DNA of 64,000 bases from a virus: positions 1-64,000 of IMG/VR virus record IMGVR_UViG_3300042937_000753. One strand, 5' to 3'. Below the pieces are notes generated by a model. It ran no database searches and had not been told where the DNA came from. It saw only the letters and a list, made by a program, of their open reading frames with translations. The stretch's first letter is position 1. The number at the start of each line of letters is the position of its first letter. Positions 1 to 64,000 of this stretch are shown here, piece by piece. Position numbers and translations under genes: made by a program.

Positions 1-1
1 T

Positions 2-2938
2 TTTTCAGGTTCTTCTTTAGAAAGTATATTTGCAGATAGCGGGGAAAATCTAGCTAAAGAAGGAAAACATGTAACAACTCCAGCTTATGATAAAACATAT
101 CCTGGATATCAATTATTGGGTCCAGTAATAACGGGTGCAATAAATGCTATCGCAGGAGGTGGTATGGCATTATTATACTTTGTAGAGGGAGCAAATGCAA
201 CGGTAGATGTAATGTATGCTTTGATAAGAAAAAGACAGTATGCACTTGAACTTGTAGGACATGGTGATTATGATTCTTTTGTAGCACCAAATACACAATT
301 TGATAGAAGATTTATTATGGAAGATGGAATATTTGTAACAGATCAGTTACAAGCTTTTCCGGAATATCAAGATCCAGCAAATCCAGGAGTTCAAGTTAAA
401 TATACTATTAATAATATTAAAAGACCTAAGCTAGCTGTAGTAAGAACAAGAAGAAGTAACAATACATTGGATGGTCCTCATTTCTTATTAGATTCAAATG
501 GTCTAAGCATTGATAGATCTTTAATGACTCTAGGACATGCTATCAGGACATTTAACCCATTAGCAATGTTTTCACTTGGAGTATTTGCTCCCGGTAAAGT
601 TAACTGGTCAGAAAAAGGAAAATCAAGAAATTTTATTAATCCTATTGCAAGTCATTATGCTGGTTTAAAATTTAGAATAGAAAATCAGTATGGACAATTA
701 GATACTGTACAACAAGTTGTGATTACACCATGTGAACAAAAAATAAATTTTAAAACATCTGGAGGTGCTAACTCATTAGCTATTACATCTTATGGTACAT
801 CATGTGGTATACCTAATTTTACACAGAAAAAATTATTCTCTCCTGTATTTTTTGGAGGAGATACATATATAAATAGATTTACAGAAAAGAATATAATGCC
901 TTTCTTTTATGAATGGTTATATGATGTTCCAGATAATATTGAGTGGAACTACTTCTTAAATCAAATGATCCCAGAACCTAAGTTTCAAGTAAATAGTCAA
1001 CCCTGGGATATTAGTGATTTTAATTTAAGTAATGTAATTGGCTTGTTTACTCAAGCTGATTATGGAGAAGGTTTACTTCCTAGAAGTTACTATGACTTAG
1101 ATTGTATTGGTTATAATCTTGCAACTAATCTTGTTATTACATATCCAGGAACTTTTTCTGTAAAAAAATCTTATTTTTATTTAGCTGCATGTGGAGCTAG
1201 AGATTTCTTTGTTGAGTCAGAAGTACTTGTAGATTTTAGAGATCCCGGAACATTCCCTTGGCAACAACCTTATAATAAATATAATTATACTGATATAAGA
1301 GCAATGTTTGATGCAGATCCTCAAGTATTAAGTAAAGGAAATTATTATGCTTATGATTATAGTTTGAGTGCATCAAGATTTTTATTTAATCAATATTTTA
1401 CGGCAGGCTTTTTACAAGGTAGTACATATGATCCTGAAGTAGCTGAGTTGTGTTATGTAAGTTATCCAAATAGAATAACCTACTCATTACCTCAACAAGA
1501 GTCAAGTCTTATTGATGCATGGAGAGTATTTCTTCCATTAAATAAAATTGACTTTAAAAGTAAACTTAGTTCAGTTAAGAACTTTGCTAAGACGGGTATG
1601 TTTATCACATTTGAAAATGATAGCCCTTTAATTTTCCAAGGTACTGATACAATACAACTTGATGATAGTGGAACAAAAGTAACTGTAGGAGATGCTGGGT
1701 TATTTCAACAAGCACCACAAAATGTTGTTGTTGCAGAAAAACCATATGAATATGGATCTTCTCAAAACAAGTATGGTGTAGTTTCAACTCCCGCAGGACT
1801 TTTCTATATATCACAAAATCAAGGGAAGATCTTTTCCTACAGAGAAGGATTAAAAGAAATATCTCAAACAGGTATGAAGTGGTGGTTCAGTGAATTTCTA
1901 CCATATAAACTATTAGAAGATTTTCCAAGCTATCCCCATACTGATAATCCAGTAGCTGGTATAGCATGTATGGCTAGTTATGATAATGATAATAGTGTAT
2001 TATTCTTTTCTAAAAAAGACTATAGATTAAGAGAACAATATAAAGGTTTAGTAACATATAGTGAATTTAATGATACATTTTATTTAGTAAATTTATCAGG
2101 TTCAGCAACTAAAATAAAGTTAGGTAATCCAACATACTTTTATGATGCATCTTGGACAATGAGTTATGATCCTAAATTAGAGTTCTGGGTTAGTTTCCAT
2201 GACTGGCATCCTGATTTTTATATTCCTAGTAAAGGAACCTTTCTTACTACTAAGAAAGATGGTATATGGAAACACAGTGCATTTTGTAATGACTACTGTA
2301 ATTTTTATGGTGTACAATATCCTTTTGAAGTTGAACTACCTGTAGTAACATCTCAAATGGTTAACACTATAAAAAGTATTGAATACTATTTAGAATGTTA
2401 CAGAAGGGATAGAGATTTATGTATAGATCAGTTTCATGTACTAGATTATAATTTTGATAGAGCTGTTGTATATAATTCAGAACAAATATCTGGTTATCTT
2501 AATCTTAATCTATATCCTAAAAATGATATTCCATTATCATTACAGTTTCCAAAATTAGCACCTGACTTAGTTAGTTATGATATCTTATATGCTAAAGAAG
2601 AACAAAAGTATAGAATTAATCAGTTCTGGGATATTACTAAAAACCGTGGAGAGTTTCCAATTGGTTCATCTTATCCTCCTGCTCCAGGACCATACTTACC
2701 AAGTCCAGATTCAACGGTTCTTTTAGGAAACTATCAAGATCAAAATATATGGATTACTCAACCTAATGGCTATATAAAAAATATTAATCCCGTTAATGTA
2801 GATTATAATAAACCTGAGTTACAAAGAAAAAAACTTAGAGGATATATTAACTTTATAAATCTTACTAAGACTAATTCAAGAAACACAAACATGATTTTGA
2901 AAATAGTAAATACAAAAACTCAATACTCACCTAGATAA
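2..2938 (+). CDS. Large virion structural protein, 5'-truncated (tail/muzzle-type candidate)
   Basis: The reading frame is open to the left edge of the window. The first in-window start-like codon is a TTG at 116, but about 38 good codons precede it, so the true start lies outside. Some 978 residues are visible. A Gly/Ala-rich hydrophobic stretch lies near residues 40-65. The rest is rich in Tyr, Phe, Asn and Pro with scattered Cys, a composition typical of beta-rich phage tail or fibre proteins. There is no catalytic motif. Its stop overlaps the next start (TAATG), so it opens the visible part of the structural operon. In crAss-like phages a large tail 'muzzle' protein precedes the cargo and RNA polymerase genes, and position and size fit that role. 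This is inference, because I do not recognise the fold from sequence. A receptor-binding or tail-tube protein remains possible. Confidence 0.7.
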   Translation, partial: FSGSSLESIFADSGENLAKEGKHVTTPAYDKTYPGYQLLGPVITGAINAIAGGGMALLYFVEGANATVDVMYALIRKRQYALELVGHGDYDSFVAPNTQFDRRFIMEDGIFVTDQLQAFPEYQDPANPGVQVKYTINNIKRPKLAVVRTRRSNNTLDGPHFLLDSNGLSIDRSLMTLGHAIRTFNPLAMFSLGVFAPGKVNWSEKGKSRNFINPIASHYAGLKFRIENQYGQLDTVQQVVITPCEQKINFKTSGGANSLAITSYGTSCGIPNFTQKKLFSPVFFGGDTYINRFTEKNIMPFFYEWLYDVPDNIEWNYFLNQMIPEPKFQVNSQPWDISDFNLSNVIGLFTQADYGEGLLPRSYYDLDCIGYNLATNLVITYPGTFSVKKSYFYLAACGARDFFVESEVLVDFRDPGTFPWQQPYNKYNYTDIRAMFDADPQVLSKGNYYAYDYSLSASRFLFNQYFTAGFLQGSTYDPEVAELCYVSYPNRITYSLPQQESSLIDAWRVFLPLNKIDFKSKLSSVKNFAKTGMFITFENDSPLIFQGTDTIQLDDSGTKVTVGDAGLFQQAPQNVVVAEKPYEYGSSQNKYGVVSTPAGLFYISQNQGKIFSYREGLKEISQTGMKWWFSEFLPYKLLEDFPSYPHTDNPVAGIACMASYDNDNSVLFFSKKDYRLREQYKGLVTYSEFNDTFYLVNLSGSATKIKLGNPTYFYDASWTMSYDPKLEFWVSFHDWHPDFYIPSKGTFLTTKKDGIWKHSAFCNDYCNFYGVQYPFEVELPVVTSQMVNTIKSIEYYLECYRRDRDLCIDQFHVLDYNFDRAVVYNSEQISGYLNLNLYPKNDIPLSLQFPKLAPDLVSYDILYAKEEQKYRINQFWDITKNRGEFPIGSSYPPAPGPYLPSPDSTVLLGNYQDQNIWITQPNGYIKNINPVNVDYNKPELQRKKLRGYINFINLTKTNSRNTNMILKIVNTKTQYSPR

Positions 2939-4893
2939 TGTATAATAAAAAATTATTTTTAGATGCAATAAAGAATTTAAATGAAACTCCTAAAATGAAA
3001 AAAGGAGGTGGAAAAGGATTCTCTAGCAATTTAGGAGCTACTAACAGACTCTTTAAAAAGAATGGACTTTTTAAAAAGGGCCCTTTGTCTAAACCTAATC
3101 CATTATATAAAAAGAAAAACTATAAGAGTAAGACATATGATCCTCAGTCAATGTATTTTGATAATGGTGGAATCAATAAATTAGAAGGTAATCTTATTTC
3201 TAAAGTATTAATGGAAAGAAATAGAGGAGTTGATTTTGTAGATAGAGCTTTTGCATTAGGAGATAATCCAGGAACACCAATGTTTAATCTACCCGATGAT
3301 GAACAGTTTGGTCAAAACATGTCACACAAGATGGCATGGGGTGAAGATGATAATGGTCAAGCTTGGATGTATCCTACAATAATGAATCCTAATAATGAAG
3401 CTATTCAAGTTCCTAATCAATATGCTGATTATATTTCTTCTGAAGGTTATAAAAATGCAACAGGAATGAATCAATATAAAGCAGGTGGTTCTGCACCTTG
3501 TCCTCCTGGACACTACTATAATGGTAAAGAATGTGTTAAAATACCTAAAGGAGCTAAAGTAATTAAAGATCCTAAAGAATATGAAAAAAGAAAAGCTGCT
3601 TATAATGATAGTTTAGATTTGTATAAGTTAAACTCAGGCATTAAAAGACGTTTTCCAAAATTACCAGAAATCACTAAAGAAAAGTATGATGAAATAAGTA
3701 AGAAATTTGATGATTTAACAATTTGGGATATTGATAAAGTTGGATACAAAGAAGATAAAAAGTTAAAAATTAATAAACCTCTAGAAAGTTACGTTTATAG
3801 TTATAGAAATGAAGATCAATTGAAAAATCCTACATTTATTAAAAATAACAAAGATCTTTATACTGATTACAGTGATGATCATGATAAATACCAAATAAAA
3901 CTTAAAAATGGGGATATTAAAATACCAGGTATTATTTATAAAGGTAAACCTGATTTTAGTACAGCATATACTATTATTTCACCTGATGGAACATCTCGTT
4001 ATTATCATCTTAACTATGACACAAATAAATTTGAGTTAGGGGATATTTATTCAAATAAAATAAAACCTATTCATCAATCTTATTATGGTTCAGATAAACT
4101 GATAAATAATGGAAGTATATCAAGTACAGGATGGTATGGAAAAAGTAAAAAACCAAATAAAAATGAACTTAAACAATGGTTAAATCATACTTTAGATTTT
4201 GAGTATATGAATACTTATAAAAAACCTGTGCAACCTGTTGTATTAGATAAAGAATATATTAAATCTATAGTAACTCCAGTACCTCCAGGTAAAATACAAG
4301 TAGGAACAAAAGAAATACAAACTTTAAATGAGAAAACAGGAAGAGTAACAACACTTATTGAACCTGTGTATGAGGATGCGCCTATGCCAGAAAGATTACC
4401 GCTATTACCACCAAAACTTATAGATACGTCAAGAGCTGAACTACAAGGAGAGTATCAAGAAGAACCTGAATTAGTCCCTCCTAGTTGGAATCAACATGAA
4501 CCATCAACATATAGACTTCCTGTTAAACCAAAATATCGGGGTAAACTTCAAAATCCATCAAGGTATAATCCTGTTGCAGCTATCACACAATATTTTAGTG
4601 GTTATAAACCATTAGATGAGGAAGAGTATGTAGATGTAGAAGGTAGAATTGTTCCTAAAGGTTTTACTTCATTACAAGACATAGGTGTACAAAGAAGATA
4701 CAATAAAGCTTATGATGAGTATGAAACTAAAAAACAGGAATATGAAGCTAAACAACAGTTTGCAAAAGCTATGGCTGCAGGTCTTAGTTTAAAAAAATAT
4801 GGTGGTGAACCTGATTACCAACTAGGTGATGAGATTGATGAAGATACCATGAATGAGTTAAAAAGATTAGGTTATACATTTGAAGAAATTTAA
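2938..4893 (+). CDS. Putative virion protein, 651 aa, with basic Gly/Lys-rich N-terminus
   Basis: Starts with ATG overlapping the upstream stop by one base. The first 60 residues are very basic and Gly-rich (KKGGGKGF, then KK pairs), suggesting contact with DNA or an unstructured tail. Near residues 180-200 is a small Cys loop (CPPGHYYNGKEC). The middle is Lys/Asp/Tyr-rich with no recognised domain. Residues 450-580 are Pro-rich. The C-terminus has a KYGGE motif followed by an acidic helix and ends ...LGYTFEEI, resembling the last about 30 residues of the next two gene products (see findings). Position between a tail-like protein and giant cargo proteins suggests an internal virion component. 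Function unknown. Confidence 0.75.
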   Translation: MYNKKLFLDAIKNLNETPKMKKGGGKGFSSNLGATNRLFKKNGLFKKGPLSKPNPLYKKKNYKSKTYDPQSMYFDNGGINKLEGNLISKVLMERNRGVDFVDRAFALGDNPGTPMFNLPDDEQFGQNMSHKMAWGEDDNGQAWMYPTIMNPNNEAIQVPNQYADYISSEGYKNATGMNQYKAGGSAPCPPGHYYNGKECVKIPKGAKVIKDPKEYEKRKAAYNDSLDLYKLNSGIKRRFPKLPEITKEKYDEISKKFDDLTIWDIDKVGYKEDKKLKINKPLESYVYSYRNEDQLKNPTFIKNNKDLYTDYSDDHDKYQIKLKNGDIKIPGIIYKGKPDFSTAYTIISPDGTSRYYHLNYDTNKFELGDIYSNKIKPIHQSYYGSDKLINNGSISSTGWYGKSKKPNKNELKQWLNHTLDFEYMNTYKKPVQPVVLDKEYIKSIVTPVPPGKIQVGTKEIQTLNEKTGRVTTLIEPVYEDAPMPERLPLLPPKLIDTSRAELQGEYQEEPELVPPSWNQHEPSTYRLPVKPKYRGKLQNPSRYNPVAAITQYFSGYKPLDEEEYVDVEGRIVPKGFTSLQDIGVQRRYNKAYDEYETKKQEYEAKQQFAKAMAAGLSLKKYGGEPDYQLGDEIDEDTMNELKRLGYTFEEI

Positions 4894-4895
4894 AT

Positions 4896-7800
4896 ATGAA
4901 AAAGTATATTATAACTAGCATTCCTCAAAATAAAAAACTAAACACTTATGCTAGAGGTGGTGAACCCGGAGATAAATATTTCAAGTATCAGAATACTCAG
5001 TACAAAAAAGATCCTCAAGGTAACTGGTATAAATGGAATGGTAAGAGTTGGAGTGCAGCTGGTTATGGTGACAGTGCTTATGATTTAGATCAACACATTA
5101 GTCTTCAAGACTGGGAACAAGCTGGAAGATTCCAAGCAGATGATGCTAACTGGTCAAATGATAAACCAAAAGCAACTACATCTAATTATGAAACTGAAAG
5201 AAACAAAGTTCTAAATAGTCCTTTAGCAACTACACAACAAAAAATTAAAGCAACACAGGCTCCCTTAAAGAGTAATGTTGACTTGAATAAAAAGCTTGTA
5301 GAACAAAAACAGCAAGAAGATTATTTAGCTGAGCAAAATAAGCTGAGAGAACTTCAAGAAGAACAGAGAAGAAAAGAAGAGGAAGAAGCAAGATTGTTAA
5401 ATCCTAATTTTTATAATTCAGAAACCTTGCCTGCTGTTGCTAGGCAATCCGGAGCTCTTCTTACTGAGAAAGAAGAGGATGACTTTGAAGCTCATAAGAA
5501 AGACTTAGGTCAAAAATATGAATACCTTGCAAAGGATCAGTTAGACAATAATTATGTTCGTTATAAAAGTGAATATAAAAATAATGCAAAAGCTACATTT
5601 CAAAATTTAGAGTGGGATCAAGCAGATAAACTAGCAACATTAGCAACTCAATATAATACTAATGTATCTGATGCAGACATTAGAGAACAGTTTCCAAAGG
5701 CCACTGACAAAGAGTTATCTCAATATAAAGACTTTATCAATAGTTCAAGTCGTGACCTAACTGATCAACTTCTTGGTTATGCTCATTCAGTAGATTTAAC
5801 TAAAGCTTTAAAAAAAACACATTGGAATAGCGGTCCTAATAATGATCAAGTAAAAGCTCTGGATCCAAATGATCCTAATCACATTGAGTTGTCTGGTAGA
5901 ATGCCAGGAACAGTAGGAGAATGGGGAACTAGAATAGCTGATGTTATTGCTAATCCACTTGATGCTATTCATTATGGTATGAGTCCAACAGAGGAGATGC
6001 CAATGAATATGTATGAGTATGAGAAAGCAAAACAACAAATTGGTTTTGAAGATGGTGCAGATTTAAATGCAGTTAATTCAGGTTTAGATTTTGCTTCATG
6101 GTTTCATCCAGTAGGTATGTATGCTCAAGGTATGAAAATGATTCAACCTACTGGTGAATCACTAGTTAAATTTGCACAAGATCCAAGTTGGGGTGGAGCT
6201 GGTAATGCAGCTTTAAATATTGGTATGAATGCATTAGCATTTTATGGCGCAAAAAGCCCTTTTAAATTTCTTGCAGAAAATTCTGCAGAATTAATGGCAG
6301 CACAAAAAGCTGAAATGTATGACTTTGGTTCAAAACTTAATAAATTTAACCGTGAAACTTATACAGGGCCTCAATATTATTCAGAGCAACCTTTACAAAA
6401 GTTTCTTCCTTTAGGACCTTCTAACGCACCTATTAGCGGAACAGTTCTTAAGCCAGGTCCAAACTTATTACCAACAATAAGTCAACCACATGTTGTAACT
6501 GAATCTCCCTTAACTACAATGACACCCGCTGTAGAAAAAAGAGGAACAACTCCTTTATTAGATACAAACATTTCATTGTACAGGCAACAACCTAAAGGAT
6601 ATACTAATAACTATACAGGCCCAGATGATCCAGGATTAATTGAGCATGAAGGATGGGGTAAAATAGGAGATCCAGATTATCAAGCACCTGCAATATTTCC
6701 ATATAGTACAGTTGGTAAGTGGTGGGATTCCAATGCAAGTAGAATGGCAGATACTGGTGTATCTCCAAATACTCAGATAAATTTAGCTAATAATCCACAG
6801 CAAGAGGTTGAAATTTTAAAAGTAGATATACCTTTTTCAGAAGCTTCTAAATTTGCAGCATCTAAAAATCCAGAAGCAGCTCCTTGGGCAAAACAAGATA
6901 CAGAATATATATTACCGGACAAATATAAAGAAGCAGCAGAGTCAACTCCCTTTTTAAATAAACCAGCTTCTTCTATAGATGATGTTGCAATTAATTTAGA
7001 ATCTCAAATAGCAAATTTAAAACAACAAGAAGTTTTAAATGAAGAATCTAGAAAAGTATTATGGGCGGACTATAAGGCAGGTAAGATAACAGGAGAAGAA
7101 TATAATGTTGGTGCAAAAAAATTGAACCCAAACGGGTTTGATAATCCAAGATATGAACTTGAAAAACAATTAAGAGAACATAAAGTTAAACAAGATATTA
7201 GTAATACTCCACAACAAAATATATTACAATCTGAAGAACAATTAGGTAAAAATATATCTGATGGCGGTACAAATAATAAGGGTGTATTTGAATTAGGAGA
7301 TAATTATGTAGCTAGACTAAGTGCGCATGGATATGATGATGCAAGTAGATTAGTCACTTATGCTGATAAAATTAAATCACCAAGAACAGGAAAAACATTA
7401 CAAGTTAAAGAAATAGATGGTAAAGTATATCAAGTTCAAAATAAAGTAACAGGTACTCCTATAACACAGTTATCTGAAACTGAATTACAAAATGTTCCAA
7501 AAAAACACATTGATAATTTTTGGAAAGATAAAGCTGAGTTAGATGGTTTAGGTTTATCCATAGATATAAGTGGTGGTAAATCTAATATATTTTATGATCC
7601 TAAAAAAGGATTTCAAATTATTGATTTAGGTATTGGAGAAAGTTCAGCTAATGAAGTAATTGCTGAAACTTATAAAGGACTTAAATTACCAAGTTCTGTA
7701 AAACCAGTTAAATCTAAATATAATATATCAGGGGCAACGGATCCTGTAACAGGTGATGCAAAAAAACAATTTCTTAAAGATTTACAAGAAGATGGTGATT

Positions 7801-10800
7801 ACAATTTATTTAAAGAGAATGCTAAAATAAAAGATCCTCAAACGGGAGCTTGGCAATCAAGTTTTGGTGTACCTAATGTTCAAGATGATTTTTTTAAAGG
7901 TCAAGGTTTATCTGAAGAAAATTCACTGAGTGGTATATCAGGAGCAACCGATCCTATAACAGGTGATGTAATAAACTTTTCTAAAGATGACAATCAAATT
8001 GTAAGTGATATTATAAATGATGTTAGAGAAAGAAAGATAGGTTTATGGCAAACACCTGAAGGACAAAGCAGATTACAAAAGATGATTGACAATACACCAT
8101 CTTTAAAAGGCCAAACTCCAGAATCAATGATTGAAGGTGTTGCTTCAATGACCAATTTAAATAATATATATGCTAGTAAATTAACAGCTAAAGAAAGTAT
8201 AGAATTACAAATGCTTAAGGTAGATTCATTACATGACCAAGGCTTAATTACAGATACAGATTACTTTAATCAGTCAGCAGCTCTTGATGAGGAACTTAAA
8301 ACTGTTGAATTAAGTATAGCTGAATCTGAAGAAACGTTGAATAAAAATTATGGTTTTTATTCAGCAGAATCAAACACTATGGGGATTCAACCAGGAGCTT
8401 GGAAGAATGAAGATATTGCTAAAATTGGTTCACATGAATTTGGTCATATTCTAGGTTCGTTTGGTAGAGAAGGAAAAGTAGGAACAACTTATTTAGATGA
8501 TAAGTTAAAAACATTAAAGTTATTACCTGATTCAGCAGAGCAACTAAAAATAGAATTTCCAAATGAAGCTGGTTCTAAATTATATACCACAGCCTATAAT
8601 GTAATGGGTGAGGGTAGAGATAACTATCAATCAAAAACTAAAAAGTATTTTGAGGAAGGTTCCGGTGGAACAGAAAGAGTTCCTATGGTTTCAGAAGTAA
8701 GAGAAGACATGCTAGATAAAGGAATTATTAAATCAGAATATGATAAGATAACTCCAAAAATGTTAAAGGATCATTATAAAGATTACAAAAAAACAAGAGG
8801 TGAAAAGTATCCTTTAAGAATATATGATGTAATTAAAAATGACTCTGAGAACTTCAACATTATGAGTGAGGTTCTTAATGCTCTTCCTATGATTTCTGTA
8901 GCTGCAACAGTATATGATCAGCTGGATGGTAATGATGATAATTCTGTAACTGAAGCAAGTATGCTTGGTCTTATTGGACTTATTGGAAAAAAACCTGGTA
9001 CATTTAAAATGCCTAAGAGACTTCAAGGTATAGTAAATGACTTTAAAAAGTATGGTAATGGTGCTTTGACTGGATTAAGAGAGTTGGATGTAAGATATAT
9101 TAAAAAAGAAACACAAAAACTTTTGGATGAATTTGCCAAAACAGATGTTGACTTAGGATATATATATGGTAAACCAGGTCTTTATCAGGAACAAGGAAAA
9201 TTAGAAGGTCTTATTAATACTAGAAATGATAAGTTTAAAAACTTTTTTAGAGACAGAGAACTTGTAGTTCAAGGTCTTGATCCGAAAAGTTCTTTAGCAA
9301 AGTATCTTTTTCCAGAAGCAGAAGCACGGGTAAAATTAAAACAATTTGATGTAGATCAGTATAACAAAGCAGCAGATGTGTTTAAAGTAACACCAGAAGG
9401 ATTAGAATCAAATAAACCTTCTGTGTTTGAAGGAGTAACAACTACCGGTGAAAAAACAATAACAGACTTAAGTACAGGTGAAAAAGTAAAAGCTGAAGTA
9501 AAACTCCCGGGTGCTAGAGAAGAATATAAAGTTGTTGATGGAGATCTTGTAAAAACAGATACTAGTATAAATACTCCAATTATTTCTACAGAGTATGTAA
9601 CAGCTTTAAAAAACTCAAGGAATGATGTTGAAACTAAAATACCAGGAGCAAAAGTATTTGGGTCTAGTGTTCTTGTTACTGAAGCTGGTATGCCACATAT
9701 CACAGGAGATATTGATGTATTAATTTCTCAGTCTGATTATAATAAAAATGTAAAAAACAATTTTCCTTTTGTACAAGATTATGGTCCTGCAAAACAACAT
9801 TCTGTATATAAAGACTATGGTCAAGAAGGAGTTTTAGACTTTAATATAATTCACGAAGATGCTAATGGAAAAGTAATACCATATTACAATCCTGATATAC
9901 CTGACAAGACTCCAACAGAAATAGAATTATTTAGACAGTTTTATCCTGATAAATTTCAAGAAGCTTCTGCTAAAGCAGCTACTACAGGAAAACCTTTAGA
10001 GATAAATATGTCATCAAAAGAATTTATGGCAGGTATTGATCCTCAAGTAAAAACTGTAATTGATTCATATGAAACATCACCATTCAATAAATGGGGATTA
10101 TATAATGCTAATAAAGAAAAACATATCTTAAGACCTGATGTTTTAATTGCTTATGGAAAGCCTGAAGTAGTAGCTAAAGGACAAGAAGCTTATATTAAAT
10201 CAATTGTTGGTCATAAAGGTAATTTAGGACATCAGTTTTCAGAACAAGCTTTGAGTGATGTAAATAAAAATGTTGAGGCTTTAGTAGCTATGAATTTTAA
10301 AGGTGATAATGTATTACAAGTAGCCCAAGATCCAAAAAGAATGCAATTAGCAATAAATGACTACTATATAAATAACACAGTATTCTCTAGAGAGATAAGT
10401 GAATATAGTTTACCAGGTCGTAAATATAAAGAGGATATTATAAAAACAGCTTTAACAGAATGGTTCCCAGGTAAAGGAGCAAGTTATAACGGTATTGGAT
10501 TAAACACTGTACAAAAAGGAAATCCAAATCATATTATGGCAACTGATAACCCAATTATTGGGCATAGGCAAATAGGTTTAAAATTGGATACAAATGATCC
10601 TGTATCTTATGTTAATTCAATTGTAAGAGGTACAAGTGGTAATTATGTTTTTACACCTGAAGAATTTAAATTTATTGAAGAGCTTGCTGATAAGTATATA
10701 CCAGAAGTACGTTCCCAAATGCCATCAAATTTTAAAGCAAGAGATATTTTAAATTTACAACCTAACCTGCCATTTACAAATAAACCTAAAGAATTCTTAG

Positions 10801-11777
10801 ATGAACTTTCACAAAAAACAGGTATTAGAGCAATTAGAAAAGATGAAGACTACGGAGGTTATGGGATTGCTAATGCCTCATATGCATCTCTATTAGGAAA
10901 GTTTGATGAAACTGTAGATGCTATGATGTATTCATTAAAAAAATATCATGCTTCTCCTAAAACAGCAAATGAAAGAAAAAAAGCCTTTGATAAACAAGAA
11001 TCAAAACAAAGTACTGCTGAACGACCACCTAAAATAGAAACAGTTAAAGACTTTAAAAAGTTATATGGTGTTTTAAATGGTGGACTTGCTAGTGCTGAAG
11101 CAAGACTTGTTAATTATACAGATCAACTTGCAGCATTAAATTCTTATAAAGATAATTTGATTAGCAAAATGAGTGATAAAAATAGTATTTATTTAAAAGA
11201 AGTAAATACTAAAATAGAGACTGTAACAAAAAGAAGAAAAGAGATTGTAGAACAAAAAGAGTATTTAGATAAAAAACTAACTAAGGCAAGAGATTTATAT
11301 AAGGGATTAGGTTATGGTGTTTTAGCTATAGCAGGAGTGGGTGTAGGTGTAGCCGGATTAAATTATGCTGAAACAATAACTAAACGTCAGAAGGATAAGA
11401 TAAAAGAAGCCATAAAAAGAAATGAAGAACTAAAAAACAGAGGTATAAAGCCTGAGTTTTTACATGAATATTTACCTGATGTGGTTACAGATTACATAAG
11501 AAAAAACCCTTCGGCAAAACATTGGCCAACAGGTGAAAAAATAGAAGTAACTTCTGATAGTAATATAGTAAGGCCAATGTCAACTACATTGAAAAAAGGA
11601 AATGTAGTATGGGATATGAAATACCGAGACATGGATACTAAATTAAAAACATATCAAAAGAATCTATTAAAACTAAATAAAAAGAGTTTAGGTGGTGAAA
11701 ATGAAATGGAACTTGAGTTAACTCAAAAAGAAATAGATGATTTAGTTTCTAGAGGCTATGTAGTTATTCAGAAATAA
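4896..11777 (+). CDS. Giant multidomain virion cargo protein: kinase-like, HExxH and nucleotidyltransferase-like motifs
   Basis: 2293 residues, starting two bases after the upstream stop. The N-terminus (MKKYIITSIP..., then YARGGE) resembles that of the gene at 15548. Residues about 100-170 are Gln/Glu/Lys-rich and coiled-coil-like. Around residues 805-915 a kinase-like pattern appears: IDISGGKSN (D890) followed by IIDLG (D910), like a catalytic loop plus metal-binding loop. HEFGH at 1180-1184 is an HExxH zinc-peptidase signature. A nucleotidyltransferase-type motif starts with GSS at 1589, with D1605 and D1607 (GDIDV) and a likely third acid D1648 (LDFNI). A coiled coil at about 2060-2135 precedes a Gly/Val-rich hydrophobic, membrane-like segment near 2138-2158. 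The C-terminus shares the GG...LTxxEI...RGY tail. Probably packaged and ejected with the genome. The enzymatic assignments are motif-level inference. Confidence 0.8.
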   Translation: MKKYIITSIPQNKKLNTYARGGEPGDKYFKYQNTQYKKDPQGNWYKWNGKSWSAAGYGDSAYDLDQHISLQDWEQAGRFQADDANWSNDKPKATTSNYETERNKVLNSPLATTQQKIKATQAPLKSNVDLNKKLVEQKQQEDYLAEQNKLRELQEEQRRKEEEEARLLNPNFYNSETLPAVARQSGALLTEKEEDDFEAHKKDLGQKYEYLAKDQLDNNYVRYKSEYKNNAKATFQNLEWDQADKLATLATQYNTNVSDADIREQFPKATDKELSQYKDFINSSSRDLTDQLLGYAHSVDLTKALKKTHWNSGPNNDQVKALDPNDPNHIELSGRMPGTVGEWGTRIADVIANPLDAIHYGMSPTEEMPMNMYEYEKAKQQIGFEDGADLNAVNSGLDFASWFHPVGMYAQGMKMIQPTGESLVKFAQDPSWGGAGNAALNIGMNALAFYGAKSPFKFLAENSAELMAAQKAEMYDFGSKLNKFNRETYTGPQYYSEQPLQKFLPLGPSNAPISGTVLKPGPNLLPTISQPHVVTESPLTTMTPAVEKRGTTPLLDTNISLYRQQPKGYTNNYTGPDDPGLIEHEGWGKIGDPDYQAPAIFPYSTVGKWWDSNASRMADTGVSPNTQINLANNPQQEVEILKVDIPFSEASKFAASKNPEAAPWAKQDTEYILPDKYKEAAESTPFLNKPASSIDDVAINLESQIANLKQQEVLNEESRKVLWADYKAGKITGEEYNVGAKKLNPNGFDNPRYELEKQLREHKVKQDISNTPQQNILQSEEQLGKNISDGGTNNKGVFELGDNYVARLSAHGYDDASRLVTYADKIKSPRTGKTLQVKEIDGKVYQVQNKVTGTPITQLSETELQNVPKKHIDNFWKDKAELDGLGLSIDISGGKSNIFYDPKKGFQIIDLGIGESSANEVIAETYKGLKLPSSVKPVKSKYNISGATDPVTGDAKKQFLKDLQEDGDYNLFKENAKIKDPQTGAWQSSFGVPNVQDDFFKGQGLSEENSLSGISGATDPITGDVINFSKDDNQIVSDIINDVRERKIGLWQTPEGQSRLQKMIDNTPSLKGQTPESMIEGVASMTNLNNIYASKLTAKESIELQMLKVDSLHDQGLITDTDYFNQSAALDEELKTVELSIAESEETLNKNYGFYSAESNTMGIQPGAWKNEDIAKIGSHEFGHILGSFGREGKVGTTYLDDKLKTLKLLPDSAEQLKIEFPNEAGSKLYTTAYNVMGEGRDNYQSKTKKYFEEGSGGTERVPMVSEVREDMLDKGIIKSEYDKITPKMLKDHYKDYKKTRGEKYPLRIYDVIKNDSENFNIMSEVLNALPMISVAATVYDQLDGNDDNSVTEASMLGLIGLIGKKPGTFKMPKRLQGIVNDFKKYGNGALTGLRELDVRYIKKETQKLLDEFAKTDVDLGYIYGKPGLYQEQGKLEGLINTRNDKFKNFFRDRELVVQGLDPKSSLAKYLFPEAEARVKLKQFDVDQYNKAADVFKVTPEGLESNKPSVFEGVTTTGEKTITDLSTGEKVKAEVKLPGAREEYKVVDGDLVKTDTSINTPIISTEYVTALKNSRNDVETKIPGAKVFGSSVLVTEAGMPHITGDIDVLISQSDYNKNVKNNFPFVQDYGPAKQHSVYKDYGQEGVLDFNIIHEDANGKVIPYYNPDIPDKTPTEIELFRQFYPDKFQEASAKAATTGKPLEINMSSKEFMAGIDPQVKTVIDSYETSPFNKWGLYNANKEKHILRPDVLIAYGKPEVVAKGQEAYIKSIVGHKGNLGHQFSEQALSDVNKNVEALVAMNFKGDNVLQVAQDPKRMQLAINDYYINNTVFSREISEYSLPGRKYKEDIIKTALTEWFPGKGASYNGIGLNTVQKGNPNHIMATDNPIIGHRQIGLKLDTNDPVSYVNSIVRGTSGNYVFTPEEFKFIEELADKYIPEVRSQMPSNFKARDILNLQPNLPFTNKPKEFLDELSQKTGIRAIRKDEDYGGYGIANASYASLLGKFDETVDAMMYSLKKYHASPKTANERKKAFDKQESKQSTAERPPKIETVKDFKKLYGVLNGGLASAEARLVNYTDQLAALNSYKDNLISKMSDKNSIYLKEVNTKIETVTKRRKEIVEQKEYLDKKLTKARDLYKGLGYGVLAIAGVGVGVAGLNYAETITKRQKDKIKEAIKRNEELKNRGIKPEFLHEYLPDVVTDYIRKNPSAKHWPTGEKIEVTSDSNIVRPMSTTLKKGNVVWDMKYRDMDTKLKTYQKNLLKLNKKSLGGENEMELELTQKEIDDLVSRGYVVIQK
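7725..7967 (+). repeat. Two 33-base in-frame direct repeats (ISGATDPxTGD)
   Basis: Copies at 7725-7757 and 7935-7967 encode ISGATDPVTGD and ISGATDPITGD (residues 944-954 and 1014-1024). They match at 30 of 33 bases and are exactly 210 bases apart. They lie between the kinase-like and HExxH segments of the 2293-aa protein and look like linker duplications. Confidence 0.8.
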
Positions 11778-11836
11778 ACTTATTATGTTTATCCATTAAA
11801 CTAAAAATTAGTATATTAATATATAGAACATGTTTT
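11778..11836 (+). promoter_or_regulatory. A/T-rich gap inside the structural operon, possible promoter or processing site
   Basis: One of only two gaps longer than 10 bases in the + strand operon. It contains a short palindrome (ACTAA-aaa-TTAGT) and the word TATGTTTA, one base off the Bacteroidota -7 element TAnnTTTG. No clear -33 element or terminator is seen. The other gap (18023-18080) shares TAAACT followed by an A/T-rich run. Function is a guess. Confidence 0.25.
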
Positions 11837-14800
11837 ATGAAAAAAATAAAAGTAAGAATATACAAAGATCCAAATGGTCAAGGAGAGTATGTAAACAAAA
11901 CTGCTAACTTTTTGAAAAAGGCTCGTAGTGGAATGCAAGTTGATAGTCTTGAACTAGAAGAAGAAATATTAAATCAACTAGCTATTACACAAGATGTTGA
12001 TGTAATTGCAAGTAAGCTAGAGGATGATTATGGACTAGATTATTTTGAAGCATTAGATCAAATTGAAAATGTAGTTGGTGGTCTTTATAGACAAGATGTA
12101 ACTGCAACAAAAAATGAAATACTAGATCAAGATCCAAATGTTGATCAACCAGAAGTTATTAAACCAAAATTATATAATACCGATGAACCATGGGTATCAG
12201 ATGATAATAGTGGTTGGGATGATTTTGGTGAAGAAACAGAAGATGCTGAAGGTACATCAGAATATGATGATTTAGCACAAGAAGATGAACAAGCATTATC
12301 TTTACAAAAAAAAGGAGGAACCGTGAGTAAAAAGAAATTTGTTAAAACAGTTGTAAGAGGTCTTAGAAAAGCTGCAGAAGGAATGCAACAAGAGCAATCT
12401 AGTGAAGCATCTCCTATGGATATTCCAATAGGTGGTAGAGCAAGTCATATAGCTAGTTTTAGAAGAGGTTTAAAAGATTTAGGTAATGAGTTTTATGCTA
12501 AGAAAATTTATGATGAAACTCAAAAATTAAAAAATGAAACAGAACAGTTACCAACTGTACAACCAGGAATGATGAGAGCACAATACGGAATGCAAATGGA
12601 AAAAGATCCTGAAGATTATTCACATCATCTTTTAGCTTTAGCAGAAGCTAATTCAAATATATTTGATGAACCTATGAATCAAATACACGGAGCAGGTTTT
12701 GAAAACATTCCTGAAGCTAGAAGAGGTAGAGAACAAAGACAAGCTGATAGACAACAAAAAAATATGTCTAAAGATTGGAATAATGCATTTGGAGATATGG
12801 CTGCGGGATATTTTGGTGTACCAGGGATGCCTAATTATTTACAAGTAGTTAATCCACAAATGGTTAATCCACAAGCTAATGTAACTTCTCAAAATCAAGG
12901 AAACCCAACAGGTCCATTTATAGATGTTAACTATAAAAAAGGTCCTTGGTGGTCAGGTAAAAGAGAATGGTCTGCTAAAGGAATTCCTGCAGAAATGTTA
13001 ATGGGTGCTGGAAGAGGTAATGGTGTTATGCCAGGTCATGGTTATATGCCTAGCAATTCATGGTCAAATAGTTCATCATGGAACACACAAAGAAATTTTC
13101 CTGGTGAAATCATAAGAAGTAAATCTAGAACTATTAATGCTGCGGCAGATCCTGCAAAGAATAGTCGTACAAGTTCTACAACAACTACAAGTAATAGTTC
13201 AAGCAGTAACATATCAACTGTTTTAAATAATAATTCTGAAGAAAATAACACTGCACAGAATCTAGAAGAAAATGAGTATGAGAGAAGTTTTATGGATAAA
13301 ACATTGGATCCAGAAAACAAAATGCATGGTACTCAGTTTTCTTTTATGAATGTTCAAGATCCGGAAGAGTTAAGACAAGGAAACTTTGATAACTATTATT
13401 TTACAGATCCTAAAACAGGTGTGACTTATATGTCTAATAATTTTGGTACTGAGATGGATGCTGGAAAAGAATCATGGAATCCGGTTACATTACCTCCAGA
13501 GCAAATGGAAAGATTAGGACATCCAATTCAACATTGGGATTCAGATCCTAATAATCCAGATGGAGCTCCTATATATAATCCTGAAAAAAGCAGATTCATA
13601 AAACCAAATAATTGGTTACAATATGAGTATGATCAAAATAAAGAGATGGGTCAACCTTTTGATGAAGATAAATATTATCAAACTAATTATCCTCAAGAAT
13701 ATAACCAACTCATTAAAGCATATGGTGGGCCGGTGAGTAATCCACAGATGGATGCCAATGGTAATCTACAAAGATTTGTTTACGGAGGTAATGATATGGG
13801 TGTATCACCAATTGTAGCATATGATAATAATGATATTAACTCTAAAGACATAGATGATCCATTCATGTTTAGAAAAGGTGGTTTATATAAGTATGAAGGA
13901 GAAGAGAATAGTCAAGTTGATTATACTGTTACAAATCCTCCTGCGGCTACTCCACCAAACCAGTATCAGACTCCTGCATTTAATAGATACAATTCTAATG
14001 CAACATCTCAAAGTAACTTTGCTGCATTTAATGAAATGAAAAAGAGAGGTTTAGTAACAGGTAATTATAATCCTGCTCAATCATATGATATGAGTAATAC
14101 TGGTACAACTACAAAAACATCTGGTAGTTCTGGTATAAAAGCAAATTCACCAGCTCCAGGTTGGACATGGGAAGAATGGAATGCGTTACCAGAATCAGCA
14201 AGAACTAAGATTGGTCAAAATTTACAAGGACAAAATACCCAAAATCAAGGTACTACAACTCAAGGTGGTTATCCTACAGCACCTTCAATAAAACAACAGT
14301 TGTTAGATAAGTTTTCTCCATTTAAGAGAAATCAACAAACTGGAAAATTTTATGACTTTATGTGGGCATCTCAACAAGGTGCTCCAACTACTGCAGATGG
14401 TAAACCATATCAAGTACCAGGTGGAACACAACCTGGTCAAGGACAACCTGGTACTGGACAACCAGGGCAAGGACAAGGTGCACCAGGACAACCAAATAAA
14501 GCAGGTTATTACTATGACTATAAGCTTGAAAAAGGGCCTTGGTGGAAAGGAAATAAACAAAGTATGTCTATGACTGGTAAATGGATAGACCCTAACAATC
14601 CTAATGCAGGTACCTCAGCAAATACAGGACAATTTAATAATGGTCAAGGACCTACAGTTAATGCTGGTAATACTAATCAACCTACTACAAATACAGGTGT
14701 TCAACCTGATGGTACTAGATTTGTAAAAGGTATGTCAATTGGTGATAATCAAATGATAAAAACCAATACAGATGTTAAGGGTAATAATATGGGTATTGAT

Positions 14801-15544
14801 AATAAAGGTAGACTTGTAAGTTCTGGAGCTCCGGGACGTACAACAGCACCTGCTACAACTCCACCAGAAGTTGTAGAAGAATATCCTGGATTACCATTTG
14901 AATATGGTGGTTACATGGCTTATGGTGGTAATGTTCCAGAGTTTCAACTTGCTGGTCAGTTTAGTGGAAGTGGTCCTTTTGATCCTAATAATAATGTAAA
15001 TACTATTAATAATGTAAATACTAATGATTGTAGTGAAGAAGATACAAAAGATCCAAACAGTCCTTGTTATGTTCCTGCTTTTGCTAGACCTGGTGCAACT
15101 CTACAAGAAATGATGGGTACAAATACAAATACAAATACTGAGCAACCTAAAGATTTTACAGTAAATTATGAACTTAATAAAGCAAGAACTCTTGATTTAG
15201 GAAACGTAGGTAATATTGGAATGGCTGCAGCAAGAATAGGAACAGGTGCTGGTAATATGGCAGACACTATGTATAATGAAAATTATCTTAATTCAAGAAC
15301 AGATAGTGGTAATAGAGAATCTGTAAACTACAATGAAACACATGGTGGATATCTAGAGGATGGAAGAATTGGTGCTAAACAACAAGGTAGAGGAGCAAAA
15401 GGATTTAACAGTGTTGTTGGTACAGGTGCCTTTAGTAAATTGGGTGGTCAATTAAAATATGCAAAAGGTGGTGTATATGATCTTACAGAAGAAGAAGTAG
15501 GTAAAATACTTGCTGCTGGTGGTCAAATCAAATTTATAAAATAA
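11837..15544 (+). CDS. Putative internal virion protein, 1235 aa, low-complexity Gly/Gln/Asn-rich
   Basis: Begins with ATG after a 59-base A/T gap. The N-terminal 90 residues form a Lys-rich start (MKKIKVRIYKDPNG) plus an acidic helical region. A Lys/Arg-rich stretch follows at about 160-185. The middle is low-complexity: Ser/Thr/Asn runs near 430-480 and a collagen-like Gly-Pro-Gln segment near 865-885. A motif with GPWW is duplicated (near residues 370 and 900). YGG or KGG tripeptides recur throughout. The C-terminus (AKGGVYDLTEEEV... AAGGQIKFIK) is the clearest copy of the tail shared with the two upstream genes. Crassvirales-type genomes encode similar disordered proteins near the cargo genes. 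Structural or cargo role inferred; no enzymatic motif. Confidence 0.75.
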   Translation: MKKIKVRIYKDPNGQGEYVNKTANFLKKARSGMQVDSLELEEEILNQLAITQDVDVIASKLEDDYGLDYFEALDQIENVVGGLYRQDVTATKNEILDQDPNVDQPEVIKPKLYNTDEPWVSDDNSGWDDFGEETEDAEGTSEYDDLAQEDEQALSLQKKGGTVSKKKFVKTVVRGLRKAAEGMQQEQSSEASPMDIPIGGRASHIASFRRGLKDLGNEFYAKKIYDETQKLKNETEQLPTVQPGMMRAQYGMQMEKDPEDYSHHLLALAEANSNIFDEPMNQIHGAGFENIPEARRGREQRQADRQQKNMSKDWNNAFGDMAAGYFGVPGMPNYLQVVNPQMVNPQANVTSQNQGNPTGPFIDVNYKKGPWWSGKREWSAKGIPAEMLMGAGRGNGVMPGHGYMPSNSWSNSSSWNTQRNFPGEIIRSKSRTINAAADPAKNSRTSSTTTTSNSSSSNISTVLNNNSEENNTAQNLEENEYERSFMDKTLDPENKMHGTQFSFMNVQDPEELRQGNFDNYYFTDPKTGVTYMSNNFGTEMDAGKESWNPVTLPPEQMERLGHPIQHWDSDPNNPDGAPIYNPEKSRFIKPNNWLQYEYDQNKEMGQPFDEDKYYQTNYPQEYNQLIKAYGGPVSNPQMDANGNLQRFVYGGNDMGVSPIVAYDNNDINSKDIDDPFMFRKGGLYKYEGEENSQVDYTVTNPPAATPPNQYQTPAFNRYNSNATSQSNFAAFNEMKKRGLVTGNYNPAQSYDMSNTGTTTKTSGSSGIKANSPAPGWTWEEWNALPESARTKIGQNLQGQNTQNQGTTTQGGYPTAPSIKQQLLDKFSPFKRNQQTGKFYDFMWASQQGAPTTADGKPYQVPGGTQPGQGQPGTGQPGQGQGAPGQPNKAGYYYDYKLEKGPWWKGNKQSMSMTGKWIDPNNPNAGTSANTGQFNNGQGPTVNAGNTNQPTTNTGVQPDGTRFVKGMSIGDNQMIKTNTDVKGNNMGIDNKGRLVSSGAPGRTTAPATTPPEVVEEYPGLPFEYGGYMAYGGNVPEFQLAGQFSGSGPFDPNNNVNTINNVNTNDCSEEDTKDPNSPCYVPAFARPGATLQEMMGTNTNTNTEQPKDFTVNYELNKARTLDLGNVGNIGMAAARIGTGAGNMADTMYNENYLNSRTDSGNRESVNYNETHGGYLEDGRIGAKQQGRGAKGFNSVVGTGAFSKLGGQLKYAKGGVYDLTEEEVGKILAAGGQIKFIK
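12925..14590 (+). repeat. Divergent duplicated GPWW motif within the 1235-aa protein
   Basis: Two segments, near 12925-12985 and 14505-14590, encode YKKGPWWSGKREWSAKG and YKLEKGPWWKGNKQSMS. Both have a Tyr-Lys lead-in, the invariant GPWW and a following Lys/Gly. The DNA is diverged, so the duplication is old or the motif is selected at protein level. Confidence 0.65.
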
Positions 15545-15547
15545 GAC

Positions 15548-18022
15548 ATGAGAGTTCAAATAACAAAGTTACCTATTGATAAAGCTGCTTATGGAAAGCA
15601 GGTACAAGGATCATTGTCTTTAAGTCCAGGAGCTTTTGGTGGTGGTGATTATAAAGCATCAAGTGATAAATCTTATCGTGGTGTTAGAGGTTCAGTGGAT
15701 GAAGTTCCTAGAGAAGAAGCTAACTTAGAGGCTGAAGGTGGAGAAACTGCTTTTGGTCCTATAACAGGACAGTCAATACCTGATCATTTAAAGATTAAAG
15801 GTAAAAGACATACTGAAGGTGGTGTACCTTTGAATCTTCCAGATGACACTTTTATTTTTAGTGACACAGCTTCACTAAGAATAAATGATCCATCTGTATT
15901 AGCAATGTTTAATAAGACACCTAAGAAAGGTGGTTATACTCCTGCAGAAATTGCAAAGCCCTATAACATCAATAAATATAAATCAATCTTATTAGATCCT
16001 GATACAAGTAGGTTAGAAAGAGATACTGCTACTATCATGATTAAGAATTATATTATGAAGTTAGGTTCACTTGCATTAGTTCAAGAATCTATGAAAGGAT
16101 TTCCACAAGGTATTCCAGAAATGGCTAAGCCATATATGGAAGCTAATGGAATTGCTGAAGAGGACTTAATGCCAGAGTTAAAAGAACAAGCTGATGCATT
16201 AGAGCAAGCAATGAGTTCTGGTCAACCTACAGGAATGCAACAAGGACAAAATCCAATGGCTGCTCAAGAGATGCAACAAATGGATCCTGAGCAAGCTATG
16301 CAGGCAGACCAAGCAATGATGAATCAAGGACAAGGTCAACCATCTTATCCACAACAAATGCCTAGTGGAGCTCCTGTAGCTTCACCAGAAATGATGCAAC
16401 AAATGGCTGGTCAAGGTTCTATGCCTCCACCAGACATGATGCAAGAACAAGGTATGATGCAATATGGCGGAATGCCCTATGCTGCTTATGGTATGGAAAT
16501 GGGAGGTTATGACTTTCCATATGATCCAAATCAAATGGCTATGGGTGGTATGCCTAAGTTTTCTGGTCCTGGAAATAGTCAAGTTAATGGTGGCCCTGGC
16601 GGGCCTGGTGGTCCAACAGTTACAGTAAATAATATTGCTGCTACTAGAACAAATGCTGCCCCAACTGAACAAGGATGGACTCAGGGTACACCTGTTGGTG
16701 CAACTGGTCAAAATGCACAAGGTTGGTCTAGAACAACAAGAGGTCAAGGAGAGGCTGTAACATATCATACTGGCAGCGGAGGAGGAACTGAAAGAGGGGT
16801 TGCTCAAGGAATCTGTTCTAAAATTAATAAATCAGGTAATATTGAAGAAGCAATTAGAGAGGCTTTTCCTGCTTATCTAAAAGGTAAAAGACAAGGTGAT
16901 CCAGGTTATGAAGAAGTAATGGCAGCAGCTGTTGCTAAATTATCTGCTAATCCTCTATATAAAGATTGTATTACTGCGGCTAATGCAAAATTTGTAAAGA
17001 AAACAGCAGTTTTTATGGATGAAACAGAGCCTGAAAAAAAATGTCCATGTGAAGATGAAAATGGAAATGTAATTGAAGGCATGTTTGCTAGTCAAGATGA
17101 GAATGGAAACTGTCTTGAAGAAACTTGTGGTAGTGAAACTGAAACTCTTATGTGTAAATGTGTTGATCCAGTAACAGGTGCTGAAAAAGAATTCCCTATT
17201 GAAAATGAAGAGCAATGTGTTTGTCAAGATGGTAGCCGTGGTCAAGCTGTTGCAGGAGGAATTGATTCTCCACATCTAAGTAAAAGATCTAGAATGGATA
17301 TTGCAAGAAATGCATCAATGAAAACTGGTGTAGCAAGAGACAATGTTGTTTTGCCAGGAAGAGCTCAAATAGAAGGTGCTTATGAAGAATATCAAACTAA
17401 AGTTGATACAGCTCAATCTGCAGTAAATGCAATGCAGAATGCTGTAATGAATGGTATGGCTGGATCAACAGCTTCTAAACAAGTTCAAATGAAAGATCTA
17501 CTTGGTAAGTCTTTAAGAGCTTCTATAGATGCAGTAGCTGGTGTACAATCTAGAAACGTGGATAGACAAAGAGAAACTAATGTTCAAAAGGCTAATATTG
17601 ATAATGCTAATATAAGTGCTAGAACTCTTGGAATATCAGCGGCTTTAAGCAGTCAAAAAGATTCTAGAAATCAAGAAACTGTTAATGAAAATAGAAGACT
17701 CTTTAATACAATGGGTGCTGGAATAGCAGGAGCAGATAGAATGGCTCAATTGCAACAAGTAAACAAAGGATCTAATCAATTCAATGCTGATTATGAGAAT
17801 GAGTTTGTTTATAATACGGGTGTACAAAAACCATTTACTGGTGCTGGTAGCGCATCTCTTGAAGATAGAACAAATTATTATTTAGGTAAAACTGGAGACT
17901 ATGACAAAGCATTTGAAATGGCATATAAAGAAGGAAGGCTTAATAAGACAAGACTTGGTGGTCAAAGATTAGCCAATGGGGGTTATGTTTTAGCTAGCAA
18001 TGTATATCCTTTTATATTATAA
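15548..18022 (+). CDS. Putative conserved virion protein, 824 aa, Gln/Met-rich with a CxC cluster
   Basis: Starts three bases after the previous stop. The N-terminus MRVQITKLPIDKAAYGK matches the style of the 2293-aa protein (IT.IP). Residues about 55-210 form a compact conserved-looking block: PREEANLEAEGGE, GKRHTEGGVPLNLPDD, FIFSD and LVQESMKGFPQG. I recall similar blocks in crAss-like structural proteins. Residues 220-330 are Gln/Met/Gly-rich and disordered. Around 498-560 there are eight Cys, including three CxC pairs (CPC, CKC, CVC), each followed by an acidic turn and Gly. The C-terminal third is helical and Gln/Ala-rich. It lacks the GG-tail seen in its neighbours. Probable internal or connector-associated virion protein; no catalytic motif. 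Confidence 0.78.
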   Translation: MRVQITKLPIDKAAYGKQVQGSLSLSPGAFGGGDYKASSDKSYRGVRGSVDEVPREEANLEAEGGETAFGPITGQSIPDHLKIKGKRHTEGGVPLNLPDDTFIFSDTASLRINDPSVLAMFNKTPKKGGYTPAEIAKPYNINKYKSILLDPDTSRLERDTATIMIKNYIMKLGSLALVQESMKGFPQGIPEMAKPYMEANGIAEEDLMPELKEQADALEQAMSSGQPTGMQQGQNPMAAQEMQQMDPEQAMQADQAMMNQGQGQPSYPQQMPSGAPVASPEMMQQMAGQGSMPPPDMMQEQGMMQYGGMPYAAYGMEMGGYDFPYDPNQMAMGGMPKFSGPGNSQVNGGPGGPGGPTVTVNNIAATRTNAAPTEQGWTQGTPVGATGQNAQGWSRTTRGQGEAVTYHTGSGGGTERGVAQGICSKINKSGNIEEAIREAFPAYLKGKRQGDPGYEEVMAAAVAKLSANPLYKDCITAANAKFVKKTAVFMDETEPEKKCPCEDENGNVIEGMFASQDENGNCLEETCGSETETLMCKCVDPVTGAEKEFPIENEEQCVCQDGSRGQAVAGGIDSPHLSKRSRMDIARNASMKTGVARDNVVLPGRAQIEGAYEEYQTKVDTAQSAVNAMQNAVMNGMAGSTASKQVQMKDLLGKSLRASIDAVAGVQSRNVDRQRETNVQKANIDNANISARTLGISAALSSQKDSRNQETVNENRRLFNTMGAGIAGADRMAQLQQVNKGSNQFNADYENEFVYNTGVQKPFTGAGSASLEDRTNYYLGKTGDYDKAFEMAYKEGRLNKTRLGGQRLANGGYVLASNVYPFIL

Positions 18023-18080
18023 TAAACTTAATAGGTTTAATAAACTTAAAAAATTTTAATAGTTTTATAACAAAAATATT
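18023..18080 (+). promoter_or_regulatory. A/T-rich gap with direct and inverted TAAACTTA words
   Basis: The 58-base gap contains AATAAACTTAATAGGTTTA (from 18021), an imperfect palindrome with TAAAC/GTTTA arms, then a second AATAAACTTA. TAGGTTTA and TAGTTTTA are each one base off the Bacteroidota -7 consensus TAnnTTTG. Possible internal promoter or operator; no expression evidence. Confidence 0.28.
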
Positions 18081-21000
18081 ATGGCACAATATCCACAAGG
18101 TGTTACCGATTTTATTCCTGATTATCAACCCACTCAACCAGATTTTAATTTTCTTTCAAATGTCATTCAACTGAAACAATCACAATATGATCAGAATTGG
18201 AGTAAGTTAAATAACATGTATGGGCAATTATTAAATGCTCCATTAACTCATGATGAAAGTGTCAAAAAAAGAGATAATACATTTAAAAGAATAGACTTTG
18301 ATTTAAAAAGAGTTACTGGTATGGACTTATCTTTAGAACAAAATGTCCAACAAGCTACACAATTGTTTAGACCATTTTATGAGGATTCAAATCTAATGAA
18401 AGATATGGCCTTTACAAAAAATGTTGGTTTTGAAAGATCATTGGGTGAAGGTAAAAGAATTTCTACTGATGAAAAAATTAATGGAGAATATTGGAAGGGT
18501 GGCATTGATGCCATTGATTATAGAGTACAAGAATTTAAAGCAACTCCTTATGAGCAATTGACAGGTTTTGGAGATGTTAAATATACTCCATATGTCAATG
18601 TAGAAAAAATGGCTCAGGAATTAGCATTAAAAATGAAGATAGATGTTAAATCAGTAACCCCACAAGGAGACTGGATGGTTACTCAAAAAAATGGTCAGCA
18701 AATTATTCAACCTCTACAGAGTTTGTTCTTTAATGCATATGGAAAGGATCCAAAGGTTAGAGACTTCTATTCAACATTAGCATATCTTGAAAGAAAGAAT
18801 ACTGTAACACGTGATAAAGATAAGCCTGAGTTTGGTGGTAATGCTGAGTTAGCTGAGAAAGATTATCTCAATAGAACATTGAAGGTAATGAAGAATCAGA
18901 CAACACTAAATAAAACTGCTTTAGTTAGTGAAAAGAATACTAATGATAAAATGATTAAAAAATTAGAGAAGTCACTGGCTGATGGAACTGATATTGAAAC
19001 TACACAAGGTGCTTTAGATAGTTATATGCAAGCTAATGAAGATATACTTTCAATGCTTAAGCAAAATGAAGATGATCTAAAAATGTTAGATGGAAATTTA
19101 AATAGTACACTTACATCACAAGGAGGAAGTAAACTATCTACAGATAACATAGAAGAATTAAGAGGTAAAGTAGATGCTGCTACAGGATCAAACTTATTAC
19201 AAGCAGATTTAAATAAAGCTGTTATGGATTATATAGGTCTTCATAGTGAAGTATCTTATGATCCAAATCCATTTGCTGTACAAAGACAAAAGTATCAATA
19301 TGATTCTTCATTGATTGGTCAAAGAGCATCTGCACAAAAAGATGTAGCCTTATTTAAGTATAACTTAGATATGGATAAGTTGCAATATAAAGCTAAAGCA
19401 GATTCTGGAATGTATTCAGTTGATCCAAAAAATGGAAAACTTGAAATAAAACCTGAGTTAGCTAATGTTGAAGCAATAGTAGATCTTATGGCTAAAACAA
19501 GTGGTATTGATCCTAAAGAAATAAGACAAAATATTACAGACTTATTTAAAGGAGAAGCTAACTCAGCTAAAACAGCTATGGCAAGTTTAATGAATGAGTT
19601 ACAAGCAGAAGGCACACTTTCTAATAGTGAGTTATTATACATTATGCAAGACGAAGCCTACAGTGGTTTTAATATGAAACCAATGTTGAAATGGCTTAAA
19701 GACAATGGAAGTAAATCAAAAGATACTAAACTTGACCCTAAGATGGGTGCTATGCTAATGGAAGAAGGTATGTATACAACATCCCTTGAAAAAGAAATGA
19801 TGGGTAATGAGTCTGGTTTTGAAGAAGGTCAGGCAAAACTTCAATCAATGGCTAAAGGTTCATTAGAAGATGTTTCTCCTGAAGCAGTAACAAGAATGAC
19901 TAAAAGATTACTTACTGTAATTGATAAGAAGAAAGATGATGTAGCTATAAGAGAAAATAGCAATGTAAAAAAACTTGTAACTATGAGTCATTCACTTGAT
20001 GACTATGCTGGTTTTAGAAGAACAGAAATAAAAGCAAAAGAAAAGTGGGCCCAAGAAGTAGCAGGTAGAATGAAGGGAGAAGGTTTTGAATATCCAGATG
20101 CAATGTTTGATGATGAATTAAATTTTGTAGCAGATGAAAAAGCTTTCTTAGCTAATGTTGCAAAAAAACATCCTAATGATATTCAGTTAGCTAATGGCAT
20201 GTCTTGGGGAGGTTTTTGGAATACAGTAAACTCGGGCGCATTAGCTGGAGGTCTTGCTGGTTTTGCGGGTGGTCCATTTGCTGGAATTACTGTTCCTGCT
20301 GGATCGGCAATGGGAGGTGCATCAGGAGCTTTTGCTTATACAACTACTGGTCTTTTAAACATGGGTTATAATGCTTTATTTGGAGATGGTTCTGCTAGTA
20401 GTACACAATTAAAAAATGCAAATACATCTAGCTTTGGTAATCCTTATACGGTAAGTGAAGAGTTTGAAGCAATGAAAGAAGCATATGATACATATGTTTT
20501 AGATAGTAAATTGACATCTGAGATACCAGGATTAGAACAAATAATTGGTAGTGATGGTACAGGTAAATATACAAAGGCGGGTTCTGGTATTACTGTTGAT
20601 CCCGGTATACTTTCACCTACATACCAACATTTTTTAGAGATTAAAAAAGTTTTAAGAAACTTAGATATAGGAGCTGATGATGGTAATACATATGTTTCAT
20701 TTGCTGGTGTTAATGCAACGGCTGATGAAATTGATAAAAAATTTCAAAATGGTGATGATGGTGGAATAGTAGTTGGTAATGAAGCATGGGCTGCAATATG
20801 GGCGGACTTAAATCCAAGAACTGGTAAAAAAGATTCTGGTTTAGGAAGGTTTATAGTTGGTGTATCACCATTAGCCGGTGAAGATGCAACTAAAGCTGCT
20901 ATACAATTTAGACTTCCTGCAGACTATTTAAAGAAATTTAAACCAGATGCTGATGGTAAAGGTATTATGGACATTGATGCTTATAATGAAATGTTAAAAA

Positions 21001-21389
21001 ATGGTATTACTATAGTTACTGATGCAAGAAATTTATCAGGTTTATCTATGTATAGAAATTCATTTAAGACACCTGAACAATTAAGAATTGAAAAAGCAGG
21101 TGGTGAGGGAGTTACATATACTGACCCAACACTTCCGGGTATTGAATTAAATTATAAAATGAATCCTGTTGATCAATCTAAAATTATTGTAACAACAAGT
21201 TATGATCAATATATGGGGCCTGGAGTTGAAAGACAAAGAATTAATTTGGTGACATCCCTTTCTAATCAGGGTGCTAACTTAAAAACCAATAGAGAAAATT
21301 TCTTTGTGGGAGATCCATCAAGCGGAGATATTGATGGTCCAAAAATTCAAAAAATGCAAAATCAGTCAAGAAAACAATATGGAAACTAG
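18081..21389 (+). CDS. crAss-like internal virion (cargo/ejection) protein candidate, 1102 aa
   Basis: Clear ATG start after an A/T gap. The N-terminal region (PDYQPTQPDFNFLSN, then LKQSQYDQNW, then LSLEQNVQQA, then TKNVGF) is a pattern I associate with a conserved cargo protein of crAss-like and related Bacteroidota phages. Most of the chain is helical, Lys/Glu/Gln-rich and coiled-coil-like. Residues about 717-770 are a Gly/Ala-rich hydrophobic stretch (ALAGGLAGFAGG...) that could insert into membranes. This is a feature of ejected internal proteins of other phages. It ends with TAG and overlaps the next gene. Family recognition is from memory; the ejection role is inference. Confidence 0.78.
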   Translation: MAQYPQGVTDFIPDYQPTQPDFNFLSNVIQLKQSQYDQNWSKLNNMYGQLLNAPLTHDESVKKRDNTFKRIDFDLKRVTGMDLSLEQNVQQATQLFRPFYEDSNLMKDMAFTKNVGFERSLGEGKRISTDEKINGEYWKGGIDAIDYRVQEFKATPYEQLTGFGDVKYTPYVNVEKMAQELALKMKIDVKSVTPQGDWMVTQKNGQQIIQPLQSLFFNAYGKDPKVRDFYSTLAYLERKNTVTRDKDKPEFGGNAELAEKDYLNRTLKVMKNQTTLNKTALVSEKNTNDKMIKKLEKSLADGTDIETTQGALDSYMQANEDILSMLKQNEDDLKMLDGNLNSTLTSQGGSKLSTDNIEELRGKVDAATGSNLLQADLNKAVMDYIGLHSEVSYDPNPFAVQRQKYQYDSSLIGQRASAQKDVALFKYNLDMDKLQYKAKADSGMYSVDPKNGKLEIKPELANVEAIVDLMAKTSGIDPKEIRQNITDLFKGEANSAKTAMASLMNELQAEGTLSNSELLYIMQDEAYSGFNMKPMLKWLKDNGSKSKDTKLDPKMGAMLMEEGMYTTSLEKEMMGNESGFEEGQAKLQSMAKGSLEDVSPEAVTRMTKRLLTVIDKKKDDVAIRENSNVKKLVTMSHSLDDYAGFRRTEIKAKEKWAQEVAGRMKGEGFEYPDAMFDDELNFVADEKAFLANVAKKHPNDIQLANGMSWGGFWNTVNSGALAGGLAGFAGGPFAGITVPAGSAMGGASGAFAYTTTGLLNMGYNALFGDGSASSTQLKNANTSSFGNPYTVSEEFEAMKEAYDTYVLDSKLTSEIPGLEQIIGSDGTGKYTKAGSGITVDPGILSPTYQHFLEIKKVLRNLDIGADDGNTYVSFAGVNATADEIDKKFQNGDDGGIVVGNEAWAAIWADLNPRTGKKDSGLGRFIVGVSPLAGEDATKAAIQFRLPADYLKKFKPDADGKGIMDIDAYNEMLKNGITIVTDARNLSGLSMYRNSFKTPEQLRIEKAGGEGVTYTDPTLPGIELNYKMNPVDQSKIIVTTSYDQYMGPGVERQRINLVTSLSNQGANLKTNRENFFVGDPSSGDIDGPKIQKMQNQSRKQYGN

Positions 21390-24300
21390 TTCAGAAAATT
21401 TGCAATCAACATTAGACACTAGTGGAAATAAAGTACCTGTTATAACTAATTTAGGATTAGCTGATGGTACATCAAATCCACTACAAGTTAAACAAATAAA
21501 TGCTTCTGTATCACCACAGTCTTCACCATTTGTAAAACCTCAAAGAAATCCTCCAACATTTGATCCAAAAGCTCAGATAGCTGCCATGCAAGAATGGCAT
21601 GATTCAACTGTAAATTCACAGCAGGATAATAATGAATGGTCAAAAGTGTCTTCATATGATTCAGGGCCAAGTGGTACTTTTTATGATAGATATGCAGATT
21701 TACAAGACTATGGTAAAGTTGAATTTCATCCTACAAGAAATAATGAAGCTATACTAAATAGAAACACTTCATTTGCGGGTGACTTATATAGAACTACTAC
21801 TCAAGCATTGCTTCCAATGATATGGAATGGTGTTAAAAGTACCTTTGCTAGTACGGCTAAAATCTTTAATGAAGGAGATTTTTTTGGTGCAGATCAAAGA
21901 CTTGCTAGAGATTATGCTAGAATTACTGCAAAGAATTCTTCTTCTAAAGATAACTTGGGTTCTTTTGTAAATAATCTAACATTGAATCTTGGTTATACCA
22001 TAGGTATAATGGGAACAGCTTTATTTGAAAACTGGGCAGGTGCTGCTGTTGGAGGTCTTACTGGTGCTAAAGCAATTAGTACAAAATCTGCTAATTTATT
22101 ATTTAAAGAATATCAGGCTGGTAAAGCTATTGATGGTTTAGGTTCATATACTCAAATGCTTGATGAACTTAAAGACATTAATGTTGTAAGACAACAATGG
22201 GAAAAAGCAAATGGTATTGGTAAAGCACAAAAGTTTATGCAATCGGCTCCTGTTAGAGCACTTAATCCATTAAGTAATTTAACTGATAATGCATATTCTA
22301 TATTAAATTCTACAGATGATTTTACTGGTTACATGAAATCAGGTAGACAATTTATGAATACCGCAGGAGCTGCTTATAGAGATTTTAGAAATATAAATTT
22401 AGCAGTAGCTGAAGCAAGGCTAGAATCCGGAATGGTTTATAATACTATGTTTGATGATCTATATAGAGAACATCAAATTAAATTTGGTAAGAATCCAGAT
22501 GAAAAAGAATTACAAGATATAATAACACAATCTAGACAAGCCGCATATGAGACTTCATTTATGAATGCAGGCTTGATATATGCTACAAATAAAATAAGTT
22601 TTGATAATATTCTTAATCCTAGAATTGGTACGCAAGGTTTTCTAAAACAAAGAATGTTAGATTGGAAAACTATTGGTGGAGGGAGATTTGGTGAACTAGG
22701 TACTATTGCATTTGATGTAGCTAAGAATGAATGGAAGTTCGGAGAAAAAGGATTTAAGACTTGGTGGAACGGTTGGAAAACAGATCCATTTCATAAATCA
22801 GTTTGGGGAACAGTTGGTTATTTTAAAAGAAATATCTTTGAAGGGGTTCAAGAATCCTTACAGGAAACAATTTCTTCAGCAAATGAAAAATATTATAAGG
22901 ATAGTTTTTATTCAACACCTGTAAGAAAAAATTTAGTATCTAAAGCTGCTTTTGGAAAAGGAACAACACCGATGTCATATTATGGTGAAGGGGTAAAAGA
23001 ACAATTTAGCAAAGAAGGTCTTGCTACATTTGCTTCGGGTTTTGCAATGGGTTCATTAGCAGGTGGATTAAATTCATCAATGACTTTTTTATATGAAAAG
23101 GCAAATCAAATATTTGATCCAAAAACATATGAGGTTTATAAAACTGAGAAAAGTAAAATAGTTGATGATCTTGTAACACAAATGAATGCCTTTGGAATTG
23201 AGGAGATGATTAATAGCCGTCTCTTTAATGGAGGTACACAAGATATATTAGCTAAAGTTCAGGAATCAGGTAACAAAAAAGAAGTAATGGATGCTGAGTC
23301 AGAAGCATTAGTACAACATTTTTCAATGTTACATGAGTACGGAGTTTTAGATATGTACTTAGATGCTGTTGAAAGTTATTCTAAATATACTGATCCTGAA
23401 TTTAAAGAAGCTTTTCCAAAAGTTGCTGATGGAGATATTAGTAAATATAGAGCTAGAATTCCTGAAGTTGTAAATAAAGCAAGAGCTATTAAGGATAGAC
23501 TTGAAACATATAATAAGATTTATCCTAATCCTATTGATCTTTCTAAAATGAACAAAGATGATGCTGATTATGAAGAAGCTTACATAATGCATCACTCTTG
23601 GAACTGGGGAATAAAATCTGCAGTATTTTATAATGAAGTTTTTGATGATGCTAGAGATAGAATGGTTAAAATAATGAATAAACATTATCAAGAAAGACCA
23701 TTGCAATCAATGACAAAAAGACAATCAGATGTTATACTTCGTCCAGAGCAAATGAGAAATGAAATGGGTCTTTTAAAAAATGAGGCTGATAGTCTTCTTG
23801 CTGTAGGGGATGCTGAATCTAAAAAAGTTGCAAAAGAAAAATTAAAACAGATTGAAGCATATGCAAAATATGTTGAAGCTTATGATGAATTTAGTGAATA
23901 CTATCATAGAGATAGATATTTTAATAGAGCTAAATCAATTGTACAGTCAGAAAAAGCTGAAGGAGAACAAGTTACAGATGAAGAAGTTGATCAATATTTA
24001 GAAGATAGATTTGGGCCAAAAAATGCAGAGACAGAGCAAGAGATTCTTTTAAACTTAGAAAAGCAATATAATAATTTATTAAAATCAATTTCAGGAAAAC
24101 CTGATGATTATCTATTTACAAATAAAGTAGATGAAGGATTTGAACTTGTACTTGATTTCTATAAGTTAAATGATGAGTCTAGAGAAATGGTTGATGTAAT
24201 AAATCTAATGAATGATCCAAAAGGATTCTTAGATGTGTATTACAAAAATGAAAAATGGATGACTGATCTTTGGTTAAAGAGAGGTGACTATTATAGAGAC

Positions 24301-27300
24301 ATTGTAACTCAAGAATTATCTCAAATTGAAGATAATGGTTTGCTTAACTATTTAGCTAACCAGGGTATCTATATGAATGCTAATGACTTCATTCTCTACA
24401 GAGATCAAGACATTCCGCCAAAAGAATTCTATGATGAAAAAAAACAGTTAGTAATTCCTGAAGGAAGTTTAGCATATGATAGATACTATGCAATACTTAA
24501 TAGATACAAAGGTCTTAAAACAATTGAAGGTATGGCTAGAAAACAAGCTATGCAAGCAGAACTAGAAGTTAGAATTGCACAACTTGCTGAAAGAAGAGAT
24601 AAAGAGATTGAAAGATTAGGTACTCAGTTTGAAGAAAACTTAGTAGAAACAACAGGAGAAACAAGAGAAGCTTGGGAGAAAAAAGAACCTGCTACAACTC
24701 AAGGTAGAACACAAGAACAAATTGATGAAGACATAAAAGGTTTAAAAGCTAATTTACAACTTATTGAAGATGCTGAATCAATAGATGAAATATATCAATT
24801 ATATGAAGCCTTTGCTGAGCAAGAATTAATTCCTGAAAACTACTTTGCACTTATTGATGAGGCAATGGTAGCTAATGAAAAAGAAGCTAAAAAATTCTTT
24901 AAATCAACAAAAGATTCTGGAGCTGATGTAGAAACAAGACAGAAAGCAACTCAGCATAAAATTACATTGCCTCAAGTTTTAAAAGATAAGATTGCTGCAG
25001 TTACTTCTGAAGAAGCTGTTACTGAAGTAGATGATACACGTCCTATTGAAAATACAGAAGCATGGAAAGATTATCAGAAACAAGTTAAAACTACAACTGA
25101 AAGATACCAAACTTTAATTGATAAACTTAAAGCAGAAAGAATTGATTCTGAAGAAGAGGTTCCTAGACCACCATCTGCTCCAGCAAAAAGAGATAGTAAA
25201 AAAGATGTAGATTTAAATGCTCCTTGGAATGAACTTCCTGAAGATTTAAAAAATGAATTACAGGAAGCCTTTAATATTTTCTTGACATCTCCTGCACCAG
25301 AAGGATTAGGTAAACCAGCTGATTTACAAAGGATTAATCCTATGCAATATGAAATGTTGCGTAACAATTGGTTAGAACAACAAAAAGGTCTTATTGATGA
25401 TTATAATAATAGAGCTGTAGATGAAAAATCAGCTCAACCCGTAATTAAATATTTGACTCTTAAGAAACCTATTGATAAATATGGTCTTACTCAACTTAGA
25501 GCCATGACTGATGAACTTCAATCCATGTTGGATAGAAATTCTAATTATGATGGTACAGCCTTAACTAATTTGGAAAAGGCTGATATGAAGAATGATGTAA
25601 AAGAACTTCAAAAATATATTGTTTACCGAAGAGCAAACTATATGCCTAAAGATAATACTGAAAGAGTATTTAGAATCTTTGAGGAAATGGTAGTTAACAA
25701 GCAGAATGGAGTCTCAAGAATTCTTGATGCTGCAGGAAACACAACGGGTTATGAATTTCCAGGACAAGATGGTAAACCATTACGGGTTACTAAAGTTACT
25801 GAGGAGATTGAAATTAAAATGACTGGTAAAGAACCATACTTATATGATGGAGTTAAAGAAACATACATAGGTAAAGATGGTAAACCTAGAGGTGGTCAGT
25901 TATTAAATCTATTTAGAGAACTTAAAAATGATGACTCTATAAAGACAGATGCTGATAGACTGAATTTATTTATGTCCAGTCTTGAGACTACATTAAAAGA
26001 TAATAAATTACCTCAGTTAAAAAGTCAAAAGAAAGTTGATGCAATAAGAAAAGCTCTTACAAATAATTTTACAGAACAGACTCTTATTGCTGTAGTTAAA
26101 GATGTTGCTCACAGTGAATCAACTACTGCTGGAAACACTTTAGATACAATGACAAGAGATTCATTTAAAACTAATTCTGATGGAGGGTTTGTTAAACCTG
26201 AAAAACCAGCAAGAATGGCTCAGGATGCATATGATAATTTATTTGGAGATTTTGGAGTAATCACTCAATTACAAGATTCTGTAATAGATGGTAAGTATGA
26301 GATTCTTTCATCTGATGTAATTATTTATGATCCTACTTTACTTGAGTCAGGTCTTGTAGGAGCAATGGACTTAATTGCTTTTGATAAAACTACAGGTGAT
26401 ATTAAGATTATTGATATCAAAACAGGTAAGCCAGAAAACTGGAAAAACTTTGATACTGAAAGTGAGTACAGTAAAAAACTAAACTATAGATTACAGCAGT
26501 CAATTTATAGAGCCTTGTTATTCAACATGACAGGAATATTAGCTAAGAGTATATCAATACTTCCTATTGCTATTACTACTGATATGGAAGGTAACATTCT
26601 TTCTGCAGAATCTGCAGCTAAAGTTGTAAATGGAAATGCTATTAGAGAACTTAAAACTAAAAAGCTTACATTAGAAAATGCATCTAAACCTGATGTAGAT
26701 AAAATTAATACTTTAGAAAAACAGATTAAAGAGCTAGAAAAAGCAACAACAGTTCCTCTTCTACCAGTAGAAGATAGTGTATTAGCTGAGAATGGTATTG
26801 TAATGAAAGCACCAAACCTACCTGAAAACTTAAAACCTGAAGGGGTAGGTGAAAAAGCTTCTGAACCTAACTTAACTGAAGAACAGAAAAAAACAGAAAT
26901 TAAAAGATTAAAATCTGAAATTGCTAAAATAGATAAGAAGTTAGCTGGTCTTAAAGATGGTGGGATCATAAATGTTGGAGACATGGTAACAACATCTCCT
27001 GCTTATGACAAACTAATTAATAAAAGAAAACAGTTTGAAGATAAGTTATCTGAGTTTGAGACTAAAGAAAATAAAGAAAAAGATGAAGATGAAATAAGTG
27101 ATGAAATCAAAGCCATGAAAAAAGGTGTTAAGGAACTTTTCCCTCAACCTGAAACAATCACTTCTGAAATATTTAAAAGTCTTCTTGCTAAAATAAGAAA
27201 TTCTCAAACATTGGCAGACCTTGAAAATGCTTACAATGATGCTATTGTAGAAATTATTGGTGAGTCAGATATTACATTTAATGATATGGTTGAGAATGTT

Positions 27301-27744
27301 TATGAGATTAGAAAATTAGCTTTAAATGTAGATACTTCTCAAGAGGAAAACATTAATAAAGGTGATTATCTTATTAGTAAAAATCCTATCTTTACAGGAT
27401 CCGTAGATGAGATTGTAGTTGTTAAAAAAGTAGCTGATGGTAAGGTTACTATAAAAGAACTTGAGGGTACAAGACAAAAAACTTTTACAATAGCTCAGAT
27501 TGCTGCAGGCTTTAGCAAAACTACAGAAGATGCATTAAAAATTGAACAAGAAGAAACTATGGGCTCTACTCCAGATGAAAAATTAAATTCTACTATATCT
27601 AAAAATAGTCTTGAAGAGTTTTCTAAAAATGCTGATCTTATAGATAAGGCAAAACAAAATATTGGAACATCAAGAAAAGATAGATTAGCTGCATTAAAAA
27701 ATGCATCTAAAGATGATAACATTAATAATTGTAAACCTAAATAA
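21379..27744 (+). CDS. Giant virion protein with PD-(D/E)XK nuclease-like domain, 2122 aa
   Basis: I place the start at ATG 21379 (METSSENLQS), overlapping the upstream stop by 11 bases. An in-frame ATG at 21304 would overlap by 86 and gives unlikely sequence. Numbered from 21379, a hydrophobic Gly/Ala-rich segment lies near residues 200-230. Long helical Glu/Lys-rich regions fill about 500-1500. A RecB-type nuclease signature follows: D1664 (VGAMDLIAF), then D1679-x-K1681 (IIDIKTGK), then a QxxxY motif (LQQSIYR). The C-terminus is Lys/Glu-rich. The nuclease motifs are complete, so activity on DNA is plausible. It sits two bases before the RNA polymerase gene, so the two are probably translated and packaged together. 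Confidence 0.8.
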   Translation: METSSENLQSTLDTSGNKVPVITNLGLADGTSNPLQVKQINASVSPQSSPFVKPQRNPPTFDPKAQIAAMQEWHDSTVNSQQDNNEWSKVSSYDSGPSGTFYDRYADLQDYGKVEFHPTRNNEAILNRNTSFAGDLYRTTTQALLPMIWNGVKSTFASTAKIFNEGDFFGADQRLARDYARITAKNSSSKDNLGSFVNNLTLNLGYTIGIMGTALFENWAGAAVGGLTGAKAISTKSANLLFKEYQAGKAIDGLGSYTQMLDELKDINVVRQQWEKANGIGKAQKFMQSAPVRALNPLSNLTDNAYSILNSTDDFTGYMKSGRQFMNTAGAAYRDFRNINLAVAEARLESGMVYNTMFDDLYREHQIKFGKNPDEKELQDIITQSRQAAYETSFMNAGLIYATNKISFDNILNPRIGTQGFLKQRMLDWKTIGGGRFGELGTIAFDVAKNEWKFGEKGFKTWWNGWKTDPFHKSVWGTVGYFKRNIFEGVQESLQETISSANEKYYKDSFYSTPVRKNLVSKAAFGKGTTPMSYYGEGVKEQFSKEGLATFASGFAMGSLAGGLNSSMTFLYEKANQIFDPKTYEVYKTEKSKIVDDLVTQMNAFGIEEMINSRLFNGGTQDILAKVQESGNKKEVMDAESEALVQHFSMLHEYGVLDMYLDAVESYSKYTDPEFKEAFPKVADGDISKYRARIPEVVNKARAIKDRLETYNKIYPNPIDLSKMNKDDADYEEAYIMHHSWNWGIKSAVFYNEVFDDARDRMVKIMNKHYQERPLQSMTKRQSDVILRPEQMRNEMGLLKNEADSLLAVGDAESKKVAKEKLKQIEAYAKYVEAYDEFSEYYHRDRYFNRAKSIVQSEKAEGEQVTDEEVDQYLEDRFGPKNAETEQEILLNLEKQYNNLLKSISGKPDDYLFTNKVDEGFELVLDFYKLNDESREMVDVINLMNDPKGFLDVYYKNEKWMTDLWLKRGDYYRDIVTQELSQIEDNGLLNYLANQGIYMNANDFILYRDQDIPPKEFYDEKKQLVIPEGSLAYDRYYAILNRYKGLKTIEGMARKQAMQAELEVRIAQLAERRDKEIERLGTQFEENLVETTGETREAWEKKEPATTQGRTQEQIDEDIKGLKANLQLIEDAESIDEIYQLYEAFAEQELIPENYFALIDEAMVANEKEAKKFFKSTKDSGADVETRQKATQHKITLPQVLKDKIAAVTSEEAVTEVDDTRPIENTEAWKDYQKQVKTTTERYQTLIDKLKAERIDSEEEVPRPPSAPAKRDSKKDVDLNAPWNELPEDLKNELQEAFNIFLTSPAPEGLGKPADLQRINPMQYEMLRNNWLEQQKGLIDDYNNRAVDEKSAQPVIKYLTLKKPIDKYGLTQLRAMTDELQSMLDRNSNYDGTALTNLEKADMKNDVKELQKYIVYRRANYMPKDNTERVFRIFEEMVVNKQNGVSRILDAAGNTTGYEFPGQDGKPLRVTKVTEEIEIKMTGKEPYLYDGVKETYIGKDGKPRGGQLLNLFRELKNDDSIKTDADRLNLFMSSLETTLKDNKLPQLKSQKKVDAIRKALTNNFTEQTLIAVVKDVAHSESTTAGNTLDTMTRDSFKTNSDGGFVKPEKPARMAQDAYDNLFGDFGVITQLQDSVIDGKYEILSSDVIIYDPTLLESGLVGAMDLIAFDKTTGDIKIIDIKTGKPENWKNFDTESEYSKKLNYRLQQSIYRALLFNMTGILAKSISILPIAITTDMEGNILSAESAAKVVNGNAIRELKTKKLTLENASKPDVDKINTLEKQIKELEKATTVPLLPVEDSVLAENGIVMKAPNLPENLKPEGVGEKASEPNLTEEQKKTEIKRLKSEIAKIDKKLAGLKDGGIINVGDMVTTSPAYDKLINKRKQFEDKLSEFETKENKEKDEDEISDEIKAMKKGVKELFPQPETITSEIFKSLLAKIRNSQTLADLENAYNDAIVEIIGESDITFNDMVENVYEIRKLALNVDTSQEENINKGDYLISKNPIFTGSVDEIVVVKKVADGKVTIKELEGTRQKTFTIAQIAAGFSKTTEDALKIEQEETMGSTPDEKLNSTISKNSLEEFSKNADLIDKAKQNIGTSRKDRLAALKNASKDDNINNCKPK

Positions 27745-27746
27745 AA

Positions 27747-30700
27747 ATGGCTTGTCAACTTTATACAGAAAATGATATAAGTGCATTATACTCTTTAGTG
27801 TATGGTGAGATTATGGATAGAATTCAGGATCCAAAACTTGGTAAGTTTGATAACAAAGCATTAGATAAGTTTATCAAAGATATCTATAAAGAGTTTAAAG
27901 ATGAGCCTAACGGTCTTCTTTATGTGCAGGCTATTCCTGACATGTTGGATATTGTTAAGAATGATCTTCAGATAAAGAAGTATCTTCTAAATGATGCTAA
28001 CTTGGATTTAAATAATGTTGCAAAACTATCTCTTGATTTTGAAGACTTAGATAATGTAATAAAGTTTATAACTCCAAAGACAGTTCAAAAGACTAAGAAA
28101 GAAGTTGACGGTGAAATAAAAAAAGCAAACAAAAATTCTAAGACTGTTGTACAAAATAATAATAACAATGAAATATGGTCTGCTGTAGAAGAAAAGGCTA
28201 AAGTTGATTATCCAGATAAAACAACAGGGAATATTGCCGTGGCAAAAAATCCTGAAGCAATGAGTGAATCAGAGAGAAATCTAATTGATCCACAAAAAGG
28301 GCTTTTCTATAAAGTTATCAAAACTGTTATATGGGCAGCAAGAAGAAGAGGTAAGAGTGATAATGCCATGCTTGGTGATATTCCAGTTATGCTTAAAGCT
28401 CAATCTATAAAAACTTTAGACCCTGCAGATTTGACTGATGATGATATTACTTTCCTTACTAAAAATAAAGGTTATGATATTAATGTTGCTATTGTTTCAG
28501 ATAGTAGTGGTGTCCCAATTAGATTTGATGAAGAAGGTAATGTAGTTGAAGAAGGTGGTAGAATTGTATATCAATATATTAGACCTGTTATAAATAGAGC
28601 AGGTAAATTATATCTTGGTAACAGATCCGGTTTCTTATATAATCTTGTTCCTGCTGAAACTCTTCTTAAAAGACAATTAGCTAATGAAGCTAAGGATGGC
28701 AAACTATATGGTCAAGTTGAAAGAGAAGCTGAGTTAGCTAAAATTAAGAGAAAGCAAATTCAGAAAATGAATGATTTAGCTAAACTTAATGAAACTCTAT
28801 CTCTTCAGGATGAACCAGTAATGCTTCCAATAACTGGTGGTAGTTACGGTATTGTTGAACATAAGTCAGAGTTATTATCTAATACAGATTTTGTCAATGA
28901 TTTAGAAATGATTTATACTCATGACTCAGGTGATCTTGAAGGAATGAGTTACTTTATGACTAATAGAGTAAGTGCTGGTGTAGCTGTAGATAATAGGATT
29001 TATTTACAGAGAATGGATATGCCTAAAGAACTTGCTGCAAATATAGCTAAAGTGTTAACAACTAAAGCATTACTTAATGGAGAAGCTTTAAGTCCACAAG
29101 CAAGACTTGCACATTATGATACTTTTCTTTCTAATAGAACAAAAGGTAATAATATTAAGGTTGAGATTAAACAAGAACTTGGACAGAATGTACTTAAAGT
29201 TACCTTGATGGATCCACTTACTGGTGATGCCAGCGTTGTTGATTTAGAATCAGAAGATGCAGAAAAAATGATTGCTGATCATTTAATGGAATCCAAAAAA
29301 ATTAAAGATAAAGAAGGTAAAGTTGTAGCCGTGTATCCAGCAAATTTAAGTTATATGAAATCTTTTGCTGTTGATGGAGCTATACAAAAAGGTGTAAAAT
29401 ATACTGACTATACTTTTGATATAAGCAAAACAGGAACTCAAGTAATTAAAGAAGTTCAAAAAGATTACTTTGATTTTATTAAACCATTAGCTAAAGTAGA
29501 TTATACTACTGATGGTGCAGCATACTTTGTAGCAATCAATGCTTATTTAGAATTTGCGGTTCCATTTAATTTTGAAACTGCAGAAGAAAACTTAATTGAT
29601 ATTGGTGTTCCTTCTGATGAACTTTTGACATCTAATGATGTAGATAATGGTAATAAGAAAGCAAAACCTGTTAAAGTTGAAATAGAAGAAAAAGATGAAG
29701 AGACAGGTAAAGGTTTTACTATTGAAACTAAGGTAAGTACAATAGCAAACGACAGAGTTTTAGTTGCAAATTTAAATGAGGCTGATGCTGTTTTTGGATT
29801 AGGTACAACCTTTGATACAAAAGATGAAAAGATTTCTAGAGATAGATCTGGTAAAGAAAACAAATGGTATGGAGTAAAGCTTGGTACTAAAGCTAATGCA
29901 CCTAAAAATTTAAAACCTCCAACAGATGCTATTAATCAAATGGTTAATAATCTATCTCAATTAAAAGGCGGAGTTGTAAATATTATAGGTAATGATATTG
30001 CCCAACTAACTAAAGAGGGCTATAGTCAAAAAGATATAGATACTTATGTCTATAATATTTTAAGTGAGGTTGTTAAACAATTTCCTATTACCAAAATCAT
30101 TAGTAATGGTCAGACTGGAGTAGCTGAAGCATCAATTAAAGCAGCTAAAAGACTTGGTATTCCAGTTAAAATTAGAGCTTTTCAAGGTTATCAATTAAGA
30201 AAAGCAGCTCCATATGCAGCAAGTGGTATTAAAACTACTAAAAATACTAGAGCAGACTTCTTAAGTAGATTCTTTAGTAAGTCATCTAAAACATATAAGA
30301 AAGCTGCCGCTAAGGTAGAAGAAACTAAAGAAGATAAAACTACTACTGTACCTAAAACAATTGAGGTTAAAGCAAGAGCTGTAGAAGTAACTAAGACTCC
30401 AGAACAACAAAAGGTATCTGATGCTAAGATAAATAGATTAGCTATTGATGATTTACTAGATGGTTCAGATATGATTCCAGATGTTCCCCTTAATAGAAAG
30501 AAGCGGGTATCTGCAGTTATGGATCAACTTTATGGTAAACAAGGGTGGCAAGAAGTACAAAATTGGTGGAAGTCTTCTCCTTTAAAAAATGTTGTGGATG
30601 TTGAAAGACTAGGTTTAGTATTTAACTCTGATGCTTATGCAACATTTATGTCAGCGGGATCTATGCTTGCTGATGCTGCAGTTAAATTACGTGCACAAGG

Positions 30701-33700
30701 ATTTGCTGCAAGAATTGAATTGTATGGAGATGCTTTACCAGTAACACTTTACCATGAGGCATGGCATGCATTCTCTCAGTTAGCACTTACTAAAGAAGAA
30801 AAAGCAAAACTCTATAATGAAATACGCACTTATGAAAAGTGGAAGAATATGGAGTATATTGACATTGAAGAAGAACTTGCTGAAGAGTTTATTGATTATG
30901 CTGCTAATGGCAAAAAACAAAAAGGTTTTATTCAGACTATATTTGAGAAACTTAAAAAGTTGATTGATTTCTTTTTTGGTAATACAACTAAGAGAGATGT
31001 AACAAGACTTCAGGATATTCCTAATGTAAAAAAATATTATAATCAACTTTACACAGGTAAATTTAAAATAAGTACTGAGAATGCTGAGCATAATTTAATG
31101 CCTGGATTTGAAAGACTTAACAGTGCAAAGAAAACTATCCAGCCTCTAGTAAATACCGCTAAAGATTTTGCAGAGATAACAGATGTTCAATCTAATAAGA
31201 TTGTAGATTTAGTAGACAGCTTAATGGCTAGAACATTCTATCAGTATAACAATAAGTTTAATACTACAGCAGGAGCAGTTAAATTATTGGGTGATGTTAA
31301 TAATAGAGAGAAGCTTTATTATAATTTAGAAAAACAATTAAAAGCTTTATTGGCTGCACAGCTAGAAAGAACTAGAGCTATTACAGTTAAAAATATTGAA
31401 AGTGATAATCCAGATTATGTAACTGAACAAAAAGAAAGTGCCAAGTTAGATTTATTAATGAAAGCAGTAGAAAATTATGGTTCGGTTGCTGAAGCTTTAA
31501 CTAAAAAAACTGATCGTGGTGTTGTAGCATTCCATATGCAAAGATCCAGATTTAATATCTTGAAAGATCTTTATATTGATGATACAGAAGATGCTAGTAT
31601 AGCATTATTCACATCAACTGAAGGTAATTCTATTTCTGCTAAACAGCTAGCAACTGATGATACAATGATGATGTTATCCGGTATCTACAAACTAGAAAGG
31701 GATGAGAACGGAGACTATATAAAAGAAGAAGATGAGTATGGTGTGAAGGCTTACTCTATAGAGACAGATGACTTCGGGTTGCCCGTATTGGAACCAGTAG
31801 ATGTTATGTGGAATAGAGTTGCTAGAACTCTTCAAGGTTCTATGGATTATCAAGATATGCATGATAGAATGACCGAGGCTATTGAGAATTATCCAGAGTT
31901 TATCCAAGTTTTAGAAATGCTACCAAATCCATATACATTTGGACCTGGAGCATACAACAATAAAACTGAGTTTCAGTCAGAGACAAATTTCTGGCAAGAT
32001 CTTAAAAAACCAGTAATACCATATATCCAGTTGAACATTAATAAAACGGTTTTAGAGAAAGCTAAGAAAATTGATGGTAAGTGGATAGCTGAAAAATCAA
32101 AGTATGAATCTAGATTATCTGCAGCAAACTTTGACATTTATAGAATTGTTGCTGATTGGACAACTAACTTTAACATTGCAGATCCTGCAACTAATAGATT
32201 TATCATTAAAGATGGTGTAAACAATTATTTGAATACAACAGAAATAATGAAAGAGTTTAGTCAGAATAAACAATTGATTCCTACAAAAGCTGCTGAGTTT
32301 CTTGCTGCATTAGGTATTCAATTAGACATGACTAGTGCTGATATAAAGTCAATAGTAAATAGTACAAAGAAACCTTTTGCTAGTTCTTACAATATTGATT
32401 ACATTTTTAATAATGTAAGACTTGTTCACTTGGCTGGTAAATCAGATGACATTGGTTTACAAGCTGCCGCAGCTCAATTTAAAAGAGATCCTTTACATTA
32501 CTTAATGAATGGTCTTCCTGAAGCTATAGAGAAAGCTGCTGGTGGAAAAGCAAGTGATGTTAAAACTAAAGTAAGAGCTCTTGCTGAATTACAAAACAGA
32601 TTCTCAGATGGTTATTCAAATTATGCTGTATTAACACCAGAGAAAAATAAAGTTTGGGAGCAATTTTTAGATAATACTGTTACTAGAATTATTACTTCAC
32701 TTAATAGAGCTGAAAACTGGCAACAGTTAACTACTGAAGATGCTGATCCTAATGGTAGATTCCAACACATGAGATGGTTAAGTGAAGCAAACAATCCTGC
32801 TTCAGAGTTCTCTGTAATATTAAAATCTATGTTTGATCTTGATCCAATGTCAGATACCTATGGTGAAAAGATTCCAGGTGCTAGTATTGTTCTTGAAAAT
32901 ATTGGAGGTACTCAAATTATCAATAGAGAAACAAATGAATCTTTAGGAACTTCAACAGCTAATACAGATGTTACAAGTAAGTTTCTACAAGAATTACATA
33001 CAATGTTACAGTCAGGAGTTCAGGAATTTATGAGACATGCATCTAAGCAGACTGCAATGAACCTTAGAGCTAAGAAAGTAAATACATATAGTGGTAAAGA
33101 ATCTTCCAATCTTTATGTAGATATAATGGCATTTAGTCCTGCAAATACCGCAGGTAATAATAACTTGGGTGAATCTCAAGGGTTTAATATAATGCTTGGA
33201 TATATTGCTGCTGAGGCGGGAAGAATTTTTAGATTTAAATCTAATGAAGAGTATTTTAAAAACTTCTCTGCATATAATAGAGATGTAGTAAGAAAGGATA
33301 ATGATGAAACTGTAAAAGCCGGTGAGGCCTTTACTGCATTTGATGATATCTTAACTGATACAGTACAAGGTGAATTGTATGACATTATTAATAAAGCTAT
33401 AGAAGATAAATTATCTTTTGATGAATTTAATTTACGTGACATTGTCAATGATAATCCAGCACTTAGAGTTAAAATAAAAAATAATGTAATTGAATATTTT
33501 AATAAACTATCTCAAGCAAATTATGCAAGATTAGAAAGTGCAAGATTTGTAGACCCAAGCTTGTATGAAATGGTTTCTACTGATGAGTTTAGTAAAGATC
33601 AAGTAGATAAAATGCTTATTAAAGCCTATACTTATAACTCTTGGATTCATAATTTTGAAACAACCATTCTAGCTTATGGAGATGCGGTACAGTACAACCA

Positions 33701-36700
33701 TGATAAAGAAGAGTTTCATAAGAGAAATGCTGGTTTAGGTTCTGGAGGTAAAAGTTTTAGATCCGATATGAGAGCAAGGATGTATATAAACAGTCCTATG
33801 TTTGAAAGATTATATGCTGATAAAGAAGGTTATAAACTTAATGCATACAACGGAACTTTAACAACAGCTATTATTAAAGAACTTACTATTGATAAGTCTG
33901 TATATAAAGATGAATACTATGATGAGCATGTAAAAGAATATACGGCTAGATATATTAAGGCTGGTAAACCTAAAGCTGAAGCTGAAAGACTTGCTAAAGA
34001 CTTGGCTGATACTGTATTAGCAGATTATTCTAATATGAAAATTGCTGATGGTCAAGGATGGTTAAATTTTGAAGCATACAGAATGCTTAAAAACCTTGAA
34101 AGTTCTTGGTCAGCACAACAAGAAGACTTATATAAAAAGGTAATTGCAGGAGAAATATTAAATGCTTCTGATATAAAAGAGTTCTTTCCTCCTTATAAAT
34201 TACAGTATTTTGGACCTATTAAAACTAAAGGTCTTCCAATGACATCCTTTCATAAGTTTTCATTAGCTCCTTTAATCCCAACAGTCCATACTGCAAATAT
34301 GCAACTTGGTCAAATACATGATATGATGCTTAATCAAAATGTTGATTATGTATTGATGGAAACTGGTGAGAAAATTGGACACCTTGGAAACGGTGATGAG
34401 ATACTTGATAAAAATGGTAATGTAGATGCCTCAGTAAACTTTACTAAAAATGTAATCTATGCTGAGTTCTTAAAAAATCAAACTGAAGTTAACTCTAAGT
34501 TTAAAGGTAAGTCTATATTCTCTACTCAGTTAAGAAAATTAATTCTTGAAGGTTTATATGAACAAGGAGAAGTTAGTAAAGATGTAAAACATCTAGTAGA
34601 TAACTATGTAAACAGAGTAGGTGAGTATACTGAACTACTTAAGAATGAATTGATTGACCAACTTGGGTTTGCAGAAAATGAGAATGGTGAGTTTGTTCCT
34701 GTAAACAAAGACAGTATTGCAAAACTTGCATTAATGATCAGAGAAAATCTTACAAGAGATGATGTATATAGTGATAAACTAATTGACATTATTGATGTAA
34801 CTGAGGAAGGAGATTTAAGATTTGACTTATCTCTACATCCGGAGGCTGTGAAGATTGAAAAACTTTTGTTGTCATTGATTAATAAAAGAATCATAAAACA
34901 AAAAGTTAAAGGAGAACCTCTAGTACAAAAGTCTTCAGGTTTCTATGATGGATTAATTGAATTTTCAGTTGATCTTGATAAGATGAATCCGGAAGCAAGA
35001 GATGCTGCAGTTAAAAAATACATGGGGTCTAACTTTTTACCTACATATCATAAAGGTACAGATGGTACAACAACAGCAATGAAAGTTGCTATCTCACTTC
35101 AGGGAGATTATGAAAACCTTCTTAACCTAGAATATAAAGGAGAACCTATCTCTACTTTAGATAGACTAAATGAAGCTATCAAAGATGATGAATGGTTAGA
35201 TGCTGATAATGAAGCTAACAGAAAAGCAACAACAAAAGATCCTATATATGATATAGCTTTTTCTGAATTAAAAAGTACAAAAGGAGACACTAAACTTTTT
35301 ATTTTAGAATCTGATCTTACTTCAGAAATTAAAGCTAATCTTATACTAGATGATAAAAATGGAAAACGAGTTAAAGGAAGTACTTATCAAGGAATTAAAA
35401 TATTAGGAGACTATTATTCACATAAAACTTTAAAGTCTTCAGATGGTGATGCATTAGATATAATTGTTGTTAAATCTAAAGAAGATGCTCAAAAACAATA
35501 TGATGCTTATATAAAAGGTGGAGCAAAACAATTTACAGGAATTGGAAATGTTATTTTTTCTAATATAGATACATCAGTTAAGAGTACTAATAGACAAGCA
35601 ATAACTCTTGTAGGGGTTAGGATTCCGGTTCAGGGTCTAAACTCTATGGAGTTTATGGAAGTATATCACTTCTTACCACCTCAAGCTGGAAACATAATTA
35701 TTCCACCTGCTGAGATAGTTGCTAAATCAGGAGCTGACTTTGATATTGATAAGTTATCAATCTTTATGAATAATATTGATGGAGATGGTAATGTTAGAAT
35801 GCCAATGTTTGACAATGCTAAAGATTTCTATGAAGCTATTAAAGATCCATCTAAATATGAGATGAGTAAAGAACAAATGTATAGCTTACAAAAATCTGGT
35901 CTTGAGAATCAATTAATTAATGATATTAGAAGTATTCTTGAGTTACCACAAAACTATGTGTCACTTACAACTCCAAATGGAACTTACTTAGTTAAACCTA
36001 CGGCAGATATGTTATCTGAATATGTATCAGATTATAATCCTTTTCAAAGTTTAATGTCTGATAAAAATAAACTAAGTGCTCCAGATAAAAATGGAAAACA
36101 AAAATCAGTAATCAGTCCTACTAGAATATTTGAAGCAGGTTATAACTTATATAAACATGAATCAAATGTGGTTGGTAAGAAGACATTAGGGCTTGGTGCA
36201 ATTGAAAATACCTTTAATGTAATATTTAATTCATTAGGTGCTTCAATGCCTGCAGTATATAGACATTCTGATGAAGAAGTAGATAGAGTTTCATTCTTAG
36301 GTTTGAGACATAACACAATGAAAAAAGATGGTCAAGATGTTATTTCTCTTTCTCATCAATTTGATACAGATGGTAATAATAAAGTAGCAGATATTATCAA
36401 CCAGTTAATAAACGGTTGGGTGGATGTTGAGAAGGATGCATGGGTATTCTTTGTACAAGGTAATTATGAAGTTGCTCCCACATTACTTTACTTATTAAAG
36501 GCAGGTGTACCATTTAAAGAAGCAGTATATTTTGTTTCTCAACCTCTTGTAAGAGAGTATGTTAAAGAGAGAAGGCTTGCAAATAGTACATTTGCTGAAC
36601 CTTTAAGAAAAGATCCCGGCTTCCAAGGAGTTAACTTTAAAGCAGCAAGTAATATAATTGCTAAATACTTTAAAAACTTTATTCCTGATGAGCAGTCAAG

Positions 36701-38900
36701 ATATATGGTTGGTCAAGAAATGTATGATAACTATTTAAAGTCAAGAAAAAGAGATCATTTTAGTGAGCAAGAAATGCTTGCTTTAATTAAAAAAGCAAAA
36801 ACAAATCCTGAAGTTGGGGCAAGTGATTTATCTAGAACAATGTTCTTACATTATCTCACAATTGAAAAACAAATTCAAGGACTTACTGCATTAAAAATGG
36901 CATCTAATCCAGATACAGCTACTATGACAGATGTAGGGCAGGCAATTCAAGCTGAATCTGACATGGAAGCATTAGCAGAAGAAACTAAGATTGATCAAAA
37001 TCTTAGATTAGCAATGTTAAATGACTCTGTTATTAGTTCTTTCTTTAATACTAAATTGGTACGTGGATTAGCAAAACCATTATTTAAATTTAGATATGAT
37101 GATGATATTCAAGAATATATTCAAAGCTATATGTCTGATTTTAGAAATAGTGGTATTCTTAAATCAAATTTTGGAAGAAACTATAGAGACAGATTCCCTG
37201 TTGTATTTAGAAATGATGTATTAAGTTATTTATTCCAGAATGCATTAAGAAAATACAATCTTGGTAAAGAATATAGTTCTTATGCTATGACAGATTCAAT
37301 AGGATTAACTCCTGCTGCTGGTCTTAAATTTGGTGCACAAGTGATTGAAAAGGATGGAGTTCCAACTATGGTGGTAGATAGAGTTCAAATTGAAAAAGAA
37401 TTCTTTGACAAAGCTTATTTACAAGGTAGTGAAGCTCAGAATAGTTATGAGTCTCGTAGTTTATACCCACTTCAACCAGGACATTTTGGTAATAATTCAT
37501 CTTCTAATAAGGCAGAATATATCCGCTTTGTAATTGAGAGAGAATATTTAAGACATGTAATGCCTATAACTGAAGTTATTAAGACTAAAGAATTCCAAAT
37601 GGAATTAGAAAATATTAATAAAACTAGTATTGAAACTAATGAGATTAAAAATAAAAGATATGCTTATGAAAAAATCATAGCAACTAGAGCTTTGGACAAT
37701 ACATTAAATCCTTATAATCTATTTAATGATCAAAATAATGCCTATGCAGTTAGATTGGACAGAATTAAAACAGAATATAAAAATGATTTTGTAAAAGATT
37801 ATCCTGTTTTAGCTAGAATGGTTACTGAAAGTACTACAGATAGGTCAATGTACAGTCTTTATATTGATGACAAAGACATGACAACATTTAAATCAAACAT
37901 GTATAGTAGAAATTTAGAAGAGCTGAGTAATAGAAATGTGGAAAAAGTATCTGACAAAGCAGAAAATGATAGAATAAGTGACTTCTTTTCTAAGATGACT
38001 TATGTTGCAATGATGCAGGCTGGTACAAACAAAAGCAAATATAATTTCTTAAGTTTAACAGACTTTGATAAATTCATTGATATAATGAATGATGAAACTG
38101 CTAAATTTCTTACATCACCGCTTAAACTCAAAATGCTTATTGACTTTAAAAATAAGTTTGAGCAAGAGAATAGTCAGGCAAATAGAACAAGAAGTAGATT
38201 TAAAAATTATCTTACGGCATTGGATGTAGAAAAATCAATTGCTACCCAAAATCTAATTGGAGAAACAGAAGAGGATGCAGTTACTGGTGACATGATTACA
38301 TCAGCAGAAAATTTAGTAGAAAGAAAAAATCTAATCCCTACTATTAATCCTAATGTGTTTGTATTTAATGATCTTTCTGGAACTGACAAAGCATATAAAT
38401 TTATTGTAGAAAATAATCCTGACATCACTTTTGTATATCAATTTAGTCTTGGTCAAAAACAAGCTATTGATAAAATGACTGAAGCTCAGTTCAACAATAA
38501 AAAAATGAAAGGTAACATACAAATTAGAAAGTATGCTAATAGTTCTTCTGTGGGTATAATTACTGGTCAAGATAGTGTTGCTGATGCATTCTCTAAATTA
38601 GATCCAAAACTATACTCAAAAAGAAAAGCGGACATAGAAAAAGCTATTGCTGAAATTAGTCAAGTAGTTGCAAATGGAGGTAAAATTGCATTCTCTATAA
38701 ATGGATATGGAGATCCTACTATGATGCCTCAAGAATTATTTGTATATTTAAGCAGAAGGCTTTTTGAAGAGTTTCAGTATTTAAATCCTGGTTCTGAATT
38801 TACTAATGAAGTAAGTAAAGTGGTTGCAAAATACCAACCAGTTACTGATGCCGAAATATTAGCTAAATTTGACGGAGAAAATAACCCATTAAAATGTTAA
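27747..38900 (+). CDS. Giant crAss-like virion RNA polymerase, 3717 aa
   Basis: The key signature is SGADFDIDKLSIF with D2664, D2666 and D2668, preceded by VGVRIPVQG (R2625) and a Pro/Gly-rich loop. This is the arrangement of the catalytic double-psi beta-barrel in YonO-like and crAss-like phage single-chain RNA polymerases, where three Asp hold the catalytic magnesium. Further upstream are a SLOG-like segment at about 741-815 (IISNGQTGVAEAS... RLGIP) and an HExxH site (H1003-E-A-W-H1007) followed by EEELAEEF. A further Gly-rich region near the C-terminus (SSSVGIITGQDS, then FSINGYGDP) is reminiscent of phage nucleotide-binding modules. It is far longer than the roughly 2200-residue enzyme I recall from Cellulophaga phage phi14:2. 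Likely ejected to transcribe early genes. The motif is seen; function follows from the family. Confidence 0.85.
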   Translation: MACQLYTENDISALYSLVYGEIMDRIQDPKLGKFDNKALDKFIKDIYKEFKDEPNGLLYVQAIPDMLDIVKNDLQIKKYLLNDANLDLNNVAKLSLDFEDLDNVIKFITPKTVQKTKKEVDGEIKKANKNSKTVVQNNNNNEIWSAVEEKAKVDYPDKTTGNIAVAKNPEAMSESERNLIDPQKGLFYKVIKTVIWAARRRGKSDNAMLGDIPVMLKAQSIKTLDPADLTDDDITFLTKNKGYDINVAIVSDSSGVPIRFDEEGNVVEEGGRIVYQYIRPVINRAGKLYLGNRSGFLYNLVPAETLLKRQLANEAKDGKLYGQVEREAELAKIKRKQIQKMNDLAKLNETLSLQDEPVMLPITGGSYGIVEHKSELLSNTDFVNDLEMIYTHDSGDLEGMSYFMTNRVSAGVAVDNRIYLQRMDMPKELAANIAKVLTTKALLNGEALSPQARLAHYDTFLSNRTKGNNIKVEIKQELGQNVLKVTLMDPLTGDASVVDLESEDAEKMIADHLMESKKIKDKEGKVVAVYPANLSYMKSFAVDGAIQKGVKYTDYTFDISKTGTQVIKEVQKDYFDFIKPLAKVDYTTDGAAYFVAINAYLEFAVPFNFETAEENLIDIGVPSDELLTSNDVDNGNKKAKPVKVEIEEKDEETGKGFTIETKVSTIANDRVLVANLNEADAVFGLGTTFDTKDEKISRDRSGKENKWYGVKLGTKANAPKNLKPPTDAINQMVNNLSQLKGGVVNIIGNDIAQLTKEGYSQKDIDTYVYNILSEVVKQFPITKIISNGQTGVAEASIKAAKRLGIPVKIRAFQGYQLRKAAPYAASGIKTTKNTRADFLSRFFSKSSKTYKKAAAKVEETKEDKTTTVPKTIEVKARAVEVTKTPEQQKVSDAKINRLAIDDLLDGSDMIPDVPLNRKKRVSAVMDQLYGKQGWQEVQNWWKSSPLKNVVDVERLGLVFNSDAYATFMSAGSMLADAAVKLRAQGFAARIELYGDALPVTLYHEAWHAFSQLALTKEEKAKLYNEIRTYEKWKNMEYIDIEEELAEEFIDYAANGKKQKGFIQTIFEKLKKLIDFFFGNTTKRDVTRLQDIPNVKKYYNQLYTGKFKISTENAEHNLMPGFERLNSAKKTIQPLVNTAKDFAEITDVQSNKIVDLVDSLMARTFYQYNNKFNTTAGAVKLLGDVNNREKLYYNLEKQLKALLAAQLERTRAITVKNIESDNPDYVTEQKESAKLDLLMKAVENYGSVAEALTKKTDRGVVAFHMQRSRFNILKDLYIDDTEDASIALFTSTEGNSISAKQLATDDTMMMLSGIYKLERDENGDYIKEEDEYGVKAYSIETDDFGLPVLEPVDVMWNRVARTLQGSMDYQDMHDRMTEAIENYPEFIQVLEMLPNPYTFGPGAYNNKTEFQSETNFWQDLKKPVIPYIQLNINKTVLEKAKKIDGKWIAEKSKYESRLSAANFDIYRIVADWTTNFNIADPATNRFIIKDGVNNYLNTTEIMKEFSQNKQLIPTKAAEFLAALGIQLDMTSADIKSIVNSTKKPFASSYNIDYIFNNVRLVHLAGKSDDIGLQAAAAQFKRDPLHYLMNGLPEAIEKAAGGKASDVKTKVRALAELQNRFSDGYSNYAVLTPEKNKVWEQFLDNTVTRIITSLNRAENWQQLTTEDADPNGRFQHMRWLSEANNPASEFSVILKSMFDLDPMSDTYGEKIPGASIVLENIGGTQIINRETNESLGTSTANTDVTSKFLQELHTMLQSGVQEFMRHASKQTAMNLRAKKVNTYSGKESSNLYVDIMAFSPANTAGNNNLGESQGFNIMLGYIAAEAGRIFRFKSNEEYFKNFSAYNRDVVRKDNDETVKAGEAFTAFDDILTDTVQGELYDIINKAIEDKLSFDEFNLRDIVNDNPALRVKIKNNVIEYFNKLSQANYARLESARFVDPSLYEMVSTDEFSKDQVDKMLIKAYTYNSWIHNFETTILAYGDAVQYNHDKEEFHKRNAGLGSGGKSFRSDMRARMYINSPMFERLYADKEGYKLNAYNGTLTTAIIKELTIDKSVYKDEYYDEHVKEYTARYIKAGKPKAEAERLAKDLADTVLADYSNMKIADGQGWLNFEAYRMLKNLESSWSAQQEDLYKKVIAGEILNASDIKEFFPPYKLQYFGPIKTKGLPMTSFHKFSLAPLIPTVHTANMQLGQIHDMMLNQNVDYVLMETGEKIGHLGNGDEILDKNGNVDASVNFTKNVIYAEFLKNQTEVNSKFKGKSIFSTQLRKLILEGLYEQGEVSKDVKHLVDNYVNRVGEYTELLKNELIDQLGFAENENGEFVPVNKDSIAKLALMIRENLTRDDVYSDKLIDIIDVTEEGDLRFDLSLHPEAVKIEKLLLSLINKRIIKQKVKGEPLVQKSSGFYDGLIEFSVDLDKMNPEARDAAVKKYMGSNFLPTYHKGTDGTTTAMKVAISLQGDYENLLNLEYKGEPISTLDRLNEAIKDDEWLDADNEANRKATTKDPIYDIAFSELKSTKGDTKLFILESDLTSEIKANLILDDKNGKRVKGSTYQGIKILGDYYSHKTLKSSDGDALDIIVVKSKEDAQKQYDAYIKGGAKQFTGIGNVIFSNIDTSVKSTNRQAITLVGVRIPVQGLNSMEFMEVYHFLPPQAGNIIIPPAEIVAKSGADFDIDKLSIFMNNIDGDGNVRMPMFDNAKDFYEAIKDPSKYEMSKEQMYSLQKSGLENQLINDIRSILELPQNYVSLTTPNGTYLVKPTADMLSEYVSDYNPFQSLMSDKNKLSAPDKNGKQKSVISPTRIFEAGYNLYKHESNVVGKKTLGLGAIENTFNVIFNSLGASMPAVYRHSDEEVDRVSFLGLRHNTMKKDGQDVISLSHQFDTDGNNKVADIINQLINGWVDVEKDAWVFFVQGNYEVAPTLLYLLKAGVPFKEAVYFVSQPLVREYVKERRLANSTFAEPLRKDPGFQGVNFKAASNIIAKYFKNFIPDEQSRYMVGQEMYDNYLKSRKRDHFSEQEMLALIKKAKTNPEVGASDLSRTMFLHYLTIEKQIQGLTALKMASNPDTATMTDVGQAIQAESDMEALAEETKIDQNLRLAMLNDSVISSFFNTKLVRGLAKPLFKFRYDDDIQEYIQSYMSDFRNSGILKSNFGRNYRDRFPVVFRNDVLSYLFQNALRKYNLGKEYSSYAMTDSIGLTPAAGLKFGAQVIEKDGVPTMVVDRVQIEKEFFDKAYLQGSEAQNSYESRSLYPLQPGHFGNNSSSNKAEYIRFVIEREYLRHVMPITEVIKTKEFQMELENINKTSIETNEIKNKRYAYEKIIATRALDNTLNPYNLFNDQNNAYAVRLDRIKTEYKNDFVKDYPVLARMVTESTTDRSMYSLYIDDKDMTTFKSNMYSRNLEELSNRNVEKVSDKAENDRISDFFSKMTYVAMMQAGTNKSKYNFLSLTDFDKFIDIMNDETAKFLTSPLKLKMLIDFKNKFEQENSQANRTRSRFKNYLTALDVEKSIATQNLIGETEEDAVTGDMITSAENLVERKNLIPTINPNVFVFNDLSGTDKAYKFIVENNPDITFVYQFSLGQKQAIDKMTEAQFNNKKMKGNIQIRKYANSSSVGIITGQDSVADAFSKLDPKLYSKRKADIEKAIAEISQVVANGGKIAFSINGYGDPTMMPQELFVYLSRRLFEEFQYLNPGSEFTNEVSKVVAKYQPVTDAEILAKFDGENNPLKC

Positions 38901-38903
38901 AAG

Positions 38904-41900
38904 ATGTTTTGTGAATCTAAATCTACAGTATTAAAAGATCTTAAGGAAAAAGGAATACTTGGTGAATACAATGATGTACTTAATACAATTGAGTTTGAAA
39001 AATTTAATAAAGAATTTACCAGATTCATTGAGTTAAAATATAATCTAAACACTGGAGGTGAGCTTGCCTTTAGCACATATGAAACACAAACACGTTTTCC
39101 ATATAGTTCTAGATACTATAGAGATGATATACAAACAACCATATATGCTCAAACTAATGAACCATTGTTTGAAGCTCTTGATGAGGAAAGGATAAAAGCT
39201 GATATCAAAAATGAAGTAAAAGACCGTGATGTTTTAAATGAACCTGAAGCTGAATATCCAGAAGATGATTTAATGAACCCAATGTTCATGAGAGAGCCTT
39301 CTTATCTTCAACATAGATTTAACAGTGAAACTAAAAAAGCAATGTTATCTTTTATAGAAGGTCTCAATATTAAAGTTGTAGATGGTCTTGATGAAATTAT
39401 CCCTAGTAGCAGAAGAACATGGATAGATAAAAATGGTAATATGCAAACTAGAGAGGATCCTTTAGCTGCATTTGATCTTCTACAAAAGTTTTTGGCTTTG
39501 AAAGAAAATATATCTGATAAAAATGTTTCTATGCAGACAGCCAATATTATTTATAGTTTTCTTGGTAAAAAATCTAAATTAGGTATTGAACTTTGGAAAG
39601 GTATAAATAGTTGGAGTAAGTATCAAGAAGTCTATGATAAGTATAATAATAAAAAACTTAGAGGACAAGAAGAACAGGTTGTAGAACAACCTATGCAATA
39701 TGGTGAGAATAGTTTAGCTGAAGATAAAATAAAAGAAGTCTATGAATATGATCCAGCTAGATTTAATGCATGGGCACATAAACAAACTATAATTGAGTTT
39801 CTTTCTAGCATGCTTATTATTGGAATTGACAATAATTATATTGGTAAAAAAAGAACTAATCCTGATATTGCTAAAGAATATTTTGAAAGCCTTGGTTATA
39901 AAGATAAGTATGCAAAAGATTGGATTACCCGTATGTTTAATAGATTCATGAATTGGATTAAAGAACATATATTAAATAATAAAGCAATTACAATTTATAA
40001 AGAAGCTGAGTTGAGAGATACTGTACTTGATATTGTTGATGATGTTTATAAAAAGAACTATATCAAGTTTATTAGAAGTTATTATGAAAACCCTACAACT
40101 GGAAAATTCTTTAATGCTAAGGGTCAGGAGTTTGAACAAAAATTTTATGATGAAAGTCTTAAAAGAGATCCCTTTGCAAAAGAAATAGTTGATAAATTAT
40201 TCAATGCTCCATATGAATATTTTTTAAGTGGCTCATTAGTTCTTAGAAAATACGGTAGAGTTATAAGAGCTTTAAGTGAAGACTTACATGATATTGATGG
40301 TGTAATAAGTCTACAACAATTTGAAAGTGAAAAAAATGCTACTCAGTTTTTAAAATGGATTGAAGAAAGAGGTGTTCCTTTAAGTAGAGAAAGAACTACT
40401 AAAAACTCTAAGCAGTTTATAAAAGAACTGATGCCTTATTTAGAAGGACAATCTTGGTATGAAGATTTGAAAAAACAATTTCCTACTTGGACTTTTAAAG
40501 CTGCTTTCATTGGAAAAGATCATAAGAAAGGTGAATCAGTTACTATTTCTGGATATGTTGAACATCCTACAGAAACAGTTCTAGTTCAGAATGCAGATGG
40601 AAGTGCTGCTACAGATTTCTTTAATGCTGAAGATAATGGTAAAACTCTTCCTAAGAGATATGTACTTGATTTCTTTTTGAGAACACAAGAGGGTAATTAC
40701 CCAGAGGTGTTTGATCATTATTATAAAGACTGGAAACAAATCTTTGAAGCTAAGATCAACATGGGCCGTGGAAAAGACTTGGCTGATTTAATATATTTTC
40801 AACCATTTAGAGAAGATAAATACAAGTATACTAATAAAGGTTTTAGATACTTTACATTTGCTGATGATGTAATTACAAATATGCCTGACATAACTGAATT
40901 TAAAGTTGATGAGCAAGCTATAAAAAATCAAAGATCTAAAGAAGCAGCTAATGCATTAGGTCAAAAAATTGCACAAGCTTTAGGAGTACAATATATGTAC
41001 ATAACAGATGCTCAAGCAAAACAGATTCTGGAGTCTAGAAAAAAAACATACAATGGTGAACCAGCTTTTTTCTTTGGAGGAACAGTTTATATTGTTGGTG
41101 ATAATGTAAACTTTGACACTGTACTCCATGAATTATCACATCCTTTATTAAGAGCAATTTTTAAAGAAAATCCAAAACTCTTTAATAACTTGTATGAAGC
41201 ATTAAAAGCTACTACAGAAGGGGATATAATAATCCAGCATGTTAAAGATAATTATCCAGAGCTTAAAGAAGAAAGCCCTCTATTTAAAGAGGAAGCTCTT
41301 GCTTATGCACTACAAAGAAAAGCAGCAAATAAAGTAACTAATCAAATTGAGTCATTAGGTTTTGAAGGATTTATTGGAAAGTTACTTGATGCATTAAGAA
41401 ATATGCTTAAAAAAATCTTTGGATCTAAAACTAGAGTATCTGAGATTGATGTAAATACCTCAATTGATAAGCTTGCAGATATGCTCTTAGAAGATTCATT
41501 TGAATATGAAACTGATTTTGTTACCAATGATGATCTTGTTGCATATGCCAGGGAGATAAAAGAAATGGCTGAAAAGCTTACTAAAGATGTCAAAGCTGAA
41601 AAAATACAAGAGGGTATCAATGAAATGTATGCTACCACTCAATTAATATATGAGAAAGCTATAAACTTTAGAACTAGATCTCCGCAGTATCAAAGAATGT
41701 TAAAAGAAGCATTGTTTGTAAAAGGAGAAACAAATGAATTACTTCCTAAAATTAAAAGAATTTTGTTTGGATATCAGACAGTGTCGGGTCAAGAAAAATT
41801 TACTATTGATGATGCTATCAAAAATGCAGTAGAAGCAGAAAGAATGAGAAATGAAGATCTTATTAATAGAGCCCGCAGTTTTGTAAACACAGTTGGAATT

Positions 41901-44900
41901 GTAAATAATATTGCTAAAAATATCTATCAAGATCTTGATGCTATGGATAGAAGCAATTCATTTAATTCTAGAGATGCTATAGCCTTATTATTCTTATATA
42001 GAAGTTCAATTAGATCATACAATGATATGTTTAATTCATTTGATGAAATGATTGCTAATGAAGAAGGTTTTGATATAAATCAGACTAATGATATTATTGA
42101 CCTTATTAATGAGGCTAAGAATAACTTAATGAGATCTGATAAAAAAATCCGTGACATATATAAAGCAAACAGTGTTGATTTCTATGTAGAGATAACAGGT
42201 TATATGAATGATTTCTTAAAGGAAGAGCTTGGTAAGAACTTAAGAAATGCATTAACAGATAAGCTTTCTGAAAAAGAAATAGATGACTTGTACAATATTG
42301 CAATTACTCAAAAATTAGATGACCAAACTGCTGAAGAATTATATACCAATCTAGAAAAGAAAGGTGTTGAATCTAAATATATCAAAAAATTTATTGATGA
42401 TTATAATGCATTCTTGGTTAATCAAGATAAAATTACTGATGGTTTGTCAGGTAAACTAAGAGATGTAAGTTGGTTTAATAGATTCTTTGAGTCATATACA
42501 TCTAGTAATGATCCTATAGTAGGTGGATTAGCTATTTTTATCAATGATCAAAAAACAGAAGCTTCTCAAAGGGCCCTGGATAAGTCATATAAATTTAGAA
42601 AAGAACTTGAACCTCTCTTACAAAAAGTAGGTTATACAACTTTAAAAACCAGACAGTTAACTGATATGTTAATGTTTAAGGATAAACTATTATATATAGA
42701 TCCTAAAACAAAAAAACCTATTGAAAAAGAAGTATTTACATTCTTAAATGAGTTTGGTAATGGTTGGAGATATAAACAAGATTTGCTTGAATATCAAGTT
42801 GATGAAGCTTTAGCATCAGAAGATGATGATAAAATTAGAACTGCTACTAATGCATTAAAACAGTTTAAAAAAGATTACATGTGGGATGATTACATTCCAG
42901 AATTTTATGAAAAAGATGCTGTCTTTGAAAAATATGGTGAACTTGGTAAAATGGCATGGCTTTCTAGGAAGATGGCTCTTGACAAGTTTAATAATGAATC
43001 CAATGAGATTAGTGATGAGCTTGAAAGATTTCAAAAATATTCTACTCTTCAAGAGTTATGGAGAGAATATCAAATGCTTTCTTCATTAAAATATGCAGAC
43101 GGAACTAGTAAAGTAGATGACCCTGCTACTGGTGTTTATGATTTGTCAATTGCAAAAATACTTCTTGAACATAAAGAATCTACTAAAGATTACTATGAAT
43201 TTGCTCCAAGACCTGGTTCATTACAAACATCATTTAATCAGTTTTTAAGTTTAGCTGAGTCAAATGGTGAAGATTTAGTTAAGGCTAAAGATGAATGGAT
43301 CAAACAAAACATTAGAATTGCATATACTCAAGAGTTTTATGATTCTAGAAAAGAATTAACAGCTAAACTTAAACAAATTCAAGACAAGGTAAATTCTGTT
43401 ATTGGTTCTGAGTTTGATATTAGTAATGCATACAATGAGATTTATAATTTAATGTTTGCATATAAAGATCAACAAGGGCAACCAATTCCATCTGAATTAG
43501 GCGTAGATAAAATGAAGATGATTAAAGAACTTAATCAAAAAATCATTAACTATAAAGCTGCTTTTGATACTAAAACTGGTTTATCAAATGAAGATGCTGA
43601 AGAACTTGAGCTATATATTGCAATCAATAAGAAAAATCCTGAAAGGTTAACTCCAGAGCAAAAACTAAGATATAGAGAGTTGTTAATGCAACAAACTAAA
43701 ACAGGTTTGTCTCTTGCTGAAGTTGCTACTATGCAAAGTGTTTATGCTGAATTATCTTCTCTTACACAAAAAGTTTCTACTGAATACTATGTAGATTCAA
43801 TAAATGAACATTTACAAAGATTGAATGTAGCCACACTTACTGTAGATCAAGTAGACAATTTTATTAATAGTGATGAGATGAAAAATCTTCTTGCTAGTGA
43901 CGGTAAATTTGTAGATTGGTTTGTAACTAACCATGTATCTAGAAAAGTAAAAAATAGAAAAACCCGTAAAATGGAGCTTAAATATGAAAGATCCATGGCA
44001 AACTCTATTTCTATTCCTAAGAATGAAAAGTATTATGAAAAAACCACCCTCTTTAATGAGTTAACTGGTAAAGATGAAACATTCCGTGGTCTACCAAATG
44101 CAAGACACTCTACATATAAAGTAAAAGATAAATACAGAACAGGTTATGATCCTACTACAGGAGAAGTAAAACTAGAAGTGGGAGTTCATATTGATAATAA
44201 AGGACAACCCTTACCAAGAGCTTTTAAAGTAGGAGATAAGAACAGTGCTCTTAATGATGATTTCATCAATAAAGATTACATGAGATTAAAGGAACAACCA
44301 AACAGTCCTAGATTTCAGTTACTTGAATTAATGAAGAAAGCACACCTATCATTCCAAGAAGATAAATCTAATAAGTCTAAGCTTTATTTAGACATGCCTA
44401 GATATGTTCTTAGAGATAATTTATCTAGATTACAAGCTGGTAAATTTGGTGAAAGATACAATCAGATTAAAAAAGGTATAACTCAGTCATTAAAAGATAG
44501 CTTTGGACAAGCCGTTGATGAGAATGAACTTGAGCATAACTATGAGAGAGATAATAATCTTGAAGAATATAGAATGGTTAATACTGATTTAAATTCTGAA
44601 GAAGTTTCTTATATTCCTGTTTCTGGTATGTATAATCTTGAGACAGATAATACTGATCCAGATGTTATTCGTGGAATGTTCAAATACTTACTTTCTCTTG
44701 AGACTCAAAGTAAACTTCATGAAACATTACCTCTTGTTAATTCAATCTTGGAAACATTAGCAGATCCTGCTAATGCACCTAAGACTCCAAATACCTATAG
44801 TAAAACCATTAAGAAAATAAAAGGTAAACTTCAGCATACTGTAAAACCAGGAGCAAGTAATAATAGACTTGGTCAAGTAAGATCTCTTATTGAAAGAGAA

Positions 44901-46481
44901 TACCATGGTAAACAATTCAGCGGGGAAGGAAGCTCTATCTATTTAGATAAATTCATGGGTCAATTACAAAAACTTTCTGCAAGAGCTTCATTAGCTGTTA
45001 ATATTTCTTCGGATTTAAAAAATAGATACGGTCAGATTGTACAGAACATGCTTGAATCTGCTGGAGGTGAGTTTATTACACCAAAAGATTTAGCTCAAGC
45101 TAGACTATGGGCTGCAACAACAATGATAGAATGGACATCAAAAAGTGTTTACACTAAAGGAGTACCTGCATTATCATCTCAAATCATAGAGATGTTTGAC
45201 TCAGCATTTAAATTCAAAGATGACTTTGGTAGATCTGTTTCTAGAAACATGGGTAAAGATATGATGAATGGTGAGTGGATGTATAACATCAGAAAGAATC
45301 TGGAGATGGAGGCTGCCTTACAATTATTTGGGGCATTTCTTAATGGACAAAAAGTAGAACAGAAACTTTCTAATGGTAAAACAATCACTGTTAATTACAA
45401 AGATGCATGGCAAGTTAATAAAGATACTGGTATAGCTGAATTAAAACCCGGTATTGATCCAGCATGGAGTAATAGAACAATTACACATGATTTTCAAAGA
45501 GGTCAAACTTTGGAGGATATAGCAGCAATGTATGGTGTTACTGTAGATGAAATTAAAGAAAGAAATAAAATTGTAAATGTTTTAGAATTTGAAGATAATC
45601 AAGAAATAATTATTGCTAAATCAGAAAAATTCAAACAATTTAGAAATAAATTTCAAGGTGTATCCCATAAATTATATGGTTCATATGATGACTTTGCACA
45701 AGCAGAGGGTAATCTATACTTACCATATAGAATGTTTACTTTCATGAGAAAGTGGTTTGTCCCTATGCTTACAAATAGATGGGGTGCTCGTGTTGAAATT
45801 GAAGATGGTAAATTCTGGTCTCCCAAACTCAATAAAAGATATGATTGGATGACTGGTAAAACTAATCTTGGTTTCTATCTTAATGCCTATATTGGAATGA
45901 AAGAGTTAATTAAGAGTAAAGGAAAGTATTGGTCTTATATGCCTGAAGATCAAAAGAGAGATCTAATGAAAACATTAGCTGAATCATTATTTATTATTAC
46001 ATCAGCTCTCTTAGCTTCAATGTTATTTGGATATGATCCTGATGATAAAGAAAGATTTAAAAAATTAGAAGCTAGATCTGGAGCTCTTGGTACTGATGAT
46101 TTTAAAACTTGGGGTTTCATACAAAATCATATGTTGATCTTATTATTAGGTACACAAATGGAATCTTCAGCTTTTGTTCCGCTTCCAACAATGTTTGGAG
46201 TAAATCTTGGAGCAGATGACTATATTAAAATTGCTACAACTACCACATCTTCATTTGGAAATACCGTAGGGTTATATGCAAAAATGATGGAGGATGTATT
46301 TAAATTAATGACTTTTAATGATAAAGCTTATTATAGTAGAAAAGAAGGTGAATATTGGTGGCAACAAAAGGATGTACCTAAAATATATGGTAGATTACTT
46401 AAATCTGTTGGTATCACTGGTTCAACAGGAGATGTAACTCAATCACTTGAAGGTCTTGAAAATGCAGGTAAACTTAAATAA
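38904..46481 (+). CDS. Giant virion protein with nucleotidyltransferase-like, HExxH and LysM motifs, 2525 aa
   Basis: Starts three bases after the RNA polymerase stop, so translation is probably coupled. A nucleotidyltransferase-type site has GSL at about 443, D463 and D465 (HDIDGV) and a plausible third acid D589 (YVLDFFL). HELSH at 742-746 is an HExxH motif followed by EEALAYALQR, arranged like the HExxH segment of the preceding protein. A long helical region follows (about 900-1900). A LysM-like repeat lies at about 2194-2241 (GQTLEDIAAMYGVTVDEI ... NQEIIIA). A hydrophobic segment (FIITSALLASMLFG) near 2360 could be membrane-inserting. crAss-like phages have large proteins flanking the catalytic polymerase chain, so this may be a polymerase-associated or cell-entry protein. 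No RNA polymerase catalytic motif was found here. Confidence 0.78.
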   Translation: MFCESKSTVLKDLKEKGILGEYNDVLNTIEFEKFNKEFTRFIELKYNLNTGGELAFSTYETQTRFPYSSRYYRDDIQTTIYAQTNEPLFEALDEERIKADIKNEVKDRDVLNEPEAEYPEDDLMNPMFMREPSYLQHRFNSETKKAMLSFIEGLNIKVVDGLDEIIPSSRRTWIDKNGNMQTREDPLAAFDLLQKFLALKENISDKNVSMQTANIIYSFLGKKSKLGIELWKGINSWSKYQEVYDKYNNKKLRGQEEQVVEQPMQYGENSLAEDKIKEVYEYDPARFNAWAHKQTIIEFLSSMLIIGIDNNYIGKKRTNPDIAKEYFESLGYKDKYAKDWITRMFNRFMNWIKEHILNNKAITIYKEAELRDTVLDIVDDVYKKNYIKFIRSYYENPTTGKFFNAKGQEFEQKFYDESLKRDPFAKEIVDKLFNAPYEYFLSGSLVLRKYGRVIRALSEDLHDIDGVISLQQFESEKNATQFLKWIEERGVPLSRERTTKNSKQFIKELMPYLEGQSWYEDLKKQFPTWTFKAAFIGKDHKKGESVTISGYVEHPTETVLVQNADGSAATDFFNAEDNGKTLPKRYVLDFFLRTQEGNYPEVFDHYYKDWKQIFEAKINMGRGKDLADLIYFQPFREDKYKYTNKGFRYFTFADDVITNMPDITEFKVDEQAIKNQRSKEAANALGQKIAQALGVQYMYITDAQAKQILESRKKTYNGEPAFFFGGTVYIVGDNVNFDTVLHELSHPLLRAIFKENPKLFNNLYEALKATTEGDIIIQHVKDNYPELKEESPLFKEEALAYALQRKAANKVTNQIESLGFEGFIGKLLDALRNMLKKIFGSKTRVSEIDVNTSIDKLADMLLEDSFEYETDFVTNDDLVAYAREIKEMAEKLTKDVKAEKIQEGINEMYATTQLIYEKAINFRTRSPQYQRMLKEALFVKGETNELLPKIKRILFGYQTVSGQEKFTIDDAIKNAVEAERMRNEDLINRARSFVNTVGIVNNIAKNIYQDLDAMDRSNSFNSRDAIALLFLYRSSIRSYNDMFNSFDEMIANEEGFDINQTNDIIDLINEAKNNLMRSDKKIRDIYKANSVDFYVEITGYMNDFLKEELGKNLRNALTDKLSEKEIDDLYNIAITQKLDDQTAEELYTNLEKKGVESKYIKKFIDDYNAFLVNQDKITDGLSGKLRDVSWFNRFFESYTSSNDPIVGGLAIFINDQKTEASQRALDKSYKFRKELEPLLQKVGYTTLKTRQLTDMLMFKDKLLYIDPKTKKPIEKEVFTFLNEFGNGWRYKQDLLEYQVDEALASEDDDKIRTATNALKQFKKDYMWDDYIPEFYEKDAVFEKYGELGKMAWLSRKMALDKFNNESNEISDELERFQKYSTLQELWREYQMLSSLKYADGTSKVDDPATGVYDLSIAKILLEHKESTKDYYEFAPRPGSLQTSFNQFLSLAESNGEDLVKAKDEWIKQNIRIAYTQEFYDSRKELTAKLKQIQDKVNSVIGSEFDISNAYNEIYNLMFAYKDQQGQPIPSELGVDKMKMIKELNQKIINYKAAFDTKTGLSNEDAEELELYIAINKKNPERLTPEQKLRYRELLMQQTKTGLSLAEVATMQSVYAELSSLTQKVSTEYYVDSINEHLQRLNVATLTVDQVDNFINSDEMKNLLASDGKFVDWFVTNHVSRKVKNRKTRKMELKYERSMANSISIPKNEKYYEKTTLFNELTGKDETFRGLPNARHSTYKVKDKYRTGYDPTTGEVKLEVGVHIDNKGQPLPRAFKVGDKNSALNDDFINKDYMRLKEQPNSPRFQLLELMKKAHLSFQEDKSNKSKLYLDMPRYVLRDNLSRLQAGKFGERYNQIKKGITQSLKDSFGQAVDENELEHNYERDNNLEEYRMVNTDLNSEEVSYIPVSGMYNLETDNTDPDVIRGMFKYLLSLETQSKLHETLPLVNSILETLADPANAPKTPNTYSKTIKKIKGKLQHTVKPGASNNRLGQVRSLIEREYHGKQFSGEGSSIYLDKFMGQLQKLSARASLAVNISSDLKNRYGQIVQNMLESAGGEFITPKDLAQARLWAATTMIEWTSKSVYTKGVPALSSQIIEMFDSAFKFKDDFGRSVSRNMGKDMMNGEWMYNIRKNLEMEAALQLFGAFLNGQKVEQKLSNGKTITVNYKDAWQVNKDTGIAELKPGIDPAWSNRTITHDFQRGQTLEDIAAMYGVTVDEIKERNKIVNVLEFEDNQEIIIAKSEKFKQFRNKFQGVSHKLYGSYDDFAQAEGNLYLPYRMFTFMRKWFVPMLTNRWGARVEIEDGKFWSPKLNKRYDWMTGKTNLGFYLNAYIGMKELIKSKGKYWSYMPEDQKRDLMKTLAESLFIITSALLASMLFGYDPDDKERFKKLEARSGALGTDDFKTWGFIQNHMLILLLGTQMESSAFVPLPTMFGVNLGADDYIKIATTTTSSFGNTVGLYAKMMEDVFKLMTFNDKAYYSRKEGEYWWQQKDVPKIYGRLLKSVGITGSTGDVTQSLEGLENAGKLK

Positions 46482-46487
46482 TAAATA

Positions 46488-46631
46488 ATGGCAAAAACAA
46501 CAACAACAATTTCAACAAGAGCTTACTTTAAACCTAAAGTTTCCCGTCCCGGGGTACATGCTAAGACTAAAACTAGTAAGTCCAGAAAATCAAAAAACTA
46601 TAAGAAATCTTATAGAGGACAAGGTAGGTAA
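46488..46631 (+). CDS. Small basic Lys/Arg/Thr/Ser-rich protein, 47 aa
   Basis: ATG six bases after the giant gene's stop; ends TAA just before the convergent terminator. The product begins MAKTTTTIS and ends SYRGQGR, is strongly basic (Lys/Arg tail) and has no acidic residue. It is in line with the operon and has a typical A/T leader, so it is probably real. A nucleic-acid-binding or DNA-condensing virion peptide is plausible; function unknown. Confidence 0.65.
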   Translation: MAKTTTTISTRAYFKPKVSRPGVHAKTKTSKSRKSKNYKKSYRGQGR

Positions 46632-46632
46632 G

Positions 46633-46667
46633 AAAAAAAAAGGGGAGAGCCATTACAGCCCTCCCCA
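46633..46667 (-). terminator. Intrinsic terminator of the - strand operon
   Basis: On the - strand GGGGAG ... CTCCCC forms a stem (46661-46666 with 46642-46647), extendable by two more pairs, followed by nine T. The stop codon of the last - strand gene lies inside the hairpin loop. On the + strand no T-run follows, so it may only pause that transcript. Confidence 0.8.
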
Positions 46668-47009
46668 TTCTAATTCAAATAACTGCCAAAATAGATCTAG
46701 TGTTTCTTCTTCTACTTTTTCTTTTGGCCAAGTTTCTATATCATCCTGAAAATGATTAGTATCAAATCCAAATACCCACCAATCTTCAGGTGCATTTTCA
46801 CCATTTCCAAAATCTGAATAAGTCAATCCGCCATGAATACTTATTTGTTGAGCTTCATCCTCAAACATATAATAAACTTCATCATAATGTTTTTTATACA
46901 AAATATGGCTAGGTGGTATTGCTACATAACCATTTCCCCAACCTTTTTTCATTACAGGAAATCCATCTCCCCGTTTCCAATGTTTATTTGGAAGTACATA
47001 CCATATCAT
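46653..47009 (-). CDS. Hypothetical protein, 118 aa, Trp-rich
   Basis: ATG start overlaps the upstream stop as ATGA. The product is acidic and unusually rich in Trp, Tyr and Phe (EDWWVFGFD, LFWQLFELEWGGL), implying a compact soluble fold. Last gene of the - strand operon, with its stop embedded in the terminator hairpin. No recognised domain. Confidence 0.7.
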   Translation of the reverse strand: MIWYVLPNKHWKRGDGFPVMKKGWGNGYVAIPPSHILYKKHYDEVYYMFEDEAQQISIHGGLTYSDFGNGENAPEDWWVFGFDTNHFQDDIETWPKEKVEEETLDLFWQLFELEWGGL

Positions 47010-47185
47010 TCTTCATCATCTTCTTCACAACAATCACATTTTTCTGACTCTTGTTGTCCATATTCATTATCAAACCATTCTCTAGCTGTTGCTTTTGTTG
47101 GTCTTTCATAACAACCACAATACATACTCTCAGCTCCTGACATGTATGCTTCAATCAATGCTTTTTTAAATGCTACTGGATGCAT
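47006..47185 (-). CDS. Small hypothetical protein with Cys-rich acidic C-terminus, 59 aa
   Basis: I start it at ATG 47185 (MHPVAFKK); an in-frame TTG at 47194 is less likely. It overlaps the upstream MazG-like gene by 20 bases and the downstream gene by 4. The product is helical, then has Cys in MYCGCYE and CDCCEEDDEE, giving five Cys that could bind a metal. Function unknown. Confidence 0.6.
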   Translation of the reverse strand: MHPVAFKKALIEAYMSGAESMYCGCYERPTKATAREWFDNEYGQQESEKCDCCEEDDEE

Positions 47186-47573
47186 CTGTCTCAACTTTAA
47201 TAAACTTACTTAACTCTGGTCTGAAGTATCCAGGACCTTTAAGTATCTTTCCATCCTCTCTTAATAAAGGCTTACCATTCTCACCTAATTTACTCATATT
47301 ACTAGCTTGTATTTCATCAAATACATCTTCTATAATATTTTGCATACCATGCTTAAGAATAGTACCACAAAGAATGTATAGCTGATCACCTAAAGCATCT
47401 GCAACTTCTACTATAGATTTATTATAGCATGCCTCTAGATACTCATCATTTTCTTCTTTCATTAGACTATGTCTTAGATCAAATTCTGATGTTGGTATTA
47501 ATGTTGGCCATTTACCATCTTCTTGTCCAAAAGCTTTGTGGAACTTTGCCACTGATTTTAATTGTTTTTCCAT
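47166..47573 (-). CDS. MazG-like / PRA-PH-type NTP pyrophosphohydrolase
   Basis: 135 residues. The all-alpha NTP pyrophosphatase signature is present: a lead helix with FHKAFG, then EENDEYLEA (ExxxE) and EVADALGDQLYI (ExxD), whose acids bind magnesium. The tail NMSKLGENGKP ... DGKILKGPGY is common in phage MazG-like and HisE-like proteins. Such enzymes hydrolyse nucleoside triphosphates or related nucleotides. In phages they are thought to adjust nucleotide or alarmone pools during infection. It follows a terminator hairpin whose T-run ends 11 bases before the ATG. Substrate unknown. Confidence 0.82.
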   Translation of the reverse strand: MEKQLKSVAKFHKAFGQEDGKWPTLIPTSEFDLRHSLMKEENDEYLEACYNKSIVEVADALGDQLYILCGTILKHGMQNIIEDVFDEIQASNMSKLGENGKPLLREDGKILKGPGYFRPELSKFIKVETDASSSI

Positions 47574-47584
47574 GTTGTAAATTT

Positions 47585-47614
47585 AAAAAAAAAAGGGATA
47601 GCCGAAGCTACCCC
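47585..47614 (-). terminator. UUCG-loop intrinsic terminator
   Basis: On the - strand GGGGTAGC-TTCG-GCTATCCC (47614 to 47595) forms an 8-bp stem with one G-T pair and a UUCG tetraloop, followed by ten T (47594-47585). It lies between the 422-aa gene and the MazG-like gene, with the next ATG only 11 bases beyond the T-run. Confidence 0.88.
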
Positions 47615-47656
47615 TTATGTGATAAATCAATAAATCCTTATTGGCTAACAAGGATG

Positions 47657-48925
47657 TCAAAAGAAATCTGGAGTAGTATCTACTTCAGATTCCGTGTCAT
47701 TAAAATCTAAATCAAAATCAGATTCTGTACTGTCAGGTTGTTTTTCCACTATTAAATCTAAGCTAGCTTCATCATCATCTTCTGGATCTGGAATAACCGG
47801 AGCTTCAAATGTATTACCTGCAGGATCAGTATAAACTACAGTTTCATCTTGGGGAAAAATGGACGTTGATTTTTCAGGACTAATTTCCCTTTCTATTGGA
47901 GTTAGTATTGAACCTAACACAGCATCATCATCCTCATCTATGTCAAATGGAACTTCCTCAGCTTCATCAAGACTTTCAAGTATTTCTTCCACCTGGTGCA
48001 CAATCTCTAACATTTCAGGGTCTTGTTGCACCACTTGATTATCAGCTAGTTCCGCTTCAGCATATTTAACATCTTCATCCATTTGATCTGCTTCCAAGTC
48101 TGCAATCTGATCTAGTAAACTTAACTGATTAGGATCAACAAACTCTGACTCAGTTACAATTGGTGTTGCAGTATATAACGCAACTGGTGCACTTAAAACG
48201 GGAACTGGTGCACTAAAATTACCAATGGTACCAATAAAATAATGCAACATCCGTTGATCTTCCATCCAAGTTTTAGGATGTGATAACTGTAATGCATTAG
48301 TAACAAAGTTATAGAATGCCCATAAACTATCAGTATTAGCAAATACTTGTTGTGGTTTCTTCATTTGATCTCTAATCATACTAGCTTGCTCCGTAGTAAG
48401 AATCTCATACTCTGCAAACAATACTCCTAGAAGCTGAGACTGTTTTCTTCTATTAAGTGTTATAGTTTCCATTGTAACTTTATCAGAACACAATTGAGTA
48501 TAATACATATAAGCATTTGCAATGTATGTATCAATTGTATCTTTTGTTTCTGTATCTGCAGTTCCAGTATGCTTTCTAACCCATGAACCAACTTCTCCAG
48601 AAATCATAACTGATCCTGTTTGGTTTATGTAAGCACCAACTACACATTTAAACTTTACTTGTTTATTATAACTGTTTGTCCAAGCAAACATCATTGACAA
48701 CTCTGGGTCATTATTAAAGTTTAGTTTATAAATTCCCTGAGCAATTTGTCCGTCAGCAGTACATCTGTACTCCTCTTCTACAATTCCAAACCCTGCAGTA
48801 GCAAGGGCTTGATAAGCATAATCAATAACAAACTGATGGCTAATTACAGTGTAAGTAGCAGCATGGTTTGGTAAAGGAACACTAATTAAAGTGGCCTTTG
48901 TTGTGTTTTGTATTTTCTTTGGCAT
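47657..48925 (-). CDS. DUF932-like phage protein with acidic C-terminal tail, 422 aa
   Basis: The ATG directly abuts the PolB stop. Residues 1-240 look like the DUF932 (phage/plasmid-like, TIGR03299-type) fold: hydrophobic strands around MFAWTNSYNKQVKFKC and a helix with QMKKPQQVF. Members are common on phages and plasmids, but their biochemical role is unclear to me. From about 250 the chain is very Asp/Glu-rich and disordered, ending DTTPDFF. An acidic tail ending in Phe recalls SSB-type protein-recruiting tips, but this is speculative. Co-transcription with PolB points to a replication-linked role. Confidence 0.65.
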   Translation of the reverse strand: MPKKIQNTTKATLISVPLPNHAATYTVISHQFVIDYAYQALATAGFGIVEEEYRCTADGQIAQGIYKLNFNNDPELSMMFAWTNSYNKQVKFKCVVGAYINQTGSVMISGEVGSWVRKHTGTADTETKDTIDTYIANAYMYYTQLCSDKVTMETITLNRRKQSQLLGVLFAEYEILTTEQASMIRDQMKKPQQVFANTDSLWAFYNFVTNALQLSHPKTWMEDQRMLHYFIGTIGNFSAPVPVLSAPVALYTATPIVTESEFVDPNQLSLLDQIADLEADQMDEDVKYAEAELADNQVVQQDPEMLEIVHQVEEILESLDEAEEVPFDIDEDDDAVLGSILTPIEREISPEKSTSIFPQDETVVYTDPAGNTFEAPVIPDPEDDDEASLDLIVEKQPDSTESDFDLDFNDTESEVDTTPDFF

Positions 48926-50911
48926 TTAAAATAAACTTAATTGGTTTACTCTTGGATCAAAGTTTTCTATTTCTTTGTTTACTTTGTCCAAATAGTAATC
49001 ATAGTTAATATTATATTGTTCAATGGATTTTTCTTCATGGTCAATATACAATGTCTGCATCCATTTACCTGCTTCAATTTGTATTTCTCTATTATCTGAC
49101 CTATGTGTTTTTATAATTTTGGAGCCTTCTTTAGACATAAAATAACGGAGTGTATGCTGTAATTTTTCAGTTTTATACTCACCCTTTACTACTTTATGTT
49201 CTATAAACTTCCAATCACCTTTTATCTTTACTCCACCACAAAAATCAAATATGTTATTATTTGATGTAATTGTAATCCAAGGTTCAATCCCATGTACAAA
49301 ATAATAAAACAATGTTTTGGATACAACTAGAAAGCTTTTGTTTTTATGAAGAGCTAAATTATGAAATTCAAACCTGCCTTTACACTTTGTATTGGCATAA
49401 TAGAACTTACCATTTTCTTCTTTAAAAAGATCATGTGGATATTCTTTCTTTAATTTTTCATACACATCTTTATTTACATCAGCATATTCAGAAACTGCTA
49501 TGTAGTTATTAACGTCACCAATAATAATCTTTTGGTAGGTTCCGTGTTCCAGTTGCAAGCTTGTAAGCTTTTCCCATTCAGCACATATTTCCATATACTG
49601 ATCTACATACTTCCTAGGAATAAGTGTTTCAAGACCATCTGTATTTTGCATTAGTGGAATTGCTCCGGGAATCTTTTCACAAATCATCTCATACAATATA
49701 CTAAGGCTAAGCTGACCATTGATTGTAATCTGCATACCAAACTGAGGATCATACAAAAAACTATTTTCATCTATACTCAAACCAAATGTTGAATTTAAAA
49801 TGATCTTATATACATAATTCTTTGGATCTTTCTTAGGTATCTTCTTTCTTTCTTCAAAGAACCATTCATACAGATTGCAAAAATCTTTTTTAGGTAAATG
49901 AGCTGGAGACCAACCATTTCTAATAGCAAGATTAGGATAATAACTAACAACATCTGATGTCATTATTACCATATCCTCGTTAGATGTATAAACACCACTT
50001 TCTTTAGCACCATGAATACCACCTAATCCATAATCAGTTTTGATACCTTTATATTGTACAGAATATTTAAAACCTCCTTTGGTTTCCCCAGGATATATAA
50101 CTACTTCATTGAACTTATTTAAAAGTCTTTGAAAAGTAGCAGTTTCAAACTTGATATAAGGAAGAATTATCTCTGATACATTTATTTGATTTCTTTTAGT
50201 TCTCATTTGTCTGAGTTCCCATTTCTTAATTCCAGTTTGCTTACTTAAAAAGTGTAAGAATAACTCTTTAGAAATTCTAGGCTCAGATGCTGAGAATAAA
50301 TCAATATCATATTCTTCTGTTAAAGTTTTTCTTAAATCAATCTGACTTTTACTCAGATACATAATTTGTTTAGTAGACTTAACATCATTAATACAATATT
50401 TTATAATTTCTGGAATCTGCTCTTTTGCAATATTTGTAGAATGGTGTATAGGCATATCAATGATATTCCTCCAATCCATACTAAATTGTATCCACTTAAG
50501 ACTAGATCTTTTAGCTGGGTTATCCCAGTGATTTAATTTAAATACATCTATCTGTCTAATACTTAATTGCTTAGGAGAAAATTCAGAAAATTCATTTCTA
50601 TTTTGACCATTAATAATATCTTGAGCTTTTCCATATAAAAATTCAGCTATAGTTTCACCATTCTGAATTAACAAATGCTCATGATTTCTTATAATATGCT
50701 CAGTAATTTGACTGTCAAAGCTTAGACCATTAAAACTAATGTGCCACTCATTTGCATCACGGTTCTTCTTTAGAAAGTTAACTAAGTCTTCTATGTCATT
50801 TTTAGATTCATGACAGACAAAAACTTCTTGATGTTCAGATTTTACATCTTCAAAAACTGCTATAAAACAGTTTGATAAAGTTTCATAATCCATTACCCAA
50901 TGTGTTCTCAT
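48926..50911 (-). CDS. Family B DNA polymerase with 3'-5' exonuclease domain
   Basis: 661 residues, compact for the family. Exonuclease motifs: Exo I MDYETL (D8, E10), Exo II FNGLSFDSQI, Exo III YCINDVKS (YxxxD). Polymerase motifs: A = SDVVSYYPNL (D320), B = YKIILNSTFGLS (K369), C = QNTDGLE (N423, D425). The first Asp of the usual DTD in motif C is Asn here; the second, metal-binding Asp is kept. The last residues, NQLSLF, match the bacterial sliding-clamp-binding consensus QL(S/D)LF, as at the C-terminus of E. coli Pol II. This suggests replication on the host clamp, since no phage clamp is visible. It follows a terminator hairpin and abuts the DUF932-like gene. Confidence 0.93.
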   Translation of the reverse strand: MRTHWVMDYETLSNCFIAVFEDVKSEHQEVFVCHESKNDIEDLVNFLKKNRDANEWHISFNGLSFDSQITEHIIRNHEHLLIQNGETIAEFLYGKAQDIINGQNRNEFSEFSPKQLSIRQIDVFKLNHWDNPAKRSSLKWIQFSMDWRNIIDMPIHHSTNIAKEQIPEIIKYCINDVKSTKQIMYLSKSQIDLRKTLTEEYDIDLFSASEPRISKELFLHFLSKQTGIKKWELRQMRTKRNQINVSEIILPYIKFETATFQRLLNKFNEVVIYPGETKGGFKYSVQYKGIKTDYGLGGIHGAKESGVYTSNEDMVIMTSDVVSYYPNLAIRNGWSPAHLPKKDFCNLYEWFFEERKKIPKKDPKNYVYKIILNSTFGLSIDENSFLYDPQFGMQITINGQLSLSILYEMICEKIPGAIPLMQNTDGLETLIPRKYVDQYMEICAEWEKLTSLQLEHGTYQKIIIGDVNNYIAVSEYADVNKDVYEKLKKEYPHDLFKEENGKFYYANTKCKGRFEFHNLALHKNKSFLVVSKTLFYYFVHGIEPWITITSNNNIFDFCGGVKIKGDWKFIEHKVVKGEYKTEKLQHTLRYFMSKEGSKIIKTHRSDNREIQIEAGKWMQTLYIDHEEKSIEQYNINYDYYLDKVNKEIENFDPRVNQLSLF

Positions 50912-50953
50912 AGGCTATATGTTCAGTTCAGCTGTTCCCCCTTTTAAGTTTAT

Positions 50954-50989
50954 AAAAAAAAGGAAGGTTACTATACTTCACCTTCCTTT
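50954..50989 (-). terminator. Intrinsic terminator upstream of PolB
   Basis: On the - strand AAAGGAAGGT (50989-50980) pairs with ACCTTCCTTT (50968-50959) around an 11-base loop, and the T-run continues to 50954. It follows the 119-aa gene and precedes the PolB ATG by about 43 bases, leaving little room for a promoter. Confidence 0.82.
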
Positions 50990-51036
50990 CCCCTTCTAAA
51001 TCATGTCATCCATTATCCATGGCGGGCACAACAATA

Positions 51037-51396
51037 TTACGCTTCTTCTGGAGAAGCTATCATAAACTTCTTATAATCAAATTTAGAATTAATACTCATT
51101 AGTTTAATCAACTCTTCAATTGCAGTATGATCCTCTACATAGAATTCTTGAAATACTTCAATTTTATGTCTTTCTTGCTTCAGGCCTTTGGTTCCAGTTA
51201 CTGGTTGACCATAATCATCAAGTTTAGGTAACATATGTAAAGAAGTTTTCGTGATTTTGGAAATAACCACCAACACTTTGGTTTCTGGGTCCATTATACA
51301 TTCTACATAGGGACATGATTCTGTAATTGGAATCATTCTAAAGGTTTGCTTTTCTTGCCATGTGGCTTGAACAAGCATCATTGATTTTTCACTCAT
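51037..51396 (-). CDS. Hypothetical conserved-type phage protein, 119 aa
   Basis: Starts MSEKSMMLVQATW and contains CPYVECIMDPETKVLVVISK and a Lys/Glu-rich region ending FMIASPEEA. Alternating hydrophobic strands followed by helices suggest a small alpha/beta fold. I recall similar proteins near replication genes of Bacteroidota phages but know no function. Its leader carries a candidate promoter, and a terminator follows it, so it may be a short separate transcript. Confidence 0.75.
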   Translation of the reverse strand: MSEKSMMLVQATWQEKQTFRMIPITESCPYVECIMDPETKVLVVISKITKTSLHMLPKLDDYGQPVTGTKGLKQERHKIEVFQEFYVEDHTAIEELIKLMSINSKFDYKKFMIASPEEA

Positions 51397-51412
51397 AATT
51401 GTTGGTTTTTAA

Positions 51413-51420
51413 CAAAGTTA
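51413..51420 (-). promoter_or_regulatory. Candidate Bacteroidota-type -7 element
   Basis: TAACTTTG on the - strand fits the Bacteroidota -7 consensus TAnnTTTG and lies about 17 bases upstream of the 119-aa gene's ATG. No convincing -33 TTG is seen, so this is weak. Confidence 0.3.
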
Positions 51421-51984
51421 TTAAATTATTTTTATGTTTTCTAAATCTGCTACCTCTATTAGTAAATTTTCTTTTTCTAAATTAGGTTTATCACAGAGTT
51501 CACCAACAGACTTGAGCATTGCTATGTCTACTCCAAGAATTTTTGCATATGTTTCATAATGTTTTTCAGGAAACAAATAACTCTCTACATAGGCATAGTT
51601 GCCACTTTTTTTATCAAAGAAATCTAAAATCTTGCGCTTTGTATTTAGTTCCATTTGACTATATTTTCCATTCATAAAGTGTACCCAATCAGTACTTAAA
51701 TCAGAAAAATTAAATGTTACAACTAGAGTTTCATCATCTACTTTAACAAGATCAATCAATCTATTATGTTTAAGAATTATGTTTTTCTCAAACTGTAGAT
51801 ATTCTTGATCTGTCCTGCAATGATAAACACATACTAGTTTCATATCCTCAGAGTGTACAGTTTTATTCCAACAAACATAAGTTTCTTTTGGAACAACACT
51901 TGTACCCCTTTTTATGCCCAAGAGCGGATAAATAAATATCTTGGACTTTTGGAAATATTTCCTATAAAGCGCATCAATTACCAT
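51421..51984 (-). CDS. Hypothetical phage protein, 187 aa
   Basis: Begins MVIDALYRKYFQKSKIFIYP, with later blocks WVHFMNGKYSQM, YVESYLFPEKHYETYAKILG and GELCDKPNLEKE. The layout, an aromatic N-terminal strand region and a helical C-terminus, recalls a family I have seen in crAss-like and other Bacteroidota phages; I know no function. It starts four bases after the RecB-like nuclease gene, so it may work with it. No catalytic motif evident. Confidence 0.75.
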   Translation of the reverse strand: MVIDALYRKYFQKSKIFIYPLLGIKRGTSVVPKETYVCWNKTVHSEDMKLVCVYHCRTDQEYLQFEKNIILKHNRLIDLVKVDDETLVVTFNFSDLSTDWVHFMNGKYSQMELNTKRKILDFFDKKSGNYAYVESYLFPEKHYETYAKILGVDIAMLKSVGELCDKPNLEKENLLIEVADLENIKII

Positions 51985-51988
51985 AATT

Positions 51989-53008
51989 TTACAATTTTAC
52001 ATTACCAACTGCTAAGTCATATGGTAGATCATATTTTTTATTCTCATAATGCCATTGAGCAATATCAAGAATTTTTCTAAAATCTTTTTTCCATAGTGAC
52101 ATAGATTCACTTGACACCTGGAATGGGTAAACTAAATTGTATTTGTCAATTACAATGAAAGTTACTTGAATATTCCATTGATGCTTGTCTGGTACATCAT
52201 TCAAAAACTTTTCTGCAGCTAGTACAAGATAGATAACAGCTTGTATCCAATACTTGTAGTATTCAACAGCTTCAGGAAAATCCTGAATTGATTTACCAGT
52301 TGTTTTTAAATCATTAACAAAGATTGTTTTAGATTCTTTGTCAACAACAACATTGTCAAGAAACCCGTGAAGTCCAAAAGGTAATTTATCATGATCTATT
52401 TTAATGTACAACTCATTAAAAACATCAATGTGATCATCTTCCTCAGTTTTGTCTAGCTGTAATAAAGCTCTTATATCTTTATTACTTTTCAGTATTTCAA
52501 CCTGTGCTTTGCAGCCGCTCAAAGTAGGTTCATCTACTACTGATCTGTCTAAACTATTTTTAAGGAATTCAAAATACTCTTTGTTCTCTTCAGTGAGAAT
52601 CTTGTCTAATCTTTGAGCATCTGTTTTAAGATTCTGATAAAGATTTGTTGTAAGTAGTTGTGTGAGTATATCTGTTGAGTAATCCTCCAAAAGTAATGAA
52701 TTATTTCCAATACTACAATGTATACGGAAAATAGTATCAATAATTTTTCTTTGACTGTCTGTAGGAAGTTTACCGGGTAAACTTATAAACTTTTTATCAT
52801 AGTTATCTGGTTCAAACAAGAGACAATGCAGGACACTCCCTCCTACGAGGTGAGCATCCTTACTATCTTCTCTTTGGTTGAGCACATAATGATTGTAGAA
52901 TAGTCCAGGTGAATAAAGTAATTTATTTAATCCACTATAACTGAAATAAAATTTGTTCTTATAGAACTTTTCTAGTTCATCAGAACCATTCAAAATTGTC
53001 TGTATCAT
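51989..53008 (-). CDS. RecB/Cas4-like PD-(D/E)XK exonuclease
   Basis: 339 residues. The N-terminal block FSYSGLNKLLYSPGLFYNH and GGSVLHCLLFEPD is typical of phage RecB-family (exonuclease VIII-like) nucleases. The catalytic core shows GFLDNVVV (Asp), NDLKTTGKS (D-x-K) and YWIQAVIY (QxxxY). Such enzymes resect or process DNA ends for recombination or packaging. No Cys cluster of the Cas4 iron-sulphur type is seen. Its start lies inside the end of the 446-aa gene (29-base overlap), implying coupled translation. Confidence 0.85.
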   Translation of the reverse strand: MIQTILNGSDELEKFYKNKFYFSYSGLNKLLYSPGLFYNHYVLNQREDSKDAHLVGGSVLHCLLFEPDNYDKKFISLPGKLPTDSQRKIIDTIFRIHCSIGNNSLLLEDYSTDILTQLLTTNLYQNLKTDAQRLDKILTEENKEYFEFLKNSLDRSVVDEPTLSGCKAQVEILKSNKDIRALLQLDKTEEDDHIDVFNELYIKIDHDKLPFGLHGFLDNVVVDKESKTIFVNDLKTTGKSIQDFPEAVEYYKYWIQAVIYLVLAAEKFLNDVPDKHQWNIQVTFIVIDKYNLVYPFQVSSESMSLWKKDFRKILDIAQWHYENKKYDLPYDLAVGNVKL

Positions 53009-54320
53009 TTGTTTGTGTTATTTGATGGTTATTTGATTCTTCTAATTCTTTATTTAACTCAGATTCGGAAACCGGATTTGATGCTTCTAATGCTATTAAC
53101 TCTGACTTGAGTTCATTTCTCTCTATTCTAGTAAATGAATCTTCTATGTCTTCATCAGTTATTTCAATGTCATTAGCAACCCCCGCAACCCCTGACGTGC
53201 TAGAAATAAGGACCTCTAAATCATCAAGGTTTTCTGGTACTTCAGCTTCAATAACAGCTTCAGGAATAAAATCTGGAAAGGTTTCATGAACATAGTTAGT
53301 ATTAAGAAGTTTTGCTGCTTCTTCATTAAGAGTTACACTTTTTACTTCAAAGTATTTAGTGCCTCCTTGATCAGCAATTTCTTGACCATAATGCTTCATG
53401 ATAGCATCTACTTTTTCTAGATCAAAAACATCTTTTGCAATAAGAGATTCCACTATATCATCAATATTAGTGCCCATATAACTCTTATCTTTATTTAGAA
53501 AACTAATTAAAGATTTAAAATTCACATGGTTTCTAGTACGGCAGTTACTCATGTGACCAGAATATTTCTCAAATAGCATTTCAATATAAAGCAAACTATC
53601 TATATAATTACAATTAGCCATAATTTCCATTGCAAGAATATGATTATCCTGATCTGAGCTATTAAACATGTCACTGATCTGTAAGAACATAGTATTATCT
53701 ATAGTAGCTGCATCATCTCCATTGATATGTTTAAGTAACTTACTCTCATTAAAAAGATCAAGTGACATAAGTCCTGGAAATAGATCTTTATGCTCTTCAT
53801 CAACAGTATAATAAACATTAGATGATCTTAGTATATCTCCTGCAATTTTATCAAGTATATCTAAAGTACTATTTCTCAATGTAGATGCAGAACTATACTC
53901 AACAACTACAATAGGTTCTGTGTAAAACTCTAAAGCTTGTCTTAAGTTTTCTCTATAATGATCATCCATTATACCCTCGGAATTATCAACTATATCTCTT
54001 AAAACCTGAGTATCTAAATCATAATACCAATGATTATTTACTAACTTGTCTTTAGTATTCTTACCACAAAATACATGAGTAGCTTCATTAATATCTCTAA
54101 CAGTTTTAATACCGTGTTGTAAAGTTAAATCTTTCAATTTTACTCTTGGGATATTTACACCAGGAAGAAAATAAAGCTTATCTCCTTTTGTAGGAGTATA
54201 ATCTTTATCATTAACTGGTAAAAAACTCTCTCTTTCATCAGCACAAAATAAAGGTTCAACCTTCATTATTAGCTCATTTTCATTTACATCCACATCATGA
54301 ATAAACAAGTATGTTTTCAT
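52980..54320 (-). CDS. Unknown 446-aa protein with a domain duplicated in a nearby gene
   Basis: ATG start 13 bases after the T-run of a terminator hairpin. Residues about 218-265 (FNSSDQDNHILAMEIM ... YSGHMSN) closely resemble residues about 17-60 of the 131-aa protein at 56903, so both carry the same small helical domain. The C-terminal 100 residues are acidic and disordered and end NDTDNFEWF. Function unknown. The neighbours, a RecB-like nuclease and a MoxR/VWA pair, suggest DNA metabolism or complex remodelling. Confidence 0.75.
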   Translation of the reverse strand: MKTYLFIHDVDVNENELIMKVEPLFCADERESFLPVNDKDYTPTKGDKLYFLPGVNIPRVKLKDLTLQHGIKTVRDINEATHVFCGKNTKDKLVNNHWYYDLDTQVLRDIVDNSEGIMDDHYRENLRQALEFYTEPIVVVEYSSASTLRNSTLDILDKIAGDILRSSNVYYTVDEEHKDLFPGLMSLDLFNESKLLKHINGDDAATIDNTMFLQISDMFNSSDQDNHILAMEIMANCNYIDSLLYIEMLFEKYSGHMSNCRTRNHVNFKSLISFLNKDKSYMGTNIDDIVESLIAKDVFDLEKVDAIMKHYGQEIADQGGTKYFEVKSVTLNEEAAKLLNTNYVHETFPDFIPEAVIEAEVPENLDDLEVLISSTSGVAGVANDIEITDEDIEDSFTRIERNELKSELIALEASNPVSESELNKELEESNNHQITQTNDTDNFEWF

Positions 54321-54332
54321 TTTTTAAAGTTT

Positions 54333-54357
54333 AAAAAAGGGAGTTTTACCTCCCTTT
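54333..54357 (-). terminator. Intrinsic terminator before the 446-aa gene
   Basis: On the - strand AAAGGGAG (54357-54350) pairs with CTCCCTTT (54343-54336) around a 6-base loop, followed by further T to 54333. The next ATG is 12 bases beyond. Confidence 0.82.
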
Positions 54358-54390
54358 ATGTTTGTTTTTAATTAAAATAGTGTAAAAATA

Positions 54391-54408
54391 AAAGGGGAAA
54401 ACCCTTTA
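54391..54408 (-). terminator. Weak tandem hairpin after the MoxR-type gene
   Basis: On the - strand AAAGGG-TTTTC-CCCTTT is followed by TATTTTT. A short stem directly after the AAA+ gene stop and upstream of the stronger hairpin at 54333-54357; probably part of a tandem terminator. Confidence 0.5.
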
Positions 54409-54416
54409 TGTTTCAT

Positions 54417-55586
54417 TTACTTGACAGCCATCTTCACCACCTCTTGATTCATCATTAGTTGTGAGAATTTAACTTTGTTTCCATTAACAATCTCTTTGAC
54501 CATATAATATCTTAAGTCATTGGTAAATGCATCACAGTCTGTAGTAAGCTTGGCAATTCTATCAATCATTGGTTTACCTACAGAACCTTTATCAGCAACA
54601 GTAAGAGAATAATTTATTATTCTTGTTGCAATAATACTTGAAATATCTGCACGGAACTCGTTATCTTTTCCTACTGCATTAGTAAGAGAGTTCATGACAT
54701 ACTGCTCATCTTTAGTTAGGATGTCCGCAGGACTAATAATTCTGTCAAGTTTGTTATTAATAAACATAGTAAACATTGAACTAAAATCAGGACCTACTGA
54801 ACCCTCACCAATCATTTGTATCATAGGTAAGTTATCTTCAAATTTAGGAATAGAACTAATAGCATTAAAAAATGTAGTAATAGCTCTAGGATTAATTCTT
54901 TGAGTTACCAATTCCGGGTGCATCAACATAAAGTTAATACATCTGCCATCTATTCCTGATTTCTCTGCCCACTTAGCCCATACATCAGAATCATACTTTA
55001 ACTCTACAGAGATAAATCTAGTCTTCTGAGCAACATCTAAAGAAGTTACATTGTAATCACCATTGTCCGGATTAGTAGTCAAGATAACATGCCAGTTCTT
55101 TGGTAATTTCCAAGAAACATATTCTTGTCTATCCAAGATCTCCATCGTAGCTTGCATGAATCTTTGATCAGCTCTAGTATAGTCATCTAAGATTAAGAAA
55201 CCACCTTCTCCTTTACCCTGAATCCATTCAGGAGCAGCATGTGACATTCTTTTTCCAACAACTTTATAACCTTTTGCACTTGCTGCAGGTATCTGAGATT
55301 CATTAATCCAAGTAGATTTACCCTCTGCATTCTGGATCTGAAATTCTTTAACAGGAAAACCAACCAAGTCACCTAATTCTTCTAACTGAGATAAATTAAG
55401 TTTTACAACTTCCATAGCCATCTCTTTACCTAATTGCATTAATGCTGAAGTCTTACCAAGACCAGCATCACCTTCTATATTAATTGCTACAGGAACTTTA
55501 CCGTCCTTTTGAATGTGTTGGTTATTACCAACCATATGCTTAATAAAATTCTTTAACTCTTCAACATTTAATTGTACTTGACTCAT
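54417..55586 (-). CDS. MoxR-type AAA+ ATPase
   Basis: 389 residues. Walker A GDAGLGKTS (K45, T46), Walker B FLILDDYTRAD (D134, D135) and sensor-1 VILTTNPDNG (N172) are all present. MoxR-family ATPases remodel protein complexes and typically pair with a von Willebrand factor A (VWA) protein. That partner is encoded immediately upstream, ending 12 bases before this start. Such pairs act as chaperones or activators; the phage target is unknown. A tandem hairpin terminator follows, so VWA and MoxR likely end one transcript together. Confidence 0.9.
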   Translation of the reverse strand: MSQVQLNVEELKNFIKHMVGNNQHIQKDGKVPVAINIEGDAGLGKTSALMQLGKEMAMEVVKLNLSQLEELGDLVGFPVKEFQIQNAEGKSTWINESQIPAASAKGYKVVGKRMSHAAPEWIQGKGEGGFLILDDYTRADQRFMQATMEILDRQEYVSWKLPKNWHVILTTNPDNGDYNVTSLDVAQKTRFISVELKYDSDVWAKWAEKSGIDGRCINFMLMHPELVTQRINPRAITTFFNAISSIPKFEDNLPMIQMIGEGSVGPDFSSMFTMFINNKLDRIISPADILTKDEQYVMNSLTNAVGKDNEFRADISSIIATRIINYSLTVADKGSVGKPMIDRIAKLTTDCDAFTNDLRYYMVKEIVNGNKVKFSQLMMNQEVVKMAVK

Positions 55587-55598
55587 AATTTTTCTTTT

Positions 55599-56903
55599 TT
55601 ATAGTTCTAATTTAATCACTTTTCCTGGTAAACTTTCATTCATATAAGATTGTTCTGACAAAACCCATAGAACATTTCCTCTAGGTTTTACATCTGCTCT
55701 ACATTCACCATCTGTAAAATACACCAGGCTTGTATATTTATTTAGGTTTACATTAAAATACTCTAGGACGGGATCAAATTCAGTCCCACCTCTACCTTGT
55801 ATTGCCATTTCAAATTTACCTTTATAAGGTTCAATTGATCTGATACTTGTATCACATTGTATAACGGTAATATCAACACCACATTTAAAAATATGATGCA
55901 TCTCTCCCATAAATTCTCTAAGTTCGTTATCACTTACAGATCCAGAAGTATCAATAGCCAACAACATGTGTTGTCTCATCTTTACTTTAAGACCAGGATT
56001 AGCATCAAATCTCTTGTTTTCCTTCCTTCTAATTTTCTTAGTGAATACTTTAGTACTTATACCAGTAAATCTTCTAATGTATCCTCTCCAATCAAATTTA
56101 GGTTTAACAATTTCTTCAATAATAATAACTCCATCAATTTCTCCAGGAACAGTGCCTCTTTTCTTAACAGTTTGCTCTTTAGCATCTGAAAGTACTTTTT
56201 GTAATTGTCTATCAATTAACTTTTGCTCTGCTTCAGTAAGATCTTCAAACTCATCCCATGTACCGTGATCAGGAATATTACCAGATTCTATATTATCTAG
56301 TAATTCATCCATTGCATCACATCCACAAGTTCCATTCTCCTGTTTTTCCTGTTTTGCTTCTCTAAGCTTATCATAGTAATATCTACAACCAGCTCTAGTA
56401 TCAAGATTCATCTCATCATAATCTTCAATCATGATACCTCTAGACGGAAGTTTACTTGCAATAACTTGCAATTCTTCCTGAGTAGCATTATTTTCCTTAG
56501 CACTCTTTAATTCAGATACTATACTTGCTTTAAGAGTATCAAACTCTTCTTTAGTATAATCTCCACCTGGAAGCCAAGAATTATCAATATACTGATTAAT
56601 TTCCATATCCATTGCAACATTAGCAAGTTTTCTATCAGAAAACTTAAAAAATGTGGTTAAGTGACCAAAAGCAATGTGTAATAATTCATGCTTTAACAAA
56701 CCAAGTTTGTTTAATTCAGATAAACTTTCCCAAAATGTAGGATTAATTGCAAGTTGGTAATTAATACCATTCTTACTTACTCCTGCAGTAGGAACACGTT
56801 TACCGTCCCAAACTTTGTTTAGCATAAGAAGAAAGAATCCATAATAGGGCTCTTTCAACATAAGCTCTTTTGCAATTTTGCTAAGACTTTCTTGTTTGTC
56901 CAT
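55599..56903 (-). CDS. VWA-domain protein with DUF2201-type metallopeptidase-like N-terminus
   Basis: I start it at ATG 56903, overlapping the upstream stop (TGATG); an in-frame TTG precedes it at 56906. The N-terminal domain has HELLH (H72, E73, H76) followed by GH and DMEINQYID, as in COG3864/DUF2201 putative metallopeptidases. A Cys-containing, acidic linker (CGCD near 193-196) follows. The C-terminal VWA domain has a complete metal-ion-dependent adhesion site: DTSGS (D318, S320, S322), GGTEF (T374) and FTDGE (D398). In this family the HExxH site may be structural or catalytic. It pairs with the MoxR ATPase downstream. Confidence 0.88.
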   Translation of the reverse strand: MDKQESLSKIAKELMLKEPYYGFFLLMLNKVWDGKRVPTAGVSKNGINYQLAINPTFWESLSELNKLGLLKHELLHIAFGHLTTFFKFSDRKLANVAMDMEINQYIDNSWLPGGDYTKEEFDTLKASIVSELKSAKENNATQEELQVIASKLPSRGIMIEDYDEMNLDTRAGCRYYYDKLREAKQEKQENGTCGCDAMDELLDNIESGNIPDHGTWDEFEDLTEAEQKLIDRQLQKVLSDAKEQTVKKRGTVPGEIDGVIIIEEIVKPKFDWRGYIRRFTGISTKVFTKKIRRKENKRFDANPGLKVKMRQHMLLAIDTSGSVSDNELREFMGEMHHIFKCGVDITVIQCDTSIRSIEPYKGKFEMAIQGRGGTEFDPVLEYFNVNLNKYTSLVYFTDGECRADVKPRGNVLWVLSEQSYMNESLPGKVIKLEL

Positions 56904-57298
56904 CAATCTTTTAATTTAATTTGTATTTCAAATTTGTCTGTAGGATAGCCAATAGATTCTAACATCCTTGACATATCCCTAATAAAGAATTCCATAAATA
57001 GCTCAACCGAAGCTTTAGAACCTTTGTTTTGTGTAATCCAACACAGAGTTTTAGGACTTGTAAGAGGAGTTTTGTCTGTAATATCTAACAACTTAGTTGC
57101 TATCTTCTTACAATTTAACATCCAGTTTTCCATAGTGTGTCCACCAAACTTATAGAGAACTAATAGTTCTCCTACATACTTTTTAAAATCAACATTCTTT
57201 AAAGTCTCAAATGCTATGATGTGATTATCTGCATCTTCAGATTTCAACATCATAATTAGATTTCTTGTTTCTTCTTTGTCAAAAATCATTTTTGCCAT
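56903..57298 (-). CDS. Hypothetical protein, 131 aa, paralogous to part of the 446-aa protein
   Basis: Residues about 17-60 (MLKSEDADNHIIAFETL ... FGGHTMENW) align with residues about 218-265 of the 446-aa gene product; both share S-x-D-x-DNHI, a helix and GH-M/T. The remainder is a helical Lys-rich region (TPKTLCWI-like block and IQIKLKD end). It is just upstream of the VWA/MoxR pair with overlapping stop/start, so it may be an adaptor or substrate of that system. Unknown function. Confidence 0.72.
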   Translation of the reverse strand: MAKMIFDKEETRNLIMMLKSEDADNHIIAFETLKNVDFKKYVGELLVLYKFGGHTMENWMLNCKKIATKLLDITDKTPLTSPKTLCWITQNKGSKASVELFMEFFIRDMSRMLESIGYPTDKFEIQIKLKD

Positions 57299-57489
57299 TA
57301 TACTTCAGTTTTTAAGTATTCATCATCTAAACAATCTAATTCCATTAAGGAATTGTTTAAATCTATCATAGTCATGTATGCAGGATTATTTAACCTAGCA
57401 TTATCCATATCATAATTAGCCTCTAACAGCTCTATAGCTTCATTAACTAAAGCTTCTACTTTTTCTTTAATTTGTTCTACTCTATCCAT
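57298..57489 (-). CDS. Small helical hypothetical protein, 63 aa
   Basis: Stop/start overlaps of one base on both sides place it firmly in the operon. The product is acidic and all-helical (VEQIKEKVEALVNEAIELLE), coiled-coil-like, and has a single Cys. Unknown function. Confidence 0.68.
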   Translation of the reverse strand: MDRVEQIKEKVEALVNEAIELLEANYDMDNARLNNPAYMTMIDLNNSLMELDCLDDEYLKTEV

Positions 57490-57920
57490 TACTTTTCTGT
57501 TTTAGATTCAACTATTTTAATTAACTTTTCTAGACAAGCAAGTTCTGCTTCTTCGTAAGAATTATAAGGACTTGTTCCACCTGTTTTCCAAGTATAATAG
57601 CCCCAAAAATCAGCACCTGCTACATTTTTATAGACATAATTATGTAACCCATACTTCTCTCTAAACCATCTAAATGCTTGTGAGAATGTTGCTGCTAAAA
57701 TAACATCATCTTCAATTGTCCAGCAGTTAGGTTGATCTGACTCAGTATCATTAAAGATTATATCTTCACCTTCAAAATTTAATTTAATAGTTGGATATAT
57801 TAATGTCCTTAAATCATCATCATTTACTGGATTTGTATTATAACCAGCAAAACAAGATTCATCAAATCCAAGTTCTTTTAAAGCTAATGCTTCTGTATAA
57901 GGTATAAATTCTTTTTCCAT
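57489..57920 (-). CDS. Hypothetical protein, 143 aa
   Basis: Starts MEKEFIPYTEALALKELGFD and has a conserved-looking middle, TFSQAFRWFREKYGLHNYVY, then YNSYEEAELACLEKLI. I recognise this layout from many Bacteroidota phage and prophage proteins of unknown function. Single-base overlaps with both neighbours. No catalytic motif. Confidence 0.75.
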   Translation of the reverse strand: MEKEFIPYTEALALKELGFDESCFAGYNTNPVNDDDLRTLIYPTIKLNFEGEDIIFNDTESDQPNCWTIEDDVILAATFSQAFRWFREKYGLHNYVYKNVAGADFWGYYTWKTGGTSPYNSYEEAELACLEKLIKIVESKTEK

Positions 57921-58267
57921 CAGTCTTCAATTTTTAAAGTTTTAATTGCCCATTTCTCAGGCTTACCACTTGCAATCATATCCACCCATTCCTTTGCTGT
58001 TGGAATGTAATTGTTGCAGTCTTCTTTGATATGCTGTTCAGCAACATATCTAGTGTATACAGTTTTACCAGCAGAGTTAAGAAAAGATACACCAAAAACT
58101 TTTTCACATTCAAAGATACCTTCACTATGGTGACGGAACATTCTATGCATGCTATGACCTATCCATGATTTTGTAGCATCAAACCACTCATGAATATGAT
58201 GATAATTTTCAGGTATTCCTCCAAACTTTTTAGCTGATGATTTTGAATGTTGATAAGGATGTGCCAT
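57920..58267 (-). CDS. DUF6915-like protein
   Basis: 115 residues with the His/Trp/Arg-rich core I associate with DUF6915: MAHPYQHSKSSAKKFGG at the start, HEWFDATK, HRMFRHHSEGIFECE and a C-terminal IPTAKEWV. The conserved His residues suggest metal binding, but no function is known to me. ATG overlaps the upstream stop (TAATG). Confidence 0.75.
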   Translation of the reverse strand: MAHPYQHSKSSAKKFGGIPENYHHIHEWFDATKSWIGHSMHRMFRHHSEGIFECEKVFGVSFLNSAGKTVYTRYVAEQHIKEDCNNYIPTAKEWVDMIASGKPEKWAIKTLKIED

Positions 58268-58434
58268 TACATTTTGTATGTTATATGATCAATAATCTCA
58301 TGTTTTGCTTCAGCATAACCTAAACCATAAGAATCTTCATATAAAATTTCTACTTTTTCAAGTATTTCTCTTTTTAATTCATCTGTTAATGTTTGAGTCT
58401 CTAAGTCCTCTAACCAATCTTGAAAATCTTCCAT
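58267..58434 (-). CDS. Small acidic helical protein, 55 aa
   Basis: A short frame running MEDFQDWLEDLETQTL to IIDHITYKM. Its ATG overlaps the upstream stop by one base and its TAA overlaps the DUF6915-like ATG by one base. It exactly fills the gap between two genes, which is strong evidence that it is real. Acidic, helical, unknown function. Confidence 0.75.
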   Translation of the reverse strand: MEDFQDWLEDLETQTLTDELKREILEKVEILYEDSYGLGYAEAKHEIIDHITYKM

Positions 58435-58619
58435 TATTTCTTTTTTAAATATTCAATAACTCTTTCCCAGTAACTTTTAGCTTTCATTCTTCCATCTCTA
58501 AATGGTGCTAAGGCATGTGTTGCTTTAGCTGTATTTAAAGCTTCTTCTTTAGCTTTTTCAGTTCCATGTAGAACACGTGCATAATTATACAGTTCATCAG
58601 CTTTTTTTTCTTCAGTCAT
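58434..58619 (-). CDS. Small hypothetical protein, 61 aa, Lys/Ala-rich helical
   Basis: MTEEKKADELYNYARVLHG start; basic C-terminus VIEYLKKK. ATG lies within the end of the upstream gene (8-base overlap). Helical, soluble, unknown function. Confidence 0.68.
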   Translation of the reverse strand: MTEEKKADELYNYARVLHGTEKAKEEALNTAKATHALAPFRDGRMKAKSYWERVIEYLKKK

Positions 58620-59019
58620 TTTCTGCTTTTTCTAGTAAACTACCATCATGAAAATAATCTTCTGTCTCAGTAACTCTTACATGATTATTAACAAAATATT
58701 TTCCTGAAGGAATACATATACATAAATCTCCAAAGCCACCTTCATTATTCCACCAGTCTTCTATATCATTAAGAATAGTTTCTTGTGCAAATTCTTCAAT
58801 TAAAGAATAAGCACTTGAATCCAACTCTGCTAAATTTGAATCATTTTCCCAATCATCTATATTATCATTTACATCTCCTGGAGTATCACACTTTTCTGTT
58901 GTATATCCAATCCATTCTATGGCACCGGAGTCTCCTCCACCATCATATTTTACTTTAATACCTGTAATACCAAGGTCAGCCAACTTAAATAGAAGGCCTG
59001 TCATTTCATTTTCTGTCAT
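58612..59019 (-). CDS. DUF6878-like protein
   Basis: 135 residues. The block IKVKYDGGGDSGAIEWI followed by DIEDWWNNEGGFGDL and an acidic, aromatic C-terminus resembles DUF6878, a small family often found on phages and plasmids. The Gly-Asp-Ser-Gly turn is its most distinctive part. Function unknown. ATG overlaps the upstream stop as ATGA. Confidence 0.65.
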   Translation of the reverse strand: MTENEMTGLLFKLADLGITGIKVKYDGGGDSGAIEWIGYTTEKCDTPGDVNDNIDDWENDSNLAELDSSAYSLIEEFAQETILNDIEDWWNNEGGFGDLCICIPSGKYFVNNHVRVTETEDYFHDGSLLEKAEND

Positions 59020-59207
59020 ACTTTTGCTTTTTGAATAAAATATTTTGCTACTTCAGGAATGTGTTTCTTGTAGTAAGGCTGTTCAGACTTACACCATTGT
59101 TTCACTTCATCCTTTGTATTAAACTTTTGGTACGGAAATGTTATTTCCAACTCTTTGATAAAATCATTTACAGTCCAACCTTCCCAGATGTGTCTGTCAT
59201 TACTCAT
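59016..59207 (-). CDS. Small hypothetical protein, 63 aa
   Basis: MSNDRHIWEGWTVNDFIKEL start, Trp- and Lys-rich, ending EVAKYFIQKAKV. Looks like a short helical DNA- or protein-binding module, with no recognised family. One base separates it from the upstream gene; ATGA overlap downstream. Confidence 0.68.
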   Translation of the reverse strand: MSNDRHIWEGWTVNDFIKELEITFPYQKFNTKDEVKQWCKSEQPYYKKHIPEVAKYFIQKAKV

Positions 59208-59208
59208 A

Positions 59209-59634
59209 TTATTTTATTTTAAAGAATCTTCCAAGTATGTTTCCATTTAAGAATTCTTCTTTCTCAAGAACTTCTCTTGTGAATTGATACTTAGTTTCAT
59301 AATATGTAAGTTCCATTTTGGAAAAACATATTTTAACCATAAATCTTTTAATCTTTAAACCAGCTTTATGAGCTTCTTTAAGAGTTATATTACTGCTATA
59401 GTAATTTTCATAACTAGGTTTTGTCACGGTGCTGTACTTTTTAGTTCTTTTATCAGTTATGTTTTCTAAAGCTTTTTTACCAAACTTCTTTTTAGTTACT
59501 GAGTAAAAGTTCTTCTTGCCCACATATCTTACAGACTTTCCATCAATAATAACTTCCATCTCATACACAAAGCCTATAGCTCCTTCTGGAATCATGCTAT
59601 CATTAAAAGGTCTTCCTTCATATAACCAACTCAT
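59209..59634 (-). CDS. GIY-YIG-like putative endonuclease
   Basis: 141 residues. GFVYEMEV and RYVGKKNFYS fit the two strands of a GIY-YIG-type core (GFVY for GIY, YVG for YIG). A Lys/Arg-rich segment, the YYSSNITL block and a C-terminal helix with YYETKYQF follow, whose Glu could be the metal ligand. I recall phage proteins of this pattern annotated as putative nucleases. It overlaps the primase gene by ATGA. The nuclease call is motif inference only. Confidence 0.6.
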   Translation of the reverse strand: MSWLYEGRPFNDSMIPEGAIGFVYEMEVIIDGKSVRYVGKKNFYSVTKKKFGKKALENITDKRTKKYSTVTKPSYENYYSSNITLKEAHKAGLKIKRFMVKICFSKMELTYYETKYQFTREVLEKEEFLNGNILGRFFKIK

Positions 59635-60611
59635 AATGCTTGTTTTAATAGTGGAATCAATACACTTCTTACAGCATCAATACCATGAACTTTTACTGAA
59701 TCAGATATATCTTTCTCCATAGGAAGATTAATTGTAATTACTCCAAACATTTTCTGATATTTTTGAGCAGCTTTCTGTCCTGCCTCATCATTATCAAATA
59801 ACACAAAAACACTTTTATAGTGCTTAATTACATTAACCATGTAATTTGTAGGAATCATTGAATTCTCACTGTCTGGAGAAATAGACTCGGCATCTGTAAG
59901 TTTTAATTTATTAAATGCCATCAAATCTTTCAAAGAAGATGTAATAACAAGAAACTTTTTATCACCTCTGAGTTGTTCACTACCTTGGATATAATCCCGG
60001 ACTTTTATGAATTTACTATCCTTTACTTTAGGTTGATAAATCTTATACAAAGTTCCATCCTTTTTAAAGTAACCATAAATATAGTTTGCACTAATATTCA
60101 TCTTTGTAGTAATACCTAAGTTATCTTCTTTGGTCATTGTATAAAATCCTAAAGGAGCTACATTATAGTGCTCTAACATTTTTGATCCAATTCCAAAAGC
60201 TGTCCAATAGTTTTGATCTAGGTTATTCCAGTGTCTTATTTCATAATCAGATACACTAAACTTACTATGAGCTTTTAATTCAATCACTGGTGCCGGTTCA
60301 TGAGTTTTAATATACTCACAGTAGTCATCAATAATTTTAAATGAAGCTCTAGCTCTACTTGGTAAATTAAATAGTGTTTGCACAAGATTTAATGCATCAC
60401 CACCATTACCTGTAGAAAAGTCTTTAAACTTATAGGTATTATTGTTATCCATATAAATATACATGGATGCTGTCTTTTCTCTACTATTGAAAATAGATTT
60501 AATTTTTACACTTTGACCAGATAGTTTTTCTGCTATCTGTAAATAAAATTCAAAGACCCACTCTTTAGGTATGTCTTCTAATTTTGCAATTAGATTTTTA
60601 GTAGAAATCAT
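59631..60611 (-). CDS. DnaG-like primase with degenerate zinc and Toprim signatures
   Basis: 326 residues. The N-terminal part (KIKSIFNSREKTASMYIY, then YKFKDFSTGNGGDAL) matches DnaG/CHC2-type phage primases, but the zinc-binding Cys/His set is absent. The Toprim region has VITSSLKDLMAF where the usual acidic motif (xxEGxxD) is expected, and LFDNDEAGQKAAQKY as the DxD motif. The usual Toprim Glu is therefore replaced by Ser. Likely synthesises primers for PolB with the DnaB-like helicase encoded upstream. Its ATG lies 11 bases after a terminator T-run. Confidence 0.82.
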   Translation of the reverse strand: MISTKNLIAKLEDIPKEWVFEFYLQIAEKLSGQSVKIKSIFNSREKTASMYIYMDNNNTYKFKDFSTGNGGDALNLVQTLFNLPSRARASFKIIDDYCEYIKTHEPAPVIELKAHSKFSVSDYEIRHWNNLDQNYWTAFGIGSKMLEHYNVAPLGFYTMTKEDNLGITTKMNISANYIYGYFKKDGTLYKIYQPKVKDSKFIKVRDYIQGSEQLRGDKKFLVITSSLKDLMAFNKLKLTDAESISPDSENSMIPTNYMVNVIKHYKSVFVLFDNDEAGQKAAQKYQKMFGVITINLPMEKDISDSVKVHGIDAVRSVLIPLLKQAL

Positions 60612-60622
60612 AAGAATAAAAT

Positions 60623-60648
60623 AAAAAAGGGGGAAACTGATTTCCCCC
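60623..60648 (-). terminator. Intrinsic terminator between SSB-like and primase genes
   Basis: On the - strand GGGGGAAA (60648-60641), loop TCAG, TTTCCCCC (60636-60629), then six T. An 8-bp G/C-rich stem with a tetraloop. The primase ATG follows 11 bases downstream. Confidence 0.88.
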
Positions 60649-60664
60649 TATTAATTATTAATAA

Positions 60665-61351
60665 TTAATCTAGACTGAAATCAGAAGAAGTAGCAGTTGG
60701 TGTTGTGAAATCATCATCTCCACCAAAATTATTTACATCTCTTACTTCCAACTTTTTAAGATGTTTGCTTTCATCATAAGGAATTATTTTTCCTCCTTCA
60801 ATTTCACCATAAGCATATTTTCTATTTTCTGCCTTTGGAAGCCACATATCATAAGTTGTATAACCACTTTTGTTTAGATATTCTTTACCCGCAACACAAA
60901 ACTCAAGATATAGATCTTTAATTGGTGCTGTAGCATTAAATGCATCAACAAAAGTTTCAATAGTATCATGTTTACCATCTTGTCCAACAAACCAATCATT
61001 AATCCCTAGAGTTTTAGATAAACTCTGTAAAAAGATTAAAACTGATCTGTCTCTTTGAATTTTAATGCCGGATTTTGTTTCTCCATCTGCATAAGCATAT
61101 TGACTTGCTTTCACTCTACCAATTTGACCTTCAAAACGGCCTTTGCTTTCATCATCCTTGTCAAGCATAAAACCTTCAAAACCTTCAATAGGTGCGGTTT
61201 CTACATGTAGAATTAAATGTTTAGCTCCATCAATGAATCTAAAATCTTCTAGATCAATACTGTTAATTTTTAAAACATGATTACCTGGAGCAATTGTTTT
61301 TGCTAATGATGAGCCACCACCTGAGCCCAAATCTGTTGTACTTAAAGCCAT
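60665..61351 (-). CDS. Probable single-stranded-DNA-binding protein
   Basis: 228 residues with an alternating strand pattern like an OB fold (HVLKINSIDL, KHLILHVETAP, SVLIFLQSLSK, YLEFCVAGKEYL). A short acidic, flexible C-terminus follows (FGGDDDFTTP ... DFSLD), as in SSB proteins that recruit partners. Its place between the Sak4-like ATPase and the primase supports this, because Sak4 proteins work with SSB in annealing. No diagnostic motif is unambiguous, so the call depends on context. Confidence 0.6.
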   Translation of the reverse strand: MALSTTDLGSGGGSSLAKTIAPGNHVLKINSIDLEDFRFIDGAKHLILHVETAPIEGFEGFMLDKDDESKGRFEGQIGRVKASQYAYADGETKSGIKIQRDRSVLIFLQSLSKTLGINDWFVGQDGKHDTIETFVDAFNATAPIKDLYLEFCVAGKEYLNKSGYTTYDMWLPKAENRKYAYGEIEGGKIIPYDESKHLKKLEVRDVNNFGGDDDFTTPTATSSDFSLD

Positions 61352-61373
61352 AATTTACTTTTTTTATTTATTA

Positions 61374-61481
61374 TTACATTAGTATTGATACCAAATATCC
61401 TATTACTATAACGGATATTATAACTGAAATTACTTGTAATGTTGAATCAACACCATCTGGTTTCTTTTCTTCTTGTTTCAT
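61374..61481 (-). CDS. 35-aa single-pass membrane peptide
   Basis: ATG in an A-rich leader, TAA stop 22 bases before the SSB-like gene. The N-terminus is charged (MKQEEKKPDGVD); the C-terminal 22 residues are Ile/Val/Leu-rich (VISVIISVIVIGYLVSILM), a clear transmembrane segment. It fills an otherwise empty 148-base gap in the operon. Possible membrane anchor or anti-host peptide; function unknown. Confidence 0.6.
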   Translation of the reverse strand: MKQEEKKPDGVDSTLQVISVIISVIVIGYLVSILM

Positions 61482-61499
61482 TTTTTTGTTTTTAAATTG

Positions 61500-62222
61500 T
61501 TATACATAAATCTTATCCCAGTGAAACTCAAGTTCACCTTTGTCATTCATTTCAGAAACTACTATTTCTTCATTTCTTAAGTGTTCAGGTCTTGCACCGC
61601 AAGTTACTTCTTCACTAGTCTTAAAACTTAAAATAGTTTTATTTCCTTTTCTATACATGTAACCAATAGCATCTGCATTAGCACAAATCAAAGATTTGAT
61701 TTTACCAGTTAAATCTATATTAGCAGACATAACCATCTCACCCTTATCATCAACTACCTTGTCCTTAATGTGACCAGATAAAATAATGTGGGGAGCTAAG
61801 GTATCAATAAAATCTAAAACTTGAAAGAATGCTTCTCTAATATATAAATATCCTGCACCATTTGGTAAAGTAACTACAGTATCACCATCAAAGTTTTTAC
61901 CCATAGAAGTTTTTCTATAAAGTTTTACAGCTAAAGGCATTATCATAGTTTCTAAAGCAGTTACAGTATCTATAGTAATATACTTATAGGGCTTACCTGC
62001 TTCAATAATTGAATTACCGGTATCAATTAATTCTTTAAAAGTATTAGCTTTAATTTTAAGAGCTTCTACATAATCAGAACCATTTTCTAGATCAATAATT
62101 AAATTATTTTCTAGTCCAGCATAAGCAGTTGTTTTACCAGTTTTAGGTTTAGAATAAACAAGTAATCTTTTTGGATTAACTTGAGTTGCTTTTACTTTAT
62201 TTGTTGGAAGTACTATACTCAT
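61500..62222 (-). CDS. Sak4-like RecA-fold ATPase (AAA_24 type)
   Basis: 240 residues with Walker A YSKPKTGKTTAY and Walker B YITIDTVTAL, followed by LSGHIKDKVVDDKGEM, characteristic of phage nucleotide-binding proteins of the Sak4/AAA_24 group. These single-strand annealing-type recombinases act with a phage SSB. The SSB-like gene lies just downstream. Starts as ATGA overlap with the upstream gene. Confidence 0.83.
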   Translation of the reverse strand: MSIVLPTNKVKATQVNPKRLLVYSKPKTGKTTAYAGLENNLIIDLENGSDYVEALKIKANTFKELIDTGNSIIEAGKPYKYITIDTVTALETMIMPLAVKLYRKTSMGKNFDGDTVVTLPNGAGYLYIREAFFQVLDFIDTLAPHIILSGHIKDKVVDDKGEMVMSANIDLTGKIKSLICANADAIGYMYRKGNKTILSFKTSEEVTCGARPEHLRNEEIVVSEMNDKGELEFHWDKIYV

Positions 62223-62890
62223 ATTTCACTTTTTGATTTTCTAATTAAATCATTTAACCATGTTTTATCACTGACAGGTGTTACAAGCATAATAGCAGCA
62301 AAATCTTTAAGAGAAATATTTGCTAATGTTGTTGTAGTACTTTCTGCTACAACTTTGTCAATGTCAAAATCAGATCCTGCTAAATCTAATGTAGTTTCTT
62401 TCTTAGGAAACTCTTCTTCAAAATCAGGAAAAGGAGCTAAAGACTTTTGAAGTTTTGGTAAACCATCCTGAGCTTTTTTAGCTTCTTCTTTTCTCTTCTC
62501 ATAAAGAGAATAAGAAATTTCACTACCATCTGGTTGAATCATTATTAATTCACTAGATGAAATAATATAAACAGAATAACCAGGTCTTTCTCTTAATTCA
62601 TACTCTTCCGCATAGAATGGATTTGCTTTGAATTTAAACAAAGGTCTATCCTCTAGCATTGGACTATAATCCTTCTCTGCTCCTGCATCATCTCTAATTA
62701 CATCAATAAACTCCATATAAAGGTCTTCACCTTTCTTAAGCTCACTTTCATAAAGTTGAATGTTTCTTCCAAAACGGCCTTTCTCATAAAATGCCATTTT
62801 CAATGTAAAGCTTGGACTTGCCAACTTTAACTTTTTAAAAGTTTCTGCATGGTGTGCAAAATACTCTCTTTCTTTTTGTTTTCTATCCAT
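62219..62890 (-). CDS. Hypothetical protein between helicase and Sak4-like ATPase, 223 aa
   Basis: Starts MDRKQKEREYFAHHAETFKK. An N-terminal basic helical region and a middle rich in Lys/Glu/Pro precede a conserved-looking C-terminal helical tail (SLKDFAAIMLVTPVSDKTWL). Similar tails occur at the ends of other phage proteins. It contains the word SDFDIDKV by chance (see rejected). It likely acts in replication because its neighbours do; no domain recognised. Confidence 0.75.
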   Translation of the reverse strand: MDRKQKEREYFAHHAETFKKLKLASPSFTLKMAFYEKGRFGRNIQLYESELKKGEDLYMEFIDVIRDDAGAEKDYSPMLEDRPLFKFKANPFYAEEYELRERPGYSVYIISSSELIMIQPDGSEISYSLYEKRKEEAKKAQDGLPKLQKSLAPFPDFEEEFPKKETTLDLAGSDFDIDKVVAESTTTTLANISLKDFAAIMLVTPVSDKTWLNDLIRKSKSEI

Positions 62891-62901
62891 AATTTAAATT
62901 T

Positions 62902-63933
62902 TTACTTTTTTGTACTTAATGAATTTACTGCTTGTGCTGGAGGATTAACTTCAATTATCCTCATGTTAGTTCTATCTAGCTTAAAAAAGCTCATCTTTGT
63001 AAGGCCATTTCTGGATTTCAAAAAGTGAAAAACAAGAAGATCATCATCATCAATGATATACTTGTCTGGTCCATAATGCCTAATTTTTCTAATAGAAGGT
63101 TTATTGATACCTAATACTACATCAGCATGTTGCAATAAAGCATCTGCCCCAAATAAATCAGAATCTAATACATAGTTTCCATATTCTCCATCTCTTTGTC
63201 TGTCAGGGGAATCTATGTTTCTATTGAGTTGACTTAACACTACAAAGGCTATAGGATAATGTTTTTTCATATAAGTAAGGGCTTCTCCAAGAGCATATAG
63301 CATCTCAAACTTATCTTTTTCTTGTCCTTTAGCTACTTTGAATAGTGCGGAGTGGTCAATAGTAACAAGCATGTTCTTGTATTTTTTAACCATTTTACCA
63401 TTTTTATCTTGTAACATTACTGCCCTCTTTTCCATTTCATTATGGATAGTAGCACACATTACATCAACTGTACATGGGTCATAAATAACTTCAACAATAT
63501 CTCTGTCTTTAGAGTTTTTATAAAGTTCAACACACTTATCAAATACTGCTTCATCTAAAGGTTCTGCCTTACTCATTAAAGAATTATAATCATACCCTGT
63601 ATTCAAACTCAGCTTTCTGATACCATTGGTTTCATCAAGCATTTCAAACTGAAACTTTAGCACTGTAAATTCATGGTCTTTATTAAGCTTGATGATATCA
63701 TCAATCAATTGTTCCATAAATAAAGTTTTACCAGTTCCCGGTCTAGCACCTACTACAGTGATAGTTCTCCATTCTAACCCATCACAAAATGCATCATTAA
63801 ATTTAGGCCAAGCACTTTTTAATGATTTCAATAGTCCTTTTCTTCTAGCATCTATCTTGTAGATTGCTTTTTTGAGAGCTTCTCTCTCACTGACTGGAAC
63901 CAGAGGTGCTGCTCCATTAAATAAATTTGCCAT
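62902..63933 (-). CDS. DnaB-like replicative helicase, RecA domain only
   Basis: 343 residues. Walker A VVGARPGTGKTLF, Walker B MLVTIDHSAL, motif H3 VVLSQLNRN, and a C-terminal FHFLKSRNGL element place it in the SF4 (DnaB) helicases. Only about 45 residues precede the start of the RecA core, so the N-terminal domain of host DnaB is missing or separate. It would unwind DNA for PolB and supply the primase. First complete gene of the visible - strand operon; one base from the upstream frame. Confidence 0.9.
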   Translation of the reverse strand: MANLFNGAAPLVPVSEREALKKAIYKIDARRKGLLKSLKSAWPKFNDAFCDGLEWRTITVVGARPGTGKTLFMEQLIDDIIKLNKDHEFTVLKFQFEMLDETNGIRKLSLNTGYDYNSLMSKAEPLDEAVFDKCVELYKNSKDRDIVEVIYDPCTVDVMCATIHNEMEKRAVMLQDKNGKMVKKYKNMLVTIDHSALFKVAKGQEKDKFEMLYALGEALTYMKKHYPIAFVVLSQLNRNIDSPDRQRDGEYGNYVLDSDLFGADALLQHADVVLGINKPSIRKIRHYGPDKYIIDDDDLLVFHFLKSRNGLTKMSFFKLDRTNMRIIEVNPPAQAVNSLSTKK

Positions 63934-63934
63934 T

Positions 63935-64000
63935 TTATGATTTTTTAATTATTTCTACTTTTGCTAGGTTATACATTTCATGAAATAAAGTAATTATCAA
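63935..64000 (-). CDS. C-terminal end of an upstream gene (truncated by window edge)
   Basis: An open frame enters from the right edge and stops at TAA (63937-63935), one base before the helicase ATG. It encodes 21 visible residues ending LAKVEIIKKS. Tight spacing fits the operon, but the protein cannot be identified. Confidence 0.5.
   Translation of the reverse strand: MIITLFHEMYNLAKVEIIKKS

Follow-up and report, generated by a model that had tools for sequence, protein, structure and literature searches.

The giant genes that follow the muzzle gene of an uncultured virus probably encode the virion cargo of a distant crAss-like phage: a packaged RNA polymerase complex accompanied by modular, swappable, ejected effectors of the polyvalent-protein type. 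The window (that is, the entire stretch of DNA analyzed) comprises the first 64,000 of the 87,482 bases in a virus record, and its left end is cut inside the muzzle gene. What is left of that gene is followed by O1 to O3, which occupy variable cargo slots, by O4 and O5, and then by the transcription block, O6 to O8; genes for DNA polymerase, exonuclease, ATPase and primase follow to the right of the block on the opposite strand, and no tRNA genes were found in the window. A first-pass annotation had singled out four giant ORFs (O2, O6, O7 and O8), and they are as it described them, with O6 counted from the ATG at 21379. The genes and domains that enter the argument are as follows:

2..2938 (+), O0, the C-terminal portion of the muzzle protein, truncated where the record begins (Pfam crAss_MUZ, PF25731, E 7e-16, above cut-off)
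2938..4893 (+), O1, a cargo-slot protein of 651 aa directly behind the muzzle, with the shared tail
4780..4890 (+), shared C-terminal tail of O1 (hold-out HMM, E 3e-8)
4896..11777 (+), O2, a mosaic cargo-slot protein of 2293 aa, different subsets of whose modules are found in relatives
6992..7679 (+), kinase-like module of O2, aa 699-928 (R807, D890, N897, D910), a recently exchanged block
7935..9053 (+), HExxH zincin-like module of O2 (H1180, E1181, H1184, E1267), invariant in 5 sequences
9438..10580 (+), nucleotidyltransferase-like module of O2 (G1589-S1590, D1605, D1607, D1648)
11661..11774 (+), shared C-terminal tail of O2 (hold-out HMM, E 2e-4)
11837..15544 (+), O3, a cargo-slot protein of 1235 aa
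15437..15538 (+), shared C-terminal tail of O3 (hold-out HMM, E 4e-9)
21379..27744 (+), O6, a gp47-like protein of the RNA polymerase block, 2121 aa (PD region against crAss001 gp47, E 1e-29)
26056..26898 (+), PD-(D/E)XK nuclease domain of O6 (D1664, D1679, K1681; conserved in 22/22; PDDEXK_1)
27747..38900 (+), O7, the RNA polymerase catalytic protein with extra domains, 3717 aa
29676..30248 (+), SLOG (cpYpsA-like) domain of O7 (cpYpsA in 8/13 relatives; phrog_10774, E 4e-12)
30474..31073 (+), HExxH domain of O7 (H1003, E1004, H1007, E1041/E1042; 26/26; crAss001 gp47, E 1.3e-12)
35235..35585 (+), a 117-aa insertion of unknown kind in O7, shared only with the near-identical G001 among the relatives
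35736..35750 (+), DFDID catalytic motif of the RNA polymerase, O7 aa 2664-2668 (DFD[IV]D in 26/26 relatives)
38904..46481 (+), O8, a gp49/g065-like RNA-polymerase-associated protein, 2525 aa
40071..40898 (+), accessory nucleotidyltransferase-like module of O8 (G443-S444, D463, D465, D589)
40872..41573 (+), HExxH zincin domain of O8 (H742, E743, H746, E797; 25/26; DUF4932 in 4/20 relatives)
45495..45623 (+), LysM domain of O8 (Pfam LysM, E 4.5e-5)

On the evidence of its muzzle gene and of genes in the cargo and polymerase block, the virus is a distant relative of the crAss-like phages. The muzzle is about 27% identical to those of Cellulophaga phages phi17:2 and phi4:1, Flavobacterium phages and the cyanobacterial phage Lbo-JY46; the nearest named muzzles are those of Lightbulbvirus, Flavobacterium and Leptolyngbya phages, the best-scoring one belonging to a Leptolyngbya (cyanobacterial) phage. 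The polymerase part of O7 is about 25% identical to its counterparts in gut and Cellulophaga crAss-like phages, and single-sequence searches among named phages with O2, O6 and O8 gave no match. (A note on the host: Bacteroidota were assumed in the first-pass annotation; the top named relative of the muzzle infects the cyanobacterium Leptolyngbya.) About 30 uncultured relatives were collected; G and L numbers below denote records used for comparison. In about 25 of the relatives, as far as the contigs extend, the order muzzle, variable cargo genes, O4, O5, O6, O7, O8, opposite-strand DNA polymerase is kept; despite this constancy of gene order, module content varies from record to record.

The giant proteins had been described as lying before the RNA polymerase gene; in fact one of them, O7, is itself the polymerase. 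Its DFDID region matches g066 of phage phi14:2 (E 3.6e-13) and gp50 of crAss001 (E 1.9e-12), and by this sequence signature it is a polymerase of the DFDxD two-barrel type; a single-sequence search of the PDB with the whole protein gave no match. The HExxH and LysM regions of O8 match crAss001 gp49 (E 2.6e-6 and 5.8e-7), and the LysM region also matches phi14:2 g065 (E 1.1e-5). The nuclease region of O6 and the HExxH region of O7 both match gp47, which implies that domain boundaries have shifted between proteins. The homologues are proven virion constituents: crAss001 gp45, gp46, gp47, gp49 and gp50 have been detected in virions by mass spectrometry (PMC10172136), and phi14:2 g065 to g070 are annotated from virion proteomics (record notes). 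Already on record in the literature are the packaging of cargo, the polymerase of the DFDxD type, and the presence of a PD-(D/E)XK domain in a transcription-block protein (PMC10172136, PMC7886860). The Crassvirales block (crAss001 gp45-gp50, phi14:2 g065-g070) has the same muzzle, followed by cargo genes and then by giants of the gp47, gp49 and gp50 types. The window differs from it in a single 3717-residue chain that unites the polymerase with HExxH and SLOG domains, and in far larger slot proteins, equipped with enzymatic modules; identity to named phages is only about 25%.

Two other segments of O7 may be mentioned here. The insertion (aa 2497-2613) sits about 50 residues before DFDID, and close by, in a few relatives, there is a different one that is shorter; an inorganic pyrophosphatase domain, suggested by a resemblance, found no match in Pfam, and 117 residues seems too short for an intein. 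A C-terminal domain (window 38280-38897), kept in 20 relatives and weakly like DUF7831, is possibly a second SLOG-like domain.

Kinase-like, nucleotidyltransferase-like, HExxH, PD-(D/E)XK, SLOG and LysM motifs had been read in the giant proteins from the letters alone. These motifs are real, and for each of them apart from the kinase there are relatives or structure predictions in support. The four giant proteins contain exactly the three HExxH motifs that had been counted (at H1180 of O2, H1003 of O7 and H742 of O8); shuffled proteins contain 0.07 on average, and 0 of 2000 shuffles reached 3. The zinc ligands and the downstream Glu are kept in 5/5 sequences for O2, 26/26 for O7 and 25/26 for O8. 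The PD-(D/E)XK residues of O6 are invariant in all 22 sequences, with Pfam PDDEXK_1 matching at E 2e-4, just under its cut-off; the SLOG domain of O7 is common in relatives, short of universal (best cpYpsA match 5e-5); the LysM match of O8 stands above the curated Pfam cut-off. The nucleotidyltransferase signature is present twice, in O2 and O8: as a bare motif it is near chance (P 0.07), and its residues are conserved within families (4/4 and 8/8). When alignments of five domains were searched as profiles against the PDB, nothing rose above chance level except a weak match for PD-(D/E)XK (E 0.066).

Per-domain structure prediction bears out part of the set: the models agree for both nucleotidyltransferases and for the O8 zincin, and that of the O2 kinase region is unusable. 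(The convergence of catalytic residues was judged from their order on the predicted secondary structure.) The AlphaFold model of O8 aa 385-890 has a mean pLDDT of 71, with the nucleotidyltransferase core mostly above 85. In it, a helix bearing the GS motif, a strand bearing DxD and a third Asp on a later strand follow one another in the Pol-beta order, and the HExxH helix is followed by a helix with Glu797. The best PDB match retrieved by Foldseek is anthrax lethal factor, a zincin (probability 0.98 but E 0.046), with Pol-beta-type folds lower in the list; the zincin of the N4 polymerase has been linked to this same fold by Iyer et al. (PMC5512222). Only the nucleotidyltransferase part of the model of O2 aa 785-1895 is good (core mostly at pLDDT 80-90), and its motif residues, like those of O8, lie on Pol-beta-like secondary structure; uridylyltransferase TUT7, an H. 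pylori nucleotidyltransferase and a CCA-adding enzyme take Foldseek ranks 1, 2 and 5 (E 0.1 to 0.9). The HExxH and Glu of the O2 zincin-like module fall on two predicted helices, at low confidence. Foldseek E-values are weak overall (0.05 to 0.9), and the structure matches of O8 and O2 are to be taken as supportive, not conclusive.

The domains divide into core and accessory ones. The PD-(D/E)XK domain of O6, the HExxH domains of O7 and O8, and the LysM region of O8 are present in nearly all relatives; all of the O2 modules (kinase-like, HExxH and nucleotidyltransferase) and the nucleotidyltransferase of O8 come and go. Because the first four belong to the core of the transcription block, entry, processing or transcription are likelier assignments for them than service as optional weapons. 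Even a core domain can be dispensed with: divergent relatives L117 and L118 have lost the HExxH of O8 and kept the nucleotidyltransferase, so that the O8 zincin is not always needed. (L117 also has a PD-(D/E)XK-like domain inside its O8 protein.) In G006, G009, G016 and G018 the place of the O8 nucleotidyltransferase is empty, the sequence running straight through, and in L116 and L120 the domain is encoded as a separate gene; no chromosomal relatives of it were found in genome contigs. Its replacement by an ART was considered, and the signal is too weak (G005, E 0.005 in one genome; G004, E 0.83 in Pfam).

Exchange is evident in O2. G027 shares aa 1-550 and 1023-1386 with O2 and is missing the kinase and nucleotidyltransferase; G022 shares the nucleotidyltransferase and is missing the zincin; G030 shares the zincin only; in G003 and G006, whose proteins have about 850 residues, the shared part is confined to aa 394-452. 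In L126 the O2-type nucleotidyltransferase has an altered DxD. In G015, the direct counterpart of O2, an ART-like stretch (E 1.8e-5, below the Pfam cut-off) replaces the kinase-like module between homologous flanks. There is good evidence, from DNA alignments, that the kinase-like block is a discrete module exchanged recently and without its flanks: it is 85.5% identical over 689 columns to L097, in which it belongs to a cargo protein that is otherwise unrelated, and over part of its length the block is 77.8% identical to L098; blastn detects no similarity of the L097 and L098 loci to the window beyond the block, and an O7 query has no match in the records that carry it (one of 120 kb, the other two fragments). 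Is the block a kinase? This has yet to be established: four sequences have kept a glycine-rich stretch, R/K807, D890, N897 and D910-L, the Lys being Arg in the window, and these motif residues stand without a Pfam or other profile match, in a region of AlphaFold pLDDT mostly below 50. Membership in the Kinase-PolyVal family (PF18762) was tried, and there was no match at E 10 in the window record.

The slots of the relatives extend the repertoire. ART-PolyVal domains are found in those of G011 (3e-14) and G022 (2.6e-9), SET domains in slot proteins of G019, G025, G026 and G029 (about 1e-11 to 1e-9, the G019 match spanning only part of the profile), and a DUF6782 metallopeptidase in that of G028 (1.3e-10); an AlkB-like 2OG-Fe(II) oxygenase lies inside the RNA polymerase protein of G030 (G030:C1:57204-57884, E 9.5e-15). 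In the window no domain family characteristic of polyvalent proteins scored above cut-off. Slot proteins contain 14 HExxH motifs against 0.23 expected, a count that includes homologous copies and so does not represent 14 independent events. These comparisons support the view that accessory modules are swapped among relatives as effectors are. The slot can also be followed into a named phage: g070 of phi14:2, encoded directly behind the muzzle and detected in the virion by mass spectrometry (record notes), contains a pair of HExxH domains with homologues among the relatives' slot zincins (E 1.8e-5 and 3.3e-6). Since O2 of the window has a zincin of another group, the connection concerns the slot and the sort of domain that fills it rather than O2 as such. 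The arrangement is the same in phi17:2, with a 745-aa ORF containing two HExxH motifs. (SET occurs once as a small ORF adjoining O8, G031:C1:15527-15805.)

O1, O2 and O3 have unrelated bodies and similar C-terminal tails of about 35 residues, which end in YQLGDEIDEDTMNELKRLGYTFEEI (O1), MELELTQKEIDDLVSRGYVVIQK (O2) and VYDLTEEEVGKILAAGGQIKFIK (O3), with a consensus near GG-x-ELT-x-x-EI-x-x-Y-x-x-x-GY-x-VE-E. A hold-out HMM constructed from 10 tails of five other records, with the window left out, and run on the 751 ORFs of the remaining records matched 40 of them (including copies from overlapping loci or near-identical records), all cargo-slot ORFs by position and most matching at the extreme C-terminus. 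A profile made from all seeds gave no further significant match in the window record and none in the stretches of crAss001, phi14:2 and cr108_1, and tblastn with one tail copy found no match among named phages. The tail HMM matches the C-terminus of a 675-aa protein of the cultured Leptolyngbya phage Lbo-JY46 that is encoded two genes behind the muzzle (L135 23506-25530, E 5.6e-6); a zincin of the O8 type is present in this phage as well. Several large proteins (G003, G013, G028, G029) have internal tail copies, as if cargo genes had been fused. Our preferred reading of the tail, which we put forward tentatively, is that of a packaging signal that would load unrelated effector bodies into the virions of the whole phage group, leaving modules free to change while ejection is kept; the internal copies would then be leftovers of cargo-gene fusions. 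A chaperone-binding or oligomerization element is an equally open reading.

How might these parts be used? The following scheme takes its cargo steps from crAss001 (PMC10172136) and its module steps from polyvalent proteins (PMC5512222), and in the window phage it is from gene content that we infer packaging of O1-O3, ejection, enzymatic activity, targets and a role for the tail. O6-O8 would constitute the packaged RNA polymerase complex, and O1-O3 would be modular slot proteins, perhaps marked by the shared tail for loading into the particle. The cargo would be synthesized late and then loaded into capsid or tail, to exit after adsorption through the muzzle, either before the DNA or together with it. 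Transcription of early genes would fall to the ejected polymerase; processing, entry or DNA clearing would be aided by the conserved zincin and nuclease domains; and host proteins or nucleotides would be modified, during the first minutes, by the accessory modules (the O2 zincin, the O2 and O8 nucleotidyltransferases, perhaps the kinase-like one). O1-O3 could alternatively be assembly or tail parts. The block had been summed up at first sight as a packaged effector arsenal; an ejected enzyme set is supported, with the qualifications that one member is the RNA polymerase, that part of the set is conserved core rather than optional weapons, and that the kinase is not established.

If the O7 and O8 HExxH domains and the O6 nuclease are conserved core, why should anything in the block be directed at the host? 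One can think of the zincins as self-cleaving or maturation proteases, and of the nuclease and nucleotidyltransferases as acting on phage nucleic acid; self-processing is, in fact, among the roles proposed for such domains in polyvalent proteins. As an account of the whole block this is unlikely, albeit the most serious competitor: swapping of accessory modules for ART, SET and AlkB-like domains is hard to square with maturation enzymes, and the kinase-like block moves alone. It is also conceivable that the modules are degenerate "decoration", that is, structural fillers or binding domains that have kept their fold and lost their activity, as the missing HExxH of L117 and L118, the altered DxD of L126 and the Lys-to-Arg change of the window's kinase-like module might suggest; the catalytic residues are otherwise invariant within families that are only 30-40% identical, and this makes general degeneration quite improbable. 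The last alternative, chance motifs in large proteins of unrelated function, could appeal to the near-chance frequency of the nucleotidyltransferase signature taken by itself and to a kinase without profile support. The HExxH count far above that of shuffled proteins, the conservation, the Pfam matches and the structure models largely refute it for everything but the kinase, and it is scarcely to be credited.

The reading preferred here, a packaged polymerase complex with swappable effectors, has precedents of three kinds. 1) Polyvalent proteins (Iyer et al. 2017, PMC5512222) are giant packaged multidomain proteins with the same mix of zincin peptidases, ARTs, kinases and Pol-beta nucleotidyltransferases, whose modules are exchanged. 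O2 resembles them in uniting HExxH and nucleotidyltransferase modules behind the muzzle, as do the relatives in carrying ART-PolyVal; what differs is that in the window the set is distributed among several proteins next to a two-barrel RNA polymerase, with a C-terminal tail common to the slot proteins. (Crass-like phages and SET domains are unmentioned in the text of PMC5512222.) 2) The virion RNA polymerases of the N4-like phages (Schitoviridae) are likewise giant ejected polymerases fused to a zincin and sometimes to an ART, fusions that are published (PMC5512222); theirs is a single-subunit polymerase, whereas that of the window is of the DFDID two-barrel type. 3) Alt and the internal proteins of phage T4 are also injected host-modifying enzymes with a short peptide for loading, for which the window has a candidate tag. 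The T4 capsid-targeting sequence is N-terminal and is cleaved; the window's tail, by contrast, is C-terminal.

It is known that crAss-like phages eject a polymerase along with cargo proteins, and this cargo has so far been read mostly as channel and transcription parts. If the slots are an exchangeable effector rack, the polyvalent-protein idea extends to these phages, and a defined group of candidate host-takeover enzymes (zincins, nucleotidyltransferases, ART, SET, AlkB-like) comes with it; the shared tail makes it testable how a phage chooses the proteins that it packs. A literature search found no paper joining polyvalent proteins with crAss-like phages (the 2017 crAss family and 2020 polymerase papers lie outside that search, and an earlier report is possible). 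As far as we have seen, what is new is the extent of slot module exchange in this uncultured group, the SET and AlkB-like modules, and the shared tail.

One minor observation concerns the construction of the mosaics. In L126 (a 2230-aa ORF; aa 19, 385, 617 and 1094) and in L098 (a 1437-aa ORF; aa 454, 782 and 1154), glycine-glycine linkers recur before successive modules (K-x-GG-x-L-x-x-AQ-x-G and GGEINQYEDGG are examples); these could be cleavage or junction sites.
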